Source of the DNA: Paramarasmius palmivorus
Taxonomy: Eukaryota; Basidiomycota; Agaricomycetes; Agaricales; Marasmiaceae
Reading direction: 5' to 3'
Assembly: GCA_037176845.1 (NCBI GenBank)
Contig: JAYKXP010000063.1
Coordinates: 1-64,000, forward strand
DNA length: 64,000 nt
Below are positions 1 to 64,000 of this stretch, piece after piece. Under the pieces are notes generated by a model, which was given only the letters and a program-made list of their open reading frames with translations, searched no databases and was not told where the DNA came from. How positions within the stretch are numbered: position 1 is the stretch's first letter; every line of letters starts with the position of its first letter. A program made the translations under genes and the position numbers.

Positions 1-146
1 AATAAACGTTGGGTGCGCACCTTGTCCTCAACCTAATTCCATGTTCTCTTTCCTTGTCCTTCATATCTGTGCTCCCGGTATCACACATAGAGTAGTCTAG
101 CAAAGATGTATCAGTAGCATATCGCAATAGAAGGAAAAGACCATAC
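1..146 (-). other. Intron-spacer-intron module M0 (cut by window edge)
   Basis: Read on the minus strand: donor AAAG|GTATGG at 146, acceptor CACAG at 67, a 46-nt spacer exon (66 to 21) ending in ACAAG, then donor GTGCGC at 20 running out of the window. It matches the other modules in order and in the ACAAG|GTGCG junction. Confidence 0.5.
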
Positions 147-393
147 CTTTAGCGTATCCGTCGACGGCCGTGGTGCTAAAAGAGCTCTGGTGGTGACATG
201 AGATTTAACGGCGTAATCCTGTTCACCGTCTCAAAAAAAACTCCCCGGCCAATTGTCGGTGCTATTTTCATGTCGTTGAGTGGCTTCGTGTTGGTTGAGA
301 TGCCATATGCCACCATGTTGCTTCTGTTTTGCTGCGGTCAGGGTGATGCGGGTGAAGGGACTGCAATGAGACGGTGTCGGCGCTGCTGAAGCC

Positions 394-569
394 CTGGAAG
401 AAGCGAAATCGTTAGCAGAGGAAACGAAAAAGAAGAGTCAGGTACGTACCTTAGTATTTGCACATGTTCATCTCGCCGGCTCCTCCTTCATAGTCCCTGG
501 TAGCGCGTAGGTAGCCTGAATGATAAATGTAAGTAGTACCTTGAATAATTCAACGAAAAAAAAACATAC
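394..569 (-). other. Intron-spacer-intron module M1
   Basis: Minus-strand reading: donor CAG|GTATG at 569, acceptor TTCAG at 516; spacer exon 515-450 (66 nt) ending CTAAG; second donor GTACGTAC at 449, branch GCTAACG, acceptor TTCCAG at 394. Intron sizes are 54 and 56 nt. Confidence 0.55.
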
Positions 570-888
570 CTGTGGGTGATAGTGAAAGGCACTTACCTCT
601 GCGCCGTCGTCGTGGTGAAAGGCAAACAGTCGATGTGACACAAAGTCACGCTCGCTGCCAATCACCGTTGCCCGTCATCCATACTTCAGAACAGCCTCTG
701 TCACTGCAAGAGCAACGAATTCGTCGCTCTGCGCGTAGGCAGAGGCTAGGAAAGACTTTGGATGTCGAGCTCGCGGTGATGGTGAAGTGGAATCGGGTGG
801 AAGGTGATGGTAGTGGTCGCAATGACGCCAACGTGCACCGTCGACGCCATATACATAACCAACAACAATTTGGACTTCCCGCCACCTT

Positions 889-968
889 CTAAAGCATGCA
901 AAAAGCACTATATAATGATAGAGTAAATAGTTAGCAATAATGACTGAAGTAAAATCAGGGAAACGTAC
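889..968 (-). other. Intron of module M2
   Basis: Minus-strand donor GCAAG|GTACGT at 968, branch TGCTAACT, acceptor CTTTAG at 889 (80 nt). A close paralog near 9,642-9,562 has lost its GT donor. The second intron of this module was not located. Confidence 0.5.
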
Positions 969-1249
969 CTTGCGCGCTGTCGTTGTTGTTGATGATAGCA
1001 GTTCGGTATTAAGAGCACGCTGCCTCCTGTGAATGCCTGTCTGTCCGGCAAAACAACGCCAAGGTTCACAGTCGACGCCATAAATAAAGCATATGTGTAG
1101 GCTCTGGGGCAGTTGGTCGGAGCTGTGGCCGGTGTTCTTGGCGTTCAAAGCTGTTGGGTGCGGTTGGATCTCGTTCGGCGTTTCTCGAGGGAATAGCGGG
1201 TAGCGGTGGGTACGGGGGTGTAGGGAGTGTAGAATAGACAGAATATATT

Positions 1250-1431
1250 CTGTCAAAGAGAAACCAAAGTAAGGAAACGCAAGAAAAAAAGACGATGACC
1301 ACGCACCTTGCGCCTATTCCCTCGACCATTCTGCCTCCTTCCTCGACGCCCATCCCTTCTTCAAGTCCCAATGCATATTCCTATCGACATAAGTTAGCAA
1401 AGAAAAAGGAACGAAAGGAAGGGAACCTTAC
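1250..1431 (-). other. Intron-spacer-intron module M3
   Basis: Minus strand: donor ACG|GTAAGG at 1431, branch GCTAAC, acceptor GATAG at 1381 (51 nt); 74-nt spacer exon 1380-1307 ending GCAAG; donor GTGCGTG at 1306, acceptor GACAG at 1250 (57 nt). The first donor sits directly beside a CCATCGTC-GGA-GACGATGG hairpin. Confidence 0.6.
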
Positions 1432-1690
1432 CGTTGCTGCCATCGTCGGAGACGATGGTGGTAAGAGGTCAAGAGGGATAGCGTGAGAAATGACTCACGC
1501 TGTCCCTCAATGCCGGTGTAACCGGCTAACCCATTGTCACGTCCCTTTGTCCACGACGAAGGGACGTGATATGGATACCCGAGGATAAGTGTATGGCTAC
1601 ACCTATCCTCGGGTATGGAACCATTCATCGCCGACGTAGAGCGATGAATGGTTCCATTACCCGAGTCTAGCACGCTAGACTCGGGATTCA
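1428..1690 (-). repeat. Conserved hairpin block, copy A
   Basis: Order of stem-loops (plus-strand reading): CCATCGTC/GACGATGG (1440-1458); AGCGTGAG/CTCACGCT; GCCGGT/ACCGGC; CGTCCCTT/AAGGGACG; ACCCGAGGATA/TATCCTCGGGT; a CCATTCATCGC/GCGATGAATGG stem; CCCGAGTCTAG/CTAGACTCGGG. The same order recurs in copies near 2.55, 10.5, 11.3, 12.55 and 13.4 kb with altered stems. Confidence 0.7.
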
Positions 1691-1845
1691 CCCTTCGTCA
1701 ACCCTTCGTCCACGACGAAACGAAGGGTTGGGAGTTGGGTACACAAGGGTGAGTATACCACGAGGACAAACGAATGTCCCTCGGGTATGGAACTATCCCT
1801 GCAGTAGTCTTGCGCTACCGCAACCGTAGTCCAGACGCCTCGAAA

Positions 1846-1902
1846 TAGCCTCTGGTACTACGGGAGGGATGAATTCATCCCTCCGTGCGTATCCAGAGGC
1901 TA
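1846..1902. repeat. Two-part stem hairpin, TAGCCTCTGG family
   Basis: Outer stem TAGCCTCTGG/CCAGAGGCTA, an asymmetric internal loop (about TACTAC against GTGCGT), and an inner palindromic stem GAGGGATG/CATCCCTC. One of eight family members in the window (also 3698, 7419, 9974, 10792, 12003, 12850, 15164). Confidence 0.7.
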
Positions 1903-2041
1903 AGGAGTTGCTGGAATACTGGGTGTGGGGGTCGGCAAGGGGATATGGGGCGCGTTCCGTGATATTGAGGGTCTTCTATCGAGAAGTCGTCGGCGGCGGC
2001 AAAGGGAATGTGAATAAAAGATGAAACAGAAAAAATATAAC

Positions 2042-2221
2042 CTGTCGAAGGGGAATTAAAGGTAAGAATCACGGCAGGAAAAAGTTTACTGGCACGCACC
2101 TTGTCCCTCTATCTTTTCCATTTTCCCCGAGGTTCGCGCTTTCTGCTGCTCTGGAAAGTAAATCTGTGATAGTACATTAGAATTAGTGTATGTTGATAAA
2201 ATAAAAAAAGGTAGAACGTAC
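2042..2221 (-). other. Intron-spacer-intron module M4
   Basis: Minus strand: donor GCAAG|GTACGT at 2221, branch CTAATTCTAAT, acceptor CACAG at 2164 (58 nt); 64-nt spacer exon 2163-2100 ending ACAAG; donor GTGCGTG at 2099, acceptor GACAG at 2042 (58 nt). Confidence 0.6.
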
Positions 2222-2363
2222 CTTGCGTGATCGTCGTCGAAGACGATGGTGGTGGTAAGAGTGTGGCCGGTGTGTCTTGAGTGCTGTTGGGTGTCGTTGG
2301 GCGTTTCTCGAGGGGGTAGCGGGTAGCGGTGGGTATTGAGGTGTAACATAGAAGGAATATATT

Positions 2364-2545
2364 CTGTAAAAGAAAAATAAAAGTAAGAAAATGCATGACA
2401 AAAAGACAACGGCTACGTACCTTGCGCCTGTAGCCTCAACCATTCTCCCTCCTTCCTCGACGCCCATCCCTTCTCTCAATCCCAACAACTACTCCTTTGA
2501 AAACTAGTTAGCAAAGAACAGGGAAAGAAAGAAAGAAAACCGTAC
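2364..2545 (-). other. Intron-spacer-intron module M5
   Basis: Minus strand: donor CAAAG|GTACGG at 2545, branch GCTAACT, acceptor AGTAG at 2489 (57 nt); spacer exon 2488-2421 (68 nt) ending GCAAG; donor GTACGTA at 2420, acceptor TTACAG at 2364 (57 nt). A close copy lies at 11,124-11,305. Confidence 0.6.
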
Positions 2546-2547
2546 CT

Positions 2548-2850
2548 TTGCTGCCATCGTCTTAGACGATGGTGGTGGTAGAAGGGCAAGAGAGGGCAGC
2601 GTGAGAAAAGGCTCACGCTGCCCTCAATGCCGGTCTAACCGGCAAACCCAAGTCACATCCCTTTGTCCACGACGAAGGGGTGAGACTTGGGTACCCGAGG
2701 ATAAGCGTATTCATTACGCTTATTCTCGGGGAAGGGTTCTAATCATTGCAGTATCGTCCTCGACGATGCTGCAATGAAGATTCCACCCCGTGGACCTGAG
2801 TCAGGGTCTAGACTCAGGTTCACGGGTCCGAAAGATGTCCGAGGACTGTG
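2548..2850 (-). repeat. Conserved hairpin block, copy B
   Basis: Same order of stems as copy A, with changed arms that still pair: CCATCGTC-TTA-GACGATGG, GGCAGCGTGAG/CTCACGCTGCC, GCCGGT/ACCGGC, CCCGAGGATAAGCG/CGCTTATTCTCGGG, then a TGCAGTATCGTC/GACGATGCTGCA-like stem and a GACCTGAGT/ACTCAGGTT stem. Confidence 0.65.
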
Positions 2851-3105
2851 ACCATCATGGTCACAGTCTTTTTCTTCAAACGTACCACCATCGTCGTCGT
2901 CGACGATGGTGGTAGTAACAGGTTAAGAGAGGCAGCTTTCTCGCGCTGCCTCTCTTTGCCGGCTTGACCGGCAAACCCATTGTAACCCTAGTGGCTTGAA
3001 GCCATTAGGGTTACAGCTCGTTTCTGCGGAACGGGGATGTGACCGTAACGTCACATCCCTCTTACATTCTTACCACCACCATCCATCGTCGACGACGAGC
3101 AACAG
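2845..3105. repeat. Strand-switch hairpin block 1
   Basis: Contains GACTGTGACC/GGTCACAGTC, CACCATCGTC/GACGATGGTG, GCCGGCT/GACCGGC, TAACCCTA/TAGGGTTA and GGGATGTGAC/GTCACATCCC stems. Introns left of it are on the minus strand, those right of it on the plus strand. A homologous block occupies 13,383-13,600 at the second strand switch. A bidirectional start of transcription here is inferred, not seen. Confidence 0.55.
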
Positions 3106-3285
3106 GTAGGTTTTTCTTCTTCTATTTTCCTTCAACAACTAACATATATTTTCAGATCTATATACTTACGTCGGAGATACCGAGAGCAGGAGAAAGAAAG
3201 GGTAAAGGGGAATAGCAATGTCAAGGTATGTGGACTAACCGTTCAAATTTTGTTGTTTCTCTGAACGTTATCCTTGCCGTTACAG
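3106..3285 (+). other. Intron-spacer-intron module P1
   Basis: Donor ACAG|GTAGGT at 3106, branch ACTAAC, acceptor TTTCAG at 3155 (50 nt); spacer exon 3156-3225 (70 nt) ending TCAAG; donor GTATGTG at 3226, acceptor TTACAG at 3285 (60 nt). The donor follows a CATCGTC-GAC-GACG hairpin. Confidence 0.6.
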
Positions 3286-3697
3286 CCCATCCGGTACGAA
3301 GAACCCACCGGCATCCACGATCTCAATCCCGCCCTACCTCAACGCAAGCGATCGCGAAACGACCGTGGAAGTCCGTCAAGAACGCTCAAAGACCCCAGAA
3401 TACTCGTTCTGGGGCTCTTTGAGTGGCATGTTTTGACTTTGGCATCAGCGTAAAACGCTGATGCTTCTTCTTCGCCATTTCCACCGTACCAACACCCGCC
3501 ACGACACCATGCACCTGCCTTCCACCCAACCAACCCCCTGTGCACCAGACACCCGAGTATCGGTACAGGGTGTTCTGGTGCATGTAGCTCAGAATATGGC
3601 ATCGGCTACGCTCGCCGATGCCTTCCTTTTTGTCGCCGCCATGTCCTTCACCATCTTCCCCTTCCTCAACCTGTCCCAACATCCACCACAGCTCACT

Positions 3698-3753
3698 TAG
3701 CCTCTGGGTACAAAGAGGATGACGGTTTCGTCGTCCTCGCGTTCCAGAGGCTA
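3698..3753. repeat. TAGCCTCTGG-family hairpin
   Basis: Constant outer stem TAGCCTCTGG/CCAGAGGCTA around a different inner stem, GAGGATGAC/GTCGTCCTC. The change of inner stem relative to 1846-1902 affects both arms. Confidence 0.65.
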
Positions 3754-4021
3754 TTGGATTGCTTCCGGTGTGGTTAGGTAGGTATGAGACGAGCGCCGTC
3801 AGTGTACTTGAGATGGACTCAAGTACATTGACTGTGCAGCATTCGTCCTTGATGAATGCTGCACTAGGGACTCCAGAGTGATACTATGGAGTCCCCCATC
3901 ACCGTTAACCTCCCCTACATCAATTCGTCGTCGACGAATTGATGCAGGCTAAGCGCGACTGCCACTCAGGCTCACCCCGTACCCGTCTTCGTCTACGACG
4001 AAGATGGACGCTGAGCGCTCT

Positions 4022-4086
4022 GTGGCAGTGAACCTGGTCCGTCCCACGCTCGGCAAAAGCGTGGGACGGACCAGGTTCACTGCCAC
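4022..4086. repeat. Perfect 29-bp hairpin, copy 1
   Basis: Arms 4022-4050 and 4058-4086 are exact reverse complements (begin GTGGCAGTGAACC, end GGTTCACTGCCAC) with loop CGGCAAA. Copies are at 6882-6946 and 15,851-15,915. Confidence 0.9.
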
Positions 4087-4209
4087 ACAACCCTCTACCC
4101 GTCTTCGTCTACGACGAAGAACAGAGACAAAAAGAAGGATGTGACTGTAACGGTCACATCCTCTCTTAGCCTCTTACCACCACCTCCCGTCGTCGACGAA
4201 GGACAACAG

Positions 4210-4394
4210 GTAAGGTTTTCTTTTCTTTTCTCTCTTCCATCACTAATATTCACTTTCAGAACTACATACGTGGGTATAGGGAGAATCGCGAGCGCAGAAG
4301 AAAGCAGGAACATGTAGGATTAACAAGGTCAAGGTGCGTCAGCTAATCGTTCAATTTCTTTTTCGTTTTCTGACTCATCTTTTTGCCGTTACAG
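4210..4394 (+). other. Intron-spacer-intron module P2
   Basis: Donor ACAG|GTAAGG at 4210, branch CACTAAT, acceptor TTTCAG at 4259 (50 nt); spacer exon 4260-4333 (74 nt), homologous to the P1 spacer and ending GTCAAG; donor GTGCGTC at 4334, acceptor TTACAG at 4394 (61 nt). Confidence 0.6.
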
Positions 4395-4998
4395 AGCACT
4401 CATTTCTATCAAGAACCCGTATCACCACACCCACATCCCTTCTACGGGGGTAGCCAAGATAGGAGCCAAATATCGCCTCACCGCCGTCGTTATCGTCAAC
4501 ATCAACGACTAATCAAGCTTCACCATCACCATCTCCAGCTGCTCTCGGGTTATGACACCCCTATCACCTTCGATAACCAACCAACCTAACCTACCAACCA
4601 CTCTCCTACTCCGGTAGCTAGAGTGGTAGCCTCCTACTCCGGTAGCTAAGGCACTCGGTCGGTGTAGATGATGCACACCACATTTTTTGTTTGTCTTCGA
4701 CGGACGGGTCCCTAGGCCACGAATTACTGAAACCTCATTTATGTGAGGTACTAGTTATCTACTTCGTCGGAGACGAATCTAAAACTGCATCAGCGACACA
4801 AGTCGCGGAGCAATTGATCCGAGCGACACAAGTCGCGTTTGTAGGATGTTGTTCATGTAGTTTGGACCAGTCTTCGGCGTGTGTAGAAACTGGGAGGTGG
4901 AGAATTCAGCCTGGTGTCTAGTTCCAGTCATAGCTGTCAATGTCGCAAGTGTTTAGATATGTGTAACTGAGGCCTGCACCATGTAGGAATAGAGTCGG

Positions 4999-5090
4999 AA
5001 AGGTATCGGAAAGTTGTTTGAAAGACGTCGGAAAGGTGTCGGAAAGTTGTCTGAAAGATGTCGGAAAGGCGTCGGAAAAGTGTCGGAAAG
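4999..5090 (+). repeat. Short tandem repeat, about 11 bp unit
   Basis: Eight or so imperfect units of the form GTCGGAAAGNT / GTCTGAAAGAT follow one another immediately before the hairpin tandem array. Confidence 0.7.
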
Positions 5091-6510
5091 ACTACCTGGG
5101 CGTCGTGGATGCCTCACTTTAGGAATCATGGTTTTGGGAACCTATTAATAGCATGTGGTTGTAGACCAGAATAAAATTCTCAAGTCCCATCCCTCTAGGG
5201 CGTCGTAGACGCCTTAGATCAAGAGACCAAGAATAAAGTTCCCACACTATGTCCCATACCTACCAGGGCGTCGTAGACGCCTCACATCAGGGTTCAGCAT
5301 TCAGGGATTAGGAAACTTGTTAACTATCAGTCACAGATGCCTCGTGGTGATACAAAGTCTTACAAAAGAAACTTCATATGGCTCAACAACATAACACAAG
5401 ACATTGCTATCCCACCAGGGCGTCCACGACGCCCTTGTGTGGTGCATCCTGACAAGATAATAGTATTTCTAATGTCACAATCTTACTTAACCTCAGACAT
5501 GTCTATTCCTGGGCGTCGTAGACGCCTCATTGTAGTCTAGGGGACCCGTAAACAGCATGATGCAGCTCAGAATAAAATTCTCACAACAAGTTCCATCCCA
5601 TCAAGGCGTCTACGACGCCCTAGATCAACAGACCCAGAATAAAATTTCCACACTATGTCCCATCTCAGCAGGGCGTCGTAGACGCCTCATTGTAGTCTAG
5701 GGGACCTGTTAACAGCATGTTGTAGACCAGAATAAAGTTCTCACGATGAGTCCCATCTCAGCAGGGCGTCGTAGACGCCTCATTGTAGTCTAGGGGACCT
5801 GTTAACAGCATGTTGTAGACCAGAATAAAGTTCTCACGATGAGTCCCATCTCAGCAGGGCGTCGTAGACGCCTTGGATCAACAGGCCCAGGATAAATTCC
5901 CACACTACCTCATATCTCACTGGAGCGCCTCACATTAGGGTATAGGGTTCAGGGGTTTGGGAACTTGTTTACTATCAGTCGTAGATGCCTCTAGAGAGTG
6001 CAGAATTATATGCTGATACAAAATCACATGAAATAAACTTCATATAGCTTAAGACATTGGCATCCCACTAGGGCGTCGTGGACGCCCTGGATGACCAGAC
6101 CCAGAATAAATTCTCACGCTATGCCTCATTCCACCTGGGCGTCGTGGACGCCCTACTTTAAGGTGCATGTTCATGGAACATTGTTAAAGTAACAAAGTAA
6201 TGACTACAATAAAGTCCCATCATGAGTCCTATCACACCAGGGCGTCGTAGACGCTAAGGATGTGCAGACCCAGAATAAAATTCTCACGGCAAGCCCCATC
6301 CCACCAGGGCGTCGTAGACGCCTCTGTTCCACATACCCTACCAGACCCAGAACAAATTCTCACACTATGTCTCATCCCACCTGGGCGTCGTGGACGCCCT
6401 ACTTTAAGGTGCATGTTCATGTCATAGACACCAAGGACGTGCAGACTCAGAGTAAAATTCTCACAGTAAGCCTTGTCCCACCAGGGCGTCGTAGACGCCT
6501 CTGTGTGGTG
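5090..6510 (+). repeat. Tandem array of GGGCGTC hairpins with AATAAA-like hexamers
   Basis: About fifteen units, each with a GGGCGTC-NNN-GACGCC hairpin (for example 5671, 5764, 5857, 6307, 6386, 6482) and, in most, a CAGAATAAA-type element 20-90 bp away. Three consecutive units at 5671, 5764 and 5857 have an exact 93-bp period. The hexamer matches the eukaryotic poly(A) signal and the pairing with a GC-rich stem-loop recalls RNA 3'-end signals, but that role is inference. Confidence 0.75.
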
Positions 6511-6523
6511 AGATTCCACATAC

Positions 6524-6640
6524 CCTAGCACACCCAAACCAACCAACCAAGTACCCTAGCACACCCAGACCGACCAACCAAGTACCCTAGGGTTGATATC
6601 GACCCTAGACCGACCCTACATCGTCCTAATAACCCCTAAC
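6524..6640 (+). repeat. CCTAGGGT-rich closing repeat 1
   Basis: Repeats of ACCAACCAAGTACCCTAG followed by the palindrome GGTTGATATCGACC and TCGTCCTAATAACCC. Its last bases run straight into a spacer-like end (AACAAGGTCAAG) and the donor at 6650. Homologous closings lie at 8572-8705 and, more diverged, 16,542-16,703. Confidence 0.65.
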
Positions 6641-6649
6641 AAGGTCAAG

Positions 6650-6699
6650 GTGCGTCGGCTAATTGTTCAATTTTTTTTTGTTTTCTGACTCCTCTCCAG
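6650..6699 (+). other. Second intron of module P3 (first intron lost)
   Basis: Donor GTCAAG|GTGCGTC, long T tract, TGACT branch, acceptor CTCCAG (50 nt). The sequence matches the second intron of P2; the P3 first intron and spacer appear replaced by the closing repeat. Confidence 0.5.
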
Positions 6700-6820
6700 C
6701 CGTTACGGTGCCCTAATCCTCTCAAGAACCCTTACGCCCTTGCCATTCCTCGTCGTAGACGAGGTGATGCTTTCATATTTTTACTCGAGTCTGATGAATT
6801 CATCAGGCTCGAGTAAAAAT

Positions 6821-6886
6821 GCCACAGGGCGCTCACCCACATCTATTCGTCGTTGACGAATAGATGCAGGCTGAGCGCCCTGTGGC
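6821..6886. repeat. Two-part hairpin with 15-bp outer stem
   Basis: Outer arms GCCACAGGGCGCTCA (6821-6835) and its exact complement (6872-6886) enclose an asymmetric internal loop and an 11-bp inner stem ATCTATTCGTC/GACGAATAGAT with triloop GTT. The right outer arm shares GTGGC with the next hairpin, so the two folds are mutually exclusive at their ends. Confidence 0.85.
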
Positions 6887-6946
6887 AGTGAACCTGTTCC
6901 GTCCCACGCTCGGCAAAAGCGTGGGACGGAACAGGTTCACTGCCAC
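6882..6946. repeat. Perfect 29-bp hairpin, copy 2
   Basis: Same as 4022-4086 except that one stem pair is changed on both arms (CCTGGTCC/GGACCAGG has become CCTGTTCC/GGAACAGG), so pairing is kept. The loop is identical. Confidence 0.9.
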
Positions 6947-7022
6947 TCAGGCTCACCCCGTACCCTTCTTCGTCTACGTCCACGACGAATAACCCTTCGC
7001 GATCGTTGCCGATGAAACAAAG

Positions 7023-7203
7023 GTACGTTCTCCCTGCAAACATCCACCTTGTCTAACTAACGTATCACTCATAGGTTCATGTTACTGCGATTAGGTGGAA
7101 CGTGAGGTGCGAGAAAGGAAGCAAAGAAGGTGTGATGGTCTTCTAAGGTGCGTGGTCGTCAGGCCCCCTTTTTGCCATTCTAATGTTTTCTTTCTACGTT
7201 TAG
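7023..7203 (+). other. Intron-spacer-intron module P4
   Basis: Donor CAAAG|GTACGT at 7023, branch TAACTAAC, acceptor CATAG at 7074 (52 nt); spacer exon 7075-7147 (73 nt) ending CTAAG; donor GTGCGTG at 7148, branch CTAATG, acceptor GTTTAG at 7203 (56 nt). Confidence 0.6.
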
Positions 7204-7418
7204 CCTATAAACTTAATGCAAGACCTCAATGGCTCACAAGAACCGACGAACTCAAACGCTCGAGGCAACCTTCAAGATGCATCCCCTGCGCCTGAAGATC
7301 CCAGAAACTGTTCGTTCCGGAGTTTCTCAAATACTTTGCTTCAAATACGGCATTTGCTCACCTCAACAATGTCTCGCCGATACACGCGCTCCCATTTCCG
7401 CTTTCTATCCCTTGTCGC

Positions 7419-7472
7419 AGCCTCCGGATATCCAGAGATGGCCATTTTGCCATACTCGAGGTTCCGGAGGCT
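7419..7472. repeat. TAGCCTCTGG-family hairpin with altered outer stem
   Basis: Outer stem is AGCCTCCGG/CCGGAGGCT: relative to the family, a T-A pair has become C-G on both arms. Confidence 0.6.
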
Positions 7473-8168
7473 TCTAGAGGTCTAGTGGGCTGGGTTGTTT
7501 CTGGGCGTAATCGTTGGTGTCCCGCTGACGTCGCCTTTATGGTTGTGATGTCACGGGCACACCCTCTTCTTTCCTTAGGCCTAGGAACGTGCGCTTGGTA
7601 TCCAATATTTTTGGATAGCAGGATCTAACCGTTCGTCTTAGACGAACGGTTACTTAGGGAACTCTGTGCAGGTATCTTTCAGCCATCGTCAATGACGACT
7701 GGATGTGGATTGGGGAACTGTCATTGCAAAAATGATGGTCCGATCATGGCCGTTCATCTTGATTCGTCATAGATGAATGAGTGTGTGCCGTGAAAATTCA
7801 CGTAGCAATGTACAGATTCGTCGTTGACGAATACATGTAGGCTGGGAGCCACTGGCGCTCGTACAACCTGGTACCCCATCGTCGTAGACGAAGGGGTGTT
7901 GTCTAAGCCGGCACTATCATTTTGCGGGTGTGATGCAAAGGCACACCCGCTCTCGCGTTTGTCGTCGACAAATGCTTCCTTACCTATTCATGTACCCGAG
8001 TAATCTCGGGTACACTGATTTTGGCTTGGTCAAGGAGCATTTGTCGACGACAAATGCTCTGGTAGAGGTAACCTTGGGTACATTGGGCATGTGTATCTCG
8101 CCTAACACTCATCCCCGTACCCATCTTCGTCGACGACGAATAAACCTTTTTCTTGATAGTTAATTCTT

Positions 8169-8222
8169 GTAAGCTATTTTTTTTGTTTCTACCTATTCTA
8201 CCTACTAATGGTACTTTGATAG
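8169..8222 (+). other. Intron of module P5
   Basis: Donor CTT|GTAAGC at 8169, T-rich tract, branch CTACTAAT, acceptor TGATAG at 8222 (54 nt). A copy at about 16,088 keeps donor and branch but has no clear acceptor. Confidence 0.5.
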
Positions 8223-8571
8223 GTTATCACCGCAAACACTCATTCGTCTACGACGAGTGAGTGTGGCATGTTTACTCGAGCCTGATGAAAATTCATCAGA
8301 CTCGGGTAAAGATGTATTAAGCGGTGCTTGCACACTTGTGCGTCGTAGACGATGGATTGTGCAGCTGAACATTACATTCCCACGGTATGTTCTGGCTTGC
8401 TCTCCCTCAATCGTCTACGACGCATCAGTACACTTGTCTCCAGTCCAAAAAAAATCACACGGTATGTTCATCAAACACATATCCTCGTGGACGAACTACT
8501 TTTGCACTAATCAAACTTTGCCAGAAATAAACATCAAAGTCCCAATACCCTAGACTACCCTAGCCAACACT

Positions 8572-8705
8572 TCCCGTAAATCATCCCCTACCCTAGCACA
8601 CACTCAACCAAGTACCCTAGGGTCGATATCGACCCTAGACCGACCCTACATCGTCCTAATAACCCAAGATATCGACCCTAGACCAACCCTACATCGTCCT
8701 AATAA
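8572..8705 (+). repeat. CCTAGGGT-rich closing repeat 2
   Basis: Carries CCCTAGGGTCGATATCGACC followed by two imperfect copies of a unit ending ACATCGTCCTAATAACC. It ends the first plus-strand arm. Confidence 0.65.
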
Positions 8706-9440
8706 CCACACTCAATACCCTCTTCATTTCAACTTCTCATTCACAAATGCTATCACCAGTTGTAAAACTTGCTCAAATTATATTCACTTCCATAACATCA
8801 CTTTTACCCGTACATATGTATCCTTCATGAGACAACTTTCATTTTCTCATGAAACTCTATTGCTGATCCATACGGGAACAAATAAACTTTTTAGTTCGCC
8901 GTCGGGAAATTCAACTTTGTCAAAACCTCTTGAAAAAAATTATGTTTCTCCATAATGCTATATACTTTACCAGTCAGCTTTTATTTCATTCCCAAAATCA
9001 CCTGTGGTCTTGTACGGGAAAATTTTCACTTTCTGTCGGAAAATTCTCAAGGCACTCAAGAATGTACACTATGATGGGGGCAGGATCACTGCCACTCAGC
9101 GCTTAGAGGGGGGCAGGTTCACTGCCACACAGTCTTCATCACATGGTCTTACTATCTTTTACCATTTACTTTAATCACAGCTAGTGATATTATTGTGAAA
9201 TGAATTCTTTGTACAAACTTGTATCTATATTATCAATACCACTTATATGATACAGTTGTGAATGTTGACTAAAAAGCCAGTGGTATGTGAATAAGGATTT
9301 GTTGAATCATCGTGACTGTTACGAGTTGATTGGTCTGCATAGTTACTGGGTTGCTAGTGACAGGAGAATATGGCGATAGTGGTGGCGAGCACAGAAAACA
9401 CGGCAGTGACTTTTGCTTGGGACGGGTGAAACAAAGAAGA
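8706..9440. other. AT-rich spacer between the two super-units
   Basis: No hairpin of the array type and no reading frame of note, apart from a degenerate CACTGCCAC fragment near 9,090-9,140 left from the 29-bp hairpin family. Introns converge on it from both sides, so it is the expected place for transcript ends. Confidence 0.5.
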
Positions 9441-9446
9441 TATAAG

Positions 9447-9564
9447 CTGTAGAACAGTTATTGAGCTGAGAAACGCAAGAAAAAAAGATCGGACACACAC
9501 CTAGTACCTTGTCACCTCAACTATATATTAACCCGCTCTCTCCCTTCTTAGTCGTCCACCTTCT
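9447..9564 (-). other. Intron-spacer module M6 (partly degraded)
   Basis: Minus strand: acceptor CCTCAG at 9562, spacer exon 9561-9501, donor GTGTGTG at 9500, acceptor CTACAG at 9447 (54 nt). The first intron's donor (near 9,642) reads ATACGT instead of GTACGT, so this module may no longer splice. Confidence 0.4.
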
Positions 9565-9973
9565 GAGGCATGTAGATAGCGCTATGTAATGCTTGAGTAA
9601 ATAGTTAGTAATAACGACTGAAGGAAAATCATGGAGACGTATGGGCGCCGTCATCGACGATGGTGGTTGGTGGTTGGATATCAAGAGAGGCGACGTGAGA
9701 CCTTTTCACACGCTGCCTCTGAATGGTGATCCGTCTGGCAAAACAAGGGCATAGGGCACATCGGTTCGTCGAGGACAAACTGATACGCCTTGTGTAAACC
9801 CTCGTAGGGTCACTCGAAGGTAATGGCAACCGATGAAGACCCAATACTAACGTTATTAGGATTTCCGATGCCGAACGCGATTATGATGCCAGCGGAAACA
9901 CGAGACATCATCTTCGTCGACGGTTGGATCCTTCCCGCTAGTCACCTTGTCCCTCTACATAGAAGTCTCGGAA

Positions 9974-10030
9974 TAGCCTCTGGGACGACTGGAGTAGCGA
10001 ATTCGCATCTCTGCACGTCTCCAGAGGCTA
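9974..10030. repeat. TAGCCTCTGG-family hairpin
   Basis: Outer stem as in the family; inner stem AGTAGCGAATTCGC(A)T differs from the other members and still folds around GAATTC. Confidence 0.6.
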
Positions 10031-10322
10031 GAGAAGACCTCCTAGGCGTGGGGATTGATGCAGGGGAATGGCAATGGAGAGGCGGGGAAGTTGGTGGTGA
10101 GATTATATTGGGAATGATGTCGGCGAACCACGCCGTTGTGATATTCATGAGCCTTGATCCCAAAAACCCCAAGACGACTGGTCTAGGCAGTTCCGGGGTC
10201 ATTGATTACGGGTTGGGTTGGTAGTCTTCATATCTTCAAGTCTTCAAGAGGCGAGGTATCGAGCGAGACCTAGTGGCGGCGGGGAGTGGCGTGTCACAAA
10301 CATTGAAGATGATATATTTGAC

Positions 10323-10495
10323 CTGTAAAGAAAAACTAAAAGAAAAGAATGTAACGACAGTTCAACGGGCACGCACCTCGTATCACCTCGACTATTCTTC
10401 TATCTCCTCTGACATTTACCCTCTCCTAGTCACTGCAAATAGTACTTTGTTAACAAGTTAGTATTGATAGATTAATGAAGAGTAGAAAAACTGAC
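10323..10495 (-). other. Intron-spacer-intron module M7
   Basis: Minus strand: donor CAAAG|GTCAG (weak) at 10,495, branch ACTAACT, acceptor TTGCAG at 10,433 (63 nt); spacer 10,432-10,377 (56 nt); donor GTGCGTG at 10,376, acceptor TTACAG at 10,323 (54 nt). Confidence 0.5.
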
Positions 10496-10770
10496 CTTTG
10501 GCCTCTTGGTCCCGTCGTCGCGGACGATGGTGATGGTTGCAGTTCAAGAGAGGCAGCGTGAGAAAAGCCCTCAACGCTGCCTTTCAATGCCGGTCCAACC
10601 GGCGAAACCAAGTTACATCCCTTTGTCCGCGACGAAGGGATGTAACTTCAGTCCTCAAGGGTAGATGTACCAAGTACACTCACCCTTGAGTCTGGAACTA
10701 CGCCGCGTCGTTGACGCTACGGTGAATTTCCAGCGCACCCAAGTCTGAGCTGAGACTCGACTTGGGTCCC
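10495..10770 (-). repeat. Conserved hairpin block, copy C
   Basis: Same order of stems as copies A and B. The fifth stem reads CTCAAGGGTAGATGTA/TACACTCACCCTTGAG where copy A has ACCCGAGGATA/TATCCTCGGGT. Confidence 0.65.
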
Positions 10771-10791
10771 GACATCTCCAAGGCTGTTGTA

Positions 10792-10848
10792 TAGCCTCTG
10801 GGACTACACCAACAATGAACTCATTGTTGTGTTCGTGTCCAGAGGCTA
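10792..10848. repeat. TAGCCTCTGG-family hairpin
   Basis: Outer stem TAGCCTCTGG/CCAGAGGCTA with inner stem CAACAATGA/TCATTGTTG, unlike any other member but self-complementary. Confidence 0.65.
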
Positions 10849-11123
10849 AATACGCCTAGGATGTGGAGCTGGAATGGAGATATGGAGAAAGGGGTACTCG
10901 AGATTCCGGCGACGTCAGCATTCGTTGGGGACGTCGTAGCTGTAACCAAGGATCCCAAAAGCTTCCGGATATTGGGTCTAGGGGGTTTCGAGGCTGTTGG
11001 TCGGAGGTGTGGCCGGTGCGTTCTTGGTGTACAGCTCTTGAGTGTTGTTGGGTGTCGTTGGCGTTTCTCGAAGGAGTAGCGGGTAGCGGTGGGTATTGAG
11101 GTGTAACATAGAAGGGTTGTATT

Positions 11124-11305
11124 CTGTAAAAGAAAAATTCAAGTAAGAAAATGCAAGACAAAAAGACAACGGCTACGCACCTTGCGCCTGTAACCTAACC
11201 CATTCTCCCTCCTTCCTCGATGCCCATCCCTTCTCTCAATTCCAATAGATACTCCTTTTAAAACTAGTTAGCAAAGAACAGGGAAAGAAAGAAAGGAAAC
11301 CGTAC
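11124..11305 (-). other. Intron-spacer-intron module M8
   Basis: A near copy of M5. Minus strand: donor GTACGG at 11,305, branch GCTAACT, acceptor uncertain near 11,248; donor GCAAG|GTGCGTA at 11,180, acceptor TTACAG at 11,124 (57 nt). Confidence 0.5.
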
Positions 11306-11580
11306 CCGGCTGCCATCGTTCGAAGACGATGGTGGTGGTTGGAGATCAAGAGAGGCAGCGTGAGAAAAGACCTCACGCTGCCTCAATGCCGGTCTAACCG
11401 GCAATCCCAGGTCACATCCCTTTGTCTGCGACGAAGGGATGAGAGTTGGGTACTCGAGGGTAAATGTACCAAGTACACTTGCCCTCGAGTATGGAACCAT
11501 TCATCGCAGCTTCGTCGACGCTGCGATGAATGGCTCCATTACCCGAGTCTAGCGTGCTAGACTCGGGAACGAGAACGCAT
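11305..11580 (-). repeat. Conserved hairpin block, copy D
   Basis: Same stem order. The fifth stem is ACTCGAGGGTAAATGT/ACACTTGCCCTCGAGT; the sixth is CCATTCATCGCAGC/GCTGCGATGAATGG. Confidence 0.65.
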
Positions 11581-12002
11581 CTATTCGTCAAAGACGAATA
11601 GATGCAGGGTGAGCACCCTGTGGCAGATTCACTGCCACAGGAATAACTAATCAAGCCTTCGTCTATGACGAAGGTGTGCATTGCAACAACATTCGTCTAT
11701 GACGAATGTTGCAGATTTGCACCTGAGTATACAAGCTCAGGTGCAATAGGTATGGTCAGGAGAAACCATTCGTCACAGACGAATGGTTTGCTCCTTGCCG
11801 CTGCACAACAGCCATCAAGAACGTATGTGACAACAGGTCACATACGCTTCATGGTAGCGCCACCGCTCGAGGAACCCCGGCTTATTGTAAAGCGGTTCTC
11901 GAGTTCGGCGAAGACGACGGTGATGGGGTGTTGGGGTCGGGGTATGGTATGTAGTCCATATCGTGCCTTCGTACCCTTCACCTGAATCCAGAGGCTTCGT
12001 AA

Positions 12003-12059
12003 TAGCCTCTGGCACTACAAGAGTGACGCACTCGCCACTCTGCACGTAGCCAGAGGCTA
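12003..12059. repeat. TAGCCTCTGG-family hairpin
   Basis: Family outer stem with inner stem AGAGTGAC/GCCACTCT-like arms; the internal-loop bases ACTAC and TGCACGT are shared with other members. Confidence 0.6.
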
Positions 12060-12366
12060 GACTAGCCTTTGGATGTCGAGCTCTTGGTGGTGAAGGGGAA
12101 AGGGGTGAAGGGGGTGAATGATGGTCGGAATGACGCCGACGATGCACATCGGCGTCATGGGCATACCGAACGACCATAAAGACACCCAGACGCCAAGTCT
12201 GGATAGCCTTGAGGTCGTTCGTTGAGCGTAGGCTGGGGTGTGTTGGATCTCCGGATGTTCGAGCGACGACGGCGGTCCTTGACGAATCTTCAAGGAGCTG
12301 GTTGGTGTCGGCGAGTGGCGGGGTGTACGAAAGGTCGAAGTAAAAAAGAAAAAGGTAAGATATATC

Positions 12367-12547
12367 CTATGATAGCGAAAGTGGAATCAGGAAACGCAAA
12401 AAAGAAACGACCATTGCGCACCTTTTACCCGTTACCTCAACCGCTGTCCCTCCTTCTCCGTCGTTCCTTCCATCTCCGTAAGTCTGTATATAGCACTATA
12501 TTATATAGTTAGAAAGGATAAATAAAAGAATGAAAAAAAAAACAAAC
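12367..12547 (-). other. Intron-spacer-intron module M9
   Basis: Minus strand: donor CAAAG|GTTTG at 12,547, branch CTAACTA, acceptor TATAG at 12,496 (52 nt); spacer 12,495-12,422 (74 nt) ending AAAAG; donor GTGCGC at 12,421, acceptor CATAG at 12,367 (55 nt). Confidence 0.55.
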
Positions 12548-12790
12548 CTTTGTGTCGTTGATGATCGTGGTTGGAGGTCAAGAGAGGCAGCGTGAGAGAA
12601 GACTCACGCTGCCTCTCAATGCCGGACTAACCGGCAAACCCAAGTCGCAACACTAGGGTTACAATTCGGTTGCGGGACGGCGCACTTGTGTACTCGAGGA
12701 TGTTCATCCTCGAGTATGCAACTGTCACTGCAGTAATCGTCATCGACGATACTGCAATGACAGTTTCAACCCACTAACCTGGGTCTTTAC
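12545..12790 (-). repeat. Conserved hairpin block, copy E (shortened)
   Basis: Keeps GGCAGCGTGAG/CTCACGCTGCC, GCCGG/CCGGC and TACTCGAGGATG/CATCCTCGAGTA, and a CTGTCATTGCAGTA-type stem around CGTCATCGACG; the first hairpin is degenerate. Confidence 0.6.
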
Positions 12791-12849
12791 AATGCCCCTT
12801 GCCGCTACCTTTGTCTTCTCCCGTCAACCGCAGTCCAGAAGGCTCAAAA

Positions 12850-12906
12850 TAGCCTCTGGTACTACTGGAGGGATGAATTCATCCCTCCGTGCGTATCCAG
12901 AGGCTA
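12850..12906. repeat. TAGCCTCTGG-family hairpin
   Basis: Nearly identical to 1846-1902, including the inner GGGATGAATTCATCCC palindrome. Confidence 0.7.
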
Positions 12907-13197
12907 AGGGAGTAGCTGGAATGTTGGGTGTGGAAGTCCGGCAAGGGGATATGTAGCGGGATCTGCGCAATGGCAATATCGAGGTGGCGATAACGCCAAC
13001 GTGCTTCGTAGATGGCGTATACGGCATCCACGACGGGAGGAATGTTGATTCGTTTTGAGGATGTCGTCGTGGGGCCGGTCATTGGGGTGCGGGGTTGAAC
13101 GTTGCATCTTCGATGTTGTCCGTGCGGTTTTCTGGCGAGATATCGGCGGCGACAGCGAATAAAATTGAGAGATAAGAATAAAAAAATAAAAGATGAC

Positions 13198-13384
13198 CTG
13201 TAGCAGAGGTAATAGAGGTGAGAGGACGCCAGAAAAAAAAGATTATTGGGTACGCACCTTGTACCCTTCACCTTTTCCATTCTCCCTTCCTCCCCGATGT
13301 TCCTTCCTCCTCCTCCTGGTTCCAGTAGATAGTCCTGTAGCTACAAATTAAAAGTTATTGATGAAGAAAGAAAAGAAACCATAC
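13198..13384 (-). other. Intron-spacer-intron module M10
   Basis: Minus strand: donor CAAAG|GTATGG at 13,384, acceptor CTACAG at 13,335 (50 nt); spacer 13,334-13,258 (77 nt) ending ACAAG; donor GTGCGTA at 13,257, acceptor CTACAG at 13,198 (60 nt). Confidence 0.6.
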
Positions 13385-13600
13385 CTTTGTGCCATCGTCG
13401 TAGACGATGGTGGTTGTAAGAGTTCAAGAGAGGCCGCGTGAGAAAACGCTCACTCTCTATGCCGGTTTGACCGGCAAACCAGTGTAACCCTAATGGTTTG
13501 AAACCATTAGGGTTACAATTTGTTTCCGACATCCGGGGACTGTGACATCACAGTCACAGTCCCCTTCAAACGTACCATCATCGTCGTCGACGATGTAAAG
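13383..13600. repeat. Strand-switch hairpin block 2
   Basis: Homologous to the block at 2,845-3,105, with CCATCGTC-GTA-GACGATGG, GCCGGTTT/GACCGGC, TAACCCTAATGG/CCATTAGGGTTA, GGGACTGTGA/TCACAGTCCC and CATCGTCGTCGACGATG. Introns diverge from it. Confidence 0.55.
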
Positions 13601-13780
13601 GTAAACTAGCACTGCTATCTTTCAGATCTTTACAACTAACGATAATTCTTTTTAGGACTACTAGGATTGGGGAGGATTGGAGGATGAGGTCGGGCGGAAA
13701 AAATATGTATTGAGCATTCAAGGTGCGTGACTGTACGCTCGTATTTTCTATGGCTCTTAGTCTTTCTTTAATAAATTCAG
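13601..13780 (+). other. Intron-spacer-intron module P6
   Basis: Donor AAAG|GTAAAC at 13,601, branch ACTAAC, acceptor TTTTAG at 13,655 (55 nt); spacer 13,656-13,722 (67 nt) ending TTCAAG; donor GTGCGTG at 13,723, acceptor TTCAG at 13,780 (58 nt). The first donor abuts a CATCGTC-GTC-GACGATG hairpin. Confidence 0.6.
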
Positions 13781-13974
13781 GTACCGTATACTCATGTGGA
13801 CTCGAGAAGATTACCTTAGTGCCCCACCTATCCTCTACGTCGACGCCGCGGACGCTCTATTAAGGTAGACGTCCGGCCGTTCCTCTATTAAGGTAGAGGA
13901 ATGCGGCGGCGGCCAAGACTTCAGGAATGGGCGCTTCGTCTATGACGAAGGGTAGAATGGGACAGGGTAGCATC

Positions 13975-14061
13975 GGGCGCTTCGTATCGAGAATTATTTG
14001 ATACGAAGCGCCCACTCCAACCCGGCGCTTTGTATCCAATAATTCTCGATACGAAGCGCCC
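13975..14061. repeat. Pair of GGGCGCTTCGTATC hairpins with opposite loops
   Basis: The hairpin at 13,975-14,013 (loop GAGAATTATTT) is followed by one at 14,023-14,061 whose middle reads CAATAATTCTC, close to the reverse complement. The stems are otherwise nearly the same. Confidence 0.75.
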
Positions 14062-14172
14062 AAGGATCCAACCGTTCGTCTAAGACGAACGGTTGCTTTC
14101 CAGAGATGTGACTGTCATGTCACATCTCTCCTTTCCCTTTTTCTCTTCACCATCGCCACCGACGATCTAAAT

Positions 14173-14343
14173 GTAAGTCGTCCCTTTACCTCTCCCATAC
14201 CACAGCTAAAGTCTTCATTACAGTTTCTCAATATGTCATAGGATTGAGAGCAACCGTCGGCAGGGTGACGTAGAAGAAAAAATGGTGCGTGATTATTAAC
14301 TCAAAATTTTCAGTTCTTCTTACGCTTCCGTCTCTTCATCCAG
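14173..14343 (+). other. Intron-spacer-intron module P7
   Basis: Donor AAT|GTAAGT at 14,173, branch AGCTAAAG, acceptor TTACAG at 14,223 (or CATAG at 14,241); short spacer ending AAATG; donor GTGCGTG at 14,285, acceptor ATCCAG at 14,343 (59 nt). Confidence 0.5.
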
Positions 14344-14687
14344 TCTCGATACCGCAACTACCTCAAGAAACTGAATACACCTTCGCCATCACCACTGCCC
14401 TCAACGTCAACGTCCATTATCGCCACCCCCGAACCAAACCATTCCACCATCTCCAACCCATCGGCCACACTCGCTGATGCTCCCCTTTCTCTCACCGCCG
14501 CCTTCTTCCGCCTTCCTCCACCTATGCGTCGTCAACGAATTGACGCAGGCTGAGCGCTCATGTGGCAGTCCTGCCACCGGCCTTTCTGCCTGCGGATGCG
14601 ACGTCACAGTCACATCCGTTTTCTCTCAACTACCACCACCATCACGAAGACGCAAGGGCGAGTACCATCGACAACAACAATAAACAG

Positions 14688-14904
14688 GTAAGTCTTTTCT
14701 TTTATCTATACTACCACGCTAATATGCCCTATGTAGGACCACACTTACGACTTGAGGAAGAGGCTGGCATCATCGTCGCCGACGATGCCAAGGTAAGTGT
14801 TGCTTTGTAACCTTCCAATTTCAATGGCTTAATATTTTTTATTAGGATCACATATATTTTATCGGGAAGGTGATTGGCCAGAGAAGCAGTAAGAATGACC
14901 CAAG
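14688..14904 (+). other. Double module P8
   Basis: Donor ACAG|GTAAGT at 14,688 to acceptor TGTAG at 14,736; 56-nt exon holding CATCGTCGCCGACGATG; donor CCAAG|GTAAGT at 14,793 to acceptor ATTAG at 14,845; 58-nt spacer 14,846-14,903 ending CCAAG; donor GTGCGTG at 14,904 with uncertain acceptor (15,030 is possible). Confidence 0.5.
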
Positions 14905-15163
14905 GTGCGTGGCCTCTCACTCACCACTTTTCTTGTCAATCTTACGCACCTTTTTTTTCTCTCCGCTCGGTACTCATCACCACCCCACATGAAGCTGAAG
15001 CACATGATCCAGCCTTGCGACTACCTTCAGCGTCGATGCCAAATATATCAACGCACACAATTTCACCACCTCCGTTCAACCTGCTCCCCCTCACCGCATG
15101 CTTTTTCCTCGCCACCTTCACCCTCATCTCAACCTTCCATGGCACCTACTATCATGGCTATGC

Positions 15164-15217
15164 AGTCTCTGGATACGCGGAATGGCGAATTCGCCGTTCT
15201 ACACGTTCCAGAGACTA
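15164..15217. repeat. TAGCCTCTGG-family hairpin with altered outer stem
   Basis: Outer stem AGTCTCTGG/CCAGAGACT: a C-G pair of the family is T-A here on both arms. Inner stem GAATGGCGAATTCGCCGTTC. Confidence 0.65.
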
Positions 15218-15482
15218 CGACAGTGCAGATGTAGGCTGTTCTGAGTGGCGAGATAGTCGGGATAGTCATTGTTACAATCGACTATCCCTGTGGTGTGGGC
15301 ATCATCGAGAATCTCAGAACACTTGCTCTAAGATCTCTCGCTGCCCGTGTTTAGCCATCGTGCTCTCCTCTGCTATTGCAGACGGAGGACGCGGTTTGTT
15401 CCTGGTAGCGGAAGTGACATCACAGTCAAATCCGCTCCTGTTATCTTACCTTCGTCGTCGTCGTCGTTGCCGACAATGCACG

Positions 15483-15530
15483 GTAAGTGTTTCTTAGTCT
15501 CCTTTTACACGACTAACTTGTTACTTCTAG
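15483..15530 (+). other. Intron of module P9
   Basis: Donor CACG|GTAAGT at 15,483, branch GACTAAC, acceptor TTCTAG at 15,530 (48 nt). The following 13-nt segment ends AAAG|GTAAGC, perhaps a further donor. Confidence 0.5.
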
Positions 15531-15850
15531 CATTACGCTAAAGGTAAGCATTCGTCATGGACGAATGCTTCGTTAGCCGTGTATGTACCCTGAGCATGGA
15601 GCATTCGTTCATGACGAATACTCCAAAAACCATCATTGCGAAAATGATGGTTAGACCATACTTTACTCAAGTCTGATGGAAGTCCATCAGACTCAAGTAA
15701 AGATTCCAGTACTCACTCTTTGTCTACGACGAGGGTGTACACAATTGGGTCTTTACTCGAGTCTGGTGAATTTCATCAGACTTGAGTAAAGATCTAGCGC
15801 TCACCCACATCTATTCGTCGTTGACGAATGGATGGCAGGTTGAGCGCCCT

Positions 15851-15915
15851 GTGGCAGTGAACCTGGTCCATCCCACGCTTTTGCCGAGCGTGGGACGGAC
15901 CAGGTTCACTGCCAC
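15851..15915. repeat. 29-bp hairpin, copy 3, loop inverted
   Basis: Arms match copies 1 and 2 except for one G-to-A change in the left arm (15,870) that is not compensated. The loop reads TTTGCCG, the reverse complement of CGGCAAA in copies 1 and 2. Confidence 0.85.
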
Positions 15916-16541
15916 CAGGCTCATACGACCCCGTACCCATCTTCGTCGTAGACGAAGAATGGTTTCCTTCATCTTGGGATAGCTAGGAAGATCAACAAGT
16001 AACGAATTACCTGAAGACTGTTCACGCTCACCGCTCCACGTCCACGACAAATGCAATGAACCTGTTTGCATATGGATAAACATTCTTGTAAGTTATTTTT
16101 TTTTTGTATCTATGTACTCCTACTAATGGTGCTCATCACCGCAAACACTCGTTCGTCTACGACGAGTGAGTGTGGCATCTTTACTCGAGCCTGATGGAAA
16201 TTCATCAGACTCGGGTAAAGATGCCATACAGCAGCACAATCATTCGTCGTAGACGCAACTGAATGTACTTACCCTGAGGCCTTCAATATTAGTTCATCAG
16301 TGCAGCGTCGTAGACGATGAGAAGAGTGAAACAGAACTTTCAATTCCCACGATAAGCTCAACTCGCTTTCCCTTCATCGTCCCCGACGCTCATTACAACA
16401 ATAGGCTCATGTCTCAATATATCACGGTAAGTCAATAAAACAGCATTCTTCTAGGACGATAACTTTATGCTAACTAAAAGTCCCCAGAAATCTCTAAGTC
16501 CCCAGGGTTATCAGGGTCTACCCAACCCGTTATGCCCCCAC

Positions 16542-16703
16542 CACACCCTAGGGCACCCTAGGGTCACCTATAGGTATACCGACCCTAGAGTGACCCTAGG
16601 TCGTCCTAATAACCCCTAACCCCAGCACACCCTAGGGCACCCTAGGGTCACCTATAGGTATACCGACCCTAGAGTGACCCTAGCATCATCTAATAACCCT
16701 ATT
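16542..16703 (+). repeat. CCTAGGGT closing repeat 3 (84-bp tandem pair)
   Basis: Two copies of an 84-bp unit beginning CACACCCTAGGGCACCC and ending CCTAATAACCC, the second slightly shortened. It shares the CCTAATAACC end with the closings at 6.6 and 8.7 kb and marks the right border of the array. Confidence 0.75.
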
Positions 16704-18570
16704 ACACCTGCATTGACGCAGCGAACACATGTTGGTTCAAGCACATGTGGGGATACGGGGGATGGTGTTCATGTATGTGTCAATCTGTCGCAAGCACATC
16801 AGAGATCATGTACGTCCTCAAAGCTGAACGGATGAACCTTACTACTTAGCGCCGTCTTGTCCGGTAACCCCGATATTAGCGCCCGAATCACCCAAAACTA
16901 CTTTCTCTGCCCCGACCAGTAACCAGTGCATTATCCATCCTACTAGATGCGGGGTGACTAGATGTAACCATAAGAGCCCTATTCCGACGATTCCGGGGTT
17001 CGATATACTACCAAATTGCAAAGTTATCGACGTTTCTACACAATAGGGCAGAAAGCCTCGCCAGGCACTAGCGCAGGGGATTTGGCACGGATGAGAATGC
17101 TAGGGGAGGAGGTGAATTGGAAGAGGGATGCGCTCCTTTGTAATCCGACGTCGTATTGTAATAGAAGATTTATTGGTGGCTATTTCGGTCTTCAACCAGA
17201 ACGTATGGAATGGGCATTTTCCCCATGTTACCGTCTCATCAATTGAGCCTTTCAATCATCCTGCTCGCGTATGGCAGCAGTGGAAACGAGACATGATGGT
17301 CGGATTGTCAACGGCGTGGGTTGAGTGAATCAACGCGGGTACGAGTCTGACCGTGATCGTTGTCAGCAAAAGAACGAGTGACGCAGATACAAGCTTTTGG
17401 AAGGGTTAAGAGCTGCAAACTTACATGACATGTACTGCCTTCTGGGAGTGTGGATACACTCTCAACCCCTGCCAACCTTTCCCAAGTAGACCACTTCAGC
17501 GACTGTTCCTGTTTCCGAAAAATGTTGGCTTGATCGTTCATTCGAATCTCGTTTGTTACACAAGACAGAGACAAAGAGATAGCTCTCTAAGGGTATGTAA
17601 AAGCTCCCTGAGCAATGGGGAAAAACGGGGCAAGAGGTGGAGTTAGGGGAGAGGAGGTAGAACAGTTGTAGGACAGATTCCGGACCTAAATCATGATAAC
17701 GCGACTTCATGACGAGGATCATGAATGTTTAATTTGGGGAAGGCTGGCGCAAAAAGGGGTGAACGGTCTAGGTATTGCGCTCGTCAGTAGGTAACCAACA
17801 TGTGACTCGTACACATACCTTGGGGTGCTATCTGCGATTGTGTATCATCAAAACCTGGGCTTTTCGTCTATTTTTCCATGATTTTCCATTACCAACTTCC
17901 TTCCCCTACGCCCAGAAACAGGTAGCTTCCGCATGCTCGGTAGTAGGTGCGTCTTGACCAAGTTGAGAGGTTGCGAGTAGAAGCTAGCCGGAATGACGCC
18001 CAGAAACTGAGGGAAAGGAATAGGGAGGAGACAGGGGTCCAAGGAGGAAGGGTGTGTGGAGGGGAAGGACGGGTACGCGTTTCTTTCGGCCTCTTTGAAC
18101 GATGGAGCATGTGGGTCGTGTAGTGATAGCTGTTATTGCGCGGAATGATAGCGAAGGGCCATTGGGCCAGGAAGAGGTGCCAGAAGGTATGTTTATGGTT
18201 ATATGGTCTGGCTATACCAATATAATGAAGATTAGGAACCGTATTCGAGTAGTCCACAAAACTCAACTCACCGGATAATGTTCAAAAATCAAATCGGCCA
18301 CTATACATGTTCCAACCATCCACCGTCAGCTAGGGCGTCCAAATACGAGGGTCGTTGCCATAGAGTTGGGCAAGTGAGACTTGTGAAGCAGCAGAACTTT
18401 GGAAAGGAGAAGACTCGTCGCCGTCGTCGTCGATGGTGAACAGAAACCAATGACGGGCTCCGGGTCGATGTTACATAACCGCAACTGGTCACACGAGCGT
18501 TACGATTAGTCACAACCTACCTTGTATTCTTCCTTCACGCGAGCACCTTGAAAGAGCCGACACCTCCTAG
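16704..18570. other. Intergenic, no gene supported
   Basis: Single-copy sequence of changed character from the array. Short frames on both strands without recognisable domains or a consistent exon chain. Confidence 0.5.
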
Positions 18571-19261
18571 ATGCGGTCAGATAGAGATAGCGATGACGAG
18601 GACTGTGGAATTCAGGACTTTGATGACAGGCACGTTACAATCAAATGATCATTCAGTTTCACCACTGATTTCGGTTTTGTTTCGGTTCGTCAGTCGCGAA
18701 AGGGATGGAACCTCGAGACTGCAAAGACCATTAGCATCCAGAATGAAGAAACGATTCAGGTCATCTGCTATGGTCGATGCCGCTACCGCAGTAACGCGTT
18801 CAACGATACGAACCCCTCAGTCTGGTTCGTCCTTCGCAGCTAGGAATCCTATCTTACTTAATAAATCCAAATCCACATATCAAGCTCCCAAACGTGTCTA
18901 CGGTAAACAATCTCCCAACTTGAAGCTCAAGGTTACGAACAAGAGTCTTTTGCACGCTATTTTAATTCAAAAACAATCTCTCAAGCTTTTCAAGGATGCG
19001 GCAATCGATTTCGAGGGGAGATCAACCCAAATCCAACAAATTGAAGAAAAGCTTGCTAAGACGACACAGGATAATGCCTGGCTAAAGGAGGAGCTGGAAA
19101 AGGCACAGCAAGAGATTGAGGAAGCGAATCGTCGAAGAGACGAAAAGGAATCTGAGCTACAGGCTACACGACAAGAACTAGCGCGGAGAGCCGAAGATGT
19201 AGCGCGTCCGGAGGAACGGGTTCGGGTTCTTGAAGAAGAAAGATCAGCGGAAGGTACTTGA
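18571..19261 (+). CDS. Acidic-start coiled-coil protein, unknown function
   Basis: I do not recognise the family. Two exons, 18,571-18,629 and 18,694-19,261, give 208 residues. The first exon codes for an acidic start (MRSDRDSDDEDCG); the middle is basic and serine/threonine rich; from about residue 100 there is LKLKVTNKSLLHAIL and then a long charged heptad region (residues about 125-208) with KEELEKAQQEIEEANRRR, which will form a coiled coil. The start was chosen because only this ATG joins in frame to the long second exon. The join requires a GC donor (GACAG|GCACGT) and a GTCAG acceptor, a rare but known intron class. An alternative is a downstream start without the first exon. Confidence 0.55.
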
Positions 19262-19682
19262 ACGGCAGGCTACTGGTGCCAGAGTATTTCGTGGGTGCAT
19301 AATAGTATTCCGTATGCTCAGGCCTTTTTCTGAAATGTATTCCATAGCATAATCAACAAGCCGCGATTGTACACCAGTAACACCTCCGAATGGAACGTTT
19401 CATCCTTGTCACTGCCATCCGTCGCTATACCATTCACAGGCGAGCTCTTTACGGAACCAGACGCCAGGGTAGTGGTCGGCCAAACATGGGCTGTGTAAGT
19501 TGGATTCGATGGAAGGTATGGCCGTTACGGCTGCTCTAGACTCTGGTTTCTTTCTACCTCTATCTTCCACGAGCTTGGCTTTGATGATGCCGAAGTGCTC
19601 ATCTGTCCGTAAACTGGCGTTAGCTATATATTCGGTCGTCTCAGTATGCAGGATGCCAATAAAATACGCTAGCGTAAGATTT

Positions 19683-21172
19683 TCATTGTGGTGGAGCCTC
19701 GGTATTGATTCTATCTTCTCCAAGCTTCCTGCTATGATCAGACGTTACCAATGATCTCGCAGAAATATCCAGGACCGGCGCCGGGTGGGGATTGTTAACT
19801 ACTGTTGGCAGATACATTGTGGCCTTTGTCGAATCTTCAACGTTGAACCCGAGCGTGACTCGAACAATGATAATCGTGGAGGTGATACCCTGTCGCACTA
19901 CATCTCAATGAGAACAATGTTAACGACCAAACGACTTACTGCGAGTGAGGGCCAGGCACGCATTCCAACATTGATTACAGCATAATGAATTCTCCGGGAA
20001 TCTTCGCCGTTATAGCCTTCTCGAAGCTGATTCATTTCCACGAAAAACAGCATGCTAATGAAACCCGAATAAATCATTCCTGATTCCAATCTGTCTCAAG
20101 ACAACAATCAAACGTTTAGGTTCTAAAAGGGCACACATTCAGAGGTTCCTTACGTTGCAGCTATCACTGTTCGATACAGCATTCGAGCGTGAGTTCCAAG
20201 GTACACCGAAAGCCCGCGGGATATCTTGAAGACACGAAGTGCTGTTTAAACTGGGTCACCAATGGACATAGCAAGATCGTTCCGTGGAAGAGCACACCTA
20301 TCAATGCCGACAATACGATGTTGTTTAGTCCGATAACCCCTGAAGCAATGGCCGCTATGTCAATGCTTCCTAGTAAAAGTCCGTTATGACTTCTATAGCC
20401 GTCCTTTACAATTCGACTCTGAGGTGAGTCGAGCACAAAAGCAGTCACTATGGTGGTATCTTCAGAGCTATCATACTAGGCAGCGGTAGAAACCCTTACC
20501 ATGGCAGCTCAAAAACAAGAGAAAAGGCAAAACGATGACTTGCCATCTCTTCCCCCAAACAACATAGCAACGCCATAACTAGGTGAGATGTAACAACGCG
20601 AACGGATGTCTAAAACTGATCATAACATACGAGAATCGTGTCCGCAGCAGCGCTGCGGATACAGACGTGAATTAGTGAGATCTAACAAACAAATAAATTC
20701 GCGTACCTCGAAGCTATGAGCATCTCGACCTTGGCAGTGCATAGTCGTTCTCGTAGACGCTCGGATTGCCAACTACACCTGTGGAGTAAATGAGTCATCA
20801 ATGAAATAAAGATAAATGTGTCCCATACCCAAAATAGTTACAGTACCAGACGGCATCATCGACGGCACATAGGATAGCATGCGCCGAAACTAAGGTGAAA
20901 ACAACAGACATTGCGAAGACGTTGTATTTGTAGCGCTCCTGTTTCCTTTTGAGCAGGATGTACATAGCAGTTGTGAAACAAATTGCGTAGGTTCCTGTGA
21001 ACATTTAGACGGAATTACAACCAACAGATGAAGGCCATACCGTAAAGCAGAAACTGTAACTGATTGCGAGGTATTAGCCGCAAAGAAAATCTAGCTGCGA
21101 GGTGAAGCTACGTACAGCTGTTGATGCTTCGGTGATCATGACATTCGAGTACGACGTTTGGGAGTCGTTCAT
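19683..21172 (-). CDS. Basidiomycete seven-helix membrane protein
   Basis: Ten exons (21172-21116, 21059-21041, 20994-20829, 20778-20707, 20652-20631, 20578-20500, 20447-20298, 20241-20154, 20090-19960, 19897-19683) add up to 332 codons plus stop. Hallmarks of a widespread agaricomycete multi-pass family appear in order: LQFLLYGTYAICF in helix 1, then AKVEMLIASSAAADTIL, LWRCYVVWGKRWQ after helix 3, NNIVLSALI, YRTVIAATLESGMIYSGF, and TSTIIIVRVTLGF before a hydrophilic tail of about 55 residues. Two exons are only 19 and 22 nt long. The cellular role of the family is not known to me; a plasma-membrane or endomembrane receptor-like protein is a guess. The reading frame is intact throughout, so the gene looks functional. 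Confidence 0.8.
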
Positions 21173-23568
21173 TGTCAATGTTTTCCGTGCTTGGACTTCT
21201 CTCTTAAATACGCGGAGGAGTTGCATGAGCGCCTTTGTTTACACCGTGACTGAACGGCTCGCCGCGAGGTTCGCACCATAAAACTTGATGCGATAATTCG
21301 CACTATAGATTTTTTTTGAAAGCTTGAACGAATGATTGATCATATCGATGTTGTATCGATAGCGTACCCTAGGGCTAGGTTTGAGTTCCTGACGCGTAAG
21401 GGAGCCAGTTATGCGCGCTTGGACGAAGCTGTGATAAAGACTTGCTGGATATAGCCGTGGAGCGTGCGATGTATGTATGATACCCTTCAACAGACGTTGA
21501 TCGCGGGCGGGAGATGATCAAAAATGAACATTGCAAGCCCAGAATGAATACCCATGACAGGATAAGACTTCCTGAAATTATAAAGATAGCGAGGCTAATA
21601 CTCTTTCTCTCGTGGCGCTAGTGGATTCCGCTCGAAGTCCGTGAACTAGATCTTCCATTCCACCTGTAAATGTTGCAAATTTGCAATATTACATGATATC
21701 GTCTCGCACAGGACTGTTACAAGAGATACCTAGAGAGGAGGCGTTAGCTTGGTCAGTAATGAAGAGCAATCGATATCCCACCTCCTGCCAGACGACCGTT
21801 CCGAGAAGCCAATGGCGAGCAGTGTCCATATTAGTTCCTGATACTCAGCCTTGGCATGAAACTTCACTAACATGCACTACTGGGTTCCCGTATAGAGGTT
21901 AGGTTCATATTTCGCCTGCTCTCCAACGCCAGCAATATCCTGCCACCAAATGTCAAAGACAACCTGGTCCACTTCGACTTACAACGAGAAGTTGAAGCTG
22001 GCGTGGAAGGAAGGTGTCTGAACATTCAGTAATGGGAGCGGTGCATCCCTCTCCACTCCAAGATGATAGATCGAACCTTTAAACAACCAATGACTTGGCC
22101 CGAAACACTCCAAATGTAAAATCTGATGCCCGTATGATGGATGCGATGTACTGAAGTGTTCCGGCGAGTTCATCGTAGGAGAAGAGCAACGGATGAAGTA
22201 CAGTCTACAGAGGAGTCCGTGAGTCCTTCAGGTGACGAACGGTCTTCTGAAACAAACCACTGGTGCGCTTGCTTTGACCGAGGTGAATGTTGCACTGAGA
22301 TTTTAAACAGGCAGATTGATTGCGTATGGCGGGAATGATGTGATACAAGCACCAGTCATTCCGCAAAGATATTGTGCTCAAGTCGACCGTGAAAAACGGT
22401 GACCAGTGGGCAGTTCAGACTAAGAGACGCACCATAAATTCCCAAAGGTGGTACATGTAACATTCTAACCCTCCTCAATGGGCATCTTTGTTCGCACCTG
22501 CCGGTTGGAGAAATGACGTTGGGGATAAGAAGGCGAAAAAGCGACGCAAGGATGGAGCGAAGGATCCGAAGAGACCCAACGATTCGGAAGCTAGCGGACA
22601 TCACGGGTAAGTTGCCTGGACTCGATAATAGTCACGAAACATTACCGTTAACCTCAAGGCCCCCAACATCAGACAAGACGGCGAATTGCTAGCGACAGAT
22701 CACTCCTTCTGGTATTACGTGAATTGGTTTGAGAATAGGGTTTTTCATGTGTCGGGATTGCATATGATGTGAGAAATGGTCTATGTAGATTCTTGAAATC
22801 GGGAAAAAAGGTGTACGCTCCCTAGTGCAAGATCATTGCTCGACGTTGGCCCGCAAAAACGCTAAGCACATGAATTATATATCCCAATCGAAGGAACAAT
22901 ACTACTAGTGACGGTAGAGAGTGTATCAGCCAAGCTCAGATCATATAAAGGTAGGCTACACGCACCTGAAAAGCAGAGCATTCTGGTAACGCCTCTCACC
23001 CTCGCGATCCATCCGAGTCCAAGCAACCTTTAACATCGCTACTGTGATGCTACTTGGGAAACAAATAGAGCTGGCCATTTTTTGCATATGTTATCCTTCA
23101 GATCCCTTTGTCCGCAGAGAACCACTGCCTCCAACTCCAAACGCCCCCAAACCCAAACAGACGTAGTGCCGAGTGGAATGTAAACCACTCGGTGGCCCGG
23201 GTTACAAGAGCTCCGCGACGAGTATTATTCGGATATGACGATGGAAATACGAAAAGTATGACAATCATCGGACATCTGGCCATCTAGGGCTCAAGGTAGT
23301 AGGAGCGAAAACATGGCGATAAGGCAATGGCACGTCGACGCTACTTGAAACGAGTCGAATGAGTTATGAGATCAGATGCAGAAATAACGGAAAACGCTCA
23401 TTGGACTCAGATATGCACCTATATTACAAAACAAACAAATAGATCATCGAGAGGGCCTGCACTGACACGAGAAGCATTTTATTAGTTTTGGGTTGGGCAC
23501 TGAGCAAGGGTCGTTGAACATACCATATATCCTTTAAAAGCCGACTTTGATAGTACGTTTATTTTCCT
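21173..23568. other. Intergenic with possible decayed minus-strand gene
   Basis: Within 21,690-22,170 minus-strand segments look protein-like (YGHQILHLECFGPSHWLFKG; a 46-residue frame starting MDTARHWLLGTVVWQEVGYR), but they sit in different frames with no convincing splice chain. I do not recognise a family. The rest shows nothing. Confidence 0.3.
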
Positions 23569-23623
23569 TTGAGCAATTCGGGAGCCTTAGAGAGGGAGGA
23601 ATACTTGTTCAATCTTCAAAACG

Positions 23624-23890
23624 ATGTCCTCGCTTGTCAAAAATTTAGCCCTAACCCTAATATGTCGTCATCGATTATCGATCATCATTCCTGCCTCTAC
23701 AATCGGTTTCAAATTCTTGCCTGTTCCTGCCCCACTGACTCTCACCATGATTCCTATCAGTTTCATATCCTATTGTACGCTTCACGAAATTCTCTCTTGG
23801 GTTTTTGACGAGAAACAATGCTTGACGAAGTTATTCAAGGGGCAGGAAGATGTCTTCGACCGACCGCCTCCTACCATATTTGGAAGGTAG
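23624..23890 (+). CDS. Small hydrophobic ORF, possible N-terminal gene remnant
   Basis: An 88-residue frame beginning MSSLVKNLALTLICRH with two hydrophobic stretches (about residues 5-30 and 33-58) and ending FDRPPPTIFGR. The layout, a proline-bearing hydrophobic anchor followed by a charged segment, recalls the membrane anchor of a fungal P450, but no P450 body follows. It may be a remnant or a chance frame. Confidence 0.25.
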   Translation: MSSLVKNLALTLICRHRLSIIIPASTIGFKFLPVPAPLTLTMIPISFISYCTLHEILSWVFDEKQCLTKLFKGQEDVFDRPPPTIFGR

Positions 23891-24060
23891 TTCACATGAT
23901 ATCACCATCCAAATGTCGAAGTGCTCTGCACTGGCCGGCGCTAAGGTGTCTGGCTGAGGTTTTGTGTTCATTTCATGTACGATTTATGTTCCCTGATATA
24001 ATGAACAAGTCCGAAATGCAGAGAACATCCAGTGCTCCATTGCACTTTGCCTAGCAGGTG

Positions 24061-25772
24061 AAAACCGCACCAAATCTTGAAACACTAAAAGATCTAACGA
24101 TATTTCATTCTCTGGCAGATTTACCTTGACAAAATCTTCAAGTCTATGGAATATGACTGACTGGTATGGCATTTAAAGATACTTGGATATCAAATCGATA
24201 GGACTAAGCAGTGAACAAGTATGGCTACTGGAGAGATCCGCACCCGGGCTTCGGTGGCCAAATAAGGCAAGTGGCCGTCACAATGAACACTTTACACCAT
24301 AGGGTGAAAGAATGCATGGTTATTGAGCTTGATTTTGCTTAAAATACCTCTTAATCAATCCTTCTGGACTACAAAAACCTACCTGGACGCCGAAAAGTCA
24401 GGACTGTCGAAGGGTAACCGACCAACCCTATGTACCGGAACTACGGCCCGCCTCCCCCTTGAAATGATTTCAATGCACACTATAGCTTGGCTCTACACAG
24501 AGGATTCCCATATTTTGTTCTGCGACCTTGCTCACCCATATTCTGGTATTACTGGAGATCTGTTCCCATTTTCAGTGGTCTCCCCGTAGCGCCCTAATAC
24601 TTTGCCATTATAATCATCGAAAACTATTGTTTTCGGGACCGTTTTCCAAGGATCACAGAATTGAAAGACAGCTCCAAGACAGCACAGAACCACATGATAC
24701 TATTCATCCCGCGACGCTCGACACATTCCATTCTGATCGCAGTCTTACGCTTAACGCCTCAGGCTTGAAGCCCATATAGATCCAGCACCACTCCGGCAGC
24801 TCGACGTGTTATGTACGCCGCTGATAACATGGCACCGCATGCGATGTCCCGTGAATCTGATCTTCGGGTAGAATATCATGCGCCTTCCTCCTCAATGATG
24901 ACGGAAAACGATGGTACCTCATAATCTTATGATGGGTGGCTCCCGAATATTCACTGCCTTATTCCTCGCCTTGCACTTTCCTTCAAGTTGCTCAAGATGT
25001 GTAGTGTTCCCCAGCGATAACGGCAGAAACAGGTATCCATACCTTCAATCATTCATATGTAACAGCTTGTAAACCATCTTGGTTTACCCATCTCTAGGCT
25101 TCGGCTCTCACGTCAAATGCATCAAGGCAGTACAAGACTTGTGATGACGTTGCTATTAGATTGAATACGGTTCTTCCACGTCTCGCACTTGGCTCATCTG
25201 GAATCTCGCCGTTCTCTTCTATTCACTCTATGCAGGAAAATATCGATGTTGCGGCATGAAGGACATAATATTCCGGTTAGATTTCTCTGTATACATCAAA
25301 CGGAAGATATGCGGAAGATCCAGTGTGTGTCCACATTTATACCAAACCAAATAGCGCGACATACAAGTCAAATACAAGTCAAAGTGGTTAAGCTTCGAAG
25401 GCTCGAGCTGCTCGGTGGCCGGTCCGTCTCGATCTGACAGGTGCCTGATGCGTGCACTCCCACGGTGTCCTTCTTCCTTACTGACAATCATCATGACCGA
25501 ACTGCAGGATAACGCTGGTGCTTTCGTTAATCAGCATATTAATCCTTGCTATTACCTCTACAGCTATATATATGCCAACGCTGGTACTGCACGAAACCTG
25601 GGGTAAGCGGAGAACTTGCAGCTCCTACTTTATTAGCGAGCGTTTTCATTAATCACTGCAAGCCTTGACATCTGCCGCTCTGAGGGTCATGGGGTTCATT
25701 GCTTTGTAATGGAGTATTCATATTAAGAGCGCTCAGTGTGAGTATTGCTGTTCAAACCTTCGTCCCCGTCTC
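24061..25772. other. Intergenic, no gene supported
   Basis: Only short frames on both strands; no domain or splice chain recognised. Confidence 0.45.
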
Positions 25773-27725
25773 ATGACGAAGAACCTTTCTCTAGTCTCTC
25801 GTCTGGCTCGATTGAGAAAGCCAGAGGTCGCATGGCTAGATCTAGTCATTGCACTTGCACTCTCCTATGCCAATGCCGAGCCACAGTTGCTTGTCAGGGA
25901 TAAGTTCGACTTCATTTGTGGATTGAGGTCATACGAGCAAGATATAATGGAGCCGTTGATAGGGTCCTTATTGTGGCCTATGGTTGATTGGTTGAGTGAG
26001 CGGTAAGTACAAATTTTGTCACCTTTTCGCGCCATTCACGAGACTATCATAGCATAAGTGACGTAGAGCTGGCCGTAGAAGGAATAACTCTGCTGCGGAA
26101 TCATCTAGGCCCACTTCGTACATTCACATCGTTCATGACAAGATTCAGCGACTCTATAGACACTATTCATATCAGCCAAGATCGCGATCTTACCCTCGTT
26201 CTCATCATGACACAGGATAGCGGCCAAATCCACGCGATATCACTAGAATCAAGTCCGATAATCTACGCCCTCGACACCAATCATCTCAAGTCCATTCTTG
26301 CCTCTGAAATAAGCCACCCCTGGTCGTTGTTTTGGGAATTAGGAATCTTGTCCGCGCGATATGTGATGGAGCTGATTCAAAAGGTGTTGGTGTGCATTAC
26401 AGATCATGTTCCCGCAGCTCATATTGATCCCCTCCTTCAACAAGGAGTTGAATTGGACAGGTTCGACGCAGTGCAAATTGCTTTCGGCTGGGGCTAAGCG
26501 ATATCAGCATAGATGTTGGACCAGTCTGTTTGCACTGGCCAACTTGCTTGATACACTCCCACCCTCGTTATACATCTCTGATATTCATCACGACGATCAA
26601 CACGCCATATGGGGCGGAGGTTTTTCAGTGAGTACGATTTAATTCCAAATCTCGCCACAATACTTTATTTACCACCTTGCACATGTACGTAGGACATATG
26701 GATTGGTCGGCGATTTGACAGTCGTGTTTGCCTCAAAGTTCTTCGAACGTTCGCCAGAAACCAGGAGGTCGCTGAAGTAAATTTATTCTGCTTTGTTACA
26801 CTTGATTGATTGCTTAATCCAACAACCAACTCAGGATTTCTACCGCGAAACGTTAATTTGGGCACAACTAAAACATCCCAATGTTCTTACTTTTATGGGT
26901 GTGAATGAGGACCTTTTCGCACCTCGCCGATGCCTAGTGTCTCCCTGGATGTCCAACGGGAACGTGGTTGAATTCCTCAAGATATTTCCAGAGATAGATC
27001 GCTTAAGATTTGTATGCTCCCGCTATCTTCCCCATTTTCGATCTCATTGACCGCGCGATCAGATAAGTGAGGTAGCCAATGGTCTGGAGTACCTACATCA
27101 ACGTTCGCCTGCCATCATACACGGGGACATCAAGGGGGTGGGTGAATCAATGTACTTCCAAATCTTTCGACTTGACCTGAGTTCATTATTCAACTCTCAG
27201 GCCAATATCTTAGTCACCGACGACGTGTCTTGCTGTTTGGCAGATTTTGGACTTGCACGCTTAGAATCGGATCCCGAATGTTCAGAATCTAGATCCCAAG
27301 TTTCTTCAGCCTTTCTTCGAGGATCCACCCGTTGGCTAGCCCCGGAGTATATGGACCCATCCCTTTTTCATCTTGTTCAGCCCAAGGCACGAGATGTCTA
27401 CGCATTCGGATGTACAATGTTCGAGGTAAAATCTTGTCATCACTATTCTGTTGCGTTCTGACTTCTTGCATAGATTATTCAAGGTACAATACCCTTTTCC
27501 CACCTTAAATATGATGTAGCGGTCGTATCCGAGGTCTTAAAAGGGATAAGACCAATTTTGTTTGCGAATCCAGCTTCAGAGATGAAGCGATATCCTTTCG
27601 ACCTTGGGGATCTCATTGAACGCTGCTGGTCAGGGAGACCATGCGATAGACCAACCGCTGTGCATCTTGCCCAGACGCTTGAATTCTATCGCTGGTTTCC
27701 AAGTCGTGTGGGATCAAGGTCCTAG
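25773..27725 (+). CDS. Tyrosine-kinase-like (TKL) protein kinase
   Basis: Eight exons (25773-26002, 26053-26460, 26513-26627, 26693-26776, 26835-27011, 27063-27137, 27201-27425, 27474-27725) give 521 residues. The C-terminal half is a complete kinase domain: glycine loop WGGGFS (246-251), ATP-binding lysine in CLKVLR (266), catalytic loop HGDIKGANIL (358-367), DFG (378-380), LAPE (409-412) and the C-lobe GDLIERCWSGRPCDRPT. HGD in place of HRD with IKGAN is usual in the expanded TKL families of agaricomycetes. It should transfer phosphate to serine/threonine of unknown substrates in the cytosol. The N-terminal 240 residues (RLARLRKPEVAWLDL..., helical) carry no domain I recognise and may be a sensor or adaptor region. 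The exon 2-3 intron (26,461-26,512) was chosen for its GGCTAAGCG branch site and because it restores the kinase frame. Confidence 0.85.
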
Positions 27726-28558
27726 GTGGGTCACCATCGTTCATCTCGGCATACCGTTGACTCATGTTAGCGGCCCACTTCCTGTCAGTGTTATCTAGAA
27801 CCATACACCCCCAATTTTATGGGATATACCTATATGGTTTGTATTAAAAAAGAATTTGAACACGTAAATTAATGTAGCGCCCAAGTCTGGTTGATGAAAA
27901 GCGCAAACAGCAATGGGTACGTACTGGGTTCTTGCCATTGCATTCACGCAGCCCATGTTTCCCCAGATATCTCACGGGGTAAGGAAGAATAGACTCTACT
28001 TAGTCGAGTACCTAGATAGCTGTATGCCCAGCGTCCACGTAGATCTTGGGTTGATGACTACCAGATCCTTTCCAAAGATTCCCCAGTTCTTGGATCTCAA
28101 AACGACCCGTTGAACAATGATAGCGAAGTTCTCGAAGGTATGCTATCGCTAACTTTTTCTGTATTCAGTCACGGATAGTAATGCCGAGTCTTCCCCAGCA
28201 CTAGAAGGACGCCTCCCAAAGGGTCTGTCGTGACGTAGATTTCCCTCGTATCTTCAATACGATGGGTATCAAGCACGCGAGATCAACGGTTTAGGATTTG
28301 TTCCTTCCGTTAGGCGTTTTAGCGCCGAAAGGTCGCAATTTTGACTGTGCCGGTCAAATTGTTCCTGAAAGACATGCCAGTGAATCCTCTTTCACACGAT
28401 TGCTGTATGATTCGATGGCGTGACCTGCATTGACAATAAATTATATATGCAAAGTCACAGGTGAATACATACTGTAAGTACTGAACGATGGGTATGGAAG
28501 TAATGTCAGGGTAGGTATACACGTAAGTAGTAGGGCTGCAATATACATATCATACTTG
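27726..28558. other. Intergenic between convergent kinase and GATA genes
   Basis: Expected to hold both 3' ends; no further gene seen. Confidence 0.5.
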
Positions 28559-29655
28559 TTATGACTTGGCTGAATGCTTCGTGCGGGGCTTAATCTTGTT
28601 CCGCTTCAACGACAATGGTCTATCCTTGCCTCTCAATCTCGAGTATACGCCACACGCGTTGCAAAGCTGCTCCCCAGTCTTGCTCCTCCGCCAAACCGAC
28701 GTGTTACGTGTGTGGCAATGACTGCATTCGGGACCGGTACCATCCCCTGACTCGTCTGAGTTCTCGTCGTCCACATCAGCGTCGATAAGTTCCTGCGGTC
28801 TCAGCTTGTTTCTTTGCTGGAGATACAAGCCGCATGCATTACAGAGCGGTTTAAGGGTAGTGGGTTCTCGTCGCCACAACGGGGTACTCGTGGCTTTGCA
28901 GTGCGAGCACATTTTAACCACTTTTCCATCGGCATTCTGCTTACACGAACTTTTCGTCGTGAGGAGCTGAACCGGTGACGGAGAGGGGGAAGGGGAAGAG
29001 ACATTCGAAAGCGGGGAGCAATGATCAAGACCTTGTATCACTGGCTTCGTTTCGTACGGTTCGATAGATGGCAGAATGATATCCTGCCAGTCAGGCGAGG
29101 ACCCTAGGCTGATTCGTCGGTCTACGCGACTCGCAACCTCGGTGGGAGACCATCTCGACTGTACGGGGTCAGATTGGCTGCGCTGAGAAGACAGTATCGG
29201 AGTTTGAGAAGAATGCGGCCAAGAAACCCCGTTTGATGTCGACGCTATCTTCGGCATATGGGGTGTGTGTAATTCTCCGGAGGAATAGAGGAGACGATCA
29301 TCCGAGGGGTAAGGATAGGAGGCTGCTTCGTATCGCGTCGAAGGGCTTGCATTATAGTAGCTGCGATTATATGATTCCGCGAGCTGCGTTTGCGTCGTGG
29401 ATTCTCGCGGCCAGTAATCGTTCATGCCGACGTGGTTGGGGTTTGGCCGAGTATTGTAGGAGTTGTAGTGAGATGAGAAACTTGAATCGTCTAAAAAGAT
29501 GGGTCAGCATGATATGCTTGCTGAAGTATCTACAAGCACGCACTATAATTCCATGCACCGGATTGTGTATCATGGCCTACAGACATCGAGTCCTGACTGG
29601 AATAAGATGATGCACTATGTCTTCGGTCGTAGGAGATGTGAGCATTCATGATCAT
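28559..29655 (-). CDS. GATA-type transcription factor with two zinc fingers
   Basis: Exons 29655-29544 and 28558+1 to 29490 encode 347 residues; the 53-nt intron has donor ATA|GTGCGTG and acceptor TTTTTAG. The first 230 residues are rich in serine, proline and tyrosine. Finger 1 is CSHC (232-235) and CNAC (254-257), an 18-residue loop containing LWRREP; finger 2 is CSHC (293-296) and CNAC (314-317), a 17-residue loop with VWRRS. Each is followed by the usual basic tail, and the protein ends in a lysine/arginine stretch likely to act in DNA binding and nuclear import. It should bind GATA sites. The fingers are joined by an acidic linker without the cysteine-rich segment of the iron regulators SREA/Fep1, so an iron role is not supported. 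Two in-frame ATGs (29,655 and 29,649) compete as start. Confidence 0.85.
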
Positions 29656-31830
29656 GTGGATGGGTGGACGCGGTCGAGAGTGGTGACTGGCGTGTCGGGA
29701 ACTAGGTAAGGACGATGAGGTCGATGGCGCGTTCTTATATAAAAGCGGTCATAGGAGGCTCACCAGACTCTTGGCTCGTCGAGAAGGGCTGTACACGGCT
29801 CTTACACGAAGTGTGGTGTAGTGATGGGAAAGACAACCTCATCTTTCTCCAATGCAGACTTAAAAGACTGTCGGTAAAGAGAAGATCTGAGACGAGTCAC
29901 CGAAACGGGCCGCTGAACAGGTTCCGAGATTGATGGGAGAAACTCGAGCGCTGCGTGACAGAAAATTAGAAATCAACTGCCCTAAAAGGGCAGCTCTTAC
30001 CAAATAAGTTATACCGACACGGTCGGTGAATGCCCAGCCTACCAAATTTGGCAGAAAACGTGGGCTTCCCCAGTCACATCAGGGAAGCGGTGAACTTCAA
30101 TTTCAGGGGGATTTCCGATTGGTTTCTCATTATGGAAACACAAAGGTAAAATTCGTCCTTGCCTTGGGCTTCCATCGCTACAAGCGGATTATTGTGAAGC
30201 CGTGCAAAGTGTTGATCTCGAGAAAGTGCACTACAAAGATCCCACTCTATGTGTCCTTTCCCAGAGATTCAGAGCGCTCACCCTTCTCGGTGTAAGACGA
30301 AAGCTCATGCGCAGTCCTATTTCATTGCTACCCTCAAGGGCAGAACACAAGCGATTTTGCATCAACCATATCCTGTCAAGAAAATGTGATTGATTGATCA
30401 AGTCTACCATCACGAAATTGTGTCACCTTCATATATTTGGAGTCGAAGGAACTTGAAGACAATCGGACAACGGGTACTCCAGGCCTTGAGATGAGCATAG
30501 CAACTTGTAATCCATCTATTGCTAGGGAACCATATAGTGCATGTTTTACTTTCGCGTGTCAGTGCACTGTTCCTTGAAAGAGAATGAGATAGACTACGTT
30601 TGGGTGTGTATGCTGCCTTGGAGCATTGATTACGGAGAAATCGAGCGTAAGCCATCGGCTGCCTGCCGAATCGCCTGTCCAAGCAGGGATTGTTTCAAGG
30701 GTTGAGAGTTTGCCGATTTCGGACTTCGACTACTTGATGGACGGCAGAGTACATCCTTTTCCAGGCCACAAGATCAAACCACCTGGGAAGCAACATACTA
30801 AGGGCAGATACAATTCTACTCCTAGGTTAAATGCTGAATTCTCAGCATTTCAAAGGTGTCATGAAGCCGCAGAAGGTAGCTATCCGGACTCCAAGCGGGA
30901 CGGGTGAGACCAGGGTTGTTGTCTTCGTAGAGTTCGCTTTGTTTGGCTGGTCGAGAACCACCTCGGTTACTCAACAAGTTTCCATGAGTTCTAGGGACCA
31001 GGAGAAATCCGCAAATACCATCGCCGTGGAAATTTTTTCCCAATCGAAACATCTCAGGTCAGACCCACGCAAACGACGAAACGACAACAGCTTTTTGTAG
31101 GCCGTGTTTCCGGCGTGGGCTCCCCCATATACCATGGTAGAGAGGAGAGTAAAGACAAAAAGAATATGCCTGATGGCGGGTGCCGGAACCATACACGTAT
31201 AATCGCAGACTGAACAGCTTTATCCATATCAGCGATGATCCCAGAATGTATAGATGGGCGGCGAAATAATCATGAGGTGTAAGCCTTCCTGGTGAGTAGC
31301 CTCATAGTTTCTGCTTTACCTGCAGAGCTCCAGTGCGCAGCAAAAGACTACCAAGATTGAAGACGTTGCTCGATGGAACATGAGACTAGGCACCCCTCGG
31401 ATGGAATCAGTCGAGAGGGGAAGAGGAAACGGCAGGGCATTTCTGCGTATCGGGAACCCATCAAACTTGCTGTGCTAATCATTGCTCCGACGGAGTTTTA
31501 GGCGCCTCTTATGTCGTCTGTGCCTAGTCAGGTGTGTAGAAGAGGTACAGGGTCCATATGACATTCGTAAGTTCAGTCGGAATGTAAAAAAATGTGAACT
31601 GACTCTATGGACTAGTGAGACTGTTCGTCGTGGTGGTGGTCGATTGAGAACATTATGTATGGCGTGAGAGTTCGGCAGTTACACGTGCCAAAAGAAAAAT
31701 CGTTCATGTGATGTGTGACAATGTCACATATCCTTGTCATCGTCATCAACGTCGCCGCCAGCGCGTCGCTCACTCTCTTTTCTTTTTCACTTTATTTGTC
31801 TATCCACTACCTCGCTCCTCCTTGTTGCGA
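29656..31830. other. Intergenic, no gene supported
   Basis: Short frames only. The last 150 bp before 31,831 must contain the lunapark promoter and 5' UTR. Confidence 0.45.
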
Positions 31831-33053
31831 ATGGCTTTCTTAATGGGCTGGTTTCGGAAGGTATGATATCTGACATCATAATGAATTCGTTTGTGTTGAC
31901 CGCAACATTGTGCATAGAAAAACGACGACGACTATGAAACAATTCTTTCAACGTTGGCCAGGGATATTCAGAAACGTCAAGTTCAATTGTCGGAAATACG
32001 TCTAAGAGAACGGAGAGCTACCTTACTTGTGACTATGTATACGCTGGCCGCATGGGTGGGGTATGTTGCGTTGTGGTATACAAGCATTTTACCGGGGCGA
32101 AATACAGGTGGTGCGGTTGAGCGAGCGGTCAGAGGGATACCAGTTGTTTTGGGACCTATCCTGTGAGTCTTCTCCGAGTCTTGATTGGTCTGCATGCTAA
32201 ACCTGCCAAGGATCCTCTTCATTCGTCGAATAGTCCAAATCTGGTACACAAGGAAGGGCGACGCCGAAGGTAATCCCATGCATAGCGAATCAAACACCTG
32301 GTTTATCGCGAAACTTTTAGAGAAAACACTTCAGCAACTCCTAAAGCAGCAGCGAGCCAAGGTCGAAGAGATCAAGAAGAAAACCAACTATTATTCCACC
32401 CGGGACCTTCTGCAACGCTACGACGAGCAGAATACGCCTTCGAGCACCCCTACCCGTCCTCGTGTACCTCCTCAGCAGGTGCAGGCGGTGACCCCGACCC
32501 CACAGAGACCCGCCGTTATGGTTCCACCGACTGGCCCATTCCAAACCCCCATCTCCCAAAATCTCAGGGCTCACCTATCGCGTATGTCGGTGTATTCCAT
32601 CTCTATACCCTGCTAACCAATATGTACGACAGCTGTATCACCTAGTCCACCAGGGCCTCCTCGGAAACAGTGGTTCGACAAACTAGCTGATGTAGTACTA
32701 GGAGAAGAAGACTCAGCACGTTTCGCTCTGATTTGTGAGAAATGCTTCGCCCATAATGGTTTAGTAAAGGAAAGCGTTTGGGATGATACACGTAAGTTTT
32801 GCATCAATTCCTACAACACTTCCTGAACATACCAATAGAATACGTTTGCCCGAACTGCAAGCACTTCAACCCTTCCAAAAAAGCAAAAAAGCAAACCGAT
32901 ATCCGACCCTATTCTTCGAACACATCTCCAACGGGGGATAAATCGCCTTCCTCGCTAGGAAATAGTACACCTAGCCCAAAACCGCAAACCTCGTCAACCA
33001 CGGCCCCAGACGATCAAGGAGATCAGAGTATGATGGACGTTGCTGAGGACTAA
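31831..33053 (+). CDS. LNP1: Lunapark family ER three-way-junction protein
   Basis: Five exons (31831-31860, 31918-32162, 32211-32581, 32633-32791, 32839-33053) give 339 residues. A short start ending MGWFRK is followed by DDDYETILSTLARDIQKRQ, two membrane segments (about 44-67 and 82-101), a coiled-coil stretch (EKTLQQLLKQQRAKVEEIK), a proline-rich linker, and the lunapark zinc finger with cysteines 250, 253, 272 and 275 (ICEKC ... YVCPNC) followed by KHFNPSKKAK. In yeast and animals lunapark sits at three-way junctions of tubular ER and stabilises them opposite to atlastin/Sey1. All family landmarks are present in the usual order, so the gene looks intact. The second in-frame ATG (31,843) is an equally possible start. 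Intron 2 uses a CCAAG acceptor. Confidence 0.92.
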
Positions 33054-36000
33054 ACGACATTGTGTAAGCTTTACCCCTCGTTTAGTTTCGTTTTCAAAAC
33101 CAACCTTACCCTGAATCGAGAACAGCCTTCAGGGTTCATCAGACCCGAGCAGGAATAGCACGATCTTTTCGGGCCTCGGGTCTACTCAGGTGATTCGTTG
33201 ATGTGGGCGATATTCTGGACGTACTCGAAACATTTCATATTTACATTCTCATGTAACGTCTATCACAAGGGTTTACATTGAATATTATTTCGGCTTCTAC
33301 CCTTCTTGAATCTATCAGTCGACTTTGTCTTCCCACAAGGCGGAAATTCCGACGGACACGCTACGACACATTGCGCGCTGGCTACATCATCGCTGATCCG
33401 TCATTAACCAGCATGATGAAAATGGTAGCATTTCGTTCCTCGGTCCTTTGCGGAGTAACGAGTTGCTCTAGGTTGCTCTGCCATCTGGAGTCCCGAGTCG
33501 GCATTCGTCTTCAATTTTGTTATTAAATACACGGAGCAGAACGATATCTCTGCCAAGCGTTGGATTTTACTATCCGAATGGGTGTCTGGGATCCAATCTC
33601 ACGCGGCGGTTGTATGCGGCTATATATGTAAAATGCCTACAGAAAATGGCACGTTGTATCATAGTTCTCAGAGAGCTGATGTTTCCATGTATCCCACTAC
33701 CTCCGCGATTTGGGAGTCTATTGGTACAAAGGGCGCTTGTAGAGTCCGCATATCGGAATCGAGTTTCTTTGCTATTACCCAAGCCACGGCCTCTCGTTAC
33801 CGTTCAAATATTGAACCCGCTGAAAATGCATGTATTGATCTTCGTAAATAACAGACGCCGAACTCGGAAGGGATCAGAACGAGGCTTGACATCAACATTG
33901 CTGCTTCTTTCGCGTGGCCTCAACAGCTTTTTTGTACCTTGAAAGCACGTTCAGACATCGCTGCGCAGTTGCCTAGCCTTCTTATCCAACATTCGAAGCC
34001 GAGGTTATTGAGGTTATTGTCACCACTTATCCCAGTCCGGATCGCTCTGCCGCAAGCCATATATCATACTACTTTGCGCATGTTGTTCCGAAAGGGTAGA
34101 GGTTCGCATTTCGCACAGATCGTGGCAGCGATATGGAAAGCTCAGCCGTTATGCGCAATTACTCTCATCTGTCAGTGAACATTCATTGCTCCGGTAAAAC
34201 TCCCAGTATTTTCTCCGTTTTCCACCAATTCTTACCTGATACCCCATTCAAAATCTTCACGAAGCCACTCGCTACAGCGACGATTTCCTTGGAGATTACT
34301 TCTACATAGATTCGTCATTGCGGCGTAGCTTATAAGACATTGTCGGTAGTAAACATGGTTGACTCTGTCCCACTTGTGTGGGTTGCTTTAGCCATTAAAT
34401 GGAAGCGTAATCAGATCTGCTTTGACTTTATGTCACCTTCCCGCTTTAGTGATGTGGTATGTACAATGTCTGGATCCCCGTAATACTATTCAAGTTGATC
34501 GTCTAACAAATCCTGGCCCCTAAAATGCAAGTACATCAATGTCAGCTTCAGAGACCCATAGACCCAGCTGTTGACCGATATCCAAAATCGGCATAACACG
34601 GTCGCGTTCGTTATCCGCTACAAGATGGTTTGCTACTGCTTTCGGAATTTGTGGAGGAACGACCGTATGGTAGACGCCTCGAAATACGCAATGAGCACAG
34701 AATATCCTTGAGCGTATCGCAGTCAGTCAAGTACCCACTGGGCTGCCTCCAGTGTCGAGGAGTTAGGTACCCAGAAATTTCCTACAACATGTTTCCGAGG
34801 TTCGCGGTCTGAACAGAAATTGTTGAGTGTGCAGAGGAAAACAACGACAGAGACTTACACGGAATCACGGATGTATGCAATGAAGTGAGAAGTGGTGCGA
34901 AGGAGTCGAATGTGGGTTCCATTCGGAAGCTGTGCATTATTACTTGATACCACCACAATTGTTGAAGTCTAGGGACTCTTCTTCGTGCAGGGCGAATGCG
35001 TTAGCATCAAGCTATTAAAGACGGAGCTCAGGTATATTGAACATCGAGAGAGACAAGGGTAGAAAGGTGCTTGGTAGTTACAGGAAATCGGACTTTGAAC
35101 ATCCAAGCGTCACCTGTGTATTGAGGTCTCTCATTCCTGTTCGCTTGGAGAACCGCCTGATCACGACAACGAGCTCGTCAATCACGAACGTTTTAACGTC
35201 ATACAAGCTAATTGCACTCATCGGAAGATGGGCTGCTTGGAGCAGCGAAGTGGTAGCCTTAACTGGGACGATGGACAGGTATGGATAGTCTATGCTCTGA
35301 TCAAAATAAGTTTCTTCTCTCCTGGGAGTACCACGAATGTCACTTGCAATGTGAGTTTTTGGTTCTGAAGGAAACGCACGCTCGCTACAATATTAACCGT
35401 GGAAAGTTGAGCTTGTTCTAGACAAGGAGAATGCACCGTTCCAGCATCGTCGAAAGGCCTGACAAGAGCCACCCGTGGGTTCATAAGAATCGGACTTGGG
35501 GCGATATTTGAAGGCCATTATCAAAAACTGCGCTAGACATACCATATCAGGCGCAAGGTTCTCACCGACTTCACAGCCAGGGAGTTTATAGAAACGGCAT
35601 GTAATCACAACGTCACCGATGTTGATTTCGTGGGCCCTGGTAGACTGTATCGAAAGGTTGAAGCAAGGGTACCTATTTCAGAGTAAGATGAGTACAACAC
35701 TCAGCAATAGCATCCCATATCTTGGGAGGAAAGTTTATCGGCGGTATTTGTGAATGAGTATAGAATAAGCCAAGATGCCACGGTGACGCGTTGTGGAGAT
35801 GACGTGGCCTCTTTAGGGCCGGCCAATAGTGAACGTCTATGTATGAACGTGTACAATGAATGGAATACATACAGATCTGCCTGCAGTAGATCAACGTAGA
35901 TGAGGGAATATAAGTTACAGAGAACAAGGAACGTGGATATGTACGTTGAGTACAGGATTAGAAAACATGATACGACTAGAGGGATGCTGGTGGTACACAA

Positions 36001-36055
36001 TGAAGCAGGGAGTTCGAAAATACAAGTCTGGTGGAATTGTTCATGCAGAAAGAAC
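33054..36055. other. Intergenic, one protein-like stretch, no gene supported
   Basis: On the minus strand near 35,640-35,390 the segment EINIGDVVITCRFYKLPGC looks protein-like and is followed by a possible 48-nt intron, but no start or continuation could be joined in frame. The rest shows only short frames. Confidence 0.35.
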
Positions 36056-36901
36056 TCAAGGGGAACGACGAAGGCTCCGCCCCGCGGCAGTGGACAGGAA
36101 CGAATATTTGATTCTCGTGGGCAGCCAGCGGATTGCAGACTTGAGACCTGTCTTGCTCTTTTGTCGGGGAAGAGCTGTGACTGAGATGCTCGTTCAGTAA
36201 TCAATAGTGATGAGATAGAGAGAAACACCTCACCAGGTGGGACATAAACAGAAATCGTTTCATCAAAAGAAGTGGTTGAGGACTCCTGGAGCTCAGATGC
36301 CTCTTCGTCAATCATCCTTTCCAATTCGGCGTCATATAGATCGTAAAAGTGAGTAGGCTTGTCAATCATGGTGGGACTAGCGAGCTCAGGAGAGGATGCC
36401 ATCGCGAGGCGAGAAATCGCGGCATTATCATAGGGTGGATGCGAAGAGATGCGGAGGGAAGATGGGTGAATAACGGCAACTGGCGAGGAAGGGAAATCGG
36501 TGGCAATGAGACTATCAAGTATATGTTTAGATATCATGAGGCTCAAAGACGACGAAAACACGTACGGTGACCCTGGTAGTCCAACATCTCCCACGAAGTC
36601 GACGTTTCGGCGCCAACGTTGGACATAAGACACAGTCTTGATGTTTCGCGGCACTTGGCCTTCATCATCATCATCCTGCTCTCCATAAACACTATCCACA
36701 GGTTAGATCGTGGTTTCAACTACCAACCAGGGATACTCACCCTCCAAGCATGACTCTGAACTGGTCGTAGTCGTAGACTTCGTCCCCTTCCGCAATACGT
36801 TCTTGAGATCGAACGGTTATGGTACTGCCCACTTTTCGCAGAGTCAATGGGGTCGTTTTCAACGGTTTCTCGCAGGAGCTGGCTGCAGCATTCATGGACA
36901 T
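36056..36901 (-). CDS. Hypothetical protein, four exons
   Basis: Exons 36901-36741, 36691-36566, 36511-36234 and 36174-36056 join in frame to 227 residues. I do not recognise the family. After MSMNAAASSCEKPLKTTPL come GSTITVRSQERIAEGDEVYD and YDQFRVMLGGVYG, then an acidic EQDDDDEGQ, VQRWRRNVDFVGDVGLPGSP, a serine/proline-rich middle with many SSP motifs, an acidic helix (YDAELERMIDEEASELQ) and a basic end. No signal peptide or membrane segment is evident; a nuclear or cytosolic regulatory protein is possible. The gene is divergent from the one starting at 37,602, with 700 bp between. Confidence 0.6.
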
Positions 36902-37601
36902 TGCAATCTTGATAGTCGTTCAGGTTGAATTGGATAAGGAGTGTAGACGTGGCCGATTGCGGGAGAGGAAGTAATGAAATGAAGAAAGAGGGCTGAGAGT
37001 CATTGTTTGGGTACTTATGGGCGTGCAAAGCTGACGAGAGCCCCACGAGGAGAACAATAGCATGGTTGAAGACAAAAGAAACACTGCCCAAAAAGGCACA
37101 AGGAAATGACAAAAGGGTACACGTGACCCGGAGAGTCCAGACCAACTCAAAGTTTGATTGTGGGCGCTTCGCTTCGAAGAGCGCTCTTTGTGACCACCAT
37201 CTTCGACAAGGGTGTTCAGCCAAGTCTGCTATCCATCCTAACATATTGCTTCCCACTTCCATAAAGCTTTCAAATTTGTTTCAGCGTCAAGTTTGATTCA
37301 TTTTCAGACCTCCTTTATCCACCGTCAGTACCACTTCTACTTGGGCTATCACGACATGTGGGCGTTGATCGACTTCGGGTTGCTAGGTCGTGTGTCTTTG
37401 TGGGTCCCTTCCCATGATCTGTCAGGACATCTTTAGTTATGCATTTGTTTTCTAGCAGGAAAAACTAGAAGCGGTTGGCGTTTGTCGTCGAATAGATCGA
37501 TTATCAGAAGGCAGAGGGTATATTTATGACAACCCGTTTGATGTCCAGTAAGCATCCTTCTTTCCTCCCTTCCTTTCGTTTTACCTTTGTTCTCTGAGCC
37601 A
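36902..37601. promoter_or_regulatory. Shared intergenic region of a divergent gene pair
   Basis: A 700-bp gap between the starts of two oppositely oriented genes, so both promoters should lie here. A run of CCTTCCTTTCGTTTTACC pyrimidines stands just before the right-hand ATG. No specific element was identified. Confidence 0.4.
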
Positions 37602-38711
37602 ATGGTGCTGCTCAAGTCCTTTCGTTTATTTTTTTTGACGATATTCTATCTCTTTTCGTTCACCACAGCCTCGTCGAATATCACACTCGACGACACTGAT
37701 TCATCTATACAGTACTCCGCTGGATGGAGTGTACCTCCGACCACAAGTAATTTAAATTTTGGTGGTACGCATCACTCTACAGAATATCAGCAGAATGGGA
37801 GTGTTGTGTTTGACTTCACTGGTGTGTCTCCATTCCTTTTCTGCCGATACAACGCTCAACATTACACAGGCACAGCGATATACATCTTATCACCGCTTTG
37901 GCCGTATCGAGTGGGTGGATTGGTATCAATTGATGGATCGTCGTCTGCTGGAGTTGATATGCAGGATTACGGTACCGAAGCGGCTGGTGGAGAAGAGACC
38001 GTGAACAGCTCGATCATTTGGGGTGTGACTGGGCTGGCGAATACGAGTCACTCACTGAGAATATGGACAGACACTGCTAGATGGGACTTTTTAGCTCTCG
38101 ACGGAATTATGTGAGTCCCAGTACTATCTTAGGTCTGGAATCGGTCAACTCATCTTCTACAGCTACACCGTTCCGGGCTCTGAAGTTCCGTTGGTTACTT
38201 TGACCTCCTCCAACATGCCTATTCCAACCACTCAGGCCTCCACATCACTTCCACCACCGAATAATGGTTCCATGATATTCATCGGTGTAATCGTTGGCAT
38301 TGTTGGCATTGGGGTTCTCGTCGTCACCTCATGCATGATACGAAAGCGGATCAAAAGAGCGAGACGCAGAGTGGATCTAGAGAGCATGCAAAAATCTGTT
38401 GTTCAGCCCTTTTTGAATAGTCAACCAGGACCTCCTTCCTATTACGATTCTATCTACGGCGGAATACCAATGGAGCCAGGTTCAGCGTTTAAGGATAATT
38501 TGCAAGCATCCACTCCTGTTAGTTCCACGGTCGAGTTACCACAGCCTCCAATCTCGTTGTATAGACTCGGACCACGGGGAAAGGTTGACGTGGTAAGTAG
38601 AATGCAGTCTCTGTAATATTGGACTCTGACACTCTTTCCTAGTGCGACTCGAGGCACGACAGATCCCAAGTATCTTTGGCCCGAGTGAAGACTTGGTCCG
38701 GTACCATCTAA
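37602..38711 (+). CDS. Secreted-type single-pass membrane protein
   Basis: Exons 37602-37821, 37870-38110, 38163-38592 and 38643-38711 give 319 residues. A signal peptide (about 1-24, MVLLKSFRLFFLTIFYLFSF) leads into NITLDDTDSSIQYSAGWSV, a motif common at the start of agaricomycete surface proteins, then a beta-rich ectodomain with several N-glycosylation sites (NGS, NSS, NTS), a proline/threonine-rich stalk, one membrane helix (about 190-212, IFIGVIVGIVGIGVLVV), a basic stop (RKRIKRARRR) and a cytosolic tail of roughly 100 residues with PGPPSYYDS. It is probably a cell-surface protein; binding partner and signalling role are unknown. Intron 1 removes GTGTGTCTCC...ACACAG; reading through it would also stay open but breaks the family pattern. 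Confidence 0.75.
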
Positions 38712-41700
38712 TCTTGTCGCCATTTGCTTCTTCAACTTCGTTCATCTTACCTGTCTTTTACCTGTATTAGTTCACTCGTTGTAGTTTCTCCCCTTATGAT
38801 CGAAAGGAAGATTTTGGACTCTTGTACGTCAGTGCGGAGTACTTGAATGAATTCTTTTTACCTAGTGCTGAGAGTGATGAGGACGAGAGGGACTTCGTTA
38901 TAACTCTTCCCTAACGGTTCCTAGCGTTCCCAGGAATGAAATCAGAAATCGAAATGCGCAATTCCAATCGCGTAAGTGTTCTAGTCCAGTTTCCGGTAAT
39001 CACTAGACACCGGGAATCCCGCCGGTACTCACCCGGGCTGAACTCCGACGGTGTTCACGATTACAAATCATGACTTCTAGAGAACGCGAACCTGAGGCCT
39101 GAGCTGCGAGCATATCAACCGAGACCTAGACCATCAATCCCTTTGGAGCAGGAATGGAAGAAATTACAGTCTTTACCGACCAAATACGAGCGGAATCAGT
39201 TCGTCACCAAAAGTATACCCTCAGTTTCACCTTCATCAGCACTCATCTCGAATTGTCGGGCATCGATGCGTGTCTGCAAGCATATCAACAAGACATTGAC
39301 AGTGCCTAGATCTCACTCACTACTGCGCTTCGACCTCCTGCTCATATTTCATACTTGGAGGCCGTGCAAGGAAGCCGTGACATGACCTCTGTATAACCTT
39401 AACCGTAGTCGATTTACGACACATCTAAATGCAGACTGAAAAATATGTTCGTATGTTATTGAAAGCGGTGACATCTAGTTTGAACTACATCCACAAAGAC
39501 ATTACTGGATACATACAGACAAGCTCGAGATAGTGGAACTCCTATGGTAACGAGATGCCTGCGGGAACTCTCATCAATGGTACCAAAAACGGGAGCAGTG
39601 CAATGCAAGCTGAGGAGAATACTAGGAGGCCTAGATTGACACTAATACCAAAAAGGGCGACAATGCATCTGGTGACCTAGAGCCTCCGTGTTTCAGGAGT
39701 ACAGCCTGAGGCGCAATACTCCTAGGCGCAGAGAGACAGTGGCATCAATGCCCTCAACATATCCCGATAGTAGATACGTCCATGGACAGCTTGCGACTGT
39801 GGTGCTGTTCATGGCGAAGGACGATAGCTGGTACAGAGGTTGCCAATGCGGCACTTTTTAATCAGGCATGCTATGTAAGAGATGCAACAGCGGAGACATC
39901 GGCTGAACCAGAACAAAGAACACTGCTGGCCGAAATGGAAGGTATTTTGGCAAAAGCATCTGGGTATAAGCCCGTCAGCGAGCGCATGGTGAGCACCGGA
40001 CCTGGCCCGATAGATCAAAGCGAGCTTAGCCAATTGGGTCGATGAGGGCTAATCTAGGGCAATACAGTGTTGGTATCCGGGAGTAACAATGATTCGGTGG
40101 TGAGCACTGATATGTAATGTGCATGGTGGAGACTGAGTTTACATACAACCTTGAAAGGAAGGTGCGGTGGGGGAAAGATCCATATCTTGGTCTTGTTGGA
40201 TGGGAATATGTACGGTGGCGGGGATTATCAGAGCTTCCCATAAAGTCTGTTGAGCTACCGACGCTCGGCAACAGGAGTCGGTGAACCGCAATGCACTAAC
40301 AGTGGGGAAGCGCGACAACACAGAATTTGTGAATCGTACGAGTGAGCTGTTGAAAGGGATGGCAAAGATCATCGAGGAAGATGGCGGTACGGGCTATCGG
40401 AGATGGTACAGCGGGGCAATCCGAACGGTACCCATTCAAAGGCATGCCCAGAAACGGCGAGGATCCAGAGGTGCACGGGGCATCGAGGAACAGCAGGGAT
40501 GAAGGTGTAGCAGATGCTGCCGAACAGAGCAAAGTGAGTGATCTGATTTTTGCGGGGAACCATATGAAAAGCCGGATGATACGTGTTGCTAAAGTGATGG
40601 AGAACAAGAGAGCTCGCCATATATGTAAGCTTGGATGGATATGCACAGGGTCTTTCAGCTAACGAACATGATAGCAAATCGTGGAGGAGTGAGAGCTAGA
40701 GAAGGCGGGCTATGGATCGACGGCAGTATAATCTTTGGTGGTGTGCTACCCACGTGCGATCTGATATATGTTCCCAAACTTTAGGGTATCATGGGAAGGA
40801 AAACGATGGAGGTGACTCTGGGAGGGACCAGCCAACGTTAATGCTAGCTGCCATGCAAAGTGATGGCGCTAACCATTACCGCAAACGCCTAAGGGCGATA
40901 CCCCAGGGTCGGCAAAAATGCAGAGCTCGGAGCTAATGATGACGGATCCATTGTGGATCAATGGTTCTGGCGGACGTCGAAAGACCCCAAGAAGAGTAAC
41001 ATCATTCGACGTTTAAGTCGGCCCCAGACTGTCACGAATGGTTGTGAACACCCTCTCACTCCACCGACGTCTGGGTATAGGAATGAGTTCTGATGTGGAA
41101 TGCAGAGCAGCCAGCAAGGACGAAGAGGCTCCTGACAACGTTGAAAAGCTGCATGCCGATTAAGACAAAGATGGAGATAGGTGAGGGGGTTCCCATAACC
41201 AGCCGAGAGGCACTCAAATCATGAGACTTGTTCTGTAGAACCGTTTATAGCGAGCTGTGAAGGGGGATGTATGGATTCCTTTAGGACCAACAAACGTCGG
41301 TCTTGAAGGATACGTCGGTGAAGAGCGTAATATGGTGACAATAAGGGTAAGGGAAGGTGATACCCGATTTGCACAGAGTGGTGGTTGCCGGTGATAACAG
41401 GCAACGCATTGACAGCACCATCGCACAGACCCAGGTGGCGAAGCACTGGAGTGTGCTGATGAAGGTGCCGTGAGTAAGGGTGCCGAGACGAAGATATTGG
41501 TACATCGTCAATGGAGCCCATATGCCGATCAAGGCAGAGATGGCGAGGGACGAAGGCAAGCTGAGAGCGGGGGTGTACAATACCATCAAGATCTGCGAAC
41601 GCTGGTGTCGAAGGGTAGATTCTCGTGCAAAACATGATGACGGTGGGCTGCCGGAATAGCAGAGTGGTGTTGCTGGCGATGATAGGCTCGTGGAACGTAT

Positions 41701-42857
41701 TGACGACACCATGGTCTCGACAGAGACAGGTAAAGCGAGCATGCTGATGGAGTACTATGGATTGCCAAAGAAGACGAGGACATTGGTGCATCATCAATGG
41801 AGCCCATACGTGTGGAGACGGGACGGGAGAAGTCTGATATCTATCAGGAAGAGAGCATCTACCAACTCCCGGCGGCTTCGATGTCGGTACTCGTCAACGT
41901 TGCAACACGAAGCAATGGCATGCTCAGTGAGGAAATAGCCTGGCACCGACATGGTTCTGGACGTTGCAGAAGGTTGGAGACTGAAGGCACAGCAACGGAT
42001 GCAGTAGCGATTTTACGTGAAAGCAGTGGCACACGAAGAGAGCGTGTGTGGGCCAATAAGCTGCTGACGACGGAGGACGTGGAGAGGATAGAGTGGTTCA
42101 TCGAGCGTGGACGATGGTCGTCGATATGGGAGAAAATGACGTGGACCCGTAGCTTCGGAACATTGTTTCGAAACATTGTTGAAGAGAACGAGCGATAAGA
42201 GTAATCGTCGTCTGGTTGTCTGCGGGTTTCATAGTAAGACGATAAGGATGACGATATAGACCAACAACCAAACAAGCGTACGCACCTAGTCAACCAGAGA
42301 CTATTCTGAACATGGAGATGTTCCGAGTCCTTGACATGTTGAACAAGCTTCCTCAATGACTTATTATACCATCCCGCTCGGCGAGTTCCAAGGCAAAAAA
42401 GGCTCGTCAAAGTGACTCAGGGACTACTGAGCGTTGCATTGGGATCGCGTACATATTGGGGCGCGAAAGAGGCTTCAAGAGAAGCAAGGCGGTATGGTGT
42501 CCCAGGACTACACTTGGGAAATATAAGCGGGCTGCCAAGTCACCACGAACAATGGATGCTCACCTGCCTTTGCGGTTTCACATCTGTTAGCTCCAGCGGG
42601 CTGTTGGGCTAAACCGGATAGTAGCTTTGATCTGAGAGGTTCAGGGCCACGAAACTATGGCTGCTCACCCTATTGTAAAAAAAGGGTGAGCTTTACCAAC
42701 GTGTAGAGTTGAACGAAACGTACTCAAAATCAGCACTTGCATGCACATTTTCCTTCTGATAGAATTGTTAGATGGTATGAGTACTTGGAGGTTTCAAGTG
42801 TGAGAGAGGGGAAGGAAAGACAGCTGGAGTGGGGATGGCAAATCGGAGATCCGATGG
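38712..42857. other. Long stretch without a supported gene
   Basis: Many overlapping short frames, none with a recognisable domain or a clean splice chain. It contains the diverged tandem repeat described separately; hydrophobic, cysteine-poor minus-strand frames around 41.3-41.7 kb suggest old membrane-protein exons. Confidence 0.4.
41210..41830 (-). repeat. Diverged tandem duplication, about 285 bp period
   Basis: On the minus strand the block starting CTCCATTGATGATGCACCAA (near 41,800) is repeated as CTCCATTGACGATGTACCAA (near 41,515); 120 bp further on GCCAGCAACACCACTCTG pairs with CCGGCAACCACCACTCTG. The offset is about 285 bp. Translations (for example WAPLTMYQYLRL) look like hydrophobic protein remnants, so this may be a duplicated exon of a dead membrane-protein gene. 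Confidence 0.55.
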
Positions 42858-44522
42858 ATGGTGAAAATTTTCTTTCCCAGGACCGCTTGCCGCGCGTCCA
42901 GCCCCTCACCTGATCTTGAGAAGAATCGAAACCATTGCCATCAAAACGGAAGCGGGTATCTCTTCACTCTATCCTCCGTTTACTGACTCTTGGATGACGG
43001 CAGATCTCTAGGCCAATCAGCGTCACGGTCAACTGCTAACGCAAAGCCACACGGAAAACCAAAAGCCAGAACTTCCCATATTGCGTCTCTGCTATCAGAA
43101 ATCCTTGCCAGCATATTCATCCTCGTTGACGTGAAACACGAGGACCATCTTTTTTCGCAAATTCAGATTCAAAACTTTAGCGACTATAAATCATCTGTGA
43201 CAGGTTCTCATCTCTGTCAGGTGTGCCGCCGATGGAGAGATGTATCGTTGTCCACTCCTGCACTCTGGTCGTCTGTACGACTCGAAGTGGGAGGTCATCC
43301 CTACCCTGGCATGATCTTGGATAGTTTAAAAACGTATCTGGATCACTCGCTGTTTCATCCACTCTCTATCACGATCGTTTTTCACGAACTCTCGCTAGAT
43401 GAATCCAACCTTGCCATTTCCGCGATGGCCTCCTCGGACAGAATCTTTTCCGAAAGTCGAAACGATCCCGATATGACAATTGCAATTCAACCTCTGCAAT
43501 CCCATTTTCCAACACGCCTCTCTTATCCAGAACCTTTCGCTTCATTTTGGCCACAACGATTTGGTAGGTTTTGCGTTTGCCTTGGTGTCAAAACTCCAAG
43601 GTAGCTTGCCAGGCCTCAGACATTTGGCCCTGCTCACATGCGGAGAGGACCCTGCACCTGCCCTAGAGTCCTTTTCGTCCTCTTCTGCACAGTACCACGC
43701 TTTGCGATATCAGCCGGCCAAATCGTCCGTCGTCGCGACCTCGAAACCTTTGCAATTTTCATATAACCAAACTCGACCTCGGCAAAGCCAATGTTGATTT
43801 CATCTCAAACGTCCTCGTATCTCCGCTTAGTATCCTTCACACTGTTCACTGTTGGCACAACCCATCCACGTGGCCTTTCAGAGCTATCATTCGTTCACCT
43901 CACGGAATTGGATATCGGATTGGATTATCTATCTAATATCGACCAATTCGCCCTCTTATTCGATCTCTGGACGCACCTTCCCTGATTTCCTTGCATTTCC
44001 GTGGCGCTCCTCTCAAGGAATATTATCGACCTCAAAACATAAAGGAAATCCCGATCTTTATGGCAATGGTTTCGGCTTTCCTAAAGAGATACCCAAACGT
44101 CGAAAATCTTCGTCTCGTGCGTATTCCACTCACAGACCTTCTTCTTCTTTCGATACTGGCCGGGTCACACAGGCTTCAAGTATTGGATGTCAACGACGTG
44201 GATCGGATTGGTCGCGTTATAACCAACCATTTTTTAAAGGAGGTTGGCAGCCAAGATCCCATGCCACGCTTGAAGGATCTGAGACTCGTGATGCGTCAGT
44301 CTCAGTACGAAGAAGAGCGCAGTCGAGTGGATGCTACAAAGTCTGAGAAACGGATCGCTGGCTTCAGCATATTTAGTAGTTGCGGAGTCAATGGTACCGC
44401 TTCTCAACCTTCAATGCCTTCGCGAGATGCAGCGCCTGGGCCTTGCAGTTAGGGTGGTTGCTAGGCGGTATGATGACGATGATGAGGTCTTTGAAGTGCT
44501 TGGGTACGAAGCAGATCAATAG
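42858..44522 (+). pseudogene. F-box protein gene with several frame breaks
   Basis: A first exon 42,858-42,955 (MVKIFFPRTACRASS) joins through a 48-nt intron to an F-box segment: LLSEILASIFILVD, then CQVCRRWRDVSLSTPALWSS, the motif that recruits Skp1 in SCF ubiquitin ligases. A leucine-rich-type region follows but moves between frames: PLQSHFPT and then SLIQNLSLHFGHNDL in the next frame near 43,520; FDLWTHLP meets a stop at about 43,982 and continues one base off as SLHFRGAPLKEYY; VVAESMVPLLNLQCLREMQ near the end is again in another frame. Each shift is by one or two bases with no intron signals. Either the gene is decaying or the assembly has single-base errors here. The downstream reading ends at 44,522. 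Confidence 0.6.
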
Positions 44523-44836
44523 GTGCTGTCTCCTGCTGTTGAGCACCTACTGTGAGTGGTATGTTCTTCGATGTAATGCTATGCAGTCGTGTCGACGAAG
44601 TGTACTTCTATGTTACCCATTTGTCCATGTAAGAAGTGGCAAGATAGATACCTACCACCATAACTTGTACGCTCTTTTGGAATGCTAGGCCAAGGGCCAG
44701 CTTACATTGTTGTAATGGCCACAAAAAAACTATCTGCACTGCCTCGGATATTGTCCGTTACTGCCACACACCTCTTGTTCTGGTACATTGTTGTCGTTGC
44801 CTTCGGTGCCACACTCGCCAGTCATATAAATACTCT

Positions 44837-45574
44837 ATGTCTCGAGGTGTTCCCAGAATCATCTTGCACCCTCACACCATGTTCAATAACTCTTCCCATT
44901 TCGTGATAAATGGCGGATCGTATGAGAACGTCAGCGGAGGAAGAGCCAATGCCCACCTTTCCTGTCAAACATATACTGGCCCAGATGGGAGATTGTACGC
45001 ACTATCACAGAGGACTACAACCTTTTCTCCAGGTCGCCCACCTTTGCCACAAAACTCTTATCGCCACCATTCCTCTCGCCACCATTCCTCTCGCCACCAG
45101 TCACACCCAGTCCCTAGTTCTCTATCTCCCGGTAGTGGCCAGGACACTCAAAGCCAAGGACGAGCTACACGAAGGAACACAACAGAACAACCCCAGCCAC
45201 CGAACGCTGCTCACCACTCCTTCCTTCAAACGTCGTATTCTGGCTTGCGGCCACCTACTACGGAACCTATTCCCCCTCACTCGCCACCAGAGCCACCTCG
45301 AGAATCAAGATGGGTTGACGCTACCCAGATTCCGTTGTTCCACGGTTGCAGGAATGGCCGTGTCGATCTCAACAATGCGATGGTGAACAACGTCGTGGGT
45401 GATCAAATCAACTTCTCTACCACCAATATATCATATTCGTACAATTCGTATGGCAGGAGACAGGCCCACACTGAGAGGGAATACTGGAGGTATGCGAAAA
45501 ATGAAGATGAAGAGACGGAATTGGAAGAAGCAGACTCAGACACGCCAAATGACGGACATGCGCAGGAAGATTGA
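44837..45574 (+). CDS. Low-complexity protein with Gly/Asn motifs, unknown
   Basis: A single exon of 245 residues; the second ATG (44,879) is the likelier start because it begins the motif MFNNSSHFVINGGSYENVSG directly. A similar motif, NNAMVNNVVGDQINFSTTNI, lies near residue 190. Between them is a long disordered part rich in His, Ser, Pro and Gln with three tandem RHHSS/RHQSH units, and the C-terminus is acidic (EDEETELEEADSDTPNDG). Short N-G-G/G-D-Q-N motifs of this kind occur at the N-termini of many agaricomycete NLR-like and uncharacterised proteins; a self-assembly or signalling role is possible but only inferred. No signal peptide or membrane helix. Confidence 0.6.
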   Translation: MSRGVPRIILHPHTMFNNSSHFVINGGSYENVSGGRANAHLSCQTYTGPDGRLYALSQRTTTFSPGRPPLPQNSYRHHSSRHHSSRHQSHPVPSSLSPGSGQDTQSQGRATRRNTTEQPQPPNAAHHSFLQTSYSGLRPPTTEPIPPHSPPEPPRESRWVDATQIPLFHGCRNGRVDLNNAMVNNVVGDQINFSTTNISYSYNSYGRRQAHTEREYWRYAKNEDEETELEEADSDTPNDGHAQED

Positions 45575-45867
45575 AACCTTTATGTTGGACCTGTTGTTCC
45601 GAATCGAATATCTCATAATAACGCTCAATCGTACGTACTCCGCATGTACTCCGTTCTACTCTACATTTGTTTGGACATTATTTGGACATACAACATTCTC
45701 GATTGGTTCTACTAGTAAGTATGTGGCTACATAGACGATTGATTCTAGGTATGGTAATGACGTGATACGAGATTGTAGCAACGGAGAAAGCGAAACAGTA
45801 AACGAAAACAGCGAGGGATAGAAAGAAACAACGCTCCTTCGCTGACAGGTGAACGACAGACCACCGT
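45575..45867. other. 3' regions of convergent genes
   Basis: Between the stop codons of the plus-strand low-complexity gene and minus-strand ARB1; nothing else seen. Confidence 0.5.
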
Positions 45868-48800
45868 TTATGTCTTGCCCTTTGGTGCCGTCTTGCTGAA
45901 TAGCTTGGCCTTTTCGATGGAGGCCATACCTAGAACACAGCATTGTCAGCAAGCATTCAGGCTAGCGAAAAGACAGGAACTTACTCTCTGCAGCCAATTG
46001 CTTCTTGTAATCAACGACAGTGATTTCCTCTTTAGTGAGGTTACGAATCTTTTTATCCTTGACTTCCCATAGTTCTTGGGCAACTTGCGAGATGAGGCCT
46101 AGAACGCTGCGTAAGCCACGGCTGTTCCGATGTGTAAAAGGAGAAAGCGGGCAACTCACGGAAATCGTGCGACACCATGACGACACCACCTTCAAACTCT
46201 TGTATAGCCTTGGCTAGCGCATCAATAGACTCCATGTCCAAGTGGTTGGTAGGCTCATCTGTCAACGTTTGCGGTTAGCATTCAACGGTAAAATACGGAA
46301 AATAATAGTGGAAGCAAATGAATCCAACTGAAGATGGGGTTCGTAAAGGGGGTTGATGCGTGTAGTGTGGATGCTATGACGATGAATACACGTCAAATAC
46401 GGGCAATACGGGACGTGCTCGTAGCGCCGTGACGGAGAGAGAGGTAACGGACGATTGGAGCGGGTTGCGAGATTCGGATAGTGATAGTGTTGTTCCTAGG
46501 AACTTCACGTTAAACAGTGAGACACCTTGAAAAAATTCAATCCCGGCTCTGAGGCGGAAGACTCGAGTATTGAGTCATCCCTGATGAGATCAACAAGATC
46601 TGCGACGTGGGCGTAGATTTCGTGGGTATGGTTTAATGTATAGTCCTGGCGAGACGTGAAGGTAGCTCCAACTATGACAGCCTCGGACCGTGAATGTATT
46701 CAGCGGAAGCCAACGAGTACGATGTCGGCTCGCGCTGTGAAAGCAAAACCCGACAAGGTAACAGAGCAACCGCGGCTCGTTGTCCGCTATTGGTGGGAGT
46801 AAATGATGTCAGGGTTTCTGGGAGTGTGTTGGAAGGGGCATCGAGTATGGCAGCAGAATGGCGAAATGAACCTCGAGCGTGAGGAACAGACGATAACAGA
46901 CAATGGGATAAGGTTCCAAGGAGGTGTCGGAGAGAGCGTAAGAGGTGATGAGAAGTGCCTGGAGTGTGGAGGTGGTGCCGTGAGTGTCATCGTATAACGC
47001 TCATGGAAGCCTCAGTAGGAGTACGGTAACCGTGAAGGTCGATGGAAGTACTTCTGTAGTGCATTCCTGTTGTATCCCTTCGACGCTGGCAGTCTCCTCC
47101 TCGACACCTTCAAGCTGTAGAAGGGTAGCGAGGAAGGTATTTCCATCACTAGCGAAGGCGTAGTCGACAGCCGTGGGCGATTGTCTGCCGCTGCGGCTGC
47201 AGGGGACTGACAACCATGAGGTAGCCCTGATGACGGTACACAACGATTGAGCGAGTGTAGGTACCGTGGTCATCCATAAACACGACACCTAAGCCTGCGA
47301 AGGCACCAACGCCAGGGGAGATATGATATGAATAAGGAAGTGATCTCTGCGAACCAGGACGAAGATACCAACATCTAAGGATGCACATCCGACTCGGAAG
47401 TGGCAGCGATCCAGAATGCCCACACGGCATGTTGCTACGCTACCCCCAACATCGAAGAGCCCGATGTAGCGGGCGGAGCACTTCGAACACCTGCCAAAAC
47501 GTAGGTACGGCGATGATACCCCTAATCACATTCGAGTGAAACGTCACTCCTTGTCCACGGGAGAACAGGTCCTAATTATTCACTGTCAAAGGAGGATAGA
47601 CGTATGTCAAAACTTGGAGTATACCATCAGCTAGCAAAAAATGACCTACACCAAACGTCTACTAGACCATCCAAGCTACCACAACCGCGGATAGCCTTGC
47701 TGCACCAGAGCTTCCGCGGAACTTGCAGCCCATAGCCATGAACAAGAGGTACATCCACGTCACGAGGTATCCGAAGAGCAGATCGTTTTGCCGCTAGCTA
47801 TCAGAAAGTAGCAGGCACGTCAGAACAACGCCTTCGCAGGACACGAAACAAGCGTACTCACCCATCCCAGCCGACTCAATCCGCACCAAGCCCCAACCAT
47901 TCGAAATAGAAAAAGAAAACAAATACACAAACAAACTCACCCAACAACAGAATATGCGGATGCTCCATCGAAAGCTGTGAAAAGACCACACGATTCCTCA
48001 GACCGTCACTCAAGGTCCTAATCGCGCTCGTCTGATGGTTCCCCGACAGACCGAACCTTCCTAGCTGTGCACGCCATGCTTGGATATCTTTCTCTGGGAA
48101 CTTTTCCGCGAAGAGAGATTGAAAGTATTCTGGGGGGCGGTAGCGTCAGATTCCGATCTGAGTAACAGCGAAGGTAAGGTAAAGAAGGAGTAAACTCACC
48201 AATCGGCGTCTTATCATAAGGTAACTGATCCGCACTGTGTTGACTGTACTTGGCCAACTTCAACGACGTATGCTTGCTTATTGTGCCTTCTGTAGGCTGC
48301 AAAGCTCCCGTAATGAGATTAAGCAACGTGGACTTTCCGGTACCGTTTGCGCCGAGAATGGCTATCCGGGAGTCCATGCTGCGTGTGCGGTATTAGCTCG
48401 TGTTTCTTGGTAAGGGAATAAGGGAAGGGACACGTACTCAATACCCATACTCAATCCCTGATATAGGTAATCTTCCTTCTTGCCGCTGTAAGAAAATGCG
48501 ACTTCATCGAAAGCGATAATCGGCGGTGGGAGTTTGCGGATGTCTTCAAAGTTGAATCTAGGTTACGCATTCAGCATCGAGGTACATAAGAAAGACATAA
48601 GGTAAGCCGTACCTCAGCGGCCTCTTGGTCTCCACAGGCTCAACCAACCCAGCGGCTTCCATCTTGTCAAGGATCTTTTGTTTGGATTTAGCTTGTTTGA
48701 CGAGGTTGGCATACGTTCCTGCTGAAGCGATGAACCTGCGTATCGCAATTAGTATGAGAAGAAGCTAAAGAAAGGGGCGAGACGTACTTCTTGATGTGCG

Positions 48801-49958
48801 CTATTTCATCTTGTTGCTTAGCATATGCCTTCATCTGGTTAACCTCGTTCTCCGATTTGGTTCGAACGTAGACGGTGTAGTTGCCTCCGTAGTATGCCAT
48901 CTTGTCAGGGCGTTAGCGTGGCCAAGGAGAGAGACCCGAAGACATACCTTTTTCTTATGCGTTAAATCCATAATATTCGTACAAACGTTATCCATGAAAT
49001 CCGCAGAGTGGGATGTAATGACTAGAATATGGTTATATGTCCTGATCAACCTGTTAGTCAATGCACCTCCAAAGAAAGGTAGCAGCACTCACGAGAGATA
49101 CGCCTCCAACCATACAACAGCACCCAGATCCAAGTGATTCGTCGGTTCATCCAACAACAACAAATGAGGTTTGATAAACAGCGCTCTCGCAAGCGCCACT
49201 CTCATCCTCCAACCACCACTCATATCCTTTGTGGGTTTCTTCATCATCTCCTGGCTGAAGCCCAAACCGTGCAATATACTCCCAGCTTTAACCTCAAATG
49301 TGCTGGGGTCGAGCTCTTCTAGCTCCTCGTAGGCGGATTCCAGAGCGAGTTCTGCATCGGGGTCATCCGAGACGGAGAGATCCTCGATGTACGCTTCTAG
49401 TTTTGCCACTTTTTGTTTGGCGGAGGCAATGATGTACTCGAGGGCGTTGACGTCTGAGGGTTCTGCCTCTCCCTTGACGAGGTAAATATCGATATGCTGA
49501 GGGATTTCAATGTCGCGTTCTGCGAGGGATTGTAAAAATGTTGACTGTCCTTTAGATTTAGTATGTGTGATGACGTGACGAATAAAATAAACTCTCACCT
49601 TTCCGGAACCGTTTTCACCCAATAAACCGTATCTCTGTCCATAGTTCAACGCGATCTCCGCTCCTTCGATCAACAGTCTCCCATGGAAACTCAACGTGTA
49701 CTGGTCGATCTTGATATCTCTACTCTTGGGATCACTGACAAGGACACCTGCAGCTGATCTGTCAGTAGCGATTTGGAGTTTGGCCATACTCGACAGATCC
49801 TCTTGGGAAGTCGCAGCAGAGGTATTGGTGAGTGGTGTGCCAGTGGTTGAACCAGTAGGAGTGTTTGTGCCGGTTCCAGTGGATGAGCCATTGGCTTTTG
49901 CTGCCTGTTTTGCGGCCTTTTCTGCGAGACGCTTTTGTTTGGATGCGGAGGGGGCCAT
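45868..49958 (-). CDS. ARB1: ARB1-type ABCF ATPase (ribosome biogenesis)
   Basis: Eleven exons (49958-49599, 49544-49093, 49050-48948, 48900-48788, 48735-48613, 48557-48438, 48378-48200, 48129-47941, 46258-46160, 46098-45985, 45929-45868) encode 637 residues. The basic start [18 protein letters not shown] is that of ARB1/ABCF2. Two ABC ATPase units follow: Walker A GENGSGK (114-120), signature MSGGW, Walker [13 protein letters not shown] (to 259); then linker [20 protein letters not shown], Walker A GANGTGKS (433-440), signature LSDGL and DEPTNHLD (547-554). There are no membrane segments, as expected for ABCF proteins. Yeast Arb1 is essential and shuttles with pre-40S and pre-60S particles. 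All introns but one are about 50-70 nt; intron 8 is 1,682 nt and splits the second Walker B. Intron 3 has a GACAAG acceptor. Confidence 0.93.
46259..47940 (-). other. Oversized ARB1 intron 8 (1,682 nt)
   Basis: Donor GTTGG|GTGAGT and acceptor TGACAG|ATGAG fit the gene's other introns and join LLLL to DEPTNHLD exactly. The content has protein-like stretches on the same strand ([20 protein letters not shown] near 47,740; an acidic [17 protein letters not shown] near 47,080) but no complete gene. It looks like an old insertion into a normal short intron. Confidence 0.75.
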
Positions 49959-50106
49959 GATGGGGGAGAGGGAAGGACAGCTTATCGATGCGCGAGGCGA
50001 TGTCGAAAAGAAAAATTTTGGATTAGGTGAGATGACGTCGGGACCGAGTTTCAAACTCCGACCCGCTCAGAACGGCTATAACTGATGTAGAGAGCTTGGC
50101 GTCCAC

Positions 50107-50206
50107 GCTGAGATGGCCGAGTGGTCTAAGGCGCTGGATTTAAGCAGCATACAAATGCGCTTCCCAGTGGAGGTAATCCGCGTGGGTTCGAACCCCACTC
50201 TCAGCA
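50107..50206 (+). tRNA. tRNA-Leu (anticodon TAA) with intron
   Basis: Acceptor stem GCTGAGA/TCTCAGC, leucine-type D arm TGGCCGAGTGGTCTAAGGCG, loop TTTAAG with anticodon TAA at 50,141-50,143, long variable arm TGGAGGTAATCCG, and T arm GTGGGTTCGAACCCCAC. A short intron (about 50,145-50,161) follows the base after the anticodon. One anticodon-stem pair (A31-C39) is mismatched in this reading. It lies 149 bp upstream of ARB1, divergently. Confidence 0.9.
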
Positions 50207-53200
50207 ATAGGTCGGTTCGAGTTAACTTTTATTTGCTCTACGAATGTTATAATACCTTTTCGCTTTTAGCACTTACATGGCCACCCTCCGATTTCCTATT
50301 TTGATGTCCATGATTCATTTACTACCACAGAAAAATTGAAAGTTGAAATATCACAGTAAGCACTTTGGTTTGCTATCATCGACTCCAATCTCTTAATAGA
50401 CAAGACAACAAACCCTTAAAGACTTCTCAAACTCCGAATTCCAAACCACCGAATCCCTGACTTGTCCCTGCCAAAGAACCCTGACTCGTTATGACAGTTC
50501 CACATGCACACTCAAGCTTCTCCGTGTCCAGCCGTGTCTGAGTCGAAACCCTGTAGATCCCCCGAGTCATTCCCTGACCATGCATCGAGGAAGCAGTCGC
50601 TTCAACTTCGGTACCTTTCCTGATCGTCGCAAGTCATGCCATGAAATCGAACCGAGACCCTTGCGGGTTCCCACGCGTTGTGCTTCTTCCTTTACCACCA
50701 CCATCGTTACCCCTACTTCTTCTTTACGCTACCTCAGAGGGTATTCAAGGAGGTTGGTGAAGGTGGAGAGATAGATGAGATGTACAAGGAAATTCAAGGT
50801 GAGTCACACGTTGCACGTGGAGATTTATTAAACTTCCAGAATCGGCCTCCTATCCGAGAATCTTCGCTATACGATGGAATAAATGAACAGGACAGCGTCG
50901 GACGAAGTGATACTGTCATTGAGATGTGGGGGTGTTCAAGGGAAGCTAATATGAGTGGTGCGCCAAATCTTGGAACTACTTCCTTGCGTCTTTTTGGCTT
51001 CATTCTTTCCTTTCAGCGACGTTCTAGTAAGCCCAAAACAACCTAATCTACTTAATCTAAGCTATATACCCTCTTCAATTGACAAGTCCCAAGCCACCAC
51101 AATCACTCTACTCAGTTCCAGTTGGAGCCTAACTACGCATTCATTCCTTTCTCATGAACCACGGGTCACGAAGCCACATGCAGTAGTTCTCAACAGACTT
51201 GCCCAGCGGATATAACAAGCGCAAGTCCCCTCGCTCTGGTATCCTCATGTGCAGTTGGGAATGACGATTCGACGATAGCTCAGACGCTCAGATAACGCAC
51301 AAGTCCTAGGATAAGCGCCCACTAGCAAATAAGCGCTACACCACCTGGTTCGCTCAACTTGGTCAAAAAAGCCCCGTACATCTTATCCTGTTGACGATTC
51401 CAGCCTTCAGTTCCCATGTTTTTGAATCTCAAAATCTATCCATGCACCTAAGCCTCAAATCGCTGCCTCCTCGGCACAGGAACTCGATATCCTCGCTGGA
51501 AGAACGGTTTCCCTAATCTGTGACCGGGTTGTCTTCGAGTTTGAATCATTGCCTACGAACAAATTCCTCTTCATTACATCTCTGCGACTGATTGCTGCGC
51601 TGCTCAGGATTTCGACTAGTTTGAGCCGAAACACGCCCCGATATCTCAAGATCTAATTCACACCGAGCATAGCCAGTGTTCGTAGGCCACGTCGAGGACA
51701 ATCTCACACTAGCGACAGCTACACCGTTTACTTCCGACTCATTCACAATTAACTCCGCCTCCACCAATCAGCTAAATCCACATTATCTGAACAACTCACC
51801 GTGGTCAATTCACCGACTTGCAGAAAATACTGCTCCCGAGTCGAAGAAGCAGACCCGTGTCAGGATTGCTCGTACCTCGGTTTTTCGATTACCCTTTCCC
51901 ACCTTCTACCACCGTATTCAGCGATACCATGTTCAGGTAAGACCGTAAGGGTTCTCGCTAAAGTGCATGTCTCTATCTCTTCGAACACGAAGCGTTGATT
52001 AGCCTCATTATGATTCCCAGAATCACGCAGGATAGATGCCTTCCCCTCGATACGGAGATTTGGAGATACTTGGATCATCGAATAATCAAGAAACGAGAGG
52101 TATGATAATGGAATGCCGATAAACTGCGCGTTCGCGTTGTGTGGTTTTCTTCTGTTGAGCGCTAATATTTCACTCTTGCGCGCCACTCTACTACCAGCTT
52201 ACGTTCCCCACTCTCAGCATCAGGATTCGATTGAGGTACGCGTTATAGGTAGATCCTCTGGTTGACATCTCTAACCGCGAATTTCAAATGAGTAGTTTCC
52301 AAGCTTCTCGAGCCTCGAGTCCGAATGCCAGGCAAACCCTGACTTGTCCCTGACCACTGACTTGCTTGCGATCGGAGCTCTTCTCCCTGGGTTCTTTACC
52401 CTGTAGATCCTTCCTAGCACCAATATCTCCGTGACTGGCAGATCTTCAAAGGACGAGGTATATATTCTAGGTCGGGGAATCCAAGGTTAATTCTTCTTGG
52501 TCTCTTTGGTTCCACTAATCGTCGTTGTAGCCTTGTCCACCGACTCATTCCTTTTTTCTTCGTTTTTATTTTCCCGAGTATTTGCAGTGCGTCATTACTT
52601 CTAGCACACCATTCAGACTTATGCGAGGCTTACATGAGGTACAAAAATGCTAGCACTCCAAGAGGGTTTGCTATCACCCCCAAGACTAACTCGTTGTTCG
52701 GTGTTTACTAGACACATGTAGGTACGTGTCTATAAACGTTAAAACCTCAAGTCAACTTCTAGCTCAGGGAGGTGCAATGAACATACATTCGAGGGGTGAG
52801 CCGGTAAGTTAGTCATAATATCTGTGAAACGTAAGGTATTGAATCTTCAACCAGGAAGGCGTTTTGGGGGGGCGAAAAACTCTCCTGAGATACGAGTAAG
52901 TACCGGTCAGTTTCAGGAAAATACTGAATAGGTGAGCGTTGTGCGACTTGAGTAAACCAGTCTTACCCTAAACGAGACACATGAAACGTACATGGGAATA
53001 CACTTCGACATAACGGAAATTATTCACTTTAGGAACAACAAACGTCCTCTCACTTCAACATAGACAATCGCTTGTTTGTCACCGTGACCATCATTTGACA
53101 GTTGTCTACAACACAGGATTTGAAGTTACGTTCATGTTTATCGGTCCGAATACAGGAGTATATTGCGAACGCTATCAATGCCACCCTTGACACCAATTCA

Positions 53201-56200
53201 TTAGATGCATCTATCAGGCGTCCAGGTCAAACGACAATTCGTGGCGTGGGAACACATCCAAATGCCCGCTCCGTTTGATACGGAATGCTTGTCAATGTCG
53301 AAGCCATGGCACTAATCAGTCTTTCGTCTCCTCGACGGTCCAGGCCCCATTATCTAACTAAAGCAGGACACTAGAAAGAACGTTGGGCCCACGGAGAGAT
53401 CAAGCGAATAGCTTGATATACGGAATCCTACGGCAGCATTACTAGTGAAGGCGTATGTGAGTATTACATCCGTTTGTCAAGGCATGGCCTCAGTTCTACT
53501 TCTTATTTGCACATAGGAGATCATAAACTTCGAGCTCGTTCGGCTCTGGTCCGACTTACGGTGTCTGGTATAGACTAGGCTGACTTCGTTACGCCTTCAT
53601 TCGGAAACATGAACCACTACTAATTCGTTTTCGTTCCTGCAGATCATGCACGTTGAACCTCCTTTTATGCAAAGAACTATTCAAGGAGCACTAATGACCA
53701 CGAATTTAGCATCCATCATGATCGATATCATGATATACACGTGTGTAATGTTCGTTTCCTCAACCATTTACACTTTATAGGGGCAACTGTGGCGGATTAG
53801 GGGCTGAGAACGGCGTGACAATCAATGACAATGGTAGGAACATTCAGTCATACCTTTTGCACAAACAGGCGTTTTGACTACGCTTCGCAGTCCCACCAAC
53901 GCCTGTGAATTTGACCTAATTTTCCTAATCACTCAGGTATCACTCCAATCCTCATGCGACCTGGAATGTTCGCAATTGTTTGCACTTCTCTGGTTAGTCT
54001 TGGCGCTATTTGATGGTGTTCTGGTATGTTCTGGTTCTGAGATGTTTTGGTTTCGTATACGTTTCGGGAGCTTTGATGGCGCTCCGCCCCGCTTCTTGCC
54101 TTGGCGGCAGTGCCTGTAGCGATGCATACAATTGATGTGGCGGGCTTTGTTCTCAAGTGATGCACAGAGTGATACGTACTGCGCTTTTGTGCTCACGTTA
54201 TGCGTCGGTTGCGAACACCGCTAATTCAGGTGCCGAACCGCTAAGTGTACTGGTTGTGGGCTGGCATTTGCCAGCACATCCGCGGCGAGTAATGTACCGG
54301 TGCATCTCACTCGTGCATCATAGGCCATGCCGATTAGCACCAACTTCTAGGTCCTAGAGCGAAAAGTAAGGCAAGTCTATCAAAATGGTCGCATGAGGTC
54401 ATTCCAACATACCGTCTATCAGTATACTCCAGGTTAGTCAGTTGCGGATCGGCGCCTATGCTGTCTGCATGTATCCTGACTCCAGCTCGAGTAAGTGTAA
54501 CTATTTTATTACGTATGCCCTATGTCTTGCTGGAACGAACCAGTGAGATAGCGTGAAGGTGAACCCACCGATATAACCGAACAACCCTTCAAAACCACGC
54601 AATTTGATTATTTCTCCGAAGTTCTTGATGCCAGTGGAACGACGCTGCGGCATGTCGCTGGAAACATTTTGTTGTTTGAAGATGTGCCTGAGGCGAATCG
54701 CCCATTTTTCCCGAAACACTACGGAAGCGGTACATGTTTGGCTGAGAAGTCGCTGACAGTTGATTAACTTGAGGTGTAGATTGCAGAAGAATCAGCTCAT
54801 GAGTCAAATTTACTGTCGAATTTTACAGGAGGACAGAGTCCTGATATTTTTGATTTAGGGACGCGAGATTGATGATTATCAACCCCGCAAAAGTTACGGA
54901 AGATCCGCTTGCTTATCTCTCTCAAAAAGGAAGTCCTCGAAGAGCACATGTAAGGGCTTCTACATTCTTGACACCGCATAAATAACGTCTTTGCACGGCT
55001 CGTAACGTATGGACTGCCTGTCCAAGGCGCACTTTGCTTTGGTTATAAGATCACAATAATGATGGAGGTAGATGATTGTGGGAGTAGTATTCGGCAAAGA
55101 AGTCAATAATTCAGGATTGCCGAGGTGAAAGTTTGTGACCCTGCTCGACGAAGACGATTGCCAAATCAGAACTGATGGGGATGGAGGCACCGAGAAAAGT
55201 GGAAACAGCATTGATAACGCCTATGTCAAATAGAACCAAACTTCTATTCTGAGAGCACGGGACGGAGCAGAAGCTTTCTCAATAAAGTTTAACCTCAGTC
55301 ACTTCTGGTAACCACCTTCACAGTTCTGTTGCTGATTCTGCAGAAGTTGTTCTTTGCCTACATAAGGCTGATCCAGAAAGAGTTACGGACTCTGCTTATC
55401 TTCGCATGACCATTTGTAGGCATGGAATTCAGACACAATCTCACAATCGTCTGTTTGCCGTCTTTTCACCCCAAAAAAACTGAAACGTTTCGCCTTGCCA
55501 ACAGGCATCATTTAGACATCATGCGAGTTCCATACTCTCTCACGAGGTCTCCAAGTCGAACAGTTGCTCCAAGAGTGATTGTAAGTATGGGTATGGTCTT
55601 TCAGGTAAACTGAAAGGCTCTTTGCACCACTCCTAAAAGCTTTCTTTGGTCTTGGAGACCGTAATGAGTTCGGGGAGCACACGAGTTAATTATGTGATAT
55701 TTCATCACCGAGATCTAGATCTATAGTTGATAAAAGGATATTTTGTCGGCACGTGTACCCTTCATTCTGCTTCCGGTTTACGCGCACTTCTATCGACAGC
55801 TCTGAATTGGCGACAACGTCTACAACGTTTCCAAACATCAAGAAATTGGGAAGTCGAAGGACTGTACTCTTTATCATATTTTCGGCAAGGTTTTGCGCAA
55901 CGTAAGCCGAATGTTTATTTCCCCCAAATTTCATATTACAGTGCCCACGAAAGCCCGTATCTTGCAGCCCGACTAATTCAGCGAATATTATCCGAAAGTA
56001 GCAGAAAACACAAATCTTCCAGGGGTTTTACAAAAGTGTGCCGTTCTTGTTGACGATCGTATACTAGAATATTACTGTTACAGACCATACTGGGGAGAGG
56101 AACATTGACAGTGGGCGGCGATCCTGAGCCCTCCGCCGTCTCTGCGCACTGAAGCCTAATGGGGCTAATGAAATATAGACAACATCGTGAATCTGAGATT

Positions 56201-56723
56201 GCTGACTTTTTGAATACGTTTTGGCTCGTTTCGGCGTTGTCTCACGCTGTTTTGATACGTGTACGTGTGAGTGCCTGTTGTGTTGAAGGAAATATGGGAT
56301 TTAGTTGCTTCACAGTTTTAGGTAGCGTTGGAAAGGGATGCACGAGCAGAAGGCCAAAAAGGGCAGAGGCCCAATGCACGATATACTTCTCAAGGTCACC
56401 CGCCTAAAGAAATTGGCTTTGATCTTCCGAACCGACCCACATTCCACGTGCCCTAATATGGTGAAGTCTCGACATGAGCGGGATTTACTGAAAACGGGGA
56501 ACAGTGGGTAAGCAAAAAAGTCCGGCCCAGGAAGCTGGCGAAAGCTAAAACGGGATCCGTGGTAAAGATATTTCACATGAACATCTTTACGTCAGGTCTA
56601 GCCAAGACAAACATAACAACAACCTTCATAACCGCGCTTAACGACTGATTTCTCCCTCTACATTTTCGACCCTCAACCACCGGAAATCTCTTATACCCTT
56701 CACGCGTCCCTGTCAAGCCCCAT
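50207..56723. other. Long intergenic stretch with a diverged duplication
   Basis: No protein gene supported. At 52,203-52,220 the sequence GTTCCCCACTCTCAGCA repeats the 3' end of the tRNA gene, and text downstream of both (CCCTGACTTGTCCCTG, CCCTGTAGATCC) is shared, so a segment of up to about 2 kb seems duplicated. The rest shows short frames only. Confidence 0.4.
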
Positions 56724-58328
56724 ATGCCCCGAGCAGAGTCCAAAAATATGGGTACACAGTTTTTTCAAGACCAGCCCAGGTAAGTCTTCATCGCTGTTCT
56801 AGACGACGTTATGACTGACAGTGCATAGTTCGTTCCCGACTCAGGGTCAGACCGGCCCCCCAACCCACAAAAAGAAGCACGTATGTCCAACATGCGATCG
56901 GGCATTCACCACAAGTGGTCATTTAGCGCGCCACTCCCGAGTGCATACAGGCGAAAAGAATCACAAGTGTCCATTTCCAGGATGCGAAACTCGATGCTCA
57001 CGACAAGATAACCTACAGCAGCAGTTAGTACCCCGCATTCTAAAGGTTCCGCATATCTTGACCGTTTAAATGATAGCTACCGCATCCATCTTTCTCCTGG
57101 CTCTAGAAGAACGTCATCTAAGTCGGCCGGGGCTCGCGCGCCTCGTGTGGTCGGGTCGAAACGAGGTTCATCTAGCGTCCTAGTCCCATCACCACAACCG
57201 TCCAATATCCCCCCACCCCCAGACTCCCCTCCTCCACTCGAGCAAGCAAGAGTTTATGTACATTCACCCCCGCCAGACTCCCCTCCTCCTCTAGCACAAG
57301 CCACTCTACCTGCAACGGTCATTCATAACCAATCTCACGCGTCCCAAATAGCGTCACGCAGCTCTTCTTCCCCATCCATCGACACATCGTACAACCAGAC
57401 GTATGAATCCCCTAGTATTCCTCCGCCACTCTCTACGCCACTTCCTCTTTCTCACACTAACCAATCAACATCACAATCACCAACCTCTTACACCTATCGT
57501 AACAGTACGTCCACCTATCAGGAGCAAGTCCCAGGGAATGGTTATACCTATGTGCACACGACTCCAGTCTCTCAGTCTCCTGGCAGTTCAGATCCCAGCT
57601 ATTCAGGCTCGAACTCCTACCCAAACACACTTCCCAATATCTCTACGATCCCGTACTACTCTAGAGACAACTCCCCAACAGGATCACCTATTTCCGCTTC
57701 CATCCCTTCACGTCATTCTATTTCCCACATATCCCATACCGACTCTTCGTATCCCAGCCCGGATGGCTCGCAACCGCCCGCACTCTCGGGACCACCATCT
57801 CCTGCCAGCGGTTCTTCGCATTCTATATCCTCTCATACTTCCGGACCATCTACCCCAGCATACGTATACCAAGAGGACAGCACCGCCCATGGGCAGTACG
57901 AAAATGGCGCGATGATGTCCGGAGATCACCCCCATGGCATGATGTCCCATGCGTCGTATTCACCCGCCCTGTCTGTGCATAGCGAAGCGTCAGCAAACCT
58001 CGGCCCCTCACTGAGCCGATACGCGTCTCCTCCGCCCATTCTGGCGCCTATCCAAGGTTACCAGCATGAGGAGTCTCATGGGAGGATGCCTAGAATTATG
58101 CCGGCCGATGTGCGCGTAATTGATGACCGGTACGGCGGTCGGTACATGGAGGATAGGCATCCAGGAACACATAGTATTCAGCATCAAGCCGCATACCATC
58201 AGTCGCAGCATATTGGTCCTGTCTCAGGCGGCTATGGGTATAGTGACAGTGGCATGGGTATGGGCCATGGTGGCTGGAAATCCGAGCCTGGTCTGCGAAG
58301 CAGAGGGATTGGTGCATTAGTTCAATGA
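56724..58328 (+). CDS. Nrg1-like C2H2 zinc-finger transcription factor
   Basis: Exons 56724-56779, 56829-57023 and 57077-58328 give 500 residues. Two C2H2 fingers lie near the start: C38, C41, H54, H58 (CPTCDRAFTTSGHLARHSR) and C66, C71, H84, H88 (CPFPGCETRCSRQDNLQQH), joined by the linker HTGEKNHK and followed by YRIHLSPGSRR. TTSGHLARH and GEKNH together are typical of the yeast Nrg1/Nrg2 repressors, which act in glucose and stress control. The remaining 400 residues are disordered, rich in Ser, Pro, Tyr and His, with two copies of a PPPDSPPPL motif. Intron 2 interrupts the last histidine codon pair of finger 2 (donor CAGCA|GTTAGT), and only this splice restores the finger. Target genes are unknown. 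Confidence 0.88.
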
Positions 58329-61300
58329 GTGTCTTCTTGGGTCTCTTGTTTGTCCGGCGCTTCACTATCGCAAAAACCTACCATCTATCACACCTACATA
58401 TTCGTCATATCTTACCACTGTCGTCGCTCAACACCCGATATATTCTATACTCCTCTATCATATTGCATTGCATTGTTTCTGTACCCCCTGGGCTTGGATT
58501 TTCGTCGTTTGTTTCTCATTACTAGCTAGACATGTTCATAATCTTTGGGCTATGTACATTATGTATTCTACTCATGTATATATCGTTTTGTGACATAGAC
58601 GTTCTTGAACGTTTGCTACGTGCGGTTTGATCGGCTCCGAGTGTTAATTAATCGGTTATTGATTACGCAACGAGATGCTTCTCTTACTCCGACCACATCG
58701 TCCTCCCTATTTGACGTTGGATGAGACGACTGGTTTCCCAAGGATCCTGGCCTGTCGTGGGAGAACACATCAACCCAACTCGTACTCCCTGCAGCCCATC
58801 CTAACGAATCAACGGTATGACTCTGTCTCATACACGATCATGTATGATTGAAACTACGGTCTATCTTCCTTGCCTTCTTCCAGACGTGAATCTGCGGTAG
58901 CTTTGATAAAGCATGGCCTGGGGCTTACATCCATTTTAGAGACGGCATGTTAGGTGCGTGGTTTTCATCGCTTTCGACACATAAACCTAAGGTAGCATCA
59001 CGTCGAGCGAGTAACATGATCGTCTCTATCCCAAATTTCGTCAGTTCAATGAGCGTCCTTCTGTGGACTATCTGACAGGAGGTGGGTATGAAACAATGAA
59101 TTGAAAAGGTGCGTACAACAGTACGAATATTCACAATCCGTTTACGCCTGTGTATTGCTTGCGGCTTGCGCTTTACCTCTCTGGTTGCGCCTTATCTCCA
59201 TCGTACCCAGACTGTTCGTAAGCTCGAACTCGTGTACCTGGTACGTTCTTCAAGTTGAATTAGATATGCCAGTCCCGTTCAAGTAACAAGTCTTGACGTT
59301 TTGACCTCCGCTCGGAGCCTTTATGTCACTCTCATGGTTTATTCTCGGCGTCGGTGAACTATTCTCAATCTTGTTTTTACCCATATGCTACACGGTTGAT
59401 TTCACAGGATTCTACTTCTTATGTGGGAGTTACATTTCCTTCTTCGATTCCACGAACACGAAGCTGACCATGCGCTTCTAGCGCGTTTGTTATCGTTCTT
59501 TTGGATGATCACTGACGACATCATTCTCCATGTCTGACAGGCGTTGCTTCGGACCCTAAAATACTACTCATGGAACAGTCTTTTGCCTCTGCCGGATTCG
59601 TATTACCGGTAGATCTTGCCGCAGATCACCATATGCAAAGATAGTTCTGTTTCAGAATCTTCCTCGGTGTCGACATTGGGATGCTATGATCACGACCATG
59701 TTTAAAGTGCCTTCCGAATAATTTACGCGCTCGAAGAAGTGGGCTATCTCATTCTCGATGTCTTCGCTAGTTCTTTCCCCTTTCACTTCGCCGCGAAGGC
59801 ATATTGTACAATACACGCATTTATGTCGTGTTTGATTGCCCACCAGTCAGGTTCTCCATTTGTAGATTCTATGATGTCCAAAGGTACGGCATTTCTGTTA
59901 TGACACTGCCGCTGCCGTGATCAAATGTGGTATGCTGGCTGAGATTCATAGAGTTCGACCGCTCATCTAACACTCTTACTGCCGATCCAAATAGCGTACC
60001 GTTCTTCATCAATATGCTCAGATAGTTCGATACCACCCTGTATTATCCGTGTCGTGGGTAGCGGAGATTTCTCATGGCCGACGTAGCCAATGAACTCAGC
60101 TGCTCCATCGTTCAAATTTCAATTGCCTTGAAGGTGAATTTTCCCTGCGGATGAGCTAGCCTTTCGAAGTAGCGACAAGGGATTCCTAGTACTACATAAC
60201 ATAACATAAGACGTATACAGGTCCGTCGGTTACTTGATGCGTAGAATGATATCGGTACCGCCACTTGTTAGGACCTCCCAGAGCGCTCTATGTATCTGTG
60301 AGAGTACATTTATGCTCGTTAGCTAGCTGTAGAAAATCTTGAAAGACCACTTGAGGTAGTCATTGTTCAGTTGCGAAAGATACCCCGATGCCTGGTGCAA
60401 CGTAGCCCGCCGGTGAGACAACTTTTCATGCACCTATTTTCCATGTTGTTCCAAACTTTCCTGAGAAGATGCGTCGTCAAGCATCAACGTTATTGTCTCG
60501 ATTAATCGTTGTCAGTCAATACTCAATAGTATCATGAGAGCGAGCCAAGTGTTCAGCGCAATAGAAAACAGATGGTCCGAGGTAAAGTCTTTGCTCGTAA
60601 GATGAATGATCCATATCATACTCTGATCGCCGTTTTCTACTACAAAGAATGGCAGAGAAATCACCCAACGCGCGAGGACAAGCAGCCAGTATATTAGGGA
60701 CCTCATTGCGCGTCTAAATACTCGCCACGATATAGTCGTCTGTGAGTATGATCACTGCGACATCCGCATTTCTTATATAGTTCAGTTTCTTTCATGTTTC
60801 GTTACTTGTTTTAATCAATCTCGTCGACTGGTGTCAAACATGAGTGGCCAGCTTTACGTGCAAGGCCTTGACCTATATGAATAACTCAGACGCCACAATC
60901 TCACTTCTACTGACAGTGGGAAAGTCCTTTCCGTGATCCAAACCCGGACAAGATATCCTTCTTTGGTCCTTCCAAATTCTTCCCAGACCATTTTCTTGTG
61001 CAAACTACATATACCATTCGATCGTGTCCCAAATACCCATTGCAAGGCACTACATCAGGATGGCCTCGGTGTTCTAGACCTAGCTGAAATGAGGTCGCTC
61101 GCTTGTAATGGACGGTCTAGCATCCCTTTCCGCCGAACAATATACATCGAAGGGTACGTTCAAGGGCCTTGACCGACCCGTGATATATAGTTCTCAGATG
61201 GTTAGCCACTGAGACCAGCATTTCGCGACTTGGGTGCTAGGCACTACCATTTTGAGGGAGTCACGCATGAGCATGTAGCAGAGGAAATGTGGGAACATGG

Positions 61301-63345
61301 ACAACTCGCCCAGTGATAGAGCGAACGCTGGGACGTGGGGTGTGTAAGAACTGCGACAGAAGCTTAGGCATTCAGGAACAAAAGCAACATTTTTCCCGGT
61401 CTCAGAATGACTATGACATTGACATCGACATACATTGAAAGACTTCGGGAATAATGGGCGGTGTCCTAAATAGCCCGGAGTCGGGATGATATGAGCAGAC
61501 CCGATAATATTTATTCAATTTTATTGCTAGGCTAAAGGAGCTGACTATATAACGAAGTGATACTGCATGTGGCAATACCAAAGACCCGAGCAGGTCTGTC
61601 CCGCCTAGGGTGCTCAATCCCAGTATTCCGAAGAAGCGCGCGCGCATTTCTCGGAGTCTTGCAGCTGGGGTATCAGCTAAGATCAATCATTCCGCTACAT
61701 CACGCCAGGGGAAAGGTAACCGGGATCAAAACTGGGCTAGGTCCCTCTGCCAGAATTTAGCGTCGTTCACACACCGTTCGGTGTTCTCACCTTGAGTTTA
61801 GTCAAAGTATAGTTGCGAAGGACCTTGGATTCAGAGGAACCAAGTAAAAGAAGCGGACAATCAACGATCATAATATCAAGAAAACATCCCTTCTATTGAT
61901 CACAGATGGCGCATCAAATCCCGAGGCGGGCATGGTTGTGCTGAAAGCAACTTTCCAATGGAACTAAGGCAGATCATGTGAACTATTGATGTAGGAGTGT
62001 GTATCATTGTTCCCACAATTATTAGTAGAAATGCAAATAAACCGAAAAAGCTTGTTATAGTTACTTCAATGCATCCGAACTTCGAACGCCAGCTGGAGGA
62101 TTGAATATCAATAACGTAGGTTTTCCGTACTTGTGTGAGACGTGATCAATATGACAATAAAGATAATTGAGATCAAACGTAACTCTGAATAGTAACTCTG
62201 AATACCTTGGAGCATATCATGACTGACGATCAGGACCACACTGGATAATTATTCCGATGGTTACATTGGCAGCGGTAGGCAAGTTGGTGTGGAGAAACGA
62301 GTACCACGAAGGTAGTATCCCTAAAAATGGCATGGTATGAGCATTTGCAAAGGGCACAGCGCAAACAGCAGGCAGCGTCCCGAGCTGTAGGACGTTGCAA
62401 TAAGTCACCAGAGAGTCTAAACATAAATATTTGGCGCAAACCATCATGGAGTTTCATTCGCAACCTTTTGCCTCTACGAATTCGTGAGTCGTGATCTCAT
62501 ACAGTACGTATTCATCTTATACATTGGAATCTCCGCAGTAGTCATGTAGCAGCGGATTATTTAAATCGTGAAAGTGGAGTGACCGCCGTCTAACGTAGTT
62601 TAGGGCCCAAGTACATCCATCAAACGTCGGCGGATGTCCGATGAAATAAGAGTGGAACGGATGACCTTGTGTAGATGGAGAGCACCAAATAGTGACGACA
62701 TCATCGTTTCATAATTATTTCGCTGGAGACAAGCACTGTAAGCGACAGAGGCCGAATATGAAGTGCTACTAAGCAGCATCTTGTACTCTGTGCAGCGGAA
62801 TATCACAACCTTGAATCATGGATGAAGAAATTAGAACGGGTTTGGTCTTTGTTCTATGTACGAACCATGATAATTGGGAGCGGGTAACTAGGGAAGAGCT
62901 GTGGAATGTTCTCGGTGCCGTGGGATAGCAAGCTGTATCTTGGAATAGCACCACTGACGGAGTCAGACAACAGCGAGAGGATTGAACGATGCAAGGATCA
63001 AAACCAGATGAAGCTATAAAAAGATATCAATAGTTCATCTCTTTCCTTAGGTATGTACTCCTTGTAACGCCTACACCGCGACATTCACGCGTTCCTTACC
63101 ATCTCCGGATTCCCATTACCCGGTTACCTGGACCACCACCATGTAAACAAGCTTGCTATTTTACCTTCGATAGTCTTATTTTGCCCAGTACTTGTACCTA
63201 CGTTGTCATAAAACCTCCTTGTGTCCAGTCCCAGGTGAACTAAGACTCTAAGCTACCATACCTAGACCTCTCGTCTAGGGAGCTATTACACTCCTTGAAA
63301 ATTGCATAAAGCCAGAATTAACTTAGATGTCGTATATATTCGTCA
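58329..63345. other. Intergenic, no gene supported
   Basis: Short frames only. A 64-residue minus-strand frame starting MRSLIYWLLVLARWVISLPF (60,706 to 60,512) has two hydrophobic stretches and could be a first exon, but no continuation was found. Confidence 0.4.

Positions 63346-64000
<655 letters not shown>

Follow-up and report, generated by a model that had tools for sequence, protein, structure and literature searches.

Yeast Y' elements occur in tandem and encode a helicase, while milRNA and hpRNA are hairpin small-RNA loci. SH sequences of some fission-yeast chromosome ends contain RecQ-type helicase genes, and RNAi is reported to act on subtelomeric transcripts in this organism (PMC10216677). 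TERRA occurs in fungi (PMC8113380), and telomere-associated lncRNAs are described in Plasmodium (PMC3218844). Stalled spliceosomes are able to trigger siRNA production in Cryptococcus (PMC6643885, there citing Dumesic 2013), and siRNAs at DNA breaks in the fly are reported to be stimulated by splicing (PMC5495518). Hairpins can arise and persist through template switching, which can also invert their loops (Monttinen and Loytynoja 2022, PMC8794818). Among the matches listed from the open-access literature, judged by title and the start of the abstract, none describes an element comparable to the one analysed here.

The window is the whole stretch of DNA that was analysed, 64,000 nucleotides of Paramarasmius palmivorus (assembly GCA_037176845.1, contig JAYKXP010000063.1, positions 1-64,000 of the forward strand). 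Perfect hairpins (stem of at least 8, loop of 3-12) are concentrated at its beginning: 69 of the 77 start within the first 17 kb, the other 47 kb hold 8, and one mononucleotide shuffle of the first 17 kb gave 2. Two hairpin blocks fold far below their shuffles (z = -13.3, for 2886-3105, and z = -12.9; 0/200 shuffles as good in each case). A covariance model of the part of the module that precedes the donor returned 38 matches, and within the window all are confined to the hairpin region. At the Rfam gathering score the element has no match, the sole match in the window being a tRNA at 50107-50206, and the reading as a known RNA family was rejected.

The element is a subtelomeric repeat that adjoins telomere repeats at several chromosome ends. 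The telomere repeat of this genome is TTAGGGG; TTAGGG in four tandem copies, tried as the telomere sequence, is absent. CCCCTAA/TTAGGGG arrays lie beside the element at the start of the stretches from contigs C124, C40, C351, C357 and C154 and at the end of those from C335 and C372. Fifteen telomere-capped contig ends were considered among the matches listed. The centre of the element is present at nine (C27, C40, C92, C124, C154, C335, C351, C357 and C372), and truncated or partial copies occupy four more. Two of these, C83 and C109, were judged by motif matches and show arm motifs only, with no centre match; the copy on C95 is truncated and that on C103 is a fragment, and on both the telomere repeats are placed directly on the copy. 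The remaining two ends, C56 and C91, have no element in their terminal 4 kb. At five ends the distance from the telomere repeats to the last recognised GTGCG-type cassette is 1.1-2.1 kb.

Two tandem units are held in the window, with boundaries near 8,665/8,707 and 16,620, and the modules of each point away from a palindromic centre. The contig start falls inside unit 1, and no telomere is present there. The initial annotation had placed the modules on both strands and could not see that these belong to a single unit, as its two divergent arms. The features are as follows.
1-8665: unit 1, the distal one of the tandem pair, truncated at the contig start; comprises minus arm, centre, plus arm and end sequence (blastn map to other subtelomeres)
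1-2880, minus strand: telomere-ward arm of unit 1; modules near 141, 430, 963, 1426, 2216 and 2540
1250-1431, minus strand: cassette; intron 1 1431-1381, microexon 74 nt, intron 2 1306-1250
2042-2221, minus strand: cassette; intron 1 from 2221 (end 2164 or 2151, by method), intron 2 2099-2042
2364-2545, minus strand: cassette; intron 1 2545-2489, intron 2 2420-2364
2884-3105: palindromic centre of unit 1 and first plus-arm hairpin block, ending at donor 3106 (18 copies aligned); the block with z = -13.3 belongs here
2886-8665, plus strand: centromere-ward arm of unit 1
3106-3285, plus strand: cassette; intron 1 3106-3155, microexon 70 nt, intron 2 3226-3285
4022-4086, plus strand: 29-bp hairpin; further copies at 6882-6946 and 15851-15915 (loop inverted in the latter)
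4210-4394, plus strand: cassette; intron 1 4210-4259, microexon 74 nt, intron 2 4334-4394
7023-7203, plus strand: cassette; intron 1 from 7023 (end 7074 or 7094, by method), intron 2 7148-7203
8339-8665: conserved centromere-side unit end; unit 2 counterpart at 16305-16615
8707-16620: unit 2, the proximal tandem copy, which begins with the segment that is telomere-adjacent elsewhere (blastn map and segment comparison)
8707-9380: copy of a segment whose start lies 559-665 bases inside the contig end on C351, C154, C357, C92 and C124
9400-13394, minus strand: telomere-ward arm of unit 2; modules 9637, 10498, 11300, 12542 and 13379
10336-10495, minus strand: weaker cassette; intron 1 10495-10426, intron 2 10376-10336
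11124-11305, minus strand: cassette; intron 1 11305-11255, microexon 74 nt, intron 2 11180-11124
12367-12547, minus strand: cassette; intron 1 12547-12484, intron 2 12421-12367
13198-13384, minus strand: cassette; intron 1 13384-13341, intron 2 13257-13198
13395-16620, plus strand: centre and centromere-ward arm of unit 2; modules 13530, 14097, 14589, 14768 and 15402
13601-13780, plus strand: cassette; intron 1 13601-13655, microexon 67 nt, intron 2 13723-13780
14173-14343, plus strand: cassette; intron 1 14173-14241, intron 2 14285-14343
14688-14845, plus strand: introns 14688-14736 and 14793-14845, then a further GTGCGT donor at 14905

Each module runs from hairpin A through a linker to hairpin B, which lies shortly before a 5' splice site; a short intron, a purine-rich microexon and another short intron follow. 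A first cassette set started from 106 AGGTGCG[TC] sites with full flanks, 37 of which failed a purine/pyrimidine filter, leaving 69 (66 unique). With a slightly looser filter, three more contigs and one site removed by hand, the search for further copies that the initial annotation proposed yielded 86 intron-microexon-intron cassettes on 16 contigs of the genome, near-duplicates included. The module order is directional, because hairpin coverage differs before and after the second donor: in these 86 cassettes (sense orientation, 40-nt bins) it is 0.14-0.48 from -600 to -161, with the peak of 0.48 at -200, falls to 0.00-0.03 from -160 to +159, and is 0.03-0.24 past +159. The hairpins avoid the introns and microexons. 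CGTC-N(2-5)-GACG recurs between positions -240 and -125 relative to donor 2 (58 of 83 unique modules), the core-to-donor spacing is 7-12 nt in 47/51 modules, and the hairpin A loop is pyrimidine-rich in the sense orientation in all 30 modules readable by the search pattern.

Nineteen candidate places in the window (17 picked from the 38 covariance-model matches and two added by hand) were tested for the module. A full two-intron cassette was found at 14, one of which (449-262, minus strand) has a weak second donor, and none at five. Among the five, 141 and 963 carry a first intron and 14768 runs into the GTGCGT donor at 14905, and with these partial signals the initial count of at least 17 module copies is about right. 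The junctions 3106/3155 and 3226/3285, named there, both proved correct by the cassette test; the microexon is also present, with automatic lengths of 43-83 nt in place of the 45-77 nt given for a spacer exon. Strict intron-like signals number 12 in 1-17 kb (two with a common acceptor) and three in 17-64 kb, compared with 0-2 in each of 20 shuffles.

Alignment of 18 copies of the first intron after the centre reveals a donor GT and an acceptor AG that are invariant (18/18), with an intron interior that is 72% identical; the branch site is also conserved among the aligned centre copies. Coding constraint is not seen. Across 75 pairs the substitution rate is flat over the three codon positions (0.203/0.211/0.196) and 64 of 312 gaps have lengths divisible by three, while 13% of exon indels in the aligned centre copies are multiples of three. 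The longest open frame, of 212 aa, has no protein homologue found, and the two long frames of the region that were tested have no Pfam match. On these grounds we reject the protein-coding reading and uphold the description of the element as non-coding. Open frames of 183-212 codons, above the 95% shuffle level, occur in three of the four sense arms. An unexplained depletion of sense stop codons follows intron 2. The best reading is that the splice sites are conserved as sequence signals and that the element is a putative spliced non-coding RNA.

The stems covary, in keeping with the earlier description of the modules as highly structured. Shuffle counts are not probabilities here, because the aligned sequences are related copies. 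For the 29-bp hairpin (16 copies, nine distinct; copies across a piece boundary or outside the fetched stretches were left out) four pairs are changed on both sides, and 0/500 shuffles reach the covariation score. The two module types were aligned from 29 of the 35 telomere-ward-type sequences and 22 of the 24 from the other arm, those with an outlying length or hairpin being excluded. The telomere-ward-type module, tested with a hairpin B structure named by hand, has six pairs changed on both sides (0/500). Hairpin A of the other arm has two (score 0/500) with weak controls, as 259/500 shuffles yield as many pairs changed on both sides, and a shift by three columns scores 0.147, nearly the 0.157 of the true position. 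When RNAalifold predicts the structure itself, hairpin A is recovered for both types of module and hairpin B only in shifted or shorter form; the covariation terms are small. In sense-oriented stems G-U and A-C mismatches stand at 73:52, or 52:35 as events (p 0.07 and 0.09), and at 44:36 and 31:27 in a smaller earlier set. Because G-U is not clearly above A-C, RNA-level selection on most stems is putative.

Loops invert exactly between near-identical copies, in 20 distinct cases by loose and 14 by strict criteria. Six of the 14 are explicable by one substitution, and the 14 are of the same order as the 22 distinct other loop changes. Exact loop inversion, together with the lack of a significant preference for G-U over A-C, makes it probable that template switching in DNA contributes to the perfection of the hairpins. 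In hairpin A the loop keeps one orientation, which suggests selection on the RNA at that site.

The genome has 29 Piwi, 27 RdRP and four Dicer_dimer domain matches. Among the 53 window hairpins listed, 41 have stems of at most 16 pairs and nine of at least 20, so that the stems are mostly short for Dicer. One arm of the 29-bp hairpin, searched with up to three mismatches, gave 47 matches, 43 on element-bearing contigs and four on C167 and C309; a guide-RNA reading of this hairpin was rejected, with no target outside the element among the matches placed.

The sequence itself shows that the element adjoins telomere repeats, that its modules are directional, its splice signals conserved and its stems covarying, that coding constraint is absent and that loops invert. 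Transcription, splicing and function we infer. The explanation that we favour, with moderate confidence, is a protein-free subtelomeric element that would be transcribed divergently from its palindromic centre into two multiply spliced, hairpin-packed non-coding RNAs that feed RNAi and heterochromatin. Transcription would leave the centre both ways, with one long RNA towards the telomere and one towards the centromere. Hairpins A and B, which closely precede the first 5' splice site in each module, could fold on the nascent RNA, and together with a microexon squeezed between two short introns they would slow splicing. Structured or stalled RNA would then remain at the chromosome end, feed the RNAi machinery (RdRP, Dicer and Argonaute) and so seed subtelomeric heterochromatin; this role in RNAi or heterochromatin is conjectural. 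Template switching during replication would keep correcting the stems, with loop inversion as its by-product. The initial annotation of a family of spliced, structured non-coding RNAs fits the sequence tests; the subtelomeric repetition, the divergent arms and a probable DNA-level process, loop inversion, were absent from it.

The exact loop inversions, the lack of a significant difference between G-U and A-C mismatches, the tandem units and the telomere repeats placed directly on the copies of C95 and C103 would also agree with an element that acts as DNA, its inverted repeats being cruciforms, fork barriers or recombination seeds that help to copy and heal chromosome ends, with any spliced RNA incidental. 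We regard this as unlikely, as it leaves aside the conserved splice sites and branch site after the centre, a module order that follows the direction of each arm, the single orientation of hairpin A loops (30/30) and the avoidance of introns and microexons by hairpins. An idle transcribed subtelomere, in which template switching perfects near-palindromes to no function, is less probable still. Template switching as described (PMC8794818) would make and keep such hairpins and invert their loops, and loop inversions are indeed of the same order as other loop changes; but the recurrence of CGTC-N(2-5)-GACG at a fixed place before donor 2, the narrow core-to-donor spacing and the invariant splice sites argue against a passive by-product.

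We give very little credence to remnants of a multi-exon gene or retroelement multiplied at telomeres. The long open frames and the depletion of sense stops after intron 2 would be expected of such remnants, but codon-position rates are flat, few gaps and exon indels are multiples of three, the 212-aa frame has no homologue, the two frames tested have no Pfam match, and the stems covary. It is just as improbable that the telomere-ward arm supplies the 5' portion of a telomeric-repeat RNA, as a TERRA precursor would. One arm does point at the telomere, with its last recognised cassette within 1.1-2.1 kb of the repeats at five ends; however, transcription into the telomere repeats is speculative, the second arm points inward, and two of the 15 capped ends lack the element in 4 kb.

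The element might even represent a new class of chromosome-end RNA element, in which tandem modules of hairpin, 5' splice site and microexon mark the ends through structure and built-in slow splicing, spread among subtelomeres without encoding a protein and have their hairpins renewed by template switching. We advance this tentatively and with more doubt than belief; if true, the structure would be passed on as the sequence and the orientation of the loops drift. If transcribed, the element is an unusually large, regular and structured RNA gene family at chromosome ends, in which RNA hairpins are precisely tied to splice sites and dozens of copies can be compared. It makes testable whether splicing-linked RNAi marks the subtelomeres of mushrooms, and what share of compensatory stem change comes from DNA template switching and what share from RNA selection. 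That share matters because covariation is usually taken as proof of functional RNA structure.

Compared with known systems, the element resembles TERRA and the subtelomeric lncRNAs in being non-coding, at chromosome ends and with one arm directed at the telomere; it differs in that its two arms diverge, its two-intron cassettes are repeated and its hairpins are dense, and any telomere repeats in its RNA would be conjectural. With the yeast Y'/X and fission-yeast SH elements it shares repetition at several ends, tandem units and telomere adjacency, but no protein was found for it in the frames tested, unlike Y' and SH. Hairpins, introns and the presence of RNAi genes recall the hairpin small-RNA loci and the stalled-spliceosome RNAi reported for Cryptococcus (PMC6643885), whereas the stems of the element are mostly short and the one arm tested has no target. 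The template-switch hairpins reported in RNA genes such as rRNA (PMC8794818) likewise combine compensatory change with complete inversion of the loop on a preserved stem; in contrast to the cases described there, the element displays many recent inversions among its own paralogous copies.

The window contains two units of the element in tandem. Read from the telomere inward, a unit presents an AT-rich stretch, a conserved segment, a telomere-ward arm whose modules lie on the telomere-pointing strand, then the palindromic centre, an inner arm that has its modules on the other strand, and finally a conserved end segment.

Conserved parts of the unit and side features of the arms (window coordinates)
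8707-9380, conserved segment between the AT-rich stretch and the telomere-ward arm
8339-8665, conserved inner end of the unit
4982-5101, direct repeat (GTCGGAAAG-like) whose period is 11 bases, immediately upstream of the GGCGTCGTAGACGCC array
5090-6505, minisatellite-like array lying within unit 1's plus arm, in which copies of the palindrome GGCGTCGTAGACGCC are mostly 66-103 bases apart (C335, C344 and the end of contig C103 carry related pieces)

In each module, hairpin A, a linker and hairpin B are followed, a few bases on, by a 5' splice site whose intron usually measures 50-60 nt; next come a microexon rich in purines and the second intron. This is the order of hairpins, short intron, small exon and second intron that the initial annotation had claimed. 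Hairpin A is of the GAGGCAGCGTGAG type in telomere-ward arms and of the GGATGTGAC type in the other arms; the linker is CTCTTAnnCTCTTACCACCACC-like and hairpin B is CATCGTC-N3-GACGATG. The motif CGTC-N(2-5)-GACG is found at -240 to -125 of the second-intron donor in 58 of 83 unique modules, and in 47 of 51 modules having hairpin B as well as both donors, 7-12 nt separate the GACG core from the donor. Sense-direction hairpin coverage peaks just upstream of intron 1 and is practically nil across the introns and microexon. The second donor is GTGCGT in the cassettes (intron 1, microexon, intron 2) found, a conservation that is no evidence because GTGCG served to find them; other second donors exist in some modules (window 3226 and 2420). 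The first intron after the centre, located through the hairpins only, shows a GT donor, an AG acceptor (checked with a hand-made pattern) and a CTAA-type branch site in all 18 centre copies, and its interior averages 72% identity compared with 84.5% for the exon block.

Covariation is seen in the stems of the element. Of the cells in the alignment of the 29-bp hairpin, which has 16 rows (9 of them distinct), 99.2% pair; four pairs are changed on both sides, G-C to C-G and A-U to U-A among them. Six pairs are changed on both sides in the telomere-ward-type module (29 rows). For hairpin A of the other arms (22 rows) there are two such pairs; shuffles give as many, and sliding by 3 columns lowers the score only a little. 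A covariance model of the pre-donor part of the telomere-ward-type module gave 38 hits in the window (E up to 1), all within 141-15,963; with E limited to 1e-4, the 25 loci fetched yielded 127. These counts take in both strands, and near-palindromes yield weaker wrong-strand hits. At the latter threshold nine loci gave none (L010, L014, L017, L019, L022, L025, L027, L021 and L028), although parts of the element are present in L021 and L028.

Comparison of orthologous hairpins that share conserved flanks and have loops of equal length found the loops the same in 384 pairs, exact reverse complements in 75 (20 distinct cases) and otherwise different in 293. Under stricter limits the numbers are 137, 24 and 36, or 14 distinct inversions against 22 other loop changes, and one substitution could explain six of the 14. 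The 3.2-kb copies of C9 and C124 differ in 34 columns, 7 of which belong to four inverted loops. Sense-oriented stem mismatches in 203 unique hairpins comprise 73 G-U, 52 A-C and 30 others (52, 35 and 28 as events); with p values of 0.07 and 0.09 for G-U against A-C, respectively, the G-U preference that RNA selection should produce is weak, if present at all. PMC8794818 gives full inversion of loops together with multiple compensation as hallmarks of template switching in RNA genes. These observations point to a process at the DNA level. In all 30 modules readable by pattern, the sense strand of the hairpin A loop is rich in pyrimidines, so this hairpin is apparently not free to flip, a sign of RNA-level selection. 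From the covariation, the DNA-level signs and the fixed loop of hairpin A, we take the stems to be maintained by template switching and, at least beside the splice site, by RNA selection.

The search of the 68.3-Mb assembly (the window covers the opening 64 kb of a contig of 326,740 bases) did return the further copies sought by the initial annotation. With the centre (2884-3100) as query, blastn gave 64 matches; 18 of these, spread over 15 contigs by hand count, span the greater part of the centre. TTCGTCNNNGACGAA, which forms a core in many hairpins, has 118 genomic occurrences compared with 11 for its reversal as control, and 44 of the 50 sites listed sit on element-bearing contigs. Telomere repeats (CCCCTAA or TTAGGGG) adjoin the element in the stretches fetched from C124, C40, C351, C357, C154, C335 and C372. 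Among the matches listed by a pattern search (first 100 of 160 places, an isolated match on C33 set aside) they were also seen on C27, C56, C83, C91, C92, C95, C103 and C109, the ends of C83 and C109 being presumed from repeat position. The centre is present at nine of these 15 ends (C27, C40, C92, C124, C154, C335, C351, C357 and C372). C83 and C109 have arm motifs only, 1-2 kb from the repeats, and no centre match by blastn, so their copies are probably truncated. The element was not found in the first 4 kb of C56 and C91. Telomere repeats directly cap a truncated arm on C95 and an element fragment of about 170 bases on C103 (L035 1-140 and L034 3970-4000); both junctions look as they would after telomere healing.

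A protein-coding reading was rejected. Downstream of intron 2, the longest open frame has substitution rates that are flat across codon positions over 75 related-copy pairs (0.203, 0.211 and 0.196), 64 of 312 gap lengths are divisible by three, and no homologue of the element's longest frame was found; 13% of exon-block indels are multiples of three. Against the non-coding reading count the late stops (taking the three sense frames that follow intron 2, the latest first stop averages 90 codons, versus 51 and 60 in two shuffle types) and open frames above the 95% shuffle level in three of four sense arms. The initial claim that no protein frame survives fits the codon-signal, indel and homology tests. 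Over some 560 nt past intron 2, the modules tested are depleted in sense-strand stop triplets, with no codon signal there. On balance, this is likely to be a non-coding RNA element that is spliced and structured.

Matches to RNAi-related domains occur in the genome: 29 to Piwi, 27 to RdRP and 4 to Dicer_dimer, as exon pieces rather than genes. Stalled spliceosomes can trigger siRNA production in Cryptococcus (PMC6643885, citing Dumesic 2013), splicing stimulates siRNAs at double-strand breaks in fly (PMC5495518), and RNAi on subtelomeric transcripts helps to establish heterochromatin in fission yeast (PMC10216677). Splicing would plausibly be slowed by a hairpin beside the first donor and by a microexon flanked by two short introns, so the most likely reading is that RNA from chromosome ends would feed RNAi and heterochromatin. 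Stems are of at most 16 pairs in 41 of 53 listed window hairpins, which is short for Dicer, and no target was found for the arm of the 29-bp hairpin, the one tested. The RNAi role is an inference, possible rather than probable.

Rfam has no family matching the element; it does report a tRNA over 100 bases at 50107-50206 (plus strand), probably with an intron, which ARAGORN with the bacterial code does not report. The initial view that no fungal element of such build had been described agrees with Rfam and with a literature search, as no combination of divergent arms with splice-site-linked hairpin modules was recognized among the papers listed. Repeats and non-coding RNAs of subtelomeres are each known kinds. 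What appears to be new here is a subtelomeric non-coding repeat whose two divergent arms carry hairpin modules, many times repeated and linked to splice sites.
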